This document shows, one piece after another, positions 1 to 64,000 of a stretch of 64,000 nucleotides of DNA (position 1 is its first letter; every line of letters starts with the position of its first letter). The position numbers were made by a program, and so were the translations under genes. The notes under the pieces are model-generated. The model saw nothing but the letters and a program-made list of their open reading frames with translations, had not been told where the DNA came from and did no database searches. The DNA is taken from positions 11,276,409 to 11,340,408 of the forward strand of contig OY987250.1 of assembly GCA_963920765.1 (NCBI GenBank), read 5' to 3'. The DNA comes from Ulota crispa (taxonomy: Eukaryota; Streptophyta; Bryopsida; Orthotrichales; Orthotrichaceae).

Positions 1-571
1 TTGCAATTGAATGGACTAGCATAACATTCAGTAGTGCTCATTATGCCTACCCTTCCTTCAAATGAAGAGTGTGGAATTTTCCACATTCTTTCATCTTGCT
101 GGATGAGAGAGTGTGGAATATTTCACACCCATCAGTAGCTAAGAGGATACATGTTTGAATTTGTCAGAGAGTTTATGAAAGAGAGGCTCAATTTAGTGCA
201 CATACGTTGATGTGGGGGCCAACATGTCAGAAAATTTTATTTAAAAATAAATAAATAACTTTTTTTTAATTTTAATAATTTGGTGTCATGATGAAGTTCG
301 TGGATGATACTTGAAGAGAGGGAAAAGCAGCCTTTCTTCAGGCTACTGAATGTTATGAGGATTAGGAAATTGAGCATGCAAATGATAAAACAAAAGATCT
401 TTGAATTATCAACATTGAAGCATTAAATGAAGCATTCAACTTAATACATCCAATTTTGAATCATGTAAATATAAAATTGTGCAGGAGTTCTAAGTTGGTT
501 GATTCTATAATCTATTCTAACTGAGGGTCTAAGCTTTTTTATATGTTCAAAACTCATTTTTGGATTGCCCT
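1..571. other. Unassigned AT-rich DNA
   Basis: No open frame of useful length and no clear repeat ends. A short imperfect inverted repeat (GTGTGGAAT.. / ..ATTTCACAC) lies near 69-127, and nothing else stands out. Confidence 0.5.
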
Positions 572-797
572 TTAACCCCTAAACATTTGAGCGTGACTAG
601 CACAATACAAGTGGTTTTTCTTGTATTTGGAATAGATTCACATCTTTTCTACTTTTGAGATCAACAAAAAAGTTGGAGAATAAATCAAAACAATTCCAGT
701 GCACTACTTGAGATCCCAAATTAAAACTTTTTCTTGGTAGCAAATGCCAGTTATACGGCAGCGTATGTACTATGCCCTATGGTCATTTAAGGGTTAA
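572..797 (+). mobile_element. TTAA-flanked MITE, family A, copy 1
   Basis: The left end is TTAACCCCTAAA and the right end is TTTAAGGGTTAA. The body shares long stretches (CTTGTATTTGGAAT, GAGATCAACAAA, CAAATTAAAACTTTTT, GGTAGCAAATGCCA) with copies at 25488, 30434 and 58149. It is about 230 bp and non-coding. The TTAA at both ends fits a TTAA target duplication. Its ends have decayed more than those of the other copies. Confidence 0.75.
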
Positions 798-1292
798 GTT
801 CTTGCAAATATTTAAATTTGAAACAATAAATGAATACAAACTTCTCTGTTGTACAACAATTCAAATTTTATCCATTCACATAGATCACAGTCTTTGTTTT
901 GGTAGTTTTAAGGTATAGTTCAATAAATATAGATACGTTTCCTCTCAAGAAAATCGGCTATTTAAACAAGATTTCAATAACAAATATGATTTTTTTAAAG
1001 TCTTAAAAATAATTGCAATAACAATGTAATGTAATTTTATCTAAAGAAAAACGCATACTGTAAAAACCTCTAATACCTAATCTACAATAGATTTCTAAAA
1101 AACAAATTGAATTATTTGCTTCAAAACTATTGATAACTACTAATAAGTGCAATGGTAAACAAATTGTACAAACATATGATATATTCATAGGTCATAACAT
1201 AAAACCTTAGTTGGAAAATCATCAGTAATTACTCTTCTAGAGAAACCTAGAGTACTCGTAGCCCTAAAGCGAGCCCTAAAGAGATTAATTCC
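798..1292. other. Unassigned AT-rich DNA
   Basis: Only short frames occur (61 codons on the minus strand), in low-complexity AT-rich sequence. No repeat ends were recognised. Confidence 0.45.
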
Positions 1293-2638
1293 TCAACCCA
1301 TAAAGGACCAATATCCCTACAAGGTTCAAAGTGGATTTTGGGCAAATTTGTACTACTAGAATTTTTGACCAATTTTTTGAAGTTTTTTTCTAAAATTTAA
1401 TTTTATAAGGGCTACAAAGGATATAAGATTTTTTATGGAAATGAGATTTTTGCTTCAAAAGTTATGAGGAGTTTTCCTGGGGTTTTAGTGAAATTATGGT
1501 TGCAGGGGCAAGTCAAGCATGCTATTTTTCATCAACTTTTTCCAAAAGCAACCAATGAAGGCATGACCCCTCTTTGGAATATATTCAAAGCAACAATATA
1601 CTGGATAATAAATTTTTATATTGGACAAATACACTAACCTTTGAATTGTAATAGTTGTAAGAGATTTCGTTTTTTTTTTCAATTTTTTTTTTGTGGTCAC
1701 CTATCAAGCTAATCTATGAATCCATTGCTTGGATTTTGATGTTGTCCATGAAATGTTGTGGAGATATTCTTAACTTGATTTGGAGCAAGTAGGTCAAATC
1801 TCTTTAGCACCCATAGTGCAAAAATCCCACAACACGCAATCAAAAGGAATTGTTTTTTTTTGCAAATATCAAAAAAGTTTCATACTAAGGGTCGCTTTAC
1901 ACTATGGCCAAAGGTCAAGAGGCCGTTGATTTCCACCAATCAAATTGCAAGAAACCAAGAGTTTGGCCTCTTGACCTTTCACACTAGAGGCCAAAGTCCA
2001 AAGTTCCTCACCTCCCACAATATCACTCTTTAATCCAAAACAACGGCCTCTCAAGAAAAGTTTGGGTCAAGCAATCAAAGAGACCCAAACTATGGTTGAG
2101 AGGCCGTCAAATTTTTTCATAAAATAATCAAAAGCTGACAAGGTATTGGCCATTAGATTAGGAAGGTTAAATAAATGTTATGATCCCAAATTTTGGATTT
2201 GTCCTTTAGAGGCTTCACACTATGGCCATTCAAGTTGAAAGGCTGTGGAAGTTCATTATCAAGAGTTTGGCCTTTGGACTTGGCATTTGGAAACTTCACA
2301 CTAAGGGCAACCAAAAGTGTCAAAAACAATATTTTATTGTCTAATGAAACATTTCTTTGAACTCACAACAAAGTTTGGCCACTCAATCCCACGGCCTCTT
2401 GACTTGGTTGGCCATACTGTGAAGCTACTTAGCTACCCTAACTTCTAATGATCATATCTCTCAATCCTTATATACAATCCTCACAAAACTTTCACACTGT
2501 TCTCTTACATAAATCTAATGCAAAAGACTACCATTAGATTTATGAAAACCTAAAAAACTTGTTTTTGAGATCAAATGATTAGAAATGACAATTTTGAGTG
2601 TTTTTGAGGACACATGGGTTTGATCCTTTAGGAGTTAA
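1293..2638 (+). mobile_element. TTAA-type MITE, family I, copy 1, split by another element
   Basis: The left end (CTCAACCCATAAAGGACCA) is degraded and the right end is TGATCCTTTAGGAGTTAA. Segments on both sides of 1888-2432 align, in inverse orientation, with the uninterrupted copy at 11768-12676. Examples are the AATCTCTTTAGCA..ATAGTGCAAAAAT stretch on the left and the CACTCAAAATTGTCAT stretch (reverse strand) at the right end. The interruption is a separate foldback. No coding capacity is credible. Confidence 0.7.
1888..2432. mobile_element. Foldback MITE nested in family I
   Basis: Left end AGGGTCGCTTTACACTATGG and right end CATACTGTGAAGCTACTTAG are imperfect inverted repeats; GGTCAAGAGGCCGT on the left pairs with CACGGCCTCTTGACTTGG on the right. 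The internal phrase CACACTATGGCC recurs. CTA flanks both sides (1885-1887 and 2433-2435). Removing the element and one CTA joins the flanks into a sequence that closely matches the unoccupied site in the family I copy near 11960-11985. Confidence 0.75.
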
Positions 2639-3346
2639 ACACCCGGTGTATAAATTTTTTATTAATCAATGAATGTGAACAAGTTCCATGTATTTATAAA
2701 CTCAACTCTCTCATCTACCCATTTTTCAAAAGATTCTTATGTTGATTCTCAAATATTTATATCATACTAACTAATCAGTAAATCTAAATTAGAAAAAAAA
2801 AAAAAAAAAAAACCTAGATTCAAAAATGAAAAAGTAGTTTCACCTCAAAGACCAATAATTCCTATTTCGAAAACTAGACTTTGTAAAATGGCATCAAAAA
2901 TATAAGTGCACCAAACGTACATCAAATAGTTCATGTTGGTTGCTTTAATAATCGGGTTGCCTTGCTTTGTAAAGTTCTATCATGCCTCATTGCTTGGCTA
3001 CTTGGAGGAGTATGCAACTCTCTAAATATTAGGCTTTTATATGGTTTACAATCTCAATGATTCTAGTTTGTTTTTCTGCAATGTTATTGATGTTGTCAAG
3101 TCCTTATTGATGTTGATAGTTTTTTATTGCAATAATTATGGATGCAAATTATTGTATAGTGCCCTCCAACAAGTCCTTATACATCTTGTTTTGCCTTTCA
3201 AAGAACTTTGCTAAAATGAAATGTAATTGGCATATTTTAGTTTTGAAGCATAGGAATATGATTCTTATGCAATCTCAATCAAGTGTGCCAAATTTTGATC
3301 CCTGAAAACCAAAATCTCATTATTGGTGAATTATTTTGTATTAAAC
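2639..3346. other. Mostly unassigned; start resembles repeat X
   Basis: The first 120 bases or so (AATGAATGTGAACAAG.. AGATTCTTATGTTG) resemble the element at 12673-12914, which also abuts a family I copy. A poly-A run lies at about 2793-2812. The rest shows no recognisable feature. Confidence 0.4.
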
Positions 3347-3475
3347 CACTACAAGAAAACCATGGTTGAATCTACAAAAAGTTGACAAAGATTGTGGCCT
3401 AATCTATAACATTTGTAGATTAGGTCACAATCTTTGTCAAATTTTTGTAGATTCAACCATGGTTTTCTTGTAGTG
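3347..3475. mobile_element. CACTA-ended near-perfect palindrome
   Basis: The element starts CACTACAAGAAAACCATGG and ends with its exact complement. The arms continue through TTGAATCTACAAAAA, TTGACAAAGATTGTG and CCTAATCTA to a small central loop near 3412. CACTACAAGAAAA is the usual terminus of plant CACTA (En/Spm) transposons. At 129 bp this is a foldback relic without coding capacity. I see no clean 3-bp target duplication. A diverged relative is at 53112-53221. Confidence 0.85.
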
Positions 3476-4282
3476 CTTAACTCATGTTTTTACATGATAA
3501 TTGATTAAAAATGTTGGTGATGACTTTTTGAGACTTTACTGCATGACTATGTAGGAAACATCCATACACAAATTTTCTATGTTAAAAAAACCCCCTTAAG
3601 TAACACAAATATTGATGTTCAAAGATTTCAATGTGACTTGTGAAGTGCAAAATTTTTGTAAAATACATATTTTTACTTTTTAACTAAATTTTCACCAAAT
3701 AAAGATAACATCATTGCTATAAGATACAAACTTAATCACAACATATGAATCAAATTGCAAAATTTGATCATCATAAAGAAATATCTATTAACAAAATTCT
3801 TTGAAAAAAACATGGTGTATGAGGACTTGTTGGAGACTATAGTACAATAAGTATTTTTAAGGTGTAAAATGTCAAGAAATTAATCTGAGGCAACCTAAAT
3901 GCAATATTCAATGTAAGAGAAAAAGATCTTAACAAACCATCACAACCAAAAACGTGATGTTGTAAAGTGAAAAGAAAAAGCTTCATAATCAATTTCAAAA
4001 GGAGCTAGATCCAACCAAGGGAAATAAGGGGTGTCAAACCTTGGAGTTTTCCTTCTAATAAATCCACTTGAGTTCACCCCATAACTTAATACCTTATATA
4101 AGTTATTGAGTCACATAACTTCTATCATGCACACTAAGAGGTGCACCATAACCAAAACAAGTTATGGCTCCTTTTGACAAAAATTATCAAGTGATCTTGT
4201 GGGGTCCCTCCTTTCTAGTACGGTGATTTTGTCCAAGAATTGCTTGTTGGCAAGCGCATAGGGAAGCACCTCCTTGGCCTCC
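3476..4282. other. Unassigned DNA with a dispersed motif
   Basis: The phrase GGCAACCTAAATGCAATATTC near 3890 recurs near 26497-26520, and shorter relatives occur at 21455-21480 and 24480-24495, so part of this stretch is an old dispersed repeat. No ends could be defined. Confidence 0.4.
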
Positions 4283-6154
4283 TTAACCCGTAAAGGAATG
4301 TTGTCCCCTTGGGGGAAAAATGGGATTTCAGGCATGTACCTATGGCTAAACTCCTTTGTGTGATTTTTGAAACTTTTATTAAAGGTGGGAAATTAGAAGA
4401 TCTATGTGGACATCTAGTTTTTCTTCATTTTGACATTTATTGAAGAAGTTAAGCATGATTTTTTGGAAAATGGAGAAGGGTAGGTAGCCCAATTTATTTT
4501 TAAAAATTGAATTAAAAATAAATAAAAATCCAAAGTCAATTCTTTACATTTACATACTAGTTGGTAAACCTATTCAGCAAAGCTAAATGAATGATGGTGA
4601 TTCCATTTAGCATAGGCTAAGCTTTATTTGAAAATAGCATTCATTTAACATAGGTAAATCCAATTAGCATCCATTTGGCATAGTTAAATCCATTTAGCAT
4701 CCATTTAGCATCCATTTAGTATCTATTTAGCATCCATTTAGCAAAGATTGAGATAAAATTCCATTTATAACTTTTGCGCTCTTTTGTCCAAAATTGTACT
4801 CTACTCTATATTTGAATTTTTTCACTTTGGTTAAACTCTTATTCTATTCTATTTTAAGGTGGACATTGAGCTAAAAATGGGTTCATCAAACCAACACACA
4901 CACGCACCCAATTTTTTTGTATAAGTGAACTAGTTGGTAAACCCATTTAGCACGGCTAAATGAATAATGGTGACTCCATTTAGCATAGGTTAGGATTTGT
5001 ATAAAAAGTTAAAAGAAATCCATTTAGCATCCATTTAGCATAGGTAAACCCATTTAGCATCCATTTAGCATAGGTAAATCCATTTAGCATCCATTTAGTT
5101 TCACTTTTGTCCAAATTTCACTTTCGTTAAACTTGTACTCTACTCAATTTTTCAACTTTGTCTACTTTGGTTTAACTCTTCTCTACTCTATTCTTAGGTG
5201 GAAATCAAACTAAAAATGGATTCATCAAACTGACATACGCACACATACATGCACACCAGCATCCAATTTTTTCTATAATATAGATGAGTTTGTAAACCCA
5301 TTTTGCTATTGCAAAATGAGTTCACAAACTCGTTCCATTTATAGCTTTTGCACTTTTACTTTTGTCCAATTTCAACTTGGGCTGGTGTTTGACTCCTACT
5401 TTTAGGTGAAAAGCAAGCTAAAAATGGATTCATCAAACCAACACACACACGCACACACGCACCCAATTCTTTTGTATATAGAGATATGTGGGAAGATTTG
5501 AACCATTCAATTCTAATTGATGAGTGAGAAGTTTTAGTTTGCGGGAAGGTATGGGACTCCCAAACTTCCATTACTTTTGCTTCTTGTAAAATTTGGTGCT
5601 TTGCTTTTTTGAGCTTTTTGTGTATTTGTTTTTTGACCCTTTTTTCCCAAGTTGTAGTAGACTAAGATTCCTTCGTTTTTACCATTTGGATAAAAGTAAT
5701 TCATATTTCTCAAATTTACCTAAATCCTCCAAGTTAGCCTAGTGTATATGCAACTTTCATGGCCTTACAACATTCCAACATTTTACAAAGTATGATTCAC
5801 ACCTCCAATTCATTTGAAAACTCTCCCAAACTTATCTAACTTGGTCTTCTACATGGAAAAAATAAACCTCAACTTTGCGTAGAGAATTTTTTTTGATGTA
5901 GGAGAGGTCAAAGGCTTCTGAAATTTTTGGGCAGCAAGGATTTTTCTTTTCTTTTCACTTTAGATGTCAATATCTCAGTCCTCTACATCTAGAATGAGTT
6001 GATTTTTTCACACAGGTATCTTCCATAGTCTACGGCAAGATTTTACAATTGGGTTTTTTTTATACAAAAAATTCTACCTTTCTTTTTATTGCCCTTGCAG
6101 TGGCAATTTTCAACAACTTTTGCAATAAAAAGGGCTCAATCCTTTAGGGGATAA
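4283..6154 (+). mobile_element. TTAA-type element, family B, enlarged copy
   Basis: The left end (TTAACCCGTAAAGGAATG, then a GGGCATGTACCTATGGCTAAA stretch split by small changes) and the right end (CTCAATCCTTTAGGGGATAA) match family B. Other B copies are about 930-955 bp. This one is about 1.87 kb because 4551-5485 is occupied by a repeat array. After it, family B sequence resumes (TATGTGGGAAGATTTGAACC). Confidence 0.8.
4551..5485. repeat. Tandem repeat array inside a family B element
   Basis: Two scales are visible. Short units of the type CATCCATTTAG / GTAAATCCATTTAG are repeated many times (4660-4745 and 5025-5100). Longer units repeat the series 'GTTGGTAAACCCATTTAGC .. GGTTCATCAAACCAACACACACACGCACCCAAT', starting near 4555, 4930 and 5285. 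The third unit is shorter. The array interrupts family B between its TTCTTTA and ATATGTGGGAAG blocks. Confidence 0.8.
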
Positions 6155-6274
6155 TGAGCACATGACAAGTAGAACACACTTGTGTGTGGATTGGGGAGTA
6201 GGATGATGGGATAGGGAAAAATGGAAGGAGTTATGTAAGAGTAGCAAATACAGTTAATAGGTGGTTTGTGAAGC

Positions 6275-6930
6275 TTAACCCCTAAAGGACCCTAAGGACA
6301 GAATGTGTCCTCAACCAATTTTTGAAGTCAAATAAATTTTGACCATATTACTACTTTTTAGAAGTTTATTTTTTTGAAATATTCTTTTTGAAGTTTAGTT
6401 TTAGCTTCAACAATCCAATTTTACAAATGATTGGTTGCAGTTTTTATATTCAAGATTTTGTGCACGTTGTCCATTGTAATCTTGACTTTATGTTATGTTG
6501 AGGGCTCTTGGGAATGAGCCTCAAATACACTAGATCTTTGAGAAAAAATCACATTAGAAATTCATTTAAAAAAATTGTAGAGTAGATTTTGAGAAGTCAT
6601 AAATTGATTGGGGTTATGCATGTTAAGTCCTTTAACCTTGTGTTTTTTTGGTGACCAAGTTTTCAAATTTGACATGTGAAAAGAAGATTGAAAGACTTCA
6701 AATCACTTTCACAGCTTTAACACCCTCATGATCAAACATTATAATCTTTCAATCCATAAGAGATATTGTTGTGTTCTCTTTTCTAATGTGATCTTTAACA
6801 TGTCTAATTTAGTTTTATACGGAAACAACTATAAAAAAATTTGATACAACAAATCAAAATGTTGGCTTTTTGTTCAACTTAGAGCAAATTCTTAGAAGCT
6901 CAAGAAATTCCAGGGTCCCTTAGGGGTTAA
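6275..6930 (+). mobile_element. TTAA-flanked MITE, family E, copy 1
   Basis: Left end TTAACCCCTAAAGGACCC and right end GGGTCCCTTAGGGGTTAA form a terminal inverted repeat. Two further copies lie at 34509-35162 and 35159-35820 in the opposite orientation; they share GAGGCTCATTCCCAAGAGCC, AACACAACAATATCTCTTATG and similar blocks. No transposase is encoded. The right TTAA is shared with the next element. Confidence 0.85.
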
Positions 6931-7233
6931 GGGTATCTCCATAGGTGGCTCGGGCTTGCTCAAAGTGGATGAAAAGTGTCTAGGCCCCTCTCAAAACCCT
7001 CTCAAACTCTCTTATTTAGCAAACCTAGCAAGCCACTCTTCAAACCACTATTCACCCTAAGTTTAATGAGCTTTATCCTCTACTTCCCTAGATAAATGGT
7101 CCACTGCTTATTTATGGGGTGTGTTGGAGTGTAAGGCCACCTTTTTAAAGAGCATGGGTGGAGATTGAGAGCCTTCATGCCTTGCCAAACCATATGGAAA
7201 ACTTTGATAAAGGCTAGACTGGTGGAGATGCCC
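6931..7233. mobile_element. Tourist-like (PIF/Harbinger) MITE, copy 1
   Basis: Left end GGGTATCTCCATAGGTGGC and right end GACTGGTGGAGATGCCC are inverted. TAA flanks each side (6928-6930 and 7234-7236), a 3-bp duplication typical of PIF/Harbinger. It inserted in the TAA of the TTAA that ends family E. The CATCTCCA terminus is common in plant Tourist-like elements. Confidence 0.85.
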
Positions 7234-7235
7234 TA

Positions 7236-7546
7236 AAGTAGGAACACCCATAAGCGTCAGCGTCTCCATAACCGTCACCTCTAAAATCTTGGAAAATCTA
7301 TGGAAGTAACTAGATGTAATGACAAGGATGTACAACATGTGAACATGAAATTTTAAAAGTGGTTATGGGTGCAATGGCAATTTGCTCTTTAAGAATTCAC
7401 AACTTATTCTCACAATATCCAAATAATACATTCAAAAGTGCAAACTCATTTTTTTTGTTCCTAATAGGATTGTGTAATTTGCTAGTTGTTTATTAATAGT
7501 CATCATGTTCAAACCCTTAGTTTGGCGTTTATGGGTGCTCCTACCT
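7236..7546. mobile_element. TA-flanked MITE, family F, copy 1
   Basis: Left end AAGTAGGAACACCCATAAGC and right end GTTTATGGGTGCTCCTACCT are inverted repeats. TA lies on each side (7234-7235 and 7547-7548). The same ends occur at 27143-27453 and related ends elsewhere. A TA duplication suggests a Tc1/mariner-type element. It abuts the Tourist-like element on its left and family D on its right. Confidence 0.8.
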
Positions 7547-8459
7547 TAACCCTTTAAAAACCACATACATTTTCACAAAATCCATTAGAAATAAGAGCAG
7601 TAAACTTGGATGTGCGGTTGAATCAAATATGGATCTGATTTCAAAAATCCAACCATACAAATGGGAACTACACATTGTTTACTATAAAGTATCAAAAATT
7701 CAACTAGATCTACTATTGGAGGTGAAATATTATAATGATTGAGTGAGCTGTATATGGAAAATACCTAGTTTTTCATGCTTATGTGGTTTTGGATCTTACT
7801 ACTTCATACAAGCTTTGTTTGAGAAGAGTCATATTCCTAAAAAGTAGGGTTTCTCAACTTTCCAATGAGACTAGTTCCACACAAAATGGATAAAAATAGC
7901 AATCACAGAGTGTAGCTAAGTGGACAAGAAAGTGTCAAAAATCCTACTTTATTTGCTATCCAAAAATAGTTCTACAAGAAATTTGATAAATTTTATGGAA
8001 AATCCAATTGTTGAAAACACTCAAGAATTGGCCTTAAATGTAGGACAACAAATGTTTAATATGAAATTATAACACCATTTTAATAGATCTTCAAATATTA
8101 CAATTATACTACTACTGTATAGAGAAACAATACAAGCATATTTCTTGAGGAATTTGAAATTATTTCGGACCGCACAATTGAAATTTGACATTCTTCTTGG
8201 ATGTTTGATGTATTGTGTTGTTGCTTTGATCCATCTTTGACCAAATATGGATACGTATTTTGAGACCATGCTGTATAAACATAATTATTCATCAACTCAC
8301 ATGCTTGATTACATTGTTTTTTATTTGGTTGGGTGCAAAATTCTTGTGAGCACAAGCAATCATCAAGACCTATTTCCAAATTGTTGAAATTTTTTACTCT
8401 ATAAGCCAAAAACCACTCTCCCTAACCAAAATATGGTTTGATGGTCTATAAAGGATTAA
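7546..8459 (+). mobile_element. TTAA-flanked element, family D, copy 1
   Basis: The left end is TTAACCCTTTAAAAACCACA and the right end is TATAAAGGATTAA. The body is shared with 10868-11771 (inverted) and with both halves of 55301-58152. On its minus strand an 82-codon frame (8021-8269) recurs in the 10868 copy. That frame resembles no family I know and probably reflects only sequence similarity between copies. Confidence 0.85.
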
Positions 8460-9118
8460 GGGGTGACAACTTTGTGGGTTGCTAACTTGCTATACAAGTA
8501 TACAAGCAACCATCAGATAACTCTGGATGAATTCAGGATAAAGCTTTACAGAAATTGGAGGTTTGATACCCCTAATAAATGTGACTGTCGTCAACAAAAT
8601 CCTTGGTGTCATCAAGCACATTATATCAAATCCTTCACATTTGTGGAAGTGTGGAGAACCCCTGGTGCAGTGGCTTGTAAAAGAGGTTCCCAAGAGGGCC
8701 AGGGGGGTAAGGGGCTCGGTTAATTAGGGTGAGAGACTCTGGCAAGAGCGGTATTAATGCGGGGGGGCCGGGGGGGTCTCAGAAAATCTCAGCTGACAGG
8801 AGAAGCGGAACTCTATAATCTTGGTTGGTTTGGTACAGCCCCCCAGCCCCAGGCAGGCAGCCAGGCTTTGAAAGAGGGCAACAGTCAGATCCCTTGGATG
8901 GGCCTTGCCCCTTTTATTATGAAACCCCTTCCTTCCCCTTCAGTAAATTAGTTCAGTAAATTAGTTCAGTAAATTAGTTCAGTAAATTAGTTCAGTAAAT
9001 TAGTTCAGTAAATTAGTTCAGTACCCTTTCACTCTAACTTACTCCACTGCCCATGCCCCCCGTCCACCCCTGACTCCCTGACTCCCCTCCAAATGTGATT
9101 CTCACTAGGAAAACTTTA
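8460..9118. other. GC-rich island with 13-bp tandem repeat
   Basis: Roughly 8640-9110 is much richer in G and C than its surroundings, with G runs near 8700-8777 and C runs near 8838-8850 and 9050-9090. Short plus-strand frames (8463-8723 and 8757-8951) resemble no known protein. It may be a fragment of an LTR or of a captured gene; I cannot decide. Confidence 0.45.
8939..9023. repeat. 13-bp tandem repeat
   Basis: The unit TTCAGTAAATTAG is repeated about six and a half times with no visible variation, which suggests recent expansion. Confidence 0.95.
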
Positions 9119-9380
9119 TTTACACAAATACATGTGGCCAATGAGCGGGGAGATCCGAAAATTAAAAGAAAAGTCTGCCAAACAAAATGACAAATTCAAT
9201 GGTTGGAATCTGATTTATTGGATACACATTGGCCCAGGTTTTCCAATAATATGTGTTTAAAATATAGCCTTGTAGACACTATCCGGTGCATGCACACAAA
9301 ATACCAGTTGAAATGAAAATGACAAATGTGGGATTTTTTCTGATAGAGCCCAAAATCTCCTGAACACTGCCCGTGACTGT
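9119..9380. repeat. Diverged interspersed repeat, copy 1
   Basis: CCAATGAGCGGGGAGATCC at the left and GAGCCCAAAATCTCCTG at the right look like degraded inverted ends. The middle (GGTGCATGC, GTTGAAATGAAAATGACAAATG) resembles 61130-61410, whose right end AAAATCTCCCCGCACATTGG is the inverse of the left end here. It is probably a DNA transposon family of uncertain class. Confidence 0.5.
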
Positions 9381-9573
9381 TAAAAATCTACCAAACTACA
9401 GTAGTACAGTACTCATAATTCTTGTGAACTTTCCAAATTGCCTCTGCTAGAGCTACAATTTCGAAAGAAATAACTGCCCTGCACTTCACACAGGTTGGCT
9501 TGATAAAGCAGTGTACTATAAATCTATTACTCAAAGCTATATGAATACACAATTCTTATTGCAAATTGTCCTA

Positions 9574-9898
9574 AGGTAGGAGGCACTGAAACCGTCCTTC
9601 TAAGGGCTGAAACTGGATTTTGGGGAGGTGAAACTTTTTGAAATATTTTTCAGTAAATTTTCCTTGAAAGACAAGAGGAATTGGCATCTAACATAAGTTG
9701 TTTCATATTTTTTGGAGCTTTGTGGACATAGCTATAAATTTTTGAAGTTGAAGTGCATAGGCCTCTAAAACCGTTACCCTCCTCAAATGTACTCCACTTG
9801 TACATTTCTGAAACCTATAAAAACCAGCATGTACAAACTGTACACATTTAAGAAAAGGGATGGTTTCAATGCCCGAACGATTTCAGAGCCTCCTACCT
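9574..9898. mobile_element. TA-flanked MITE, family F, copy 2
   Basis: Left end AGGTAGGAGGCACTGAAACC and right end GATTTCAGAGCCTCCTACCT are inverted, with TA on each side. The interior resembles 17492-17894 and 32622-33011 (AGTTGTTTCATATTTTTTGG and AAGAG-type blocks), so it belongs to a subfamily distinct from the ACACCCATAAGC type. Confidence 0.8.
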
Positions 9899-10154
9899 TA
9901 AGGGGTTAGAATGGAGGTTTAGGGAAATTCGCATTAATTCCCACGTCCCAAGTGTCGTTGAAATCTCAAAAATAAGATTGGTAGAGATTTGAAGATTAGG
10001 ATTTGTAAGTTATCCCTATGTCCTAAGGTCCAAGTGCAATTTCCCGTAGAAATACCTACATGGTTGTACTTTTTAGAAGTTTTGGCATCAACAAAGTTGG
10101 TATTTGATTAGCAATTGGAGGCTGAACAAATTGACATGATTCCTAGGAGCCAAG

Positions 10155-10222
<68 letters not shown>

Positions 10223-10867
10223 TCTTAGTATTCAATTGTTAATTATTTTGCATCTTTTTTGCCCTTTGCATTGCAACAAAGTGAGAATTGGCGTTGAACT
10301 AGAACTTGAAATGCTAGAATGGAAATCACAATATGAGGAGCCTATTAGAATATGGAGAGTTGAATTTGTACATTTGTGAATAATGTGTGTCATTGCATTG
10401 TTCTAGGACAACATGTAGGCAACCAATCACAATTATTAGTGACAAGACTTTTCAAAGGTTGTAGCGATTGGCGTCTGGTAATTCAAAAGCACATTCAAGT
10501 GTCATTGATATATTTATCAATCAAAAATCGTGGAAAGTCTAAAATTGAGTAGGGTATTTTGACTCAAAAACATGATTTTTTTTTTTTATATTCCTTTTTC
10601 CTTGTTACCTCAAGTTGTTGAAACTATTGCGAAATGTACTAAAATTTCAAATTTAATGCTGTGGAGTTAAATCCACATTTGCTTTTACCTAGAACTTGTG
10701 AGTGTTATTTTTGCCAAATTTAGCAGGTACACAACCTTGCTATTTAGTATTATCATAAACAGCTTCCAGTTTAATTCATTTAGTTCATGAAGCAAAGAGC
10801 AAACTAAGGCATATTAAGCTTTTGAGTATGTTCTTCATCCCAGTGCTATGACACTGGTAGAGCACCT
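9899..10867. other. Unassigned DNA with AT microsatellite
   Basis: It contains an (AT)n run at 10158-10218. The remainder has no recognised ends or frames. Confidence 0.45.
10158..10218. repeat. (AT)n microsatellite
   Basis: About 30 uninterrupted AT dinucleotides. Confidence 0.97.
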
Positions 10868-11771
10868 TTAACCCTTTAGAGACCACTGAACCATGAGAGT
10901 AGTTTTTGGCTTATACAGTAAAATTGCCCAACAATTTGGAAAACCATCTTGAAGAATGATTGTGATCACAAGAATTTTGCATCCAACCCAAAAAACAACA
11001 ATAGAATCGGATATAGGAGTTGATAAATAATGGTGTTTATACATCATGGCTTCAAAATATGTATCCATATTTGGTCAAAGATGGATCAAAGCAACAACAC
11101 AATACATCAAACATCCAAGAAGAATGCCAAATTTCAATTGTGCGGTCCCAAAAAATTTCAAATTGCTCAAGAAATACGCTTGTATTGTTTCTATATATGG
11201 TTGTAATATAATTGTAGTATTTCGAGATCTATTGAAATGGTGCTATTATTTCATCTTAAAAATTTATTGTCCTACATTTAAGGCCAATTCTTGATTGTTT
11301 TCACTGATTGGATTTTCCATAACAATTATCAAATTTCTTGTAGAACCGTCTTAGGGTAGCAAAGAAAACGGGATTTTTGATCTTTTTTTGTCCACTTAGC
11401 TACACTCTGTGATTGCTATTTTTGTCTATTTTGAGTGAAACTAGTCTTGTTGGAAAGGTGGGAAACCTTGCTTTCTAGAAATGTAAGGCTCTTATCAACC
11501 AAAGCTTGCATGAAGCATTAACATTGAAAACCACATAAGCATGAAAAACTAGAGATTTTCCATATACAGCTCACTCAATCATTATAATATTTCACCTTCA
11601 ACGGTAGATCTAATTGAAATTTTGACACATTACAAAAAACAAGGTGTCCTTCACATTTGTATGGTTAAATTATTCAAATTGGGTCCATATTTGATTCAAA
11701 TGCACATCTAATCTTATTGCCATGGTTTCTAGTGGATTTTGGGAAAATGTGTGTGGTCTTTAAAGGGTTAA
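10868..11771 (-). mobile_element. TTAA-flanked element, family D, copy 2
   Basis: Left end TTAACCCTTTAGAGACCAC and right end GTGGTCTTTAAAGGGTTAA form an almost perfect terminal inverted repeat. This is the least disturbed D copy (904 bp). It supplies the empty site for the LTR insertion in the D copy at 55301 (AATGTTAATGCTTCATGC on its reverse strand, near 11505-11530). The right TTAA is shared with the next element. Confidence 0.9.
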
Positions 11772-12676
11772 CTCCTTAATTGCTAAAGCAGACCAAGCAC
11801 ATTTTTTCTCAAAGAAGACTCAAAATTGTCATGTCTAGTGATTTGTTCCCAAAAACAATCTTTTTGAAAAAAGATCAAATCTAACCTTAGAATCTTGTAG
11901 AAGACTCATTCAGGAACATCCCATGAAAATATTGTGAAGTTTGACCATAGAGATTGAGAGACATGATCATCTTAAGGTAGTATAAAGTTTTTTTACTCGT
12001 GCCCAAAATTTTCAGGTGCCTTTGACCACATGTGATGAACAATTTTTGCACTATTGATGCTAAAGAGATTTGTTCTAACATGCTCTAAATCATGTTAGGC
12101 ATATCTCTTGAAGTTTTTGTGATCAACCAAGACATGGAACACACCCTCCATGGCCTTGCATTGCAAACATGTGCTTAAAATTCACACTACATTGAGGTTT
12201 TTTGCCAACCAAGTTTTCTAAAGATACACTAAAGAAAATAAAAATCCAAGCAGCACATTGGAAGAGTTTAGCTTCATTGAAAATCTCAAGAAAGAAAATT
12301 GGAAAAAAAATTAAATCTCTAGTAGCTATTGCAATTCAAAGGTTAATGAATTTATCAAATACAATAATGTATTTATTTAGTACACTATTGCTTTGGATAG
12401 ATTCCAATGAAGGGTTATCCCTTCATTGGTTCCCCTTGGGAGAAGTTAACAAAAAGTGGCATGCCCAAGCTGCTCCTCCAACTAAAATTCACATGTTTAA
12501 CCTTATAACTTGTGAACAATAAATCAAAATTTAGTAAAAATTGTTCTCCCACGTAACTCTTGCAAAACTTTACCTTTAGGGAAAAATCATAAAATTTGGT
12601 CATAAATTGTAGTAGCATGACCTTGCCCAAAATCCTATTTGCCCCCCTTAGGGACAAGTGGTCCTTTAGGAGTTAA
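11768..12676 (-). mobile_element. TTAA-flanked element, family I, copy 2
   Basis: It begins TTAACTCCTTAATTGC and ends GTGGTCCTTTAGGAGTTAA. It is the uninterrupted counterpart of 1293-2638, in inverse orientation. Frames such as 12202-12522 (106 codons) match the translated minus strand of copy 1 only because the DNA matches; no protein family is recognised. Confidence 0.8.
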
Positions 12677-12914
12677 CCCCTTATGGATCAAGAGTTCAAT
12701 AATGAATGTAAACAATTTTCACAAACTTGGATTTTACATCCATCCACATGTTATTAGATTCTTGTGTTGGTTTTCTTGTACTATTTTTATATTTTCATCC
12801 AAAAAAAATCTTTACAATTACTCTACAATTCACTTCAGAACTACAATACAGTTGTGCACCTTTATGAAACTTCGAAGATCTCTTCCCCAGGACCCTAGGT
12901 GGTTTCAACTTTAA
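12673..12914. mobile_element. TTAA-flanked short element X
   Basis: It runs from TTAACCCCTTATGGATC to TTTCAACTTTAA, with TTAA shared on both sides. Its first half resembles 2639-2770. The ends pair poorly, so it may be a decayed element or simply the spacer between two insertions. Confidence 0.45.
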
Positions 12915-13157
12915 CCCCTAAAGGATGTTGCCTACCAAAAATGTTGTATGTATATGTAGGAGAACCATTTAGTACTTGAAAAGAAAAACTTTACAACAAA
13001 TGTCAAAAATTCCCAAAAAATCCTAGTTGACCAGTATTATATTTCTGACTTGGCTTGAAATTTACAACTCCAATGAGATTCAAGTGCTATCCAAATACCC
13101 CATCCATATACAACACGGGAGTCTGTATACAAAACAGCAACATCCTTTAGGGGTTAA
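12911..13157. mobile_element. TTAA-flanked MITE J
   Basis: The terminal inverted repeat is perfect over at least 21 bases, TTAACCCCTAAAGGATGTTG plus C on the left and its complement on the right. It is 247 bp long and non-coding. This is the cleanest demonstration of the TTAA-CCCCTAAAGG terminus in the window. Confidence 0.92.
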
Positions 13158-13755
13158 CTTACAAAAGACCTCCATAACATTGTAGAGAAGATCCTAGAGT
13201 TGATTGAAGGTCAAAAAGTGTTGACAAATTCTCCATTTCAAAAAGGACAAAAGAAACCTCCCAAGCATTAGCACAAGATGCTACAAATTTTGTGTTTATA
13301 TTTAATAAATTTTTACACCCACCACGCTACTTAAAATTGAAAACCATAGGGTTTTCATTAATTGCCCAAACTTCAAATCCCTAACTCTGTGGTTGCTATG
13401 GATTTCTCATAGTGTTGTTGAAATGGAGTGATTCTTCTTCAAACATCTTCATATCAAAGTTAACCTCAAAGGGACACTGACCAAATCACCAAAAAAATAT
13501 TTGGAAACAAACTCAAAACCCATCAGCACCAAAGGTGGTCTCAAACCCACTATTTCATTGGCACAAGTATACCTAAGCAAGCATCAATACTTCAAGAAGC
13601 CAAAGGCTGTATACATAAATTGAAAAAGAAAAAGAAAAAGAAAAATCTTTGACTCCATCAAGGGATTCCACATCTCAAATCATTTCTCAGCAAAAGTATA
13701 CTTTCCCCCTTGCACCCTTTCTACACAAGAAACATCTAGATTTCTCACGATGGTA
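13158..13755. other. Unassigned DNA
   Basis: It contains an AAAAAG repeat at about 13620-13646. No frame or repeat end was recognised. Confidence 0.45.
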
Positions 13756-14695
13756 TTAACCCCTAAAGGACCATTGTCCCTTTGGGGGACAAATGGGATT
13801 TTGGGCATGTACCTATGGTTAAACTACTTTGTATGATTTTTTGAAACTTTTATTGAAGGTGATGAATTCAATGATCTACGTGGGAATGTAAATTTTTCTT
13901 CATTCCAACATTTATTGAAGAAGTTATGCATGAAATTCTGGAAAATGCTGCTCTCCAAGTTGCAAAAACTTCTTTAATTTTTTTTTTTTTTTTTTTTTCA
14001 AATAAAAATCTAAAATAGGTTCTTTAAACTTATGTAGATGTGGGCAACTTTGAATTATTCAATTCCGATAGATGAGATGAAAGTTATGAGGAGTTTTTGT
14101 TTGTGGGCAATTCTAGATTCTCTACGCTATAATAAACTTCTAAGTTGTTTATTTTACTCAATTTTTAATATTTTGGAAAAAAAACAAAATCAAAGGATGG
14201 AGATTGTTTATCACAACATCATAACCGTAGGGATTTGCATTTTTCATTTTAATCATTAGATTCTTAACAATTTAGTGTTTTGTCTCATTCTCTACTTCTT
14301 TTTACTTACTATTTTTTCCCATGTGTTGTATAGTTCCAATTGGTTTGGAAATTCTCCCACACATACCTAACTTGGTCTTCTACATGGCAAAAAGAACCTC
14401 AACTTTGCATAGAGCAAATTTTTGATATAGGAGTGGTCAACGGCTTTTGAAATTTTTGGGCAGTACAAAAAAATACTTTTTTCTTTACTTCACATGTAAA
14501 TATCTCACTCCTTTTCATTTAGAATAAGCTCATTTTTTTCCCCAAATACCTCATACTATCTAGAGCAAGATCTTATGGTTAGATTTCAAAACAAAAGAAA
14601 CAAAAAAAACCAATCCTTGCATCCCCAAAAGTGGCAGCTTTCAGTGTTTTTCACAAAGAAAAGGGCCTTGTCCTTTAGAGATTAATGTATGTTTC
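13756..14695 (+). mobile_element. TTAA-flanked element, family B, copy 2
   Basis: It starts TTAACCCCTAAAGGACCATT, then TGTCCCTTTGGGGGACAA and GGGCATGTACCTATGG. It ends CCTTGTCCTTTAGAGATTAA after the typical GTGGCAGCTTTCAGTG block. It is 940 bp. There is no coding region; the 73-codon frame at 14038 is incidental. Confidence 0.9.
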
Positions 14696-14755
14696 TCATG
14701 ATTTTTTTTTTTTTTCTGCCCATGCTTTGCATATTTTACACCTTGTTAACCCCTA

Positions 14756-15682
14756 CAAGACCAAACTGCGTTTTCACAAAAAACTCTCCAAAACTGCCAT
14801 TTTTAGAGTATTGACCAAATCTGAAAACAAAAACATTTCTATGCATATGTAATTGTAGGATCTTGTAGTTGGTTTTGGAAGAAGTGGAAAATATTTCAAA
14901 TTTTTTCACTGCGTGGATTGGAAGATAGAATGGTTTGAATATTCAAAAACATTTTTTTGGATCCTCTTAAAAACTTGGTAGTTACCCACCAAAAAGTGAA
15001 ATTCCTAAGGAAAAAAAAAGGCCATATGGATGGTGCTTATCTAGAGTCCTTATTCCACATAAGTAGGGTGCATGTTAGAAAAGTTTCAAATCATTTGGAA
15101 TTGTATAACACATGGGGAAATAATAGTAAGTAGATAGAAGTAGAGAATGATTCAAAACACAAAGTTGTTAACAAATTAATAATGGAGATGGAAAATGCCA
15201 TTCCAATGGTTGTAATGTTGTAATAAAAAATCTACATCTTCTAGTTTAATTAGTTTTTCCAAAATATCAAAAATTGAGTAAAATTAAGGACTTCAAAGTT
15301 TATTTTAATGTAGAGAATCCATAACTAGCCGCAAACAAAAAAATTCATAATTGCCATCTTATTGATCAAATTGGAACGATTCAAAAGCTTTCCACAGACA
15401 TTGATTTCTTGAACCAATTTCAAATTTTTGTTTCTAAAAAAAATGTTATTTTGAAGCTACCAGGGCCGCCTGCTTGGGAAAAAAGCAACACATTAGGCCA
15501 TATCTTTTTACTCATAATTCCAAGTGTCACAAAATTCATTGCATATGAAAGATATTCTTTGTCCCCATTTTCTATTAGAATTTCAACCTAAAATATGGAA
15601 ATTTTCAACCACATGTACCTACACAAAATTGTCATGTTGCCAAAAATAAATAAAAAATGCAGCTTGATCATTTAGGGGTTAA
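14756..15682 (-). mobile_element. TTAA-flanked element, family C, copy 1
   Basis: It runs from TTAACCCCTACAAGACCAAA to TTGATCATTTAGGGGTTAA. Inverted relative to 59320-60240, it shares the TGGTTTGAATATTC..AAAA and CCTAAGGAAAAAAAAGGCC blocks. The centre (AAGTAGAGAATGA, TTCAAAGTTTATTTTA) is shared with family B, so B and C are subfamilies of one group. Confidence 0.85.
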
Positions 15683-15875
15683 GTGTGCAAAACTTTTTTT
15701 GGTTTTCCATAATCAGCTCTTGCTTGATATTACGAGGTTTTTACGGAGCCATTTCACAATCCAAAATAATCCTCCCAGAGAAGCGGAGCAACTGTGATGA
15801 GGCAGAAATAAGGCGGGGACCATTGGTCACAAAATAACTCGCAAAACCTGATTACGTTCTGGAACGTCCATTGGT

Positions 15876-15963
15876 CGGAGTGTTGCAGGATATAATATGC
15901 CGTTCCCACTCGCGGTTCCCACCGCTTGTTGGGACCAACAAATTATATCCTGCAACGCTCCTC
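15876..15963. repeat. Hairpin with 21-bp arms
   Basis: CGGAGTGTTGCAGGATATAA on the left pairs with TTATATCCTGCAACGCTCC on the right, with one mismatch and a loop of about 45 bases. Confidence 0.85.
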
Positions 15964-16162
15964 CCAACTTCCATTGCATAGTACATACAAAACCACCTCT
16001 CTCTTGCAAATACGCGTACAATTACAAGATTGTTTGAAACCTCCAATTGTAGCGCTCTCAAGTGTTTTTTCTTTCTTTTGGTTTGTTTCAGAATGTAGAT
16101 TGTTTGTAGCAGGGGCGTTTACTTGGTCAATGGCCGCAAGGATGGCAAGCAAGGACTTGGTT

Positions 16163-16226
16163 GGGGCAGTGGGGGGCAGGGGGGCAGAATGGGGCAGAGG
16201 TGGGCAGAGGGGGGCAGAGTGGGGCA
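16163..16226. repeat. GGGGCAGA-type minisatellite
   Basis: Irregular repeats of GGGGCAGAG, GGGGCAGAAT and GTGGGCAGAG fill this stretch. Confidence 0.85.
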
Positions 16227-16414
16227 CCAGCCGAAACAAAGACGTTGGGGCCTTGGGGGCAAGTTTCAAGCGTGAAAGCGGAGTCAATTTCTGAAACGGG
16301 ATGCATTGATTGCGGGCCCATCATTGAAACTGCCTGTCCCACGGCTGTCGTTCTCCATGCTGGGCCCCTTTAAACCCCCCTTTGGCAGCACCGATTCCCC
16401 TAGGATTCTCATAA

Positions 16415-17369
16415 TTAACCCCTAAAGGCCCAAGCCTTTTCTTCCGGTGAAAGTCATTATTAACTGTCACTTTGGGGACTTTGGGGACTTTGGGGGAATG
16501 AGTAGAAAAGTAGGAAATAAAGTTTGTTTTGCAAATTCAACAATAAAATCTTGCTTTCGACTAGAAGAGGTATTTTTGGGAAAAAATTAGGTCATTTTAG
16601 AATGAGAGGAGGGAGATATTTACATCCGAGGTGAGGGAAAAAGGTTTTTTTCCTTGCTGCTAGTAAATTTCAAAAGCCTTTAATCACTCTTACATGAAAA
16701 AAATTACTTTGCACAAAGTTGAGGTTTATTTTTTCCATGTAGAAGACCAAGTTAGGTATGTGTGTGAGAATTTTCAAATCAATTGGAACTATACAACACT
16801 TGGAGAAAGATAGTAAGTAAAAAGAAGTAGAGAATGAGTCAAATCACTAAATTGTTAAGAATTTAATGATTAAAATGAAAAATGAAAATCCCAACGGTTA
16901 TAATGTTGTAATAAACAATCTACTTCCTTAGGTTTAGTTTTTTTCCAAAATATTGAAAATTGTGGAAAATAAAGGACTTCAAAGTTTATTTTATAGTAGA
17001 GAATCCATAACTGCCTACAAACCAAAACATCTCATAACTTTCATCTCATCAATTGAAGTTGAATGATTCAAAGCTTTCCACATATGAAAAAATCTAAAGA
17101 ATTGATTTCAGATTTCTATTTTTAGAAAATACAATTTTTTAAGAAGTTTTTGGGCTACTTGGATTGCCCTCCCTCCCCCAGGCAGCAAAAATTATTGCAT
17201 AACTTCTTCGTCAAATGTCAAAATGACAAAAAATTAGATGCCTACGTAGGTCTTGGAATTCCCCACCTTCAATAAAAGTTTTAAAAAATCACAAAAACTA
17301 AATTAGCTATGGGTACATGCCCAAAATCCATTTGCCCCTCGGGGGGACAACTGGGCCTTTAGGGGTTAA
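16415..17369 (-). mobile_element. TTAA-flanked element, family B, copy 3 (inverted)
   Basis: It starts TTAACCCCTAAAGGCCCAAG and ends GGGCCTTTAGGGGTTAA. It is closely related to 36994-37922 and 58385-59323 (shared TACATCCGAGGTGAGGG and GATTGCCCTCCCTCCCCCAG), but has more differences from those two than they have from each other. Confidence 0.9.
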
Positions 17370-17491
17370 GCTCCCCTCCCCTCATTACCCTCTTGCTAAA
17401 TGTGCCAAACCCCCTTCCAATGTGTTAACTTATTTACAATTCTTGTAGCAACAAGGGATTTTGAAAATCAGGATAGAAAACCTATGTAAGG

Positions 17492-17894
17492 TAAGGTAGT
17501 ATACTCTGAAAGCAACTCTTTATGGACTGGTTTGCCTTTTCATGGGCTTTCCAAGATGAGAAGGTTTTTTGTCTAATTTTCAAACAAAGAGAAACACATG
17601 GCAAATGTAACAAAACTTTTTTCATATTTTTTGAAGTGTTATTGAATTGTTGACAAATTTTCAATTTGATTTGTAGTAGGCACCTATTTGTGACCCGTAG
17701 GTTTCCCAAAATCCATTCCTTGCAACTTGTAAAGAGATGAGGCAAAATTGAGGAGTATGATTAGCTCTTGCAATAGAATACATCTTTTTTTCAATGCTTG
17801 AAGAGGCCTATTCATGGACCATTTCATATCCTTTCTTGAGCTACATGAAGGGACACTTTTGAAGAGAGGGTTGCAATTTGAGCACACTACCTTA
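17492..17894. mobile_element. TA-flanked MITE, family F, copy 3
   Basis: It runs from TAAGGTAGTATACTC to GAGCACACTACCTTA. The interior matches 32622-33011 (CATGG..TTTCC, TTTTCAAACAAAGAGAAA, TTTCATATTTTTTGAAG, CTTGCAACTTGTAAAGAGAT). No coding region is supported. Confidence 0.65.
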
Positions 17895-18930
17895 TCATGT
17901 GAATTTTATCAAAGAAACTTTATTGTTAGCAAAATGATAAAATGGCACATAGGTGAAGAAAACTACTTCCTACCACAACCTAAGTTTACTTCCTACCACA
18001 ACCTAAGTTTGCTTGTGTTTTCCAATGATATGGAGTTTTACTTTCACAGCAAAAATTATTTTATCTTGAAAAAGTTAGTGCAAGATCATGCATGTCTTGG
18101 TGATAAGCTTTTCTAACTCTGAAACCCCTAATGTAAAGCAAAGATATAAAAGTCTTATGAAAGAACTAAGCTATAATATATTGAGAGAGCTAGGTTCCAT
18201 AGTCTCCTGTAGGCACTTGCTTGGTGTCCCAATGAGCCTTTGGAATCACGTCCTTTAACATCATAACTTGGTTATTCAAGTTGGCTACTCTACTATTAGT
18301 AGAAAATAAGATTATAAATTGTAAAACAAGCGAGTAAAAAACATTGCTTGTAGAAACTGCAATTTTGCTAGAGAGACGGGGGTGGTGCTAGGTGTGTTTT
18401 TGTGGGTGGGATTGAATTAACCAATAATATGATTTCAACAACATCATTTCCATGACCAAATGCGATGGGAAAAGGAGGAGAAAAGATCAAGCTTCCTAGT
18501 GATTTAGGTTGGGTCAAAGGTCTTGCTTGAAGGAATTTTCTAAATTTAGCCGCATTTGTGGATAGTGTGCCTTTGCATTCATGAAGCAAGTACAACATGA
18601 TATATTTCTATAATTTTGGCAATGAAGAAAGCAAAATTTGCTAGGCGAAAACGCTATTTATGTCCATGGACATGGATGCCATATGCAAAATATGGATGAA
18701 GACTCATTTCTTTTTGTCAAAATTGACCCACATTCAATCAAAAAGTGCAACATCATCTTAATATTGTGGAACATTTAAGCAATTTGATCCAGTAAGAGAG
18801 GATAATGTGTTCCCAATAATTCTCTCAAAAAAATCGCTTTACTTTTGGGCAAAAAAAATTTGTATTAAAAAGTACTTCAAAGAAGAGTGTTTGTGCTTGA
18901 CATTAGCAAATATTGGGTCATGTAATTCTA
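17895..18930. other. Unassigned DNA with a short tandem duplication
   Basis: A 23-bp unit (CTTCCTACCACAACCTAAGTTT) is present twice at about 17967-18012. A 100-codon plus-strand frame begins in the F element at 17814 and runs to 18116, but no family is recognised and it crosses a repeat boundary. Confidence 0.4.
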
Positions 18931-18933
18931 TAA

Positions 18934-19401
18934 TAGCATCTCCACCCACTAACTCTAGCCGATGGGGTAGCAAGGCCTCATGGACCTTTTTGATTTTGAT
19001 CTCCATCGGTGCACCGCCTCGGTGTGTTGCTTCACTAACCTGGCAGCCTCGCCAAGTAGGGATCTGGGGATGGGGAGCTCCCGAGGTTTTTAATATAATA
19101 TTTGTAGCGAGCTGAAATCCCAATTAGTGCACTCTATTTCTTTGTGCTTGATTTATGTCTTAGGCCCCACTACCCTAATTTGGCTTGGCCTTCCAAGTCA
19201 CTGTGCTTGCATTGCATTAAATTGATTAAAGTGATGTTTTCTCGAAAATCAAGGCCACAAAACTTGCTGATTGAAATTGCAACCCTCCTGGTCCATGTGG
19301 CACCAGTGGAGATTAAGACGCAAGCCCGACCACATTTGCCTCCTCGGCCTTGACAACTTGCTCTTGTAAGTCTAAATTTGCCCGATCCAATGGAGATACT
19401 C
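18934..19401. mobile_element. Tourist-like MITE, copy 2
   Basis: The left end is TAGCATCTCCACCC and the right end CCAATGGAGATACTC, with TAA flanking both sides (18931-18933 and 19402-19404). The inner part is richer in G and C than the flanks. Its frames are not recognised. Confidence 0.7.
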
Positions 19402-19404
19402 TAA

Positions 19405-22080
19405 GCAGCCCAGGCAATCTGGCAATTGGGCAACTAGGCAACTTGACAACATTGTGCCCAAGTTAGCCCTTAGACACAATTAATTGAATGTAACAAGCAA
19501 TTATTTTATAAGAAGCTATGTCCCTCTACATTAGTACCTCCCTAAACTAATATGGTTGGAACTCCAAGAATTAGATTAGTTTAAGTAAGTTATTAGTTGA
19601 TTTTGTGGAAGTGTAAATGAAGTAACCTTGAAGTTAGTGCTTGGATAGCATTATAGGTAACTTGGGTTTTTTATACTATGGCCTTGACATTGAGATTTGT
19701 GTTATACATTAGTTTATAGAGCATAATAGTTTAGAGAGGTGTTAGTTTATGGAGGTTCTAATGTAGCTCGTTTTTTGAGTAAGGCACCTCTTCAAACTTC
19801 CTTGAATAGCTTCTCTTGAGGCAAAGTTTCTCCCCTATGATCCAAATTCAACAATTCTCACCATCTTTCTCTCAATTTGATTGGTTGAGAAGTTTAAAAC
19901 TGGAATTTGTGACTTCACAATATGTCTCCTCACCCAAGCCTTGATTTACCTACTAATGCTTACATAGTAGCACTTTAAGAAAATTTGTTGACAAGGAAAA
20001 AGAACTTTGCTCCAAAATTTGAACCTAAAAATATCTCCATTATTGCCCTTCTAAGGTTTGACACACTTCAAGCATGGATGATAAGTGCTTTGAGCCCCGC
20101 AAATTTCTCTCATGGCACTCCATCCTAGTGTGTCAAGTAGCCTTTAACCTTTAAACCACCATAAGGCATAGTATACATATTGTCATATAATTGGCATCAG
20201 CTACCAACAAGAATTTTTAATTTGAGATCTCAAATTGCTCACTAGAACTGCATTGATATATTCATTGACTTATTTGTTGATTTGAAATGCAATAAAGGTG
20301 CAAACCCATTGCAAATACAAGAAAAATACCTTGTATTGTATAGGTTCTTGGGGGAGTCACTCTCCAATTTTTAATAAACTACGTGAGATAAAAAATAGGG
20401 TCAATTTTATTCATTGGAAGTAAATTTTATATCTTTTTAGATTTACCATAGCATTGGAAAAACATGTCTTGCTTCATTATATGTAAAATAGGGAAGTGTA
20501 TAATCCTCCATTTTAGAATACTGTAGAAAAAAAAAGGTGGGAATTGTAGGATTATCCTAAAAGAGTTTAGTAGGATGAGTGTAGGGTTTAGAGTTCATAT
20601 GGATGAAAAATGGTTTTTTTTGTCCAGGTTTTGGATTGTAATGGTTTAGGGTTTAGCAACATGCTATAGGGTAATTGAAGAAGGGTCAAGCATGCTGGCA
20701 AAGGCTAGCATTGTTGTGGAATCTTGAGAGTAGGATTTGTGCTGGCGAGCACACTGGATTCTTTACACGTTGGCTTCTTTACATGTTGTTATGTTAAGCT
20801 TATCGTTGCTCTTGCTGGCACTTAGGATTCTCAGATTTGAGATTGCTTTCTTGTTATTTTTGATTTTTCTCTCCTTGGATTATTTGAGCGTGCTAAAAGT
20901 GGCAGCAAGGGTGCTATGCAATTGAAGCTTCTCATCCTCCTTACAAAATTTTCTTCATAGTGCTATACTTGCAAATGTGGGAGTTTGAGCTTGGTAGGGT
21001 TTGCATTCAAGGTTGGATTTGTTTTCTTTGTTGGCGCATTCAGGGTTGGATTTCTTATCTTCTTCCGCCAACGACGGTGGTGGATGTTGGCATTATCACT
21101 CAGTTCTTTTTGCAGTTCTCGACAATAAGAGCTCGGGTTCTCGCTGAGATTTACATGTTGTCCTTTGCTCGGTTTTCTTCCTTTCCTCTTTTCTTCTCCA
21201 TTTTGAGGGACTTGCTATGTGTTAAATTCTTACTCTATTTTCTTGCAAGCCAAAGTGCTTTTTATCTAAAGAAAGGGAGGAAAAATTTACCTTAAAGAAT
21301 CTAAATACCCCCCATTTAATTATCCCATTATCGCAGGTGGTATCCAATTGTAAAGGGGTGTGACCCCCCCCCCCCCCCCCCGAGTTGCATGTGCCTCCAA
21401 GTGACCAAACTACAAGTCATGAGGTAACTTCCCAACATCATGCAACCTAATTGTCAAGGCAACCTAAACACAATATCCAATGTAGGAGTAGTTAGGTTGG
21501 GATCACGGTTTTTTTTTTGGGCAATTTAAGGCTCAATTACCACAGAAAAAGCAAGTGAGCTTCAAGCCTATAAAAGAATGAGGGAGAAAATTTCAAAAAA
21601 TGCCAGATTACAATAATGAAAATGACATTACAACCTAGGCTTTCATAGAAATCTCATCAAATTGAAAATTGATGCCATCATTTTAAAATTATTTGAGGTA
21701 TCCAATTCCATGCAATAACTAACTAATATCAATGGTTATTTTAAAACTTTCAAAAAAGGCCAATGAAATACTTTTTGCCTACAAAAAAATTACAAAAAAA
21801 AATCCACGATGCTTTAAAAATCCATGCGTAGGGGCTACCCTCCACTCCAACTTAGACTGATCATTGGCAGCAGCTGAAAGGAAAGACAAAAGTCAAAGTC
21901 GAGCTGAAAGCAAAAGTATGCTGAATTAATGGGTTGAAGACCTTGTAGAACTTTTCCTTTTCCTGTTTTCGCCGAACAAGACAAAACTAGCCGGCTGTCC
22001 TCAAGTGGGGTAACTTAGGTCCCTGCAGCGTGTCCCACGTACGAACTCCACAAGTTCCAGTTCAACTCCAAGTCCCAAAC
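19405..22080. other. Unassigned DNA
   Basis: Frames at 20737-20925 and 20960-21295 (62 and 111 codons) are rich in Leu, Phe and Cys and resemble no family I know. A poly-C run is at 21364-21381. The stretch just after it carries the dispersed CAACCTAA..CAATATCCAATGTA motif. An LTR fragment or decayed gene between 20550 and 21300 cannot be excluded. Confidence 0.4.
21364..21381. repeat. Poly-C run
   Basis: 18 consecutive C residues, unusual in this AT-rich window. Confidence 0.95.
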
Positions 22081-22082
22081 TA

Positions 22083-23246
22083 AGGTAACCGCACCCATAC
22101 CTGAGCGTTTAAGGGTTTAGGGTACTTCAGAGTTTCGGAAAATTCAATTTTTTTTTGTAGGGTTAGCCTTTTGACAAGTTATCAGGGTAGATGCATGGTT
22201 GAGTGGCTCAATTTTGGCAAGAGTCCCTATTCTCAAAGTCCCTTAAGTGGGTATAAGGATTTTGACTCAAATATTAATTTGCAATTTCATCAAGTGTCTG
22301 GGCGGCTAAGTGACCTCTTCATGTTTACAATGGACTTATAAACGCAGTCAATAGTCCAATGTTTCCGGAGATGTTCTTTTGAAATTACACACTGCATGCT
22401 GTGTTCTAGGGCTTGGACTTAAATCAATCAAAGTTGTTCAAAAAGTCCTTATAGCTAAAAGCGGTCCTAGAACTCAGAAAAATATTTAAGTTGAAAAAAT
22501 TAAAATTAGGAAAAAAATAAAAGACAAAGGAGAAAAGGACTTCATAAAATCCAAGGTTAAAAAAGGCATTAAAAAGTCCTTTGCAAACATTCAATACACA
22601 TTTACAAAACAAGATTATAATTTCTTAAAATTTTACCCAAATACCCACTATAATCATAGTCCTTTGTATTCTCTTAAGTAATTAAACCAACTTTAAAAAG
22701 TCCTTGAAAAACTTGCTGACAGCAAAATTCTCACACTTGATGTTTTTCAAAAGTCCTCCACACTTCCATAAAATGCTTAAATAGAAACTGAACAACATTA
22801 TTGTAGTTACAATGAAGTTTAAGTCTCTACAATGGATTTTTTTTTTGAAAATTTCCAATGTACCTTTTAGGCATGAAATTGGATGTGTGCAGTTTTTTAT
22901 AGTGTGACACAATTTTGAGCCACTCAACCATGCATTCACCCATCATGGAACGTAATTTTTGTGGGAAAAAGTATTGTAGATAATTTATATTAAAGGGCAA
23001 AGTGCAGCTCATAGGGTCCCTATTAGTATCTTTAGACTACCCTTGATATTGCTTTGATGTGTTCCTATACATGTGCTTGACGGTCCCAATCTCAATCATC
23101 TCACAGCAACTTAGCAATTGACACGTGGCAAGATTTTCTTGTGCAAGGGACATTCACTACTCCACTTTGGGTTCACAATGAGTGGTGAAAACCTCAAAAA
23201 ATAGGGCTCCACTTTAAGGACTGCTCATGTATGGGTGCTGTTACCT
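22083..23246. mobile_element. TA-flanked element, family Q, copy 1
   Basis: Left end AGGTAACCGCACCCATAC and right end GTATGGGTGCTGTTACCT are inverted, with TA at 22081-22082 and 23247-23248. Blocks near both ends match 33031-33429 in inverse orientation (TTTAGGGTAC.., TTGTGCAAG..CACTACTCCA.TTTGGGTTC). The middle, 22300-22980, is present only here and may be an inserted segment. Confidence 0.8.
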
Positions 23247-23248
23247 TA

Positions 23249-23588
23249 TATTGGTCACCCGGAGTTGTACACAACAAAAAATTGAACTTGGCATTTTCAA
23301 TTTCCTTGTCTTTTTACTTCACATAATATAAAACTTCCATTAATCTCATGGCATTAACACCCAAGTTTTTTTTTGTAAAGGGACTTATACATCCAAAAAG
23401 AACAAGACTTGAATGTTTTATGTACAAAATTTGTTTGAACTTGACTCTTGAGTTGGGTTTCCATTTTTGCTAAAACCCGACTCTCTAAGTTATATCCTAG
23501 CTTAGCCTCAAATTTTATGAATGTATAAGTTTCAATTTTCAACCTCTCCATCAATCAAGTTTTGAAAACGTAACGAGCTATGGGGTTA
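23249..23588. other. Unassigned DNA
   Basis: AT-rich, with no recognised frame or repeat end. Confidence 0.4.
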
Positions 23589-23596
23589 GTGAGAAC

Positions 23597-23746
23597 CAGG
23601 GCTTTTTTTTTGCACTATTCATAAGCAGTAAACTCCAATGTGCCCCCTCACAAGAGGAGAATTTATGGAGGGAGTGCCGTGTATAGGTCAGTAGTGAATT
23701 TGAAAAGTTGGAATCTGGCGCTATGAAGCCAAAAAAAAAAGCCCTG
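23597..23746. mobile_element. hAT-type MITE with perfect 8-bp target duplication
   Basis: The left end is CAGGGCTTTTTTTTTG and the right end is CAAAAAAAAAAGCCCTG. GTGAGAAC directly flanks both sides (23589-23596 and 23747-23754). An 8-bp duplication with CAGGG ends is characteristic of the hAT superfamily. At 150 bp it is non-autonomous. The perfect duplication points to a fairly recent insertion. Confidence 0.93.
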
Positions 23747-23754
23747 GTGAGAAC

Positions 23755-24498
23755 TACACCACTTTATCCTTTCAAAAATGCTCAAATTTATCTTCTTTTT
23801 TTTCTTTTTTCTTTTCCTTCTCCTAGAATTCACCATCAAGTGTATGCCCATGATGGACTACTTGTTTTATATTCTTGTATCTCAGAAGACCGGGGACAAG
23901 TAAATAGTTTTGAGGTTGAGAGATATTGTAAACAATCAAGGTGTATGCGTACGTTGTTTGTTTAGAACATACAAGATGCTCTATTCTAGTACCAACTGTT
24001 TTTTTTATTTTTTGTGCGCAAGCAAAACATCAGTAGCACTACCATTTGCTAAGACATCAACCATAAAACAATGACCCAATCTTTCCAAGGAACAGGGGTT
24101 GTAAAAGCCGCGTACAACTCATGTAACATGCCAGACAACTATAGTTAGTGATCACTCACCCTGGTTAGCAACCAGAAGTAAGCCATTTCTGGTCAGGTTT
24201 CTACCTGAATGTTGCCTACACTAAATAATGCATTTAGGTTGTCCCACACTAATTTCTCAATATTTTACACATTATAAATACTTACTGGTACTATAGTAAT
24301 TTCATCAGTAATTGTTATAATAAAAAATGTCCTAAAGGGCTCGGTAATAGTAATGAAGTTGCTAGAAAAAATTTAGCTATGTTTAAGTTGTAAATCATGT
24401 GAAATTCAAATATTTAGAGAGTTGCATGCACCTCCATGTCTCCATGTGGACAATTGATGAGTGATGAGATAACTTTCCTAGGCAAAGCAACCTAAATG
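23755..24498. other. Unassigned DNA with dispersed motif
   Basis: GAGTTGCATGCACCTCCA near 24420 matches GAGTTGCATGTGCCTCCA near 21383, so the last 80 bases belong to the same old dispersed repeat. The rest is unrecognised. Confidence 0.4.
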
Positions 24499-25437
24499 TT
24501 AGCCCCTAAAGGACCATTATCCCTTTGGGGGACAGGTTAGACTTCGGGCATGTACATATGGCTAAACTACTTTGTGTGATTTTCTGAAACTTTTATTGAA
24601 GGTGGGGAATTCAAAAATCTATGTGGGCATCTAATTTTTCTTTGTTCAAACATTTGATGAAGAAGTTATGCATGAATTTATGAAAACTTGGGGAGGACTG
24701 CCCATCCAAGAAGCCCAAAAACTTCTTTAAAATTTTCATTTTTTTAAAAAACAAAATTCTGAAATTGGTTCTTTAGATTTTTATATATGTGAAAAGCTTT
24801 GAATCATTCAATTTTCAATCAATGACATGAAATTATGAGGAGGTATTGTTTGCGGGCAGTTTTAGATTCTCTACTCTAAAACAAAACTTTGAAGTCCTTT
24901 ATTTTACTCAATTTTCATTATTTTGGATAAAAATTAAACCAAAAGAGGTAGATTGTTTATAACAACACTATAACCGCTGTGATTTGCATTCTTCATTTCA
25001 ATAATTGGACTCTTAACAATTTAGTGTTTTGACTCATTCTCTACTTCTTTTTACTTACTATTTTTTCCCATGTGTTGTATAGCTCCAATCGATTTGGAAA
25101 TTCTCCCACACATACCTAACTTAATCTCTTACATGGAAAATATAAAGTGCAACTTTGGATAAAGCAATTTCTTTGTTATAAGAGTGGTCAAAGGCTTCTG
25201 AAAATTTCAGGCAGCATGGAAAAAAACTTTTTTTTCACTTTAGATATAAATAGCTCACTCCTCTGCATCTATAATGAATTGATTTTTTTTCCCACAAGTA
25301 CGTCTTTTAGCCTGGGGCAAGATCCTATGGCTAGATTTTCCAAAAACAAAACATAAAATCTCTTTATACTAAACCCCTAGAAGTGGCAGTTTTTAGTGAT
25401 TTTCATAGAAAAAAAGGCTTGGTCCTTTAGAGGTTAA
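24499..25437 (+). mobile_element. TTAA-type element, family B, copy 4
   Basis: It starts TTAGCCCCTAAAGGACCATT (TTAA changed to TTAG) and ends GGTCCTTTAGAGGTTAA. It has the full family B order of blocks over 939 bp. It interrupts the dispersed CAACCTAAATG repeat. Confidence 0.88.
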
Positions 25438-25487
25438 GGCAAGCTAAATGCACTTTTTAATGTAAGTTGCTAACAAATGCATACTGA

Positions 25488-25722
25488 TTAACCCCCAAAG
25501 GACCAAGCAGCCCTTTGCGACTAGTACAATACGGGGTATTTTTCTTGTAATTGGAGTGCATCCACACCTTCATTACATTTGAGATCAACAAAGAAGTTAG
25601 AATATAGATCAATGATGTTCCAGTGAGGTAGTCAAGATCCCAAATTAAAACTTTTTGTTGGTAGCAAATGCCAATTATTCAGCAGCGTACATAATATGTA
25701 TTATAGTAGCTCGGTCCTTTAA
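25488..25722 (+). mobile_element. TTAA-flanked MITE, family A, copy 2
   Basis: It starts TTAACCCCCAAAGGACCAAG and ends GCTCGGTCCTTTAA. It is 235 bp and shows the family blocks CTTTGCGACTAGTACAAT and GTAGCAAATGCCA. Its right TTAA is the left TTAA of the palindromic B element. Confidence 0.9.
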
Positions 25723-26446
25723 CCCCTAAAGGACCACTTGTCCCCATGGGGGACAAACGGGATTTTGGGCATGTACTTATGGCTAAACTACTTTGTGTAA
25801 TTTTCTGAAACTTTTATGGGAGATGGGGAATTCAAAGATCTGTGTGAGCATCTAATTTTTTCCTCATTCCGACATTTATTGAAGAAGTTAAAAATGAATT
25901 TATGAAAATTTTAGTTTGGCAGGCAGCCCAAAAACTTCTTTAAAATTTTTATTTATAAAAAATAAAAATTCAAGGTTAGTTCTTTAGACGTATGTATATG
26001 TGGGAAGCTTTGAATCATTCAATTCTAATTAATGAGATGAAAGTTATGAGAAGTTTTAGTTTGAGGGTAGGTGTGGAGAATCTCAAAACAATGCCTACAT
26101 GCAAACTAAAACTTCTCATGACTTTCATCTCATCAATTAGAATTGAATGATTCAAAGCTTCTCACATATACGTACGTCTAAAGAACTAACCTTGAATTTT
26201 TATTTTTTATAAATGCAATTTTTAAAGAAGCTTTTGGGCTACCCACCAAACTAAAATTTTCATAAATTCATTTTTAACTTCTTCAATAAATGTCGGAATG
26301 AGGAAAAAATTAGATGCTCACACAGATCTTTGAATTCCCCATCTCCCATAAAAGTTTCAAAAAATTACACAAAGTAGTTTAGCCATAGGTACGTGCTTGA
26401 AATCTCATTTGTCCCCAAAAAGGGGACTTGGTCCTTTAAGGGTTAA
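25719..26446. mobile_element. Family B element rearranged into a full-length palindrome
   Basis: The left arm (25719 to about 26070) is the left part of family B in the usual order. The right arm (about 26100-26446) is the same sequence inverted, ending CTTGGTCCTTTAAGGGTTAA. Arms pair over about 340 bp with scattered mismatches, separated by a short spacer near 26070-26100. The normal right half of family B is missing. A transcript would fold into a long hairpin. Confidence 0.9.
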
Positions 26447-27142
26447 CCAAGTGATGAGTCATAAGGTAATTTTCAAGGATAAGGCAATCTAATTGTGAAT
26501 GCAACCTAAATGCAATATTCGGTGTAGAGCATCTACACCCTGACACGGAGCAGAACCCCCCGAACACCACTTGGCAAGCTTGCGTTTTTGACGTGTCCCA
26601 TTGTTGTTTTTCCAACTCCGTTTTTGAACCATGGCTTGTCAAATTCTATCATTTGTGAACAAACGTTGAGGACCCAAGCGTGCTGTGAGCACGCCCAAAA
26701 CCCAACTGTTTTTTTTTTGGTCAATTTCTAAACACGGCGGGGTTCGCAAGAGAGAGTTACTATAGTGAGTCCAACAGGATGTTGGGGGTGATGCAGTTCA
26801 AAGGCAACAATAAGGGGCCTCAAAATGAAATGACTGCACGGACAAATTCTCGCCCATGAAATCTATCTTGGCGTGTTTGGTTTCCGTGTCTGGGTGTCGA
26901 ATGGATGCTCTTGGAAGACCCAACTCATAAGCCAGCAGTGACACCTCCCTAGCATGTAGGGAGGGATTTAGAACATAATTTTGTTTGGAGAAAAAGTGAT
27001 TTTTTTGTGAACATGTTGTATTTTTTGTGAGAACCATTGGATATTTAGATTCTAAACGTTTTTGGAGAAACATAGTGAGTGCGGTTCAAACATGTACCTG
27101 TCCAACATGAAAATTCTCCCTTGGCAACTAGGTTTACCTATA
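26447..27142. other. Dispersed repeat remnant and possible Tourist-like element
   Basis: GCAACCTAAATGCAATATTC near 26500 belongs to the old dispersed repeat. From about 26527, GAGCATCTACACCCTG resembles Tourist-like ends and may pair with GATGTTGGGGGTGATGC near 26777-26793, but the duplication is not clean. The rest is unrecognised. Confidence 0.35.
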
Positions 27143-27453
27143 AGGTAGGAACACCCATAAGCGTTAGTTTAAGGGTTTTGAACATGATGATTATTAATAG
27201 TCAACTAGCAAATTACATGATCCTATTAGGAACAAAAAAATGAGTTTGCACTTTTGAATGTATTATTTGGATATTGTGTGAATAAGTTGTGAATTCTTAA
27301 AGAGCAAACTGCCATTGCACCCATAACCACTTTTAAGATTTCATGTTCACATGTTGTACATCCTTGTCATTACATTTATTTACTTCCACATATTTTCCAC
27401 GATTTTAGAAGTGACGGTTATGGGGACACTAACACCTATGGGTGTTCCTACCT
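27143..27453. mobile_element. TA-flanked MITE, family F, copy 4
   Basis: Left end AGGTAGGAACACCCATAAGC and right end CCTATGGGTGTTCCTACCT form an inverted repeat with TA on each side. The body closely matches 7236-7546 in inverse orientation (ATTACATGATCCTATTAGG is the reverse of the block near 7465). Confidence 0.88.
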
Positions 27454-27663
27454 TAATCTCTTGCTAATGTGGGTTGTCGGTTTTGTTTGTTTAAATTTCA
27501 TCCTTGTTAAAATTATAACACGTGTAAGTGGGTTGAAGACACCTTGCATAAGGCAATAATCTCATATTTTAATATTAGATGTCAAAAATGTAGGTGAGGC
27601 TCACTATCTCTTAGAATATTTTGGGCTAACTTCAAAAACTTTCCAACCTTATTTTGAACAATT
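27454..27663. other. Unassigned spacer
   Basis: A short unrecognised stretch between an F element and a B element. Confidence 0.4.
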
Positions 27664-28592
27664 ATGAACCCCTCAAGGATTGTTGTTCCATCGGGGGACA
27701 AATGGGATTTTGGGCATGTACCTGCACTTAAACTAGTTTTTGTGATTTTTTGAAACCTTCATTGAAGGTGGAGAATTCAAAGATCTAAGTGGGCATCTAA
27801 TTTTTTCTTCATTTTGACATTCAATGAAAAAGTTATGCAATAATTTATCAAAACTATGGGAGGAGGGGTAGTTTGGGCAAGGCCTCTCCTTTGTAAGTGG
27901 GTGCTAACTCCAAAGAGGGTTAGCTCTTATGGGCATAAGGTATGGACACTTGGTAAAGAAGAGTGGAGTGGAAGGTGCCCATCTTGGGGGACTTCCAACC
28001 CTCCATTCCTTTTGCCCCTTGTAAAATTTAGTACTTTAATTTTTTGAGCAGTTTGTGTACTTGTTTTTTTGTTTTTTTTCCAAGTTGTAGTGGGCTAAGA
28101 GACCTTGCATTTCACCATTAAGATTAGTGTAATACAAATTTCTGAATTTTACATAAATTCTCCAATTTTGCCTAGTATATTAGTAAATTTCAAGATCTTC
28201 AAGCATTCAAAGATTTTTTGGGATATGTTGTAGACTTCATTTAAAATTTCTCCCCCACATGCCTAACTAGGTTTTCTACATGGATAAATTAAACTTGAAC
28301 TTTGTGTAGAGTAATTTTTTTGCTATAGGAGCGGTCAAAGGCTTCTAAAATTTTTGGGCAAGAAGGAAAAAAAACTCTTTTTTTCTCTTCAAATGTCAAT
28401 ATCTCACTCTTCTCACGAAATGAGCTAGTTTCTTTTTCCCACAAGTACCTTCTATAATCTAGGGCAAGATCCTACAATCATGTTTTAAAAAATAAACATT
28501 TTTTTCTATCTTTCTACTCATTGCCCTAGAAGTGGCAGTTTTTAGTGACTTTTGCAAAAAAAAAAAAAGAATTCAGTCCTTTAGGTGTTTAA
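27664..28592 (+). mobile_element. TTAA-type element, family B, copy 5
   Basis: The left end is decayed (TGAACCCCTCAAGGATTG) and the right end is CAGTCCTTTAGGTGTTTAA. The blocks GGGGGACAAATGGG, TGGGCATGTACCTG and GTGGCAGTTTTTAGTGA identify family B. The segment 27860-28110 has diverged and aligns best with the enlarged copy around 5520-5660. Confidence 0.82.
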
Positions 28593-30433
28593 CTTGAAGT
28601 TCAGTTTTTCTAATTTTAAAAATATGTAGAGATTCAAAAAACGTAATTGTTGAAAACATGACACTTAACCAAGATTTTGAAATGTTAAAAAAGCACTTAC
28701 AAGAACCATTCCAAATCTTGCATTTATTTGATGAACCAATAGATCAATGTAGTCCTAATTCCACGCTGTAAACCAAGAACTCCATGGATGCATCTTTTTA
28801 CATTTTCATATCAACAACAAGCACGTGATGTCAAAGCAAGTGGATGGAAACCATTTTCTGCAGGTATTCTAAAAATAAACATTTGAAAGCTATATAAATC
28901 CCAACTGTATTTCTTTGGTGGTTTAAAATGATTTCAAAAATCAAGTTAATCACATTAATTATCCAAATCTATCAAAATAACCATATTTTGGGTAAATGGG
29001 TTTTGTAAATTATAGATTCACTGCAACTTGGTTTCTTCTAAAAATGTTAAGTTTGAATGTATATAATGTAGAATGCTTTCGAAATCATAAGTGCCAAGTA
29101 TTATTTATATATGCTAAACATTAAAAAAGAATCTAAGCCAAAACTCAAAATGCACAACTTTTTATCCATTACATTTTTTTTTCCTCAATTATTTTTACAC
29201 AACATACTAGATGCAACCTACATGGATTTCTGTGGGTTGTAATAGTTTAAGGAGTTTATTTTAGGTCTCTTAAAGGGCGTGAGCTTGATGCCAAGTTCAA
29301 CTAGAAATTGGAGTCATATTTGAGAACACTCTTTTTATTTTGGTATTCTTGTACAGTTGAATTTTGTTAGTGTCTTGAGAGAGGAAGAGAGCTCCTTGTA
29401 GTCATGTTTTGTAGATACACCAATGCAACCATTCAATAAAACTCTAGATTTTTCTTGCAAGTTTGCAATCTTGGATTCTCTCTTTGTGGAGTGAAAGATA
29501 GTTTGTCTAACAATGTAAAAATTTCATTATCTACCATAATATTTACAAACTTACAAACCAGCAAGATGATTCAAGGAATATGAAGTTTCATCCTAGAATG
29601 CCCAAGCAATCAATTTTTGAGTACGGGTTTAAATCCTTGTTGTTCACAACCTAAAACAATTTAAATATATTATTTTTTGGAAATACCTTGGCAAAGTAAT
29701 AATTTTGCTAATGTATGTAGCACTTGGATCTAACATTTTGAAACAATGTGCACTTTAGAAGTTTAGGAGTAGTAATTGGAACATTTACACAAAAATCGAC
29801 ATTCCGTTCTAAAGCATCTTTGAGAAATTAAGCTTACAAAATAAAGCAACAAAACTTATCTCAGCAATTTACTTCAATGAGATCATCATCCCATGTTGAG
29901 CTCATTTTAATATATCTCAACAATCAAGATGACTTTGTTTGTCATAAAATCAAGAAAGGATAGTGAATGTCTACTTTTAAATTTCACATCAAGATGTGAG
30001 TAAATCGTTGGTAGATGCAATAATAAAGATTAAATCTAAACTTCAAAATTTACAGCACGTGTTCATAGATCATCTCCAAAATATCTCTCTATGGTGTACA
30101 TTACTATAAATCTCTATAAATTTTTAGGTATATGAATAAACCTTGTATATTTGTAGAGGTTAAGAATTCTAACGCTCTAACGTTCATGCCCTTGGATGTG
30201 CAAATGGCAATATTTTTTAGTTATCGCATGGACGACTTCAAGCTAGTAACAAAGCAAAAAAGCTAGAATAACGTTTATAGTCCCAACCAAAACAATGGAT
30301 GTATTGGATGAGCTATTTGTGAGCATCAAATTTCAAGCCCAATCTAACATGTTTTTTATAATTTGTTTATTTACTTGCCAATTAATCAGTATTTGTGTAA
30401 TCATACATTGATCCAAATGTGGCATATGAACCT
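28593..30433. other. Unassigned DNA, possibly single copy
   Basis: Nearly 1.8 kb without elements recognised elsewhere in the window. A segment near 29360-29450 with CAATAAAACTC resembles a polyadenylation region, but no frame supports a gene. Confidence 0.4.
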
Positions 30434-30667
30434 TTGATCCCTACTTGTTTGGAAGACCTTTTGCAGCCAATATAATGCAAGGTATTTTTCTTGTATTTGA
30501 AATGGATCCACACCTTTACTAAGTTTAAAATCAACAAAAGAGTTAGAATGTAGATCAATGATGTTCTAGTAAGCTATTTGAGATCCCAAATTAGAATTTT
30601 TTATTGATAACAAATGCCAAGTATACAACAACGTATCTACTATCTTTATAGGGCGTTTAGGGCTTAA
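30434..30667 (+). mobile_element. TTAA-type MITE, family A, copy 3 (decayed left end)
   Basis: The body matches family A (TTTTGCAGCCAATATAATG, TCTTGTATTTGAAATGGATCC). The left end has decayed to TTGATCCCTACTTG. The right end is GGGCGTTTAGGGCTTAA. Confidence 0.75.
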
Positions 30668-30696
30668 AATTTAGGGGTTTCACGAGGTGAAGGAGT

Positions 30697-31457
30697 TTAG
30701 CCCTTGAATGCCCTAGAGGACTAAAAGTGTCCTCACATGATTTCATAGGCCTTTTTGAGGCATTAGATCTGATTTTTTGACCTTGCTATGAACTATAATT
30801 ACTAAGGTACTTAAGTGGTCAATGCAAGTGAAGTCATGGCAAGGCAAGTCAAACTTCATACAAGTGCCTTCAAAGTCTGGATCTAGTGGAACACCATACA
30901 AAGCAAGGTGGCAAGCAGCCTCATACAAGTTGCAAGAAGTCAATACTTTTTGCAAGAATCCTTGTGTGTACTTTGTGATGGTGGAAGATTTGCCTATGAG
31001 GGTACAAGCATGTTCTAGTCTTCTAGACCTTTGTTGTGGCAACCCTTAGTGACTGTGCCGGTCGCTGTTGTTTGCATAATTGCAATTTGAAGATTTAAAA
31101 CTTAACATCCAAAGAAGAACAGCCTTCAAGAATTTGCAAGTGTGTGCATTTACATCTAGTCTTGCTACTCACAAAATTTGAGGTGTATTGGGAGCTTTTA
31201 AAATTTTGTAAAAATCAACAAGTAGCAAGTACTTGCCATAAAATGAGATTTTGACATCGCATGTTGTTTAATCAAAAATTTATAACCTTCCATCTTGCAT
31301 AATCAATTGTTCCCAAATTTTGCAAGCAATTTTCTAAGTAGGCGTCCCACTATTTTCAAAGGTCGCTTTTTGTGAATCATATGAATGACAAATACAATGC
31401 ATCCAAGTGGTAGGTCTTCCCAAACCCTAATTTTGGTGAAAATGGCTTGTGCGCTTA
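30697..31457 (-). mobile_element. TTAA-type element, family H, copy 1
   Basis: It starts TTAGCCCTTGAATGCCCTAG and ends GGCTTGTGCGCTTA. Relative to 37924-38702 it is inverted: its right end (reverse strand CTAAGCGCACAAGCC..TTTTCACCAAAATTAGGG) matches the left end of that copy. Frames of about 99 codons inside are not recognised. Confidence 0.65.
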
Positions 31458-31812
31458 GAGCATCACCACATGTCCTCTAAAATGGATGGCTTGTTGCCAC
31501 CAGCTTGCAAGTTTGCCCCACCAGTCTTGCATAATAGATGAACTTGTTAAGAGGCCAATCTAGAAGCCTTTGGTGGCTTGCAAAACCGGGCTCTTTTGCA
31601 AACCAAAGGGCGGCTTGCAAATCGCATGAGACAAGCACCTTTTGCACTTTTTTAACAAACAAGAACTTGATCCGTGAATGTGAACTTAGTTGATTGGGTG
31701 AAGATAGCCTCTTAAGAAGCTGTGGGTGGAGCAACTCTTCTTTCTTGGCTTGCAAACTGGACCGACAGGCTTGCAAATCGACTTGCACTTTGTAGGACGG
31801 GTGGTGATACTC
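31458..31812. mobile_element. Tourist-like MITE, copy 3
   Basis: The left end is GAGCATCACCACATGTCCT and the right end is AGGACGGGTGGTGATACTC, with TTA on each side (31455-31457 and 31813-31815). The interior repeats GCTTGCAA and its complement several times. Confidence 0.88.
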
Positions 31813-31815
31813 TTA

Positions 31816-32619
31816 GGGGTTAATGTGTTAGGGGATTTAAAGGTAACACGCATTCCATAGGACGCTAGAACGTGTGAATGGGGCCATATTTCCGTTGAAA
31901 GTTGAAAGTAGTTTGTGGTTGAGATACAAAATGAGCAGCAGGGAGGGAGGGTTTGGTTTTTGTATGGTCCCAGAAGGGGAGGTAAGACCATGAGGATGAA
32001 TGTGATGGCTGGTGGCCCGGCTATGACAGGGATAGTGAAGTGCATTTTACTACTACAGCTACTTGTGAAGGGTGGAATCATGGCTGTACCATGGCCCGGG
32101 GTACGCAAAGTGACCAGGCTTGACAAAGAGCTGGGGCTGGCCCCTTCTTCCACAAGAGGTGGAGATGGAGATGGAGAGTGAGTGACGTTACATGGATGGG
32201 ACCCTGTCCTGGGGCTTTGATGATGCCATACTACTACTGTATGTATGTGACATCTCCCACATTGCACCTCTCTTTCCCTTCTCTCTCTCCCTCCCTTTGC
32301 CCTCTCTCCTTTTTCTCTCTTCCCATTTTCCCTTCCTTGATGGGTACCAGTGGGGGACTGGGGGGTATTTGGCAGGGGTGCAGTCCATGACAACAACATT
32401 TCCTACACTTGCTCTTACACGGCACCCGAAAGCCCTGCTGCCCTGCCCCTGCCTCTGCCTCTGTCATCCCCGCCTTGGCCGCCACGCTCCCTTGCCAGCC
32501 AGCCAGCCAGTGCCACCATTCTCCCTCCTCTGCCCAAACTTTGCCAGGTTTCCACAAATGCTTGGCTCTTCCTTCCAGGCCTCCAGGAAATTTCATCACT
32601 CACAACACTGCAAACACAC
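31816..32619. other. GC-rich island with CT-rich tracts
   Basis: This region is clearly richer in G and C than its flanks. It contains C/T-rich tracts at 32260-32340 and CCTGCC / CCTCTG repeats at 32440-32480. Several overlapping frames occur on both strands (up to 237 codons, 31686-32399 minus, and 177 codons, 32192-32725 plus). They run into neighbouring repeats and are low in complexity, so I do not call a gene. An LTR or a captured genomic fragment is possible. Confidence 0.4.
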
Positions 32620-32621
32620 TA

Positions 32622-33011
32622 AGGTAGGAGGCTCAAAAACCGACCATCTAAGGGCTCATCCCCTTTTTCATGGTTTTCCATGGACGGGAGGATTTTTCGT
32701 TTATTTTTCAGACAAAGAGAAATAGACGTGGAATGTAACACAAGTCATTTCATATTTTTTGAAAGTTATTTATGAGTTTTCAAAGGGTATGTGTCATAGG
32801 TCTCTATTTATGACCTTAGACCTTCTAAGAACCGTTCACTTGCAAGTTGTGAAGAGATTTGGGAAAGCAAGTTGAATGATTGGCTCTTACAATGTTACTT
32901 CCATGCATTCAATGACTATAAGAGGGCAATTTAAGAACCACCTCATGTCCATTTCAATGCAGCCTATATGGGCAATTCAAAATGTTTGAATGGTTTTTGA
33001 ACCTCCTACCT
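32622..33011. mobile_element. TA-flanked MITE, family F, copy 5
   Basis: Left end AGGTAGGAGGCTCAAAAACC and right end GGTTTTTGAACCTCCTACCT are inverted over 20 bases, with TA on both sides. The interior matches 17492-17894. Confidence 0.92.
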
Positions 33012-33013
33012 TA

Positions 33014-33814
33014 AGGTGGAAGCACCCATAAGGTAAACATACCCATTCCCAAGCTGCACTCAGTTCCACACCCTAGATTTGGAGGTTTTAGAGTACACTA
33101 ATGAACCCAAACTGGAGTAGTGCTTGCACAAGCAAATTTTGCCACATGTCAGCTGCTAAGCTATTTTGGGAGGGTTGGGATTGGTACCATCAAGTGCCAT
33201 TATAAGAACACATGCAAGCAATTCCAAGGTTAGTCTAGAGTTGCTTTTAGGGCCCCTATGAGCCGTAACCTTGTCCTTTTTTTTTAAATATTCTACAATT
33301 TTTTTCCCACAAAAATGACGTTCTATGATAGCTTGTTGAATGGCTAACCCTATGTGTTCTTTTCCTAAATTTTCCAAGACCTTGAGGTACCCTAAACCCT
33401 TATGCGCTCGCGTATGAGTAAGGTTACCTTAGTCAGAGATGCCCCATACCCAACCAATAGGGTGTGCTATTTCCAATCTTAGAAGGGATAGGTGCTTTGG
33501 AATGCGTTTTTCTGTCCTTTTCAAAGTTGGAACCACTTAATTTATGCCATGTGTCCCAAAGTGAGGTAGGAAGTATGAGCGGAAAAGTAGTGTGGACATT
33601 ATTGGAATTGCATAAATCTAGAGGTTGGCAATGGGTCCAAAGCACTTTTTGACTCCCAAAATACACAATAATTTCAATTATGCAAATAAACTTATGAAAA
33701 ATTTGTGATCTCAATAGTTATTATCTTCCTACATGAGAAAAATATTTGTTACCTCAAACTCTTTGTAGTTTGTTGTAGAATTGCTTAAGTTATTGGGTGT
33801 GGAAGCTTCCACCT
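33014..33814. mobile_element. TA-flanked element, family F-like, copy 6, with nested insertion
   Basis: The left end is AGGTGGAAGCACCCATA and the right end is GAAGCTTCCACCT, with TA on each side. Most of the left half is occupied by the Q element at 33031-33429. The remainder to 33814 is unrecognised sequence carrying the right end. Confidence 0.7.
33031..33429 (-). mobile_element. TA-flanked element, family Q, copy 2 (nested)
   Basis: It runs from AGGTAAACATACCCATTCCC to GAGTAAGGTTACCT, with TA on each side. It matches the two outer parts of 22083-23246 inverted, without that copy's middle segment. Confidence 0.75.
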
Positions 33815-34054
33815 TAACCCCTGAAGGGCCCTTGGGCTCTAGAGTTATGGTACCAAATATGATCGCAACCAATATTCAAAAATTTGAATCACTTGAAAAT
33901 TAAATATTACAACCATACATATTAAAGAGTTTTATCACTTGTATGATGATAGGTGCATATTATTTGTTGAAAAACCTTTAAAACAGCTCAAATATGTCTG
34001 TACATATGGTCATACATACGGCTGCAAAGGGCGTTCGGGCCCTACAAGGATTAA
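33814..34054. mobile_element. TTAA-flanked short MITE P
   Basis: It starts TTAACCCCTGAAGGGCCCTT and ends GGGCCCTACAAGGATTAA (241 bp). The ends are inverted repeats with some changes. The left TTAA overlaps the TA that ends the preceding element. Confidence 0.75.
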
Positions 34055-34508
34055 ACAACAAAAATAAAAATGACAACAACAATATGATGACAATTGACTG
34101 AAACTGTGCAGCTATGCTACTACGAGGGGTTTTGTCCCTGTAACTATGGCTTACTTTTCAACCCTTCAACATCGATGCATACAAAAAAACACTCTATAGG
34201 ATGAAAAACGAGACATTATTCATCTGATTTTGCAAAAAAAGTTACCATGGAGATATGGTTTGTCAAGTAAAGCAGAAAAAACCTCATTAAATGCGCTCAT
34301 ATTTTTGGGTAACTCAAATTGTGAGAGGATTCACAAATACTATGTTAAGTTTCATGTTGTCTTTCTTGTAATCGTCACGAAGGTAATATGTAATGTTGGT
34401 TTATACAATTGTTGGAAACAATATTAAAATGTGTGGGCACTTACCACACTACTATAGTAACATTGTAGTGGTAATGTAGGAAGTTGTCATGGTGACTAGC
34501 TTGGGCAT
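34055..34508. other. Unassigned DNA
   Basis: No recognised repeat or gene. A 65-codon frame at 34230-34427 resembles nothing known to me. Confidence 0.4.
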
Positions 34509-35162
34509 TTAACCCCAAAACTACAAATGGATTTCCTGTGCTTTTAGGATTATGCTATAATTTGAACAAAAAGCCAACATTTTGATAAGTCTTATCAATT
34601 TTTTTAAACTGTAATTGTATAAAATCAAACTAGACATATTATAGATCACATGAGAAAAGAAAACACAACAATATCTCTTATGGATTGAAAGATTATAATG
34701 TTTGATCATGAGGGTGTTAAAACCTTGAAAGTGATTTGAAGTCTTTCAATCTTCTTTTCACATGTCAAATTTGAAAACTTGGTCACCAAAAAAACATGAG
34801 GTTCAAGGGCCTAACATGCATAACCCCAATCAATTTATGACTTCTCAAAATCTACTCTACAATTTTTTTAAATGAATTTCTAATGTGATTTTCTCTCAAA
34901 GATCTAGTGTATTTGAGGCTCATTCCCAAGAGCCCTCAACACTACATAAAGTCAAGATTGCAATGGACACCCATGCACAAAATCTTGAAAAGAAAACCCA
35001 TAACCAATCATTTGCAAAATCGGATTGTGGAAGCTAAAACTAAACTTCAAAAAGATTTTTTCAAAAAAATAAACTACTAAAAGTAACAATTTGATAAAAA
35101 TTTATTTGACTTCAAAAATTGGTTGAAGAAACATTTTGTCCTCAGGGTCATCTTGGGGTTAA
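34509..35162 (-). mobile_element. TTAA-flanked MITE, family E, copy 2
   Basis: It matches 6275-6930 inverted. The left end TTAACCCCAAAACTAC is decayed and the right end is CATCTTGGGGTTAA. It abuts another E copy at a single shared TTAA. Confidence 0.85.
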
Positions 35163-35820
35163 CCCTAGATTGCCCACAAATGTTCTCCAGTATCTTAGAA
35201 TGTGCTCTTGGATGAATAGAATGGCAACATTTTGATAAATTACATCATTTTTTTATAAATTGTAACCGTACAAATTCAAACTAGATATGTTAGAGATAAC
35301 ATAGGAAAAGAAAACACAACAATATCACTTATGGATTGAAAAATTATAACATTTGATGAAGAGGGTGTTAAAATTGTGATAGTGATTTGAAGTCTTTCAA
35401 TCCTCTTTTCACATCTCAAATTTAAAATTGAGGATGTCAAACAAAATATGAGTATGTAAAATACAACATGTGTAACCCTAACCAATTTACGGCTTATTAA
35501 AATCTACTCTACAACTTTTTAAATTAAATTTCTAATGTGATTGTTTCTCCAAGTTCTAGTGTACTTGAGGCTCATCTCCAAGAGCTCTCAACACTAGAAA
35601 GTGAAAATTTGCAATGGATTCCCTTGCACAAAATCTTGAATAGACAAATCATAGTCATTCATTTTCAAAATTGGATTTTTGATACTAAAACAAGATTTTA
35701 ATAAGAATAATTTAAAAAAAAACTACTTAAATTAATTTTCAATAAAAATAAAAAAACTTCAAATTAAAATGCACAGCAGCCACATTCCATCCCCTTGGGC
35801 GGTCTAAGGTTAAGGGTTAA
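35159..35820 (-). mobile_element. TTAA-flanked MITE, family E, copy 3
   Basis: It is in the same orientation as the preceding copy and shares AAACTAGA.ATGTTA.AGAT and AGAAAACACAACAATATC blocks with it. It is more diverged, with left end TTAACCCTAGATTGCCC. Two same-family copies placed head to tail are unusual. Confidence 0.8.
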
Positions 35821-36334
35821 GTGAAAGAGTCCATCCTTCAAACGTCTTCCTGTTAGCTTCTCTCCATGTAAACCCTTCTCCCCTATGATTTATAGCCAAA
35901 TGAATGAAACATCATGCAGAATATTACCTTTGATTGATATCGTGTATGAACCAGCCCAAAGAAGAGGGGGGAAAAAAGAAAGAGGTTATATTGTAGAGAT
36001 GTATGAGTCTCAAATTGGAGCAGGTCTTATAGGGTGTTCTCTTTTCTTTGTTTCTTTCAAAAGCAAACGACTATAATTTCTTTGGAAACAGGGGCTTCAA
36101 AGTTACAATAAAAAGACTTGTGTACCAAGCAAACTTTTCTCAAAGCAAAAACCTCATGCTAATTAGGTGATGAAATAGTATGATAGTATTTGATTTTACT
36201 GTCCATGCTCCTCACTTACAATAGCTGAGGGAAATTGCAAAAGGGCAATGTTGTGGTTGGCTAGTTCTTTTAATAGTGAGGACCTCTAATATGCATAATT
36301 GTGTCAGTGAATTATTGCCCCGTGGTTTAATACA
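35821..36334. other. Unassigned DNA
   Basis: Only a 63-codon frame at 35885-36076 with no recognised similarity; no repeat ends. Confidence 0.4.
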
Positions 36335-36898
36335 TTAACCCCTAAAGCCCTACATTTTTTTTTTTTTTTTTTTTTGGCAACATAGAGATTTTGGGCAGCT
36401 CATTATCAATGGGTTTTTCATTATTTTTTTCTTTGAAATTTTCACTCATGATGTGTCCAAGGAGCAACTTTAAGGCCCAACAAATTTCATAACTTTGGAC
36501 TTCATGGTTCAAAAGTTATTGCATGATATGTGGTTCTCTTTGCTTGTCTAGCAAACAAAAACATTAATATTAAAAAAAATCAAATTAAAAAATAAACTAA
36601 TTGGTTCCTTATATTTATATAAACATGGGAAGCTTTAAATCTTTCCATTTTGATCAATGAGATGAAAGTTATGAGGAGATTTTGTTTGCGGAGAGTTATG
36701 GATTCTCTATTCTAAAATAAACTTGAAGTTCTTTATTTTACTCAATTTTCATTATTTTGGAAAAAAAACACAAAATCTAAGGACACCAATTGTTTATTAC
36801 AACATTACAACCATTGGGATTGGAATTTTTCATTTCCATAATCAAGTTTTTAACAATTTAGTGGTTTGAATCATTCTTGACTTCTTTTTAATAAATGT
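36335..36898 (+). mobile_element. Family C element truncated at the right
   Basis: It starts TTAACCCCTAAAGCCCTACA, followed by a T run, then CAACATAGAGATTTTGGGCA as in 59320. It follows family B/C order to GACTTCTTTTTAATAAATG and then loses similarity. The terminal inverted repeat on the right is missing. Confidence 0.75.
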
Positions 36899-36993
36899 CC
36901 CAAAAACACATGGACAATAGCAAACCACTTCATATCAAAACATTTTTAATAGAGGGAAAAACCATCTTTGTCAATTTTGTTTCAGTAAACCCA

Positions 36994-37922
36994 TTCACCC
37001 CTAAAAGCCCCCAGGGGGACAAATGAATTTTGGGCATGTACCTATAGCTAATCTGGTTTTTGTGATTTTTTGAAACTTTATTGAAAGTGGGGAATTTCAA
37101 GACCTACACAGGCATCATATTTTTTTGTCATTATGACATTTAACGAAGAAGTTATGCAATAATTTCTGCTGCCTGGGGGAGGGAGGGCAATCCAAGTAGC
37201 CCAAAAACTTCTTAAAAAATTGTATTTTCTAAAAATAGAAATCTGAAATCAATTCTTTAGATTGTTTCATATGTGGAAAGCTTTGAATCATTCAACTTCA
37301 ATTGATGAGATGAAAGTTATGAGATGTTTTGGTTTGTAGGCAGTTATGGATTCTCTACTATAAAATAAACTTTGAAGTCCTTTATTTTCCACAATTTTCA
37401 ATATTTTGGAAAAAAACTAAACCTAAGGAAGTAGATTGTTTATTACAACATTATAACCGTTGGGATTTTCATTTTTCATTTTAATCATTAAATTCTTAAC
37501 AATTTAGTGATTTGACTCATTCTCTACTTCTTTTTACTTACTATCTTTCTCCAAGTGTTGTATAGTTCCAATTGATTTGAAAATTCTCACACACATACCT
37601 AACTTGGTCTTCTACATGGAAAAAATAAATCTCAACTTTGTGCAAAGTAATTTTTTTCATGTAAGAGTGCTCACAGGCTTTTGAAATTTACTAGCAGCAA
37701 GGAAAAAAACCTTTTTCCCTCACCTCGGATGTAAATATCTCCCTTCTCTCCATATAGAATGACCTGATTTTTTTCCAAAAGTACCTCTTCTAGTCTAAGG
37801 CAAGATCCCACGGTTGGATTTGCAAAACAAACTTTATTTCCTACTTTACTACTCATTCCCCCCAAAGTGGCAGTTAACAGTGATTTCCACTAGAAGAAAG
37901 GGCTTGGGCCTTCAAGGGTTAT
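36994..37922 (+). mobile_element. TTAA-type element, family B, copy 6
   Basis: It is nearly identical over most of its length to 58385-59323 inverted. A 64-codon stretch on the minus strand (37671-37865) translates to the same residues as the plus strand at 58445-58636. The flanks are TTCA and TTAT rather than TTAA, so the ends have changed or the copy was moved by another route. Confidence 0.88.
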
Positions 37923-37923
37923 T

Positions 37924-38702
37924 CTTAAGTGCTCACATTGTTTTCACTAAAATCAGGGTTTTTGAAAATCAACAACATTGATGCATTGTACCTTGGTCAA
38001 TCAAATGATCCACAGAAAGTGACCATTGAAAATAGTGGAACGCCTACCTATAAAATGGTTTCCAAATTTTGGGAACAATTCACCATGGGTGTTGGGAGAT
38101 TGTAAAATTTGATCAAACAACATGTGATGACAAAATCTTGTTTTTTGGTAGGTAGTTGCTATTTGATGATATTTACAAAATTCTATAAGCCCCGGATTCA
38201 TCTCAAAACTTGGGAGCAGCAAGATTAGATGTGAATGCACACACTTGTAAATTATTGAAGATTGCGCTTTTTTTTAGGTCAAGTTTTAGGGCTTCAAATG
38301 ATTATTGCATGGAAAACAATGATCGGTAGAGACGGTGACGGTTGCCATAATTAGGGTCTAGAACATGCTTGAACCCTTGCCAACAACTTTCTTGCTACCA
38401 CAAAGCTTACACAAAGAAGCTTGCAAGGGGTATTGACTGGTTGCAACCTGTAAAACACTGCTTGCCACCACACCTTGTATGCTTGCCACCACTCCCTATA
38501 TGGTGTTTCATTCAATCAATCTCTTGCAACACTTATACAACATTTGGCTTTCCTCGCTATTATTCCATTGGCATGGACAACTTCAATGCCTTCATGATTG
38601 TAGTTTATGTAGCAAGATCAAAAAGTTGGATCCAATCCCTCAAAACAAGGCTTTCATATCGTGGGAGGTGATGTAGGGGGCGCTAGGGCGCTTAGGAATT
38701 AA
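37924..38702 (+). mobile_element. TTAA-flanked element, family H, copy 2
   Basis: It starts TTAAGTGCTCACATTG and ends GGGCGCTTAGGAATTAA. The GC-richer ends are inverted relative to 30697-31457. Its right TTAA carries the next insertion. Confidence 0.7.
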
Positions 38703-39138
38703 GGGCATCTCCATTAGTTTGGCCAAATGCAGACTTCAAAAAGCAGGTTCAGAAGGCCCTTGGTGAAATTGTCCACGTTGTGAATGAAGTTTCCACTAGT
38801 TCAATCAGAAATGTTTGGCCGCGCTATGCTATTGCAATGCTTTGTTTGCTACGTGGGTACATGTCCCAAGGAATGTTAGTCGGTTTAAGCTCAGCTTCTC
38901 TATCTTGCACCACAAATAGCACTCCCCCTTGACACCGCAAATGCGCGATTCTTGCAACCTCTGTATGTTAAGCGCGTTAAATGAAAACACAATCCCAAGA
39001 GGCACTGTCCCCAAAATAATATTTGGCAAGTCTACGCCAAATATTGCCATGCTCGTGTTAGCCGTGGAGATATAAAACGGGGACATTGTCCTCCGGCCAT
39101 GCTTGTTGCAAATGTTAGAGCCATTGGTGGAAATCCTC
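38703..39138. mobile_element. Tourist-like MITE, copy 4
   Basis: The left end is GGGCATCTCCATTAGTTTGG and the right end is CCATTGGTGGAAATCCTC, with TAA on each side (38700-38702 and 39139-39141). Confidence 0.82.
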
Positions 39139-40289
39139 TAAGGAGTTTGCAGCCTCAATGTGCAATTGGCTTTGAAGTTGCTAGGAATGTGGGAGTGTTT
39201 GGTTAGGGATGTTGCAGGGTTGCTAAAGTATGAGCGGTGAGCAACGAGCATTGAGCATTGAGCAATTAGATTCGAGCAACAAACTTTTTTTGGATCTTTA
39301 TTTCTTGGTCTCATAATAACACCACAAATCCAAATGTGGACATTATATTTTTTAATAGTAAAAAATTGAGGATATAAAGTAAAAAATTCATCCAAAAATT
39401 AGATGAACAAATTTCAAAGTGAACATAAGAACATTTCATCCAAAAGTTTCAACGAATGAAATTCAATTTGGATGAAACTAAGTAAATGTTAAAATGCTTT
39501 CAATGAGACATTTTGAGGTTTTATTTAGTCTCTTTGAAACTAAAGAGGCTTTTAAAGTAAATCAAAATTGTTACTCTGACCCTGAGGAAAGTAATAGCAA
39601 GCTATTCTCTATTTAATTCAATTGATATTCATTTGCATAATAAGCATAATTGCAGGCAATAGTTGAGCATATCAAGGATGACAAGACTAGGATTGAAACT
39701 ATGTTAAACATCCAAAGCAAATAATTATTTTTGGATAATGAGTTTATGGTTCATGATAAAGAAATTTTCTATTTGGCTTGAAACTAGTGTTTGTATTCCT
39801 TCACTACTATTATTGACAACTTGTAGTATACCAAGTTTATTTAAACAACATATGGAGAATGTATGGCAACTAAGCCAAGCATATTTGGGCAATTTACTAT
39901 TTGCTTATGTATTTTTTTTTTTCTAATGGTTGTTAAGGCACAACCAATCTTAATAATAAAAAAGAAAACATCCAATATAAATATCAAGGGATTTAAATTA
40001 ATTTGCCACAATATTGTAAGACTGCTTTTTAATGAACTTCTTTTGCATAGTATACTTGGCAAACTCCAAGTTTTAAATATCAAAAACAATTTAATCAACT
40101 TGCATTAAAATTTGACATCACATTATTTGTGTCCGTTTCCATATGCAATATTATATTTGTTTATTCATTCTACTTTATCTTGGAGTTTTTTAGTTTTATT
40201 TACATATAAATAAACTTTGAAGTTTGAATTTACAAAGACCGCTTGCCATAATAAAAAAGCAATTCAAGATCAAAAAGCATATTTTTAGT

Positions 40290-41260
40290 TGAAAAAATAA
40301 ATATCTAAACATTTAATTTTTTTTAAAGATTTTAGAAAATTTAAAAAAAGTGTTCAAGAGGGCTATATTGAATAGCCCTATTCAACACCTTTTTCTAACT
40401 TTTTTTTTCCTTGTCTAAATTTTTAATAAAATATTCATGTATATTTTTTTGATTGAAAAAATGCTTGTCATGGGCTATTTGGAATCAAATAGCCCTCAAC
40501 AACACCTTTTCTTAAAAAAAATTGAATTTTCTAAGTTTTTATTTGTTTAAATTTAGATTTTTTTTCCAATTGAAAAAGTGTTTTTTGAGGGTTGTTCTAC
40601 GTTGAATAGCCCTCAACAACACTTTTTTTTTAATTTTTTTTAACTTTTCAAATTTTTAAAAACAATTGATTTTTTTTTCCCAATTGAAAAAGTGCTTGTC
40701 AAGGGCTATTTGATATTGAATAGCTTCTAGGAAGCCCTTTCTTGAAAATGACATAGTAATTCAAATTGTAGATTTTTGGTTTTGTATACAATCTAACAAG
40801 GTTTAAAATCTCAAATACAAAGACCATTTTCCTTATTGATATTGAATAGCCTATAGCAAGTTGTTTTTGAAGAAAATCTCATTTTGGACCAAAGTTTCTT
40901 AGATTTATTCACATTTTGATCAGCTTTGAGGTCCCAACTACTAAAACATTTGGTGTGAGGTGCTAATACATTCTAAAAATGGCTACTTGAAGTGCTATTC
41001 AATATCCAATAGCACTTCAACAAGCCAAAATGGTCTTAGTATTTGGGATTTTAAAACTCCTTAGATTGTAAACAAAATTGTAAATCTCCAATTTGAGGTA
41101 CTAGTCCATCTCCAAAAATGGCTTGTTGAAGTGCTATTTGATATCAAATAGCACTTTTACAATTAAAAAGTATGTATAATAAAAGAAATCTTTGAAAAAA
41201 GTAAAAAATTAAAAAATTCAAGAGGGCTATTTGGAATCCAAATAGCCCTCTACAAACCCA
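40290..41260. repeat. Array of short palindromes around GGGCTATTT..AAATAGCCC
   Basis: Palindromes of about 18-35 bp recur at 40361-40378, 40472-40496, 40587-40613, 40701-40726, 40987-41021, 41128-41158 and 41221-41251, all variants of GGGCTATTTGGAATCAAATA plus its closing arm. Around them lie tandem units of about 115 bp beginning TTGAAAAAGTGCTTGTC (near 40452, 40570, 40682), a direct repeat (40955-41021 and 41096-41158) and an inverted repeat (about 40778-40835 against 41022-41087). Confidence 0.88.
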
Positions 41261-42025
41261 ATAAAATAGCAAAATATCCTATCCAAAATTAGGTATGCGC
41301 TTAGGACAAAAATCAAATATAATCAAATATAATATATATTTGTTTAAATGGGTTGTTTAAGAGTCTAAATAGCCCTCTATGAGCCCACTAGGATAATAAA
41401 AATGCTACTTAAACTTTAATAGGCTCTTTTCACCAAAAAATAAAACCTAAAAAATTAAAGCTTAAAATTTTAATTTTTGTTTTTTTTCTAATTTTTTGGT
41501 CAAAGAAGTTTTTCTAAACTCTAAGATGGCTCTTGAAGGAGCTACTTTGGAATCAAAGAAGTTTCTTTTGGTTTTATAATGGCTTGTTAAAGAGCCTCTT
41601 CAAAACATAGGCGCACTCATATGTGTGGTTAAATTGAAGATTAATTAATATTATGCACGTTTTAGAGAAGTTATTATTTATTGAAAATGGCGGAGATGCT
41701 AATTTGATAGAGGAGCATATAATCAATGTGTATTGAGCTTAAAAAAAACTACACTTGAGCTTAATCATAAATAAGTTTAGATTTGAGCCAACATTGCCAT
41801 GTAGCATTAAGTGTACAAGTTTGTTTTGGAAATCCTTGAATCTTAATTCATTTGTTTGTAAAATTATTTTGAGCAGGCTTCTTTTATTAAACAGAATATA
41901 TTTTTGTTTTGGCATTTTATTCAAAACAAGGTTGATTTGCTCCAAAAGGCCTGTATTCAATTCAAAAGTACTTAATAAGGATACAAGATCAATAGTAAAA
42001 TCTTTTAGAATATTTCATAATCAGT

Positions 42026-42166
42026 CATTAGAGAAAATTTGAGCCCTCTAGAAGGCCCCTATCATTAGAAGAGAGATGTGCAAATAGAGAAAAAAGCTGC
42101 CATTTCTGACACAAATTCTGACATTTGCGGGTTGTCAGATCATGTGCCACGGCGATTTTAGTACTA

Positions 42167-42235
<69 letters not shown>

Positions 42236-42307
42236 GTATATAGTACCTCCGTAATGTATTGCACTACCATTTGTAGGGGCCTTCTAGAGGGCTTAGAATT
42301 TCTCTAA
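42026..42307. mobile_element. MITE with 40-bp inverted repeats and a TA microsatellite core
   Basis: Left end CATTAGAGAAAATTTGAGCC, then CTCTAGAAGGCCCCTA. Right end TAGGGGCCTTCTAGAGGGC, then TTAGAATTTCTCTAATG. The centre is a (TA)n run at 42170-42240. It is nested in the 3.5-kb element. No clear target duplication was seen. Confidence 0.85.
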
Positions 42308-42390
42308 TGTTTTTCAAAAAGGAAAATGCACAAAAAAAAAAGCATCCATTTTTTAGTGGCAATAATTTAATAATAATTTTTTTGTGAATG

Positions 42391-42515
42391 AATTGTAAAT
42401 GGATGATGGATGAATGACAAGGATGACAAGTGGATGGATAATGTATGGACATAAAATAGGTGGATGAAAGATGGATGGTAGATGGATGATGGTAGATGAT
42501 TAATAATGAATGATA
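42391..42515. repeat. ATGG-type minisatellite
   Basis: Irregular repeats of GGATGATGGATGAATGA and GTGGATGGAT fill this stretch. Confidence 0.85.
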
Positions 42516-42734
42516 ACTACTGCATAGATGATTAAAACTCAAAAAAATTACAAGTTTTTTAGAATTATTTTTTAAAATATTTTGAAATTTCTTTTTTAGG
42601 ATCTTAAAATCATATCCATCATTCCAAAATGTCAAATTTTAGTAATCAATTTATTAATGGCTACTCAAATCTAGTTGTTCATTGCTCAATGCTCATGGCT
42701 TGTTGCTCACCGCTCATACTCTAGCATCGTTGCT

Positions 42735-44074
42735 TGTTTGACTTTGAGGCTAAATTTGAGAGCAATTTTCTCCCATTACACTTGGACCCACCTACATTAT
42801 GTTGTCATGGTACTCTCATTTTGGCCGGATTGAGGACACCCTCACATACAAAATTATTCCCTATTATACAAAACAAATAATTGAAAATAGCCAATTAATT
42901 GATAGGGTTTTGATAATCAGAAATAGAAACTGCTGCATAGCACATTTCAAAAGATGGTTTTCTTTCAATAAATTTGGATTTTTCTAGATTACATTATATT
43001 TATCCATGGGAAACACTTGGAATAATTGGGGGCGGGTGTGAGGCTGGTGTGGAGTAGTGGGGCCATTAGGGTTGAACGTTGTTAGAAAACAATCCTGAAT
43101 CATTTTCACTTATTTATTTTCTATTTGATTCTCAGTAAACCACTTGTAATCAATCCCAACTCAATTTGGGATGAGGTGAGAGGATCCTTGCCCTTCATGT
43201 GGTAAAAGGGCTAAGCAATGTCCATTTTTATAAAAAGAGGCAGAATGAGTACTTTAACCCTCAAATGACTACCCAATCCCATAGATTTCCTTTGCACAAG
43301 AGTACTGCTTAATTGTAGTAGCCTAGGCAAAGGCCCATCAATTCAATGTAATCCTACTTATTCAATAAACTTATTTGCAACATCAAACTCTTTCATGCTT
43401 GCATGTAATGTGCACATAAGAGATTTGAAGGATCATTTCATTCCAACCCAAGTCTTAAATATATTCCTTCGGAGGTTGGTTTCTTTATAATGATTTTCAT
43501 GCATACATGACAAGCTTATATATTTGCTTCTTTTTCTTTTTCTTTTTGTAATTCTTAAGATTACCCCACTAAGACTTGAAATATCATTTAAGGGTTGAGT
43601 TTATAAGCCTCAGTTGTTATGTTTTTAGACTGTTTGAACTGATACAAATCTTGGTTTGAAATTAGTGAAAAGGACAAAGATGATTTTGGAAGGATTAAAA
43701 TAGCACTTTACAAATGGAGTTAAAGGGAAATATTGGTGGCTACTTAGGGAAGAATCATCGAGAGAGCTTGGAAAACTCCCTAAATGCTGGCAATGGAGGC
43801 TTTTAAGTTTAGTATCATCTCAAGGCAACACTCTACATCCACACTTTGAAGTACAATCTCATCCATGGTTTACTTTTACTTTCAAGCAAGGGATTCAAAG
43901 TACCGTAGAACTTGCCTAAATCAATCCTATATAAATAAAAAACTTCTCTAAATTTAACACATCCCTTAGTTTCAACATGTTCAGTGTAAACATAAACAAG
44001 CTTCACTATATAATATCTCACTCGGTTTTGATAGTACATAAAGCAATTTCCACGACAATGATCATTGGAAGAAA
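42735..44074. other. Unassigned DNA, possible LTR-like segment
   Basis: A TATA-like TTTTTATAAAAAGAGGC near 43226-43242 followed by a CAATAAACTT polyadenylation-like signal near 43363 resembles an LTR, but no second copy, TG..CA boundary or duplication was found. Confidence 0.35.
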
Positions 44075-44192
44075 CATGTGTCCTAACGACTAGTCCACAA
44101 CAACTATAAATGTCTTAAACAATCATAATTGAGTCATTATATAACTGTTTGAGACATTTACAATTGTTGTGAACTAGTCATTTAGAACGCAT
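44075..44192. mobile_element. Small foldback MITE
   Basis: ATGTGTCCTAACGACTAGTC on the left pairs with GAACTAGTCATTTAGAACGC on the right. The arms continue through ACAACAACTATAAATGTCTT to a loop of about 25 bases. Confidence 0.85.
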
Positions 44193-44558
44193 TTTTCTTT
44201 TGGTGTGATAACACTAATTGTCACTCATGAGTATGGTTGAGAAAGTAACACATGAAATGAAATTACTTTTCTTCCCATCGATTTGTACATTCATCCAATA
44301 AAGAGATTCAACTTTGTAATACTTTGTAGTGCTTTTTAGCAATTTCATTCATTAGAAATAAAATATTTCTCCTTGAACAGACTATATGCTCAAAGTTATT
44401 GCTAAAAAATCACGAGCAAACCTCGCTTTCTATGTGTGATCATTAAATAGACAATGAGCCAATTTCAAATGAGCCAATTTCAAATGAGCCAATTTCAGAC
44501 CATTTACTTTTAAAATATAGGCTGAGATTCTATTGTATAAAAATCACTTGAACTTGGT
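44193..44558. other. Unassigned DNA
   Basis: A 15-bp phrase (CAAATGAGCCAATTT) is repeated near 44461-44497. Nothing else was recognised. Confidence 0.4.
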
Positions 44559-45103
44559 TTAACCCCTAAAGGCCCAAGGGGGTAAGGGCAAAAAAACACT
44601 ATAAGGGAACTATGTCAACTTAGACATTTTTTGTAGGTTTGGTTATGTTGATTTGGACATTTTTTTTGTTATTGGAGATATTTTTTTGTTATTTTGAACA
44701 CATTTAGTCAATTAGGACATGTCAATTTGGACAATTTTTTTTATAGTGAAATAGATGTGTTATAAAATGGTACTTTTGTAATTTTGATGAAGTTTGCTTC
44801 AAAAGAGAAAATAAGAATCATAACTTTTAGTAATTATCCATATGGTCAAACACTCAAAAAAAGTTTTGGATTTTTATATAATGAATTTAGAAGCATTTAT
44901 CATTTAATATTCATCAAAATTATAAATTTTACTCTTAGATTTTGAAATTTGGTATGATTGGTTAAAAATAAACATTTTATCCTAAACTACAAAAATGCAA
45001 TCTTTTGAAAAAAGAGAACATCATTAATTTCCCAAAATAGTAAATTTTACAACACTCGCAAATATTGAAGTGTTTGTCTTTGGAGAATTCTATTTGGTGG
45101 AGT

Positions 45104-45402
45104 TTAACTTGGATTGACATGATTCAAGTTAAGTTGGAAAGTAGACTTGATTTTCTATTACAAAAAAAAAAATTAAAGTAATTTTGTTTTGGGTAGCTCA
45201 AGAAAAACAACAGCGACCAAAAAATGGTCAATTGGGCACTTAGGGGATAAAAATGCCCAATTGACAATTTCTTGGTCACTGCCCTTTTTTGCAGGCTACT
45301 TGAGATGAAAAAAAAACATTTTTTGGAAAAATAAAAAATATTTTCATATAGGAAAGCAAGACTACTTTCCAACCCAATTTGAATCTTATCAATCTAAGTT
45401 AA
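45104..45402. mobile_element. Foldback element O nested in N
   Basis: It runs from TTAACTTGGATTGACATGAT to AATCTTATCAATCTAAGTTAA, and the arms continue (GTTGGAAAGTAGACTTG / CAAGACTACTTTCCAAC). Its ends lack CCCCTAAAGG but it is bounded by TTAA. Its right TTAA is the left TTAA of M. Confidence 0.88.
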
Positions 45403-46356
45403 CCCCTAAAGGACCAAGGGTGCTTTTTGAGAAAAATTCTCAAAAAGTGCCAACTTTTAGAGCATTGCCCAAAATTGAAATTAGAAACCTTTATTCTCAA
45501 TTTCAACTATAAGTTTTTTTGCAAAACAAATAAAATAATATGTGCAAAAAAATTCAGCCCATTTGAGCACTTGGATTTCAAGATTATAATGCTTGAAGTG
45601 AGAAAAACTATTTTTTTTTATTCTTGCAAAACAAGGTGAGCATACTTTGACCCTTTCTAGAGTAAACTTTTTGCTCTAAACAAATTTGAGCTTTTTGACC
45701 ATTCACAAGTATATGATGTTACGTTCACTCACGTAAATTTTCAGATTCAAAAATACAATCTAGCTTGTTCTAAATCATCCTCCAATGCAAAGAGGTTAAG
45801 CGAATTGGCAATACATTAGTCACTCTTTCATGATTTCTTGTGCAACTAGGAAGTCTTTTATTTGAAATCTGAATGGTGAAAAAATAGAAATAAACATTTG
45901 AAACATATGAAAAAAAGTTTCAAGAGTTTTGGATTTACATATTGAAAGATAATAGGGCCTAGAGTTAGAGGAATTTTTTTCTTGAAACTGCCCAAACATA
46001 GTTAACAAAGTTTGACTCCCTTCAAAATGTGATGCAAGAGCTCAATTTTTTTTTTTTGACAATTGTACACCATGTTTTTTTAGGTAACATACTTGCCAAA
46101 TTTCAAAAGTTGATGAGAGTTTTAGCATAAGATTCTCCAAAAATACCCAAACTGCCCAAGTTGCCCAATTTCTTTTGGGCAACATAACTTTTGAACTGAG
46201 CATCCAATTGGGGAAAATTTTATATTTCCACTTGGGAGATACATATCTACACCTTGTGTAACAATCTTGAGAACATTCAATCAAAATTAGCTCCATATGA
46301 CCGTACCCAAGTTCTCAAGTGATTATTGAACAACCACTTGGTCCTTTAGGGGTTAA
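45399..46356 (+). mobile_element. TTAA-flanked element, family M, copy 1, nested in N
   Basis: It starts TTAACCCCTAAAGGACCAAG and ends CTTGGTCCTTTAGGGGTTAA, a perfect terminal inverted repeat of about 20 bases. It matches 49340-50337 inverted (AACATAGTTAACAAAGTTTG, TTGATGAGAGTTT.AGCATAAGA). At 958 bp, no transposase is present. Confidence 0.93.
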
Positions 46357-46743
46357 ATTCCACCAAGGAGATTTTTTGAATGACAAACACTTCAATATTT
46401 GCTAGTGTCATAAAATTTACTTTTTCAAGAAACCAATTACATTCTCTCCTTCAAAAACATTTCATTCTTGAGTTTTAGAATAAAATTTCTATTTTTAACC
46501 AATCATACCAACTTTAAATTCTATGAAATAAATTTGTAATTTTGATGAATATTAAATGGTAAATACTTCTAAATTCATTAAATAAGAGTCCAAAACTTTT
46601 TTTGAATGTTTAATTGTATGGATAATTACCAAATGTCATGACTCTTATTTTCTCTTTTGAAGCAAACTTCATCAAAATTACAAAAGTGTCATTTTATGAG
46701 GCATTTATGTTTTGCCCTTACCCCTTGAGCGTTTAGGGGTTAA

Positions 46744-47676
46744 GGAGATAGTGTAAGGGTTTAGTACATATGATGGAAACCAAAAAGGGTGGATTTTAAT
46801 ATATTGGCAAAATATATTATTTTGACATATTTTCCATTAATTAAAGATAAATTATAAATAAGCACATAGTTCTTAGTTCTACAAAACACAACCTTTCATC
46901 AGCCTTCACCATAAAACAAGAAGAAGCTATGTATTGAGGTTCTTGTAGGCCTCAATTTTAATTGGTTTTCGTAAATAGATTGCATAATTTGTTTGGAATA
47001 GTGTTGACCACACAATTTCATAACAATAATACTTCAAACCCAATGTTGACCTACATTATCCAATATCAAGAATGATTTTGCTATTAAACAATTGAGTGTA
47101 CCATATCTATTTCTATTGTTCTTTCCACCTTAGAATGATCATGTGTTTTTTAGCTGGTTATGGATGGATTTTCTTTTGGTTGTTCTTAAAATTTATGAGA
47201 ATTTTTTGTATCTTCACCAACAAAATATACTCACAGATTTTGCATTATTGTATTTTTGAACTTTATACAATGCACTACTGCCTTAGAGAGCAGCTTTTTT
47301 AGGATACAAGGTGAGTCATCAATTAAAATGTGACAACTGAACTCATTGAGACCTATAGATAATTTCTAAGAATCGTTAGATCTAAAATAATAATCTACAT
47401 ACCTATTGTTCTATATATTGTAACTAATTCTCATTAGTTAGCTTATCAATGTGATTTTAATTATCATCCATTGTTAAGGTGCAATTAGTACTTGTATGCA
47501 TCATTGCGTGTCTTGCTAAGTTATTTGAGGCGTGGGTGTTGAATTTTGTCAATATTTTAACACAATTTTGATGATAGTGAAGTTGTTGGAAAGTATTCAA
47601 ATTATTTTTGAATGAATTTACAACGAAGCTATGATGTTTATCCTCAACAAAATCCAGGGGTAGTTACTTTCATCCC
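46744..47676. other. Unassigned DNA
   Basis: A 68-codon frame at 47096-47302 is hydrophobic and unrecognised. No repeat ends. Confidence 0.4.
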
Positions 47677-48605
47677 TTAACCCCTAAAGGACCATGTCCC
47701 TTTGGGGGACAAATGTGATTTTGGGCAGGTACCTATGGCCTCAATTTTTGTTTTAATTTCTTGAAACTTTTTTTGAGGATAGAAAAACACATTAGTTTTT
47801 GGGGAATCTAACTTATATTCCAATTGATGCCAGGGAGCAAAAGTTATGCCCAAATAAGTACAAATTTGGGGACTAGGGGCAGCAAAAAAAAGTCTTATAA
47901 AAACTTGAAAAAAAAATTAGTTTTTTTTTCTTATAGATTATATCTTTAGTTACTTTTGAAGCTTTGATTCATTCCATTTGGACTAGTTATGAGAAAGTTA
48001 TGGACAATCTTGTTTTTTGAGCAACTCAAGCATTTTCTTGAAAAAATAACTTATAAACTTCATTTTTGAATGCAGATTTAACATTTTTTCAAAAAAAATT
48101 ATTGGAGAGGGTGAAGTTTGCTTTCTAGAACAATCTCACCATTGGGATTATTGCGTTTCAATTCCATTGCACGGTTATTAGCAATTTAAGTTTTTCTTCA
48201 ATCTCATACCTTCTTCTACCTAATGTTTTTTTAATGAGTGAAAATTAAGTATTCTTTTTTGAAATTTTTTCCCAAGATTCCCAACTCAACTTCCCACCAT
48301 GCAAAAATAGAATTCCAAACTCTATGGTGCAAAAATTTTAAGTTAAAAATGTTCAAAGTTAAAAAATCTAGTCAAGCAAGGTGCAAAAAAAGTTGTTTTT
48401 TACACTTTAAATGCAAATATCTTCCAATCTCTGCAGTCAAAGTTCTTGAGTTTTGTATGACATATTCTTAATAGTAGTCTAGCATAAGATCCTATGGTCA
48501 GATATGCAAAATGCTTGATTTTCAAACTTTTTTACTCTTTGCCATAGAGGTGACAGTTTTGAGTGTCTTTTGACAAAATAAAGGCCATGGTCCTTTAGGG
48601 GTTAA
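47677..48605 (+). mobile_element. TTAA-flanked element L (relative of family B)
   Basis: It starts TTAACCCCTAAAGGACCATG and ends CATGGTCCTTTAGGGGTTAA, a perfect terminal inverted repeat of about 20 bases. It opens like family B (TCCCTTTGGGGGACAAATG, ATTTTGGGCAGGTACCTATG) but its interior is distinct, so it is a separate subfamily. Confidence 0.92.
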
Positions 48606-48898
48606 ACATTATAACTTTAAAAAATTTAAATTCTTTTAATAGAATTCAAGTTGTATATAAAAGCACAATTCTATGTTCAAACCTCGGTTCAAACATGTTA
48701 TACTATGCAATAGGAATATGCACTCAAATACAATGATGTAATAAACATATGAACATTTGAATATAAAACTTTGAAATGCATACAAAACTGTTTAGGATTT
48801 ACACTAGAATACAGTTGTATTTAGCACCACAACAACTGTGATGTCCAAGTCTAAATTTTGTTTATGTATGCAAATTTTGTGTCACAATTTATTTTAAG

Positions 48899-49230
48899 GA
48901 AAATCTCATGGATACCCCTACAGTTGGCCATATTTACATAGATACCCTTGGTTTTTTCAGAAATTATGCAAATACCTTTGGTCCATAATTTTCAGGTGTT
49001 TGTTATATTGGGCCTGCCAATTCTTTCCCCCTTGTGTGCACAATTGCACATTGCTTATTTTGCATTCTTTTGCACTCCTTGTTTTAATATTAGTCTTGAA
49101 AGAAGTAGCACGCATAACAAAACAAACGTCTGAAATTTTATGGACCAAGGGTATTTTTGTAATTTCTGAAAAATCATGGGTATCTATATAAACATGGAAA
49201 TTTTCAGGGGTATCCATAGAATTTTTCCTT
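48899..49230. mobile_element. Long foldback MITE
   Basis: The left arm (AATCTCATGGATACCCCTA, ACATAGATACCCTTGG, TTTCAGAAATTATGCAAATA) is repeated inverted on the right (TAATTTCTGAAAAATCATGG, TTCAGGGGTATCCATAGAAT). The arms are about 105 bp. A/T-rich flanks (TTATTTTA and TTATTTAT) could be a degraded 8-bp duplication. Confidence 0.85.
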
Positions 49231-49339
49231 TATTTATTACAAACAATTAATGTTAAAATATTGATTCTTCCTTATGTACTAATGATGATCTGAAATATAG
49301 GACATCAATGGCTAATAATTATCTTTGATTGTAGGACAG

Positions 49340-49483
49340 TTAACCCCTAAACCACAAAAGTTTATTCCATAAAAGTTTGTTCAACAATCGGTTGAAATTT
49401 TGGGTAGGTTCTTTTGAAGTTAATTTTTGGTAGATGTTTTTGAAATTTGGAGACAATGTGCACACAATAAATACCTTTGTGTG

Positions 49484-49525
<42 letters not shown>

Positions 49526-50337
49526 CAATCAGATGCTCAAGTAAAAAGTGATGATGCCCAAAAGAATTTGGGCACCTTAGGCAACTTGAGCATCTTTGAA
49601 GTATCTTATGCTGAAACTCTCATCAACTTTTAAAATTTGGCATGTATATAAGTAATAAAATATGGTACACAATTGTCAAAAAAAGAAAAAAATTTAGCTC
49701 TCACATCACATTCTTAAAGAGGAGTTAAACTTTGTTAACTATGTTTGGGCAGTTTCAAGAAAAGATATTTTCTTCTAACTTTAGGCTCTATTTTCTTTCA
49801 ATCTATAAATCCAAAGCTCTTGGAACTTTTTTTCACATATTCCAAATGCTTATCTCTAACTTTTTATCATTTGGATTTCAAACAAGAGACTTCCTCATTG
49901 CACAAGAAATCATGAAGGAATGGCTAATGTGATACCAATTCACTAAACCTCCTTGCATTGCAAGGTGATTTAGAATAAGCTAGATTCTATATTTGCTTCT
50001 GAAATTTTTAGAAGCTGACCTAACATCAGGTACTTATGAATGGTCAAAATTTTCATTTTTGTGTAGAGCAAATTTTTTACTTTAGGAAGGCTCAAAGTCT
50101 ACTGACCTTATTTTGCAAGACTGAAAAAAAGTTATTTTTCTCACTTCAAACATTATAACTTTACAATCTATGTGGTCAAATGGGCTGAATTTTTTTTCAC
50201 ACATTTCTTTACGTGTATATTACACTTTTGTACAATTGAAACTCAAACAAAAAGTTTTGAATTTTAAATAAATCATCAAAAAATGGTAGTTTTGGCCTTA
50301 TTGTTCCGTGCAACGCTCGTTGGGCTTTACGGGTTAA
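49340..50337 (-). mobile_element. TTAA-flanked element, family M, copy 2
   Basis: It starts TTAACCCCTAAACCACAAAA and ends GGGCTTTACGGGTTAA. It is the inverse of 45399-46356 with decayed ends and a poly-A expansion at 49484-49522. Confidence 0.88.
49484..49522. repeat. Poly-A tract
   Basis: 39 consecutive A residues inside a family M element. Confidence 0.97.
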
Positions 50338-51271
50338 TAATCCAACTAGCCCATTTGCAATCCAATTGTCCATTCACAATTTTGCACCTTCTTTAGTTTT
50401 TGGATTTGTTTCTTCCTTGCAACCCCGCTTTCTTGTATTGATCTTGCAATTCTTGTACACATTTCACAACAACGGACTCTTCAGATCTCATGTCATTTCT
50501 CTCTTGCTTGTGATTTTCTTCCTTGTTTAGTGTTTTTGGTGCATGTAAATTGTTTAGAAGGTCTATGTAGTGTCAACAAAGTGGCTACAAGGCTTGGTTT
50601 GTGTTGTGGAGTGGGGCAACAAGACTGTGACTCACAACTCCATACAAACAAGCTTAAGTACTCTCCCCACGAAGTGGCTGAGCCTAAATTAAACATTATT
50701 TTAATCTAAAATTGGCTGTTCCTTTAGGCATTATAAGAATTTCATATTATAACCAATGCAATTTCATTTTAGAGGAATTTAGCCAATGAAAATTTGAAGT
50801 TGCAAGATATTAACCAGAACTTTTTTTAATTGAAAGAATGCAATTGGTGCTCACTTAAAAAACTAGTTCATTTCTATAGAAGGAAGAGATCAGCTGAAGG
50901 TGCTTCAAAAATTTTCCAAACACAAATTCTGCCCTAAAAACCTCTAAAAATATTGGTTAACTACTAAGAACCTTGAAAGTTGTTATCTCTAATAACAACA
51001 TTGTCTTCCTCTAAACATATACTTGTGAATTTTTTTAACTCTTAAATAATGTGTTGATCACCGTGTTTGCATGCTATAGTTGGGCCATAATGGTGGGGCA
51101 AAGTGCTCAAAGAACTTAATAGTATTGTTGTCAAAACTTGCAGAAGTTACTATGTAATGTTGTCATCATGAAAATTGTAAAAATGGCAGCATAGAGCCTA
51201 ATACTATTTTGTGAATCTTCTCACAATCTAGAATACTCCAAAAGATAAGTGTTCAATGAGGCTGTGGTTTG
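50338..51271. other. Unassigned DNA
   Basis: No recognised frames or repeats. The 67-codon minus-strand frame at 50493-50696 resembles nothing known to me. Confidence 0.4.
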
Positions 51272-51728
51272 TTTTTCATGATGGACCATGTTTTCATTAT
51301 CACTTTTTAAAATATAAGGATAATTTTTTTTACATTTAGCAGAGTGTATATTTTTATCATCCATCATACATAAAACATCCACATCAGTGTGTATAGATTA
51401 ACCTTTAAACGTTATTGGATAGAGAAGAGCGCGCCTTAGAAACACGCTAGCTGTCTAGCTGTAATTGTGCGTTGCTAACTTGGAATTGTTGTCAATGTTA
51501 TTTATTTTTCATGATGGACCATGTTTTCATTATCACTTTTTAAAATATAAGGATTATTATTTTTTTTACATTTAGCAAACTGTGTATTTTTATCATACAT
51601 CATACATAAAACATCCACATCAGTGTGTATAGATTAACCCTTAAGCGTTATCAGATAGAGAAGAGTGCGCCTTGGAAACACGCTAGCTGTCTAGCTATGA
51701 TTGTGCGTTGCTAACTTGGAATTGTTGT
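51272..51728 (+). repeat. Direct duplication of an approximately 235-bp unit
   Basis: Unit 1 (51272-51492) and unit 2 (51505-51728) both run from TTTTTCATGATGGACCATG to GCTAACTTGGAATTGTTGT, with only scattered differences and small indels. Both contain CACGCTAGCTGTCTAGCT. The short intervening bases suggest a tandem duplication rather than LTRs around a body. Confidence 0.93.
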
Positions 51729-53111
51729 TAGTCTTCAATCTTCTGTCTTCCGTTGGCCTATCATGTGGTTGGTTCTAAAAATATAAAAATCAAATTAAAA
51801 ATAAAAACCACATGATACGGGACGGGTAAAATTGGACAGCAAACACAAGCTGCCATTCGAATGATGAGACTCTAAAATCAAATTCACGATTTAATGATTA
51901 GAACTCCGGATTATGAGAACATAACAAGTCTCGACTATAAGGATAATCAATCCCACTTTGTTACCACAGAATAAATGGGGTTAAGTTTAGTTTAATCCAA
52001 ACTACCTACAACAAGATTTATAAAACAGAAAAGAAACAAAATAACAAACAAACCTCTAAAATTGACTAGGAATAACAAAGCCACATCTCACATATACATA
52101 AAAAATAAACTCAAAACATTCCATCTTGAAATCTTCATATCTTCAGGTCTTTATGTCTTCAAATCTTCATGTTTAAAATTATAATAATAATAAAAATTAT
52201 AATCAACAAATCCTAGAAAGGCTACGACCTTCTATCTAGTGTCACATATGTTTAAAAAATCTAAATATTAAGTTTAATAGCATTTTTAAAAGCCCTTCTA
52301 ACCTTCTAACATCCTTGTAAATTTCAACACATTCTAAGCTAATGTCCTAAAAATTATGCAAGTTCAAAGTAGATGCTCTTTTCCCTCTTTGCAAACTAAT
52401 CACTGCATCTTCAACCCTTTATAACTTTTGTTCTATAACTCCCATAAACAAGAATAATATCAATTTGGAAAGACAATACAATTGACAATAATTCGTAAAA
52501 TTTTCACTACAAATTAAAATCATGTCTATAATTTTTAGTAAATCAAAATTTGGATTTCAAACATTTGGAAAGCACTCAACCTTCTAATTTCTATACATTA
52601 TAACTTTTTCAATAAAACTCTAAATAGAATAAATGATGACAATTTGAAAGCTATCACAACATTTTATCACTTTTAAAATTTTGAAAAGAAATCTTTAAAC
52701 TTTTTGAAAGTTGCAACTCTTCGAAATTTTGACTTTATCTCAACAAAATCGTCGCCACCTTAAATCCTTCACACCTTCATAATTTTCTCTTTCAAGTTCC
52801 AGTTTTTAAGTTTGATGATCTTTTAGAAAATTTAGATTAAAATAAATACTCTCTCCAAATCTTGTAGCAAAATAATAAACAGATCATAAGTTATGACTTG
52901 TCAAAGTCTCAGCATTTTTTTATAGTTTAACTTTTTAGCTCCAAAATTCAAACATTCATAATTTTTGCATCGCAACTTTAAATCAAACTTGCAAATTCAT
53001 TTTAGAAAGTTAAAAGCACATAGAACAACATTTCCAAATCCCAATTTAAAATATTATATATACAAAAAGTTGTGTCACTACAAAGTTACGGATTTTTTGT
53101 TCTCTCCAAAT
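51729..53111. other. Unassigned AT-rich DNA
   Basis: CTATCATGTGGTT at about 51758 and AACCACATGATAC at about 51806 form a small stem. The rest contains only short frames. Confidence 0.4.
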
Positions 53112-53221
53112 CACTATGATAAAACCATGATTTTTTTAATAAAAAAATGTGACCTAATCTACAGTTTATTGTAGATTAGGTCATATTTTTTTGTCAAAAA
53201 AACCATGGTTCCCCATAATGA
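53112..53221. mobile_element. Diverged CACTA-like palindrome
   Basis: The arms (AAAACCATGATTTTTTTAAT, TGTGACCTAATCTACA) pair with TGTAGATTAGGTCATATTTT and AAAAACCATGGTT. The ACCATGG and CCTAATCTAC blocks match the arms of 3347-3475, so both are one family. The left edge CACTATGATAAAACC is a decayed CACTACAAGAAAACC. Confidence 0.78.
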
Positions 53222-54811
53222 ATCTTCACTCATACACTAAGCTCTAATACTCTAAAAAATCTCTCCTTCTATTTTTCAATCGTATTCAAAGTAAGGAGGT
53301 GGGTACATCAGCCCATACTCCTCTCATTTCTAATCCCACCAAAGATGTCTATTCATTTTTCTTTTCACACTTTCTAAATCATTTCTAAATCCTTAATAGT
53401 TTAGTTTAAAAAAATGCAAAATATATGAATCTTTCAAAAACCTAGATAAACATATGAAAATAAATAAATACAAGATAAACACCACCACAAAGTGGCCACA
53501 TGTTATTACGAGCATATTATAATGTCAAACGTTTATCTTCAGTCGCCTCGTTGTGGATTTTATTGGCTGGAGAAACGGTCATTTTTTGTTGTCCGCTAGT
53601 CTGAGTTCAAATCCAATTGGACTCGTCAAGCGGTTATAAGAGCCTACAGCTTGACACGCTAGTGAAGCAAAAAATTGGTTCAGTCAACCCGCTATCTACC
53701 CACTGAGCTATGCATGTGACAAAATGGTGTAGCGCCTTGATATCTACGGCCGCTGCGCTATTACTAAATCGTGATTTTCACCATGACCATCTATTTTGTC
53801 TCGACTGCTGATTTATTGAAATAAACACAAATATAGCTAAATAGCATGTATCCACATGATAGAGTCATCTCCATCAAAACATCGCCTCGGTGACGGAATC
53901 TTGTCATTAGTAATCACAATTTGATCTCAAATTTTATCTTGATTTGTACGGTGAAAACGATTGTGGTTAATTCCTATTAGCAGAGATTTTTTTTTTTTTT
54001 TTCAAATCCTACGGTCACTTTTTCTGGGTATAATTTTTCAAGCTCTGGTGGCCATTAAATCTCTCATTTTCTTGTAAACCCTAAAATAACTCCATGTGCT
54101 CAAGAATTAAGAACAACCAAAGCTGACTATAAAAACAATACAGACAAAGAAGTTGATTATTTATGTGCAATTTCTGTATTGTCTATTTGAAAGGATATTT
54201 TCTGTATTAAAATACATATATCACTAATTATAAATAAACTTTTTCTAACACGCCAAAAATCCAGTTGTGATGCTCATGTGAAAAGTTAAAGAAGTTATTA
54301 TTTTTGGACAACCAAAAACTAAAAGAGAATAGTGTCTTAAAAAATCTTTAATAAGTATCAATTTTATGAATTGGGCGGATCTAAATTAAAATCTTGCAAA
54401 AAGCTTTTTTTGCTAAAAGATTAGAATATTAATGGAAAAGACTGGTTAGAATGTGTTGCCTAATAACTTTGGCATTATGCTTGTTACAATCCTTATAGTT
54501 TATTGACAACTACCTCACAAAGTGTACTTTTGAAAATCACCATTTCTACTGTAAAGATATTTTTTACATTTTTCTAGAATTTGTATTTGTGTATGAATCT
54601 ATTGTGGTATGCTTGTTGAAATTTGTATGTAAATCCTATACAACAAGATGTGATAAATGAAAGAGATCTAATCTTATATACAATTTAATAAGATCCAACT
54701 TGCAAGAACCATTCAAAAATTTTCAACATGGTATCCACCTTCTAGTGTCATGTTTCTAAAAAAAGGGTCCAACTAACTTCAACTAAAACTCTGGTCCATT
54801 TGACTTCTATT
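53222..54811. other. Unassigned DNA with tRNA-like blocks
   Basis: Apart from the tRNA-like segment at 53550-53730 and a T run at about 53989-54002, no feature was recognised. Confidence 0.4.
53550..53730. mobile_element. Possible tRNA-derived SINE remnant
   Basis: On the minus strand near 53730-53695, GCATAGCTCAGTGGGTAGA closely resembles a tRNA D-arm / box A. On the plus strand near 53619-53632, GAGTTCAAATCC resembles box B. The two blocks are on opposite strands and cannot belong to one intact tRNA, so this is either two fragments or chance similarity. Confidence 0.3.
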
Positions 54812-54813
54812 TA

Positions 54814-55187
54814 AGGTAGTTGCACCCATGGGCGTGACATCTCCATGGACGTCATTGACAAAATCACAGTGGTTATGGGTATTTAAGTGATAGTTATGGA
54901 TGACAAAGTGATGGTTGTGGATGATTCCATGACGGTTTTGGGTACCTATCTCACTATTTGAGAACAAACAAGCCTTGTTTTTAGCACCTCTTACACATGA
55001 TTCCTACAATTTCAATGATTTTGGACTTTAAAAAATCTTTGTGAACAAATGCTTGTAGTTGGAACCTTAAAATTGATGCCAATATTTTTGGTTTCCACTT
55101 CCTAACTTATAGTATTTTTTTCAAAGTTAGTCAATTGTTTTACCTACTCCAGAACCCTTATTTCCATGCTTATGGGAGCGCCTATCT
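54814..55187. mobile_element. TA-flanked MITE, family F, copy 7 (decayed)
   Basis: Left end AGGTAGTTGCACCCATGGGC and right end GCTTATGGGAGCGCCTATCT are inverted with changes. The left flank is TA and the right is TG. It has a GTGGTTATGGGTA-type internal repeat. Confidence 0.7.
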
Positions 55188-55559
55188 TGAGCGTGGTTGT
55201 AGGCCTCTGATGATAAGAAAAAATGAATGAAAATTGCTAACATTGCTACAAGAAGGGCTGAGTTTCCTACTAACCTCACATACTTGACTTTCAAACTTGT
55301 TTAACCCTTTAAGAATTACACCAATTTTCACAAAATCTACTAAAAATAGGATTTGCAAGTTTAGATGTGTAATTGAATCAAATATGGACCCAATTTGAAC
55401 AATCCAACCGTACAAATGTGGAGGATACCTTGTTTCTTGTCACATATCTAAATTTCAGCTAGATCTATCGTTGGAGGTGAAGTATTATAATGATTAAGTG
55501 AGCTGTATGTGGAGAATCTCTAGTTTTTCATGCTTGTGTGGTTTTGAATGTTAATGCTT

Positions 55560-57512
55560 TGTGATTAACTTTTTTGAATTTTGAATTTGCATCTGATTTT
55601 TGAAGTGTAAATGGAAGTGAAATGCATACTAGTTTTGAAATAGAGTATAAATGCATGGTCAATTGTCTTGTGAATAGACTCTAGGCTATGGACAGGTAGA
55701 AGTTAGGCGGTTAGGAAGTTATATACGGGAATGGGGAGAGTCAAACTATAAAAGGCTATTGACATTTTCATTTTACTTGAAGCAGAAATTAGAGTTTGAC
55801 TTCCCTTGCAGTTTCTTTGTTTTCTTGTATTCATTTTATGTTTTATAATATGTATGCGCCCAATCAGTAGAGATTGAGGAAGGCAATATTCTATGTGTGT
55901 TCATTTATATTCTGGCTTGCAGAGTAAGGCCAAGGTGTTTAATTGATCTAATCTAATTATTTTTATTTTTATTTTTATTCAAGGCAATGGCCAATTTGAC
56001 TCAGTGAGTGAGTGTGCAGATTATAGACAGAGAGTGATGCTGGAGAAACCTGTGAGAGGTAAGCACGGCTATAATCTATTTATATTCTTGTTCATAGAAG
56101 CAGAGGCTATAGCCAGAGAGAGTGTTTCAGTGATTGAGAGCTTAAGGCAATAGTCGATTGGCTAATTTATGAATGAATGCCTTGTGAGTGGCAAGATGCA
56201 ATACTAAACTAATTTAATCAAAGGCAATAGACAGAGAGAATTAACTTGAGAGAAGTTGCTCCAGATCCTTGTCAGGATTGTTAGCAGTATCATGCGAGTG
56301 TTTCTAAGAGAGAATGCTTAAGGCAATTGACTGAAATTAAAATTGCAAAACTCAATGCACGAATTCATTTAAAGAAGTGAGATGCTTCTAAGATATATAT
56401 TAGAGTGGTTATTGATTATAATTGAAGTATGTGAGGGTATAGCCCGGGTTGTTATATATGAGAGAAAGGCTATGATGATGGAGATGAATTAATGCAATGC
56501 TTAGTAAAAGAAAGATGATGGCCATGATTTGAGAGTGATATTCTACGTGTGCTTTTTTATGATTGAATATTGAGCCAAGGAGAAAAGCTATAGCCTGGAG
56601 CGTGGAGCATAAGCAGGAGATTATAAATCTATAGTCAAGTACCAATTCTCACAAGAATTACAATATACTGCGAGTGAAGCAGATGGCTATTGGATAGATT
56701 ATTATTATCCTTGTAGTGATTATAGGATAGTTTCTGTGATAGAAACTAAGGCAATAGGATATAGATTCAATATTTTGTGATAGAGTTGAACTAGCTATTG
56801 ATTGATTGCAATATCTGTTGATTGAGATAGAAATAGAATGGAGATATTCTATAGAATCATTATGATGGAAGAGATTTAACAATATGTGTAATGGAAATCA
56901 AAGATTATGAACAAGTGAAGAGAAGAATATTGAATTGATTATCTCTTTACTTAAATCCCTTTTAGGTAGGCCATAGACGTGCCAATACAGATTGTGGTAT
57001 GGAAAATAATCAGATTGATTATATGTGATTACTCAATGATGCAAATTACTAACGCATGGTTTATGACAGATAATCACTGCCAGACTATTGCCACATTGTG
57101 ATGTTAATAACACACAATAACCAGACTATAGCCTCGGACTATTTGGCTATTGATCGTGACAATTGCCAAAGATTATTGCTTGTGTTTTTTTGATGCACGT
57201 TAATTCCCTAAATCCCACTTTCAATTCTTGATAGTATCACAACATTTGCATGGGATTGCATACATGCTTAATGGATTGATTTGTAGTTACTGAAATTCAT
57301 ACATGAAAGATACACCCCAATTATCTTATTTCAATTTTCAATTGGATAAACCTTTGTCATAACATTAACCTTACATTTCTTAAATTGAATGTTATTCACC
57401 TTACATTTGACCTTAGATCCTATAACTTTAGTTATTTTAGACTTTCCTTGAACGAATTCGGTGTTAGCTTGTCCTTGTTTTTTGCAAAGCTAATCATCTA
57501 ATTACTACTACA
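55560..57512 (+). mobile_element. Probable solo LTR (about 1.95 kb)
   Basis: It begins TGTGATTAAC and ends ACTACTACA, the TG..CA boundaries of LTR retrotransposons. TGCTT flanks both sides (55555-55559 and 57513-57517), a 5-bp duplication absent from the empty sites in other D copies. A TATA-like CTATAAAAGG lies at about 55747. Repeated AAGGCAATAG phrases fill the middle. No gag or pol frame is present, so it is a solo LTR or another non-autonomous LTR derivative. Confidence 0.8.
55746..55756 (+). promoter_or_regulatory. TATA-like box in the putative LTR
   Basis: ACTATAAAAGG fits a plant TATA box. Its place about 190 bases into the LTR would fit a U3/R border. No transcription evidence is visible in sequence. 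Confidence 0.45.
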
Positions 57513-58148
57513 TGCTTCATGCAAGCTTTGACTAAGAAGAGCCTTACATATCTGGAAAGCAGGATTTCCCACCTTTTCAACAAGACTATTCATACAAAAA
57601 TAGACAAAAATAGCAATCACAAGGTGCAGCTAAGTGGACAAAAATGGTCAAAAATCCCACTTTCTTTGCTACCCTAAAATGATTCTACAAAAAATTGATA
57701 ACTGTTATGGAAAATCCCATTGGTGAAAACAATCAAGAATTGGCCTTGACAAATTTTAAAGTTCAAATGACAACATTATTTCAATAAATCTTCAAATACT
57801 ACAATTATACTACTGCCGTATAGGAAAACAATACAAGCATATTTCTTAAGCAATTTGAAATTTTTTAGGATTGTGCAATTAAAATTTGACATTCTTCTTG
57901 CATATTTGATGTATTGTGTTATTGCTTTGATCCATCTTTGACAAAAAATGGATACATATTTTGAAGCCATGATGTATGAACACCATTACTTGTCAGCTCA
58001 CACACCCGATTGCATTGTTATTTTTTTAGATGAATGCAAAATTCTTCTGATTTCAAGCGTTCTTCAAGACCAAATTCCAAATTAGTGAGAAATTCTAATC
58101 TATAAGCCAAAAACCACTCCCAACAACCAAAATATTGTTGCATGGTCC

Positions 58149-58388
58149 TTAACCCTTAAAGGACCAAGGAGCCCTTTGCGGCCAATACAATATCTAGTAT
58201 TTTCTTGTATTTGGAATGCATCCACACCTTTACTACATTTGAGATCAACAAAAAAGTTAAAATATAGATCAATGCAATTCTAGTGAGCTAGTCAAATTCC
58301 CAAATTAAAACTTTTTATTGGTAGCAAATGCTAGTTATACGGCAGCTTATTTACTATGTAATACATAGAGCGGTCCTTTAAGGATTAA
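58149..58388 (+). mobile_element. TTAA-flanked MITE, family A, copy 4
   Basis: It starts TTAACCCTTAAAGGACCAAG and ends GCGGTCCTTTAAGGATTAA (240 bp). Both TTAA ends are shared with neighbouring elements. Confidence 0.9.
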
Positions 58389-59323
58389 CCCTTGAAGGCC
58401 CAAGCCCTTTCTTCTAGTGGAAATCACTGTTAATGGCCACTTTGGGGGGAATGAGTAGTAAAGTAGGAAATAAAGTTTGTTTTGCAAATCCAACCGTGGG
58501 ATCTTGCCTTAGACTAGAAGAGGTACTTTTGGAAAAAAATCAGGTCATTCTATATGGAGAGAAGGGAGATATTTACATCCGAGGTGAGGGAAAAAGGTTT
58601 TTTTCCTTGCTGCTAGTAAATTTCAAAAGCCTGTGATCACTCTTACATGAAAAAAATTACTTTGCACAAAGTTGAGATTTATTTTTTCCATGTAGAAGAC
58701 CAAGTTAGGTATGTGTGTGAGAATTTTCAAATCAATTGGAACTATACAACACTTGGAGAAAGATAGTAAGTAAAAAGAAGTAGAGAATGAGTCAAATCAC
58801 TAAATTGTTAAGAATTTAATGATTAAAATGAAAAATGAAAATCCCAACGGTTATAATGTTGTAATAAACAATCTACTTCCTTAGGTTTAGTTTTTTTTTC
58901 CAAAATATTGAAAATTGTGGAAAATAAAGGACTTCAAAGTTTATTTTATAGTAGAGAATCCATAATTGCCCACAAACCAAAACATCTCATAACTTTCATC
59001 TCATCAATTGAAGTTGAATGATTCAAAGCTTTCCACATATGAAACAATCTAAAGAATTGATTTCAGATTTCTATTTTTAGAAAATACAATTTTTTAAGAA
59101 GTTTTTGGGCTACTTGGATTGCCCTCCCTCCCCCAGGCAGCAGAAATTATTGCATGACTTCTTTGTTAAATGTCATAATTAAAAAAAATATGATGCCTGC
59201 GTGGGTCTTGAAATTCCCCACTTTCAATAAAAGTTTCAAAAAATCACAAAAACCAGATTAGCTATAGGTACATGCCCAAAATCCATTTTTCCCTGGGGGG
59301 ATAGCTGGGCTTTTAGGGGTTAA
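58385..59323 (-). mobile_element. TTAA-flanked element, family B, copy 7 (inverted)
   Basis: It is nearly identical to 36994-37922 inverted. It starts TTAACCCTTGAAGGCCCAAG and ends GGGCTTTTAGGGGTTAA. The 67-codon frame at 58433-58636 is a by-product of this similarity. Confidence 0.92.
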
Positions 59324-60240
59324 TCCCTAAAGGACCATACCCTTTTTTTTAGAAACATAGCGATTTTGGGCAAGTACTTGTGATTGGAGCTTTTCATATT
59401 TTAGGCTGAAATTTTAACAGAATGTGGGGATGAGGGTCATCTTTCATAGCACTAAATTCATGACAGTTGGAATTATGAGTAAAAAGTTAAGGCCTAATAT
59501 GTTGTTTCTTACATTTGTCGGGCAATTTGAGCAGATTTTTTAAAATTGGCTTTTTACAAAACACTAATTTTAGATTGGTTTAGGAGATTTAGGTGAATTT
59601 AAGAAGCTTGAATCATTTTGTTTGGATCAACGAGGTGAAAGTTATGAGGATTTTTTGTTTGCAGGCAGTTGTGGATTCTCTACTCCAAATTAAACTTTGA
59701 AGTTCGTTATTTTACTCAATTTTCAACATTTTGGAAAAAAAACAAAACCAAAGGATGAGAATTGTTTATGACAAGATTATGACCATTGGGATTGGCATTT
59801 TTCATTTCCATAATTATATTCTTAACAATTTAGTGCTTTGAATCATTCTCTACTTCTTTTTACTTACTAATTTTTTTCCATATGTTATACAACTCCAAAT
59901 GATTTGAAACTTCTTTGACATATACTTTACTGAGGTGGAATAAGGAATTTAGAAGAGCACCACCCACATGGTCTTTTTTCCTTAGGAATTTCACCTTCTG
60001 AAGGGTAGCTGACTGATTTTTTTTACAAGACATTGTTGAATACTCAAACCATTCTAACTTCCAATCCATGTGGTGGAAAACTCTGAAATTTTTTCCATAT
60101 CTTCTATAACCATTCTTTTACAAGATCCCACGATCACATATGCATAAAAATGTTTTTATTTTCAAAATTTGTTGATGCTCTCAAAATGACAGTTTTGAAG
60201 TGTCTTTGGTAAAAACTTTGCTTGGTCTTTTAGGGGTTAA
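59320..60240 (+). mobile_element. TTAA-flanked element, family C, copy 2
   Basis: It starts TTAATCCCTAAAGGACCATA and ends GCTTGGTCTTTTAGGGGTTAA. It is the inverse relative of 14756-15682. The centre is shared with family B (CTCTACTTCTTTTTACTTACTA). Confidence 0.9.
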
Positions 60241-61129
60241 TGTTACAAGAATTTGACACATAACAAAGTCCTCCTTTTGCCGATTTTGGGGCTCTTTCCG
60301 GTGCCTCTACCTAGGAGTTTGACGCCCTAATGGAATCATGGATCATCAGTTCATCACCTGGCACTGCAGAGGAGATGGGGCCAGCAGCATCTCGATGTCA
60401 GCTTTTCCATGGCTATTTTGGGACTTTCGGTGAAGTGCTTTCACATGCAAAGACTTTGGTCAAAGCCTCCCACAAGCCCCCCCCAGGAAGGCCTCATATA
60501 TAATACCCAATGATGGGGGCGTAGCACCATAGTTGGAGGTCATGCACTACTCTGCATAGAAATATGGGTTTTATTGAGAGGCCCACAGCCCCCAAGCCCC
60601 AGCTTTTTCAAACCCACAACTCAAACGTGTTTCTCCTCTTCTGGAAGTCGCCCAACTGCTGTCACTGGGTGTATATTTATTCATTTTTAATTTTATTTGC
60701 TGCTCTGGTGCCACTGGTAGGTTGCGCCCCCTCTGCCTGAATTCCAGCTGTCACATTTTCATTGCCAGAATAGCTCCCCACATGTTTCAGAAATCCTGGG
60801 TCATGTTTTCTTGGCTCTGCACTGGAGTCTACAGTAATTTGGACTCTGGACTGAAAAACAACTAATTCCGTTGCCACCACTTTGGACTCCAACCACCCAA
60901 GTCCGATTTCAAGGAAGGAACGATCATGGTCTCATGGTGGGTATCCAAGGTAGCAATTCGGAAATTCCAAGGAAGGCTATTCTATTAAAAAAAAAAAAAA
61001 AACTAAGTAAAATGATTTACCATGTGGTGGTACTAACTTAGTTTTTTGTATTTATACTATGTCTAAAAAAGATGCTTTATAATAGGACTTGAGGCAATTT
61101 GGGAGCCCAAGAAGGTTTTAATGCTTGCG
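60241..61129. other. GC-rich island ending near a poly-A tract
   Basis: 60290-60950 is distinctly richer in G and C than the flanks, with CATATATAATACC near 60495. A run of 16 A at about 60988-61003 follows. Frames on the minus strand (60677-60892) are unrecognised. A retroposed fragment or LTR piece is possible. Confidence 0.4.
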
Positions 61130-61410
61130 TCTCATTGGTTGGATTTTGAAAATCATCCTCTAGGTTCTTACCAAGGAACAGGAAGAGCCGAAAAACAATA
61201 GAAAGTCAGCGGAATGAAATGTGAAAAAAACCAATTAAAATTCACAAATACCGGCTAAAAGCCAACTAAAATTTTGAAAAAAATTTAATTATAGTGTAAG
61301 TATATAGGCAATAGCTGGTGTATGCAATAAAAAAAATCGGTTGAAAATGAGAAATGTAGGATATTGGCCGAAGAAGCTCAAAATCTCCCCGCACATTGGT
61401 TCTTACACCA
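61130..61410. repeat. Diverged interspersed repeat, copy 2
   Basis: The right end AAAATCTCCCCGCACATTGG is inverted relative to the left end of 9119-9380. The internal CGGTTGAAAATGAGAAATG matches GTTGAAATGAAAATGACAAATG there. Strongly diverged. Confidence 0.5.
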
Positions 61411-64000
61411 GGAGTCATGGCTAAATTTGAAAAAAAAATTGTATTGCTCTAAAGACAAAAAATTGTCATGGCCCCACTCTAGGAATTGGGTTTGGCCAAA
61501 GTTTCCTTCATACTTTTGTTAGATTTTGTTATAAATAATATTAGTACTCAAGTGATTTAAATTTATTGTTCCTAGCACCAACTAAGTTGATATCTATTGA
61601 TCATAAAAAAGAAGTGGAGTTTGCAAAAATGCACTTAGGAGGTGGTTCATGGCAATTTACATAAATCTCATATACTATAGATTACCAGTATTTAGATACT
61701 ATTTCAAGTACTTGACTTAAGTGGCGGAAATCATGAAAAGTTGTTGCAAGCACAAACCTTAACTAAAAACTGAGTGAAGGAATTTGCATTGCTTAGAGTG
61801 CATCACCAAATTGCTCCTTGACCAATAACAAAAGAGTATGGCTAAAGCCCTAATTGAAGAATGAAAGCAAGAGGCTTGCCATGCTTGTACACCAATTGGA
61901 CTAAGTTGATTTAATAAAATACATCCCAATTAGTGTAAAGGGATCTTATACTATTCAATCTCTAATACTAATTGGAATAAATTGTGTACCAACAATAAGC
62001 ATTAATTTGGGATAATATATATCTTACAATGGAATTGAAATCTCAACAGCTATATTTGGTCATTTTTTTTCATAATTTCTTCTACAAATACTTTAACACT
62101 TAGAATTATAGCAAATCAAACCAACCTTGTTATTTTCTTCTAATAGTGAGTGCTTGAAGCCAGTTGGCATGCCATGGGAGTTAAAATTTTGATTAAAATG
62201 GCCTCAAATTTGATGGCTTATACTCCTAATATATATTGATCCTAAAATACTTCTCATTTTACATGCATATGAAATCCACATATATAAGACTATATGAAAC
62301 TCATATAATCATTAGATTTCAACATGCAAATACATTAAATCAAGTTTTTATAATTCATTAATTGGATGCTTTGTATTTTTATTATAAAACTTTCTTTGTT
62401 GGATTCTCCTAATGAAAACACCTACATATTATGGCAAACCAGTATGCTATTCCGTTCATATAGTAACCAAAAACATAATTATAAGTAAATTTGGAATCTC
62501 CCTTCAATTCCAACAAGATCTAAGACAAGTTGATATGTGGAAGCGGAACCATATTCAATTGCTCATTTTGATTCTTTCAAGTGGATTGGCTAAGTCAAGT
62601 GCTTTAATATCTTCTTATTAAAAAAGTAAATTCTCATATGTCATTTTTAACTAATTTTGGTCTATAACTCCAAATACAAAATGTACGTGGTTAGGGTGAT
62701 GAAGAGACATTTTGATATTGAGCTCATTCTTCATAAATAAAGCTTTCAAGCACAAAAGCTTGGTATTGAATATTGAGGGATCTCCCCATGCCATTAATAA
62801 AGAGCACACGAACTTCTCATTTTCATTTTCCTTATCGGATATGACTTTTATTTATAAACTTTGGATTTTCAAGAAAAACTGACATTTGAGCATATGTCAT
62901 TTAAGCGTTAGTACTCAATCAGCACTTATATGCAAATGTAATTTTTGTCAATTATGATGAAACTTACCCAATAAATCAACAATATTGTTTTATAATGTTA
63001 GGGCATAGCATCAACAAGGGTTTCATTGATAAGGTAAAAAAACACAGCACAAAGGTGAAATGTAATGAAACTTATTTCATTTGTGATAAAAAAAAATCAC
63101 TTAATTGGTGGGTTTGTGGGTTTGTAGTTACTATAGTTTTTTTTCTTCAAAAATTAAGTATTAGAATTTTATATGGAATTAGCTTCACCCATAAATTAAG
63201 TTATGAAAATAGTGCGTCTCTCATATATATTAACCTTAGGAGCCTCTAGTTGCTTTGTGCCCCCACAAGACCAAAGAGGTTCATACAAATTGAGCAATGA
63301 AAGTTTTCATTGTGAACAAACATTTTGGAGGTTAGTTGATGTAATTGTTTTAGCAAACTTGAATCAAATTTTTTCAATGATATTTTGGAAAACATAAAAA
63401 ATGGTCATGTAAATAACAAGGAGCATGTTCCCTATCTTCATATATTGCATGCACAAATTATTTATTTTCATGGGTTGTGAGCATTAATGAAATATAATAA
63501 ATAAATAGACTTAAGGCCCACTATATATTTGTAAGTGCTCTTTGAAATGGACGTTGAAAAAAATTTGTATTGTCTTTTAGTCTCCATGCAATGCATTTCC
63601 CATTCATCAACTTTTTTGAACAATGTAGGTTTTTAGACCTTGTTTGTTTGTGTGTCACATCTAAAAGCAAGTTTTTTTTAATCCAAAAATTGGCCTTAAA
63701 AAAAATCAATTCTTCCAGTTTTTTGAATAAATAACTCAAAGTTGAGGATTTGCAAGTATTTATTGCATCTAAATTTACTTTGAATCATTAATCTATTAGG
63801 ATGTAAACAAATTTTACAGGAATTTTGAATTTTTATTTTCAAATTTTATATCTAAATAGCAATAGACAATCTACCCTAACGATTGTTGTTCAAAAGTCAA
63901 GTCTACCTCTTTTGCTAATAAACCAATACCAAACCATTTCACCAGGTTGTTTTTGTGATGTGTCTTTACAAAGCTTCAAATGAAAAGACAACTCAACACA
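61411..64000. other. Unassigned AT-rich DNA
   Basis: No repeat seen elsewhere in the window and no recognised protein. Frames of 60-84 codons (for example 62412-62621 and 62995-63249) are short and look incidental. Confidence 0.4.

Follow-up and report, generated by a model that had tools for sequence, protein, structure and literature searches.

PiggyBac transposons have been described chiefly from animals; the piggyBac element of Trichoplusia ni is about 2.5 kb long. Animal piggyBac-derived MITEs are short, non-coding and flanked by TTAA, and retain the piggyBac termini. Kolobok and Sola3 are other superfamilies that use TTAA, and among plant MITEs the Stowaway elements duplicate TA. For Tourist elements the duplication is given as TAA/TTA (PMC10004981).

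PiggyBac is listed among the plant superfamilies (PMC10794571), among the superfamilies of angiosperm MITEs (PMC10004981) and among those present in all groups studied (PMC4438587), and it is stated to have been isolated from insects, fungi and plants (PMC10813416). A table for the C-fern gives 1,230 PiggyBac fragments, amounting to 0.00% (PMC6890710). A survey of 207 plant genomes assigns MITEs to five superfamilies and one special group, and the word piggyBac does not occur in its main text (PMC12550479). As a tool, the animal piggyBac is described as in use in rice and, by 2017, untried in the moss Physcomitrella (PMC5505980). A search of the literature outside preprints and most subscription journals for piggyBac in mosses, bryophytes and Physcomitrella yielded no description of moss piggyBac elements; in one moss genome paper both text matches are to 'piggybacking' (PMC10619864). 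The superfamily is known and its occurrence in plants is already listed; what appears to be new within the literature searched is how numerous, and how varied in lineage, the elements described below are in a moss.

The DNA analysed here is a 64-kb stretch of a moss nuclear genome (the window; positions refer to it unless a contig is given). It is very probable that the elements in this window are non-autonomous MITEs of the piggyBac superfamily, the main group among them being internally deleted copies.

Elements and ends in the window

The window holds 12 exact occurrences of TTAACCCCTAAAGG, eight forward and four reverse. At up to two mismatches, 45 such ends are found against a shuffled mean of 0.74, and 45 is reached in 0 of 100 shuffles. 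From end lists and self-alignments, 24 candidate pairs were picked by hand, with no blind algorithm; they are given below together with one intact insertion site.

572..797: 226 bp element; TTAA both sides; TIR 7/16; grouped with 25488 and 58149
1293..2638: element; left TSD TCAA, right TTAA; grouped with 11768-12676
6275..6930: 656 bp element; TTAA both sides; grouped with 34509 and 35159
7546..8462: 917 bp element; CCCTTTA-type end; grouped with 10868-11771; right boundary provisional
10868..11771: 904 bp element; ends CCCTTTA[AG]AGACCAC; TTAA both sides
11768..12676, minus strand: 909 bp element; TTAA both sides; TIR agreement within 7-9/16
12911..13157: 247 bp element; TTAA both sides; TIR 16/16
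13756..14685, plus strand: 930 bp main-group MITE; both termini match L025 (left 180 bp, 91%; right 351 bp, 76%)
14746..15682: 937 bp element; TTAA both sides; grouped with 59320-60240
16415..17369, minus strand: 955 bp main-group MITE; TTAA both sides
24499..25437, plus strand: 939 bp main-group MITE; left TTAG, right TTAA
25488..25722: short element; right TTAA doubles as left TTAA of 25719-26446
25719..26446: 728 bp foldback, fully palindromic (89.8%); left arm common to main group
27665..28591, plus strand: 927 bp main-group MITE, diverged; TGAA/TTTA
34509..35162: 654 bp element; TTAA both sides; TIR 9/16
35159..35820: 662 bp element; TTAA at 35159-35162 common with neighbour; TIR 7/16
36994..37924, plus strand: main-group MITE; 96.8% to 58385-59323; left TSD TTCA; right boundary provisional
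44559..46743: foldback element; split by 45399-46356; empty site in its other arm
45399..46356: 958 bp element, inserted into 44559-46743; TTAA at either end; TIR 16/16
45044..45158, minus strand: insertion site in intact form, with one TTAA; a 115-bp alignment with the joined flanks of 45399-46356 gives 82.6% identity
47677..48605: 929 bp element; TTAA both sides; TIR 16/16
49340..50337: 998 bp element; TTAA both sides; grouped with 45399-46356
58149..58388: 240 bp element; TTAA at both ends, the right one common with the next element
58385..59323, minus strand: 939 bp main-group MITE; TTAA both sides
59320..60240: 921 bp element; flanked by TTAA on both sides; its right 51 bp match the end of L025 on that side at 81%

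The outermost ends of the 24 pairs coincide with the range 572-60240 delimited in an earlier, sequence-only reading. TTAA stands at both ends in 19 of the 24, one or both TTAA are altered in three (1293-2638, 24499-25437 and 27665-28591), and the right boundary is provisional in two (7546-8462 and 36994-37924); the earlier count of more than 20 elements thus holds only if these five are included, and is otherwise 19. The inverted repeats agree weakly, at 7-9 of 16 positions, in four TTAA-flanked elements (those beginning at 572, 11768, 34509 and 35159), and the right inverted repeat of 25488-25722, which has TTAA on both sides, is without its first bases. At a coverage of at least 50% of the longer element, 10 sequence groups are obtained, with unpaired ends (e.g., 4283, 33814, 43254, 51634 and 55301) left out of the count, so that the earlier count of a dozen or more internal types is a slight overestimate. 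The flanks, judged by eye, agree with the earlier observation of no longer duplication outside TTAA, and the plant origin then proposed is borne out by the presence of rbcL, accD and psaA/psaB in the genome.

Element size is 226-1346 bp in 23 of the 24, the remaining one being interrupted and 2185 bp long. The window has 11 ORFs of 110 aa or more; Pfam gave no match for the ten of them that were scanned. The elements are therefore short, bear inverted repeats, occur in high copy and, by the Pfam scan of their ORFs, are without coding capacity, as MITEs are. Genome-wide (275 Mb), the 14-base end has 15,411 exact copies, against 1 for the reversed control, and an exact TTAA precedes 10,100 of 11,954 CCCCTAAAGGNCCA ends.

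The target site and its duplication

TTAA is palindromic, so that a TTAA...TTAA arrangement alone is compatible with a duplication of TA as well as of TTAA. The elements could accordingly be mariner-like, duplicating 2 bp (TA), with ACCCC at their termini and inserting preferentially at TTAA, or Harbinger-like, duplicating 3 bp (TAA); these two are among the five superfamilies that take most plant MITEs (PMC12550479). A duplication of TA or TAA would, however, leave the element's own T on the right of a copy with CTAA on its left. Among 20 CTAA-left copies, the right side carries CTAA in seven, TTAA in six and other sequence in five, and two have no right end by the rule applied (fewest mismatches within 1100 bp). 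CTAA is on the right of 0 of 16 TTAA-left control ends, and one ATAA-left copy also carries it there.

The copies were taken as they stood in the list, beginning with 16 VTAA places and continuing with 12 CTAA, 4 ATAA and 4 GTAA, from a pool of 100 listed of 433 VTAA places. Two of them, L055 (wrong site; TTAA at 1390) and L061 (one-base shift; CTAA by eye), were both kept as non-matches, and C1:177893 and C1:194617 are identical in sequence, so that one sequence is counted twice in the GTAA row. The chance of at least seven right-hand C in 20 by independent mutation is 7e-10 to 8e-8 at 1-2% per end and 3e-5 at 5%; at the rate of 1.4% per end, estimated by counting CTAA by hand in the first 100 of the 433 VTAA places, it is 9e-9. 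The CTAA-CTAA pairs thus support a 4-base duplication over one of TA or TAA. Since coding elements with the same termini moreover encode a piggyBac transposase (see below), a mariner- or Harbinger-like origin is considered extremely unlikely.

For the nested insertion 45399-46356, the empty site carries a single TTAA. This is the one true site in a search of 36 candidate pairs in 232 kb; of the other three of the four empty-site matches, two are self-overlaps of neighbours that share a TTAA and one is an end-to-end similarity only. The empty site, the CTAA pairs and the TTAA preceding most ends together indicate a TTAA target with a 4-bp duplication, and the duplication that the sequence-only reading had proposed to look for is seen both in this site and in the seven copies of 20 with CTAA on both sides.

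Neighbours that share one TTAA raised the idea that existing ends are themselves targeted. It was dropped, because the exact back-to-back palindrome is present at only 21 sites and random choice of TTAA would give some tens (a rough hand estimate).

Coding elements and shared termini

The piggyBac transposase domain PF13843 gives 120 scored matches in the genome (best E 1.3e-73), of which 10 are stop-free, and none in 14 control genomes. The transposases form many diverged lineages within this one genome. PF13843 is the sole Pfam domain in four of four transposase pieces. Locus L012 matches PDB 9c0f, Myotis piggyBat (1e-24), and 6x67, Trichoplusia ni piggyBac (9.8e-20); its vDE, DN and GVDvaDQ align with both structures, and the catalytic aspartates are conserved. 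The D motifs are discernible in most of 22 moss transposase translations, some of which are mutated. The C-terminal tail of L012 is cysteine-rich by eye, and Pfam gave no zinc-domain match for it.

Three PF13843 elements of 8.0-8.8 kb end in TTAA-CCCCTAAA[AG]G, and TTAACCCCTAAA[AG]G bounds both of their sides.

L011, C7:11814404-11822436: PF13843; transposase with stops
L025, C5:24506226-24515054: PF13843; transposase with stops
L026, C9:12440860-12449389: PF13843; transposase with stops

The left end of L011 was chosen among several by its likeness to L025. Because their transposases hold stops, the three are relatives of autonomous elements and not proven working ones; the elements with DDE_Tnp_1_7 and these ends that had been called for exist, all of them with stops. 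Neither of the outcomes named earlier as contrary to piggyBac, a relative with another transposase or an empty site lacking TTAA, was encountered in an analysis that covered the piggyBac domain and 36 candidate pairs.

Bounded coding elements, of which there are seven, span 5.0-8.8 kb, and their terminal inverted repeats start with CCC except at the left end of L010 (CTC). The bounds of L009, L010 and L012 are the TTAA pairs whose inverted repeats agree best over 18 bases (12, 12 and 16 positions, against 11, 12 and 14 for the next-best pairs). In L009 and L010 the score alone is not decisive, and the choice follows from where the pair lies with respect to the domain and from its CCC or CTC starts. 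L096 scores 13 against 11 for its runner-up. Among the other coding loci searched for ends, L019 and L036 gave none and L016 gave weak ones; L035 yielded just the right end, and L022 a candidate for the left end alone. A second gene was sought in three further ORFs near transposases (that of L012 including about 12 spurious first residues), with no Pfam match above the cut-off. One ORF near a transposase has a weak match to DUF1970, below the Pfam cut-off. A domesticated transposase was considered for C1:1180709-1181995, which has stop-free stretches; it lies inside an element of 7.5 kb that is bounded by TTAA and has CCCTTGCA ends, which makes a transposon copy the likeliest reading.

L025 and L026 match the main-group MITEs at both termini, the identity reaching 91% at the left terminus and lying at 69-79% at the right. 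The left 180 bp of L025 are 91% identical to 13756-13935. At its right terminus, L025 shows 70-77% identity with the corresponding ends of five main-group MITEs, in alignments that stop no more than 3 bases from the terminal TTAA. L026 matches 13756-13932 (82%), 14324-14651 (79%, ending 34 bp before the element end) and 25073-25437 (69%, reaching the element end). Because both termini match, the main-group MITEs are, as judged from these alignments, internally deleted piggyBac elements; the sequence traced to a parent is that of the MITE termini and not of the middle. The element regions of L009, L010 and L012, which belong to other lineages, have no match to the 24 window elements, and the terminal match is therefore lineage-specific.

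The same loci could instead be unrelated piggyBac pseudogenes beside which MITE ends merely happen to lie, as the MITEs are dense and do nest, and L011 holds one at 3017-3942 of the assembled stretch. However, the distance from the domain to the right end is similar in L025, L026 and L011 (1705, 1756 and 1940 bp), the left end lies 4.9-6.0 kb upstream of the domain in all three, and L025 and L026 can be aligned with each other at both termini, across the domain and in the sequence 5' of it. The probability of such a chance neighbourhood is accordingly taken to be minimal.

Internal sequence ties four of the 10 window groups to coding elements. Besides the main group, these are 11768/1293, in which 11775-12369 is 73.7% identical to the 3' terminus of transposase-carrying L011 (601 bp alignment) and 2440-2638 is 70.5% identical to the L011 3' end; 47677, matching the L025 termini (left 95 bp, 83%; right 82 bp, 72%); and 14746/59320, in which the match is limited to about 50 bp at a single end. 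The remaining six are linked to piggyBac by their ends and TTAA alone, and no parent was found for them. That only four groups have internal sequence in common with coding copies would fit MITEs made by another TTAA-using superfamily, Kolobok or Sola3, with the piggyBac ends shared by convergence or capture; against this, the homology of about 180 bp on the left and 350 bp on the right in L025 and L026 far exceeds convergent inverted repeats, and such an origin is judged very unlikely. Of the two readings offered earlier, the expansion of piggyBac-like elements is thus favoured over convergence by the shared termini, PF13843, the single-TTAA empty site and the CTAA pairs.

In the piggyBac reading, internal deletion has left the main-group MITEs with the terminal stretches of piggyBac elements 8-9 kb in length. 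The DDE_Tnp_1_7 transposase encoded by elements of the parent type carries the D-D-D/D motifs of piggyBac. By analogy with known piggyBac biochemistry, this enzyme would recognise CCCCTAAAGGACCAAG-type ends, excise the element and insert it at TTAA, occasionally CTAA, with duplication of the four bases. Since only the ends are needed, the MITEs may have been moved in trans and so amplified to thousands, and the groups tied by their ends alone presumably use the same enzymes. We consider it an even question whether piggyBac has undergone a long radiation into many lineages in mosses, its elements being large and some of them apparently containing introns, with piggyBac MITEs, not those of Mutator, hAT or mariner, forming a leading class of small repeats in this land-plant genome.

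Comparison with known systems

The 15,411 exact piggyBac-type ends and the many diverged transposase lineages in a moss alter the picture of where piggyBac thrives, and the moss offers a plant setting for the study of a TTAA-targeting transposon. A pipeline built on five superfamilies and a special group, as outlined in the main text of the survey (PMC12550479), could misfile such elements.

Like the plant Stowaway and Tourist MITEs, the moss elements are short, have inverted repeats and reach high copy numbers; Stowaway and Tourist differ in belonging to Tc1/Mariner and PIF/Harbinger, respectively. From the animal piggyBac MITEs they are set apart by the plant host, by the 10 groups and 24 elements within 64 kb, and by the abundance of exact ends in 275 Mb. 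With the piggyBac superfamily as a whole, the moss elements share DDE_Tnp_1_7, the D-D-D/D motifs, the duplicated TTAA target and inverted repeats starting with CCC. In contrast to T. ni piggyBac and Myotis piggyBat, they reside in a moss, have inverted repeats of the CCCCTAAAGG type and comprise many diverged lineages in one genome, and the bounded elements measure 5.0-8.8 kb, against approximately 2.5 kb for T. ni piggyBac.

Elements with TTAA-flanked ends

The sequence-only reading had described a window packed with elements that have TTAA-CCCC(T)AAAGG ends and a TTAA at either flank, and this description is borne out. The 14-base terminal inverted-repeat sequence occurs 12 times exactly in the window and 45 times with two mismatches or fewer, against 0.74 expected from shuffles. 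Pairing of the ends by hand gave 24 candidate elements; 19 are flanked by TTAA left and right, in three the TTAA is altered at one end or both, and two have an unplaced right end. The 24 elements fall into ten sequence groups, fewer than the dozen or more internal types that had been claimed. The window has eleven ORFs of 110 aa or longer; a Pfam scan of ten of them gave no match. One stretch of 728 bp (25719-26446) is a single complete inverted repeat with arms 89.8% identical, the left arm being common to the main MITE group; its RNA could form a long hairpin.

The exact end has 7719 + 7692 copies across the genome, compared with one for the reversed control, and its density in the window is about three times the genome mean (187 versus 56 per Mb). 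CCCCTAAAGGNCCA ends, 11,954 in the whole genome, are preceded by exact TTAA in 10,100 cases and by VTAA in 433.

Length of the target duplication

The element at 45399-46356 is inserted within one arm of a foldback element, and the opposite arm presents the uninterrupted site with a single TTAA (82.6% identity over 115 bp). Among 36 candidate pairs tested (232 kb), one true empty site was found. Because TTAA is palindromic, a single-TTAA empty site alone cannot tell a TTAA from a TA duplication, and copies with a non-TTAA left side were therefore sampled. For 20 CTAA-left copies, the right side is CTAA in seven, TTAA in six and another sequence in five, with no right end by rule in two. One of nine GTAA-left copies matches its own right side (one sequence was entered twice); none of seven ATAA-left copies does, one having CTAA at the right. 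In 16 TTAA-left control ends, the right side is TTAA in 15 and ATAA in one. For at least seven CTAA-CTAA pairs in 20 to arise by independent mutation, the probability would lie between 7e-10 and 8e-8 with a rate of 1-2% per end, and would be 3e-5 at 5%. These counts support a target duplication of four bases: had the elements duplicated TA or TAA, their own T would be expected in place of the right-hand C.

An identical GTAA-flanked MITE with its flank occurs at C1:177893 and C1:194617 in opposite orientation, 17 kb apart, as an inverted duplication.

Transposase-carrying elements and their relation to the MITEs

A profile search of the genome with the piggyBac transposase domain PF13843 (DDE_Tnp_1_7) gave 120 matches (best E 1.3e-73), ten of them without an internal stop; 14 control genomes gave none. 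A tree of 22 transposase domains contains at least eight deep lineages, with weak support at some inner branches. The transposase of locus L012 aligns to the piggyBat and piggyBac structures across the catalytic region, with the vDE, DN and GVD..D motifs conserved. Seven transposase-carrying elements are bounded by TTAA on both sides.

Transposase-carrying elements with TTAA on both sides
L009, 5.0 kb
L010, 6.0 kb
L012, 5.7 kb
L011, C7:11814404-11822436, 8.0 kb
L025, C5:24506226-24515054, 8.8 kb
L026, C9:12440860-12449389, 8.5 kb
L096, C1:1176510-1184004, 7.5 kb, CCCTTGCA ends

Their ends, CCCCTCATCGCC, CYCCTAAGCRCCC, CCCCTAAATGCC, CCCCTAAARG and CCCTTGCA, look like variants of a single theme, and the window elements have the end type of the L011/L025/L026 lineage. 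The transposase segments of L096 are open; the gene looks divided among several exons, and L096 is possibly an intact autonomous copy. Some transposase matches are paired in opposite orientation with equal or near-equal scores (C2:36765124 and 36779670; C7:18203169 and 18223004; C10:676128 and 785346), an arrangement that large inverted duplications, or palindromes in the assembly, would produce.

Over its left 180 bp, L025 shows 91% identity to 13756-13935; at the other end, its right terminus shows 70-77% to those of five main-group MITEs. L026 matches 13756-13932 (82%), 14324-14651 (79%) and 25073-25437 (69%). Because its termini match L025 and L026, the main-group MITE is, as judged from these termini, a piggyBac element with an internal deletion. 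In other groups, 11768-12676 aligns with L011 at the latter's 3' end, group 47677 has both termini in common with L025 over 82-95 bp, and the 59320 element has one (about 50 bp). The remaining six groups are tied to coding elements by their ends alone; one of them, the group of CCCTTTA type, is similar to the right end (CCCTTTAGCGACC) of another transposase locus, L035. The element regions of L009, L010 and L012, of other lineages, have no match among the 24 window elements, matches outside their ends being separate elements.

By analogy with the chemistry of the superfamily, piggyBac transposases would most likely recognise the MITE ends in trans, excise the MITE and insert it at TTAA, rarely at CTAA. 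Two main-group copies are 96.8% identical, which suggests that movement may have been fairly recent.

Host genome and known piggyBac elements

The genome contains rbcL, a short accD and psaA/psaB, and the PDB chains nearest to its PsaB are 8htu, 6l35 and 7ksq, which belong to Physcomitrium photosystem I. The window very probably lies on chromosome 9 of the moss Ulota crispa. The assembly used here has 157 contigs (274.82 Mb), and its contig with plastid genes is 112.5 kb; the genome note gives 408 scaffolds, 275.00 Mb and 123.54 kb for the plastid genome, and its main text has no word beginning with 'repeat' (PMC11803377). Numerous dispersed pieces of plastid rbcL and psaA/psaB occur on the long contigs C1-C10. 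At L030 (C97:118173-118940, on a 122 kb contig), a plastid rbcL fragment is in frame with a long ORF of non-plastid look (at least 769 aa), perhaps through a chimeric contig or contamination.

In the portions available of the open-licence literature searched, no description was found of piggyBac elements in a moss, or of a piggyBac expansion of such scale in a land plant. piggyBac and its MITEs are already known, and piggyBac has been listed in plants before; the interest of this moss set lies in its scale and diversity.
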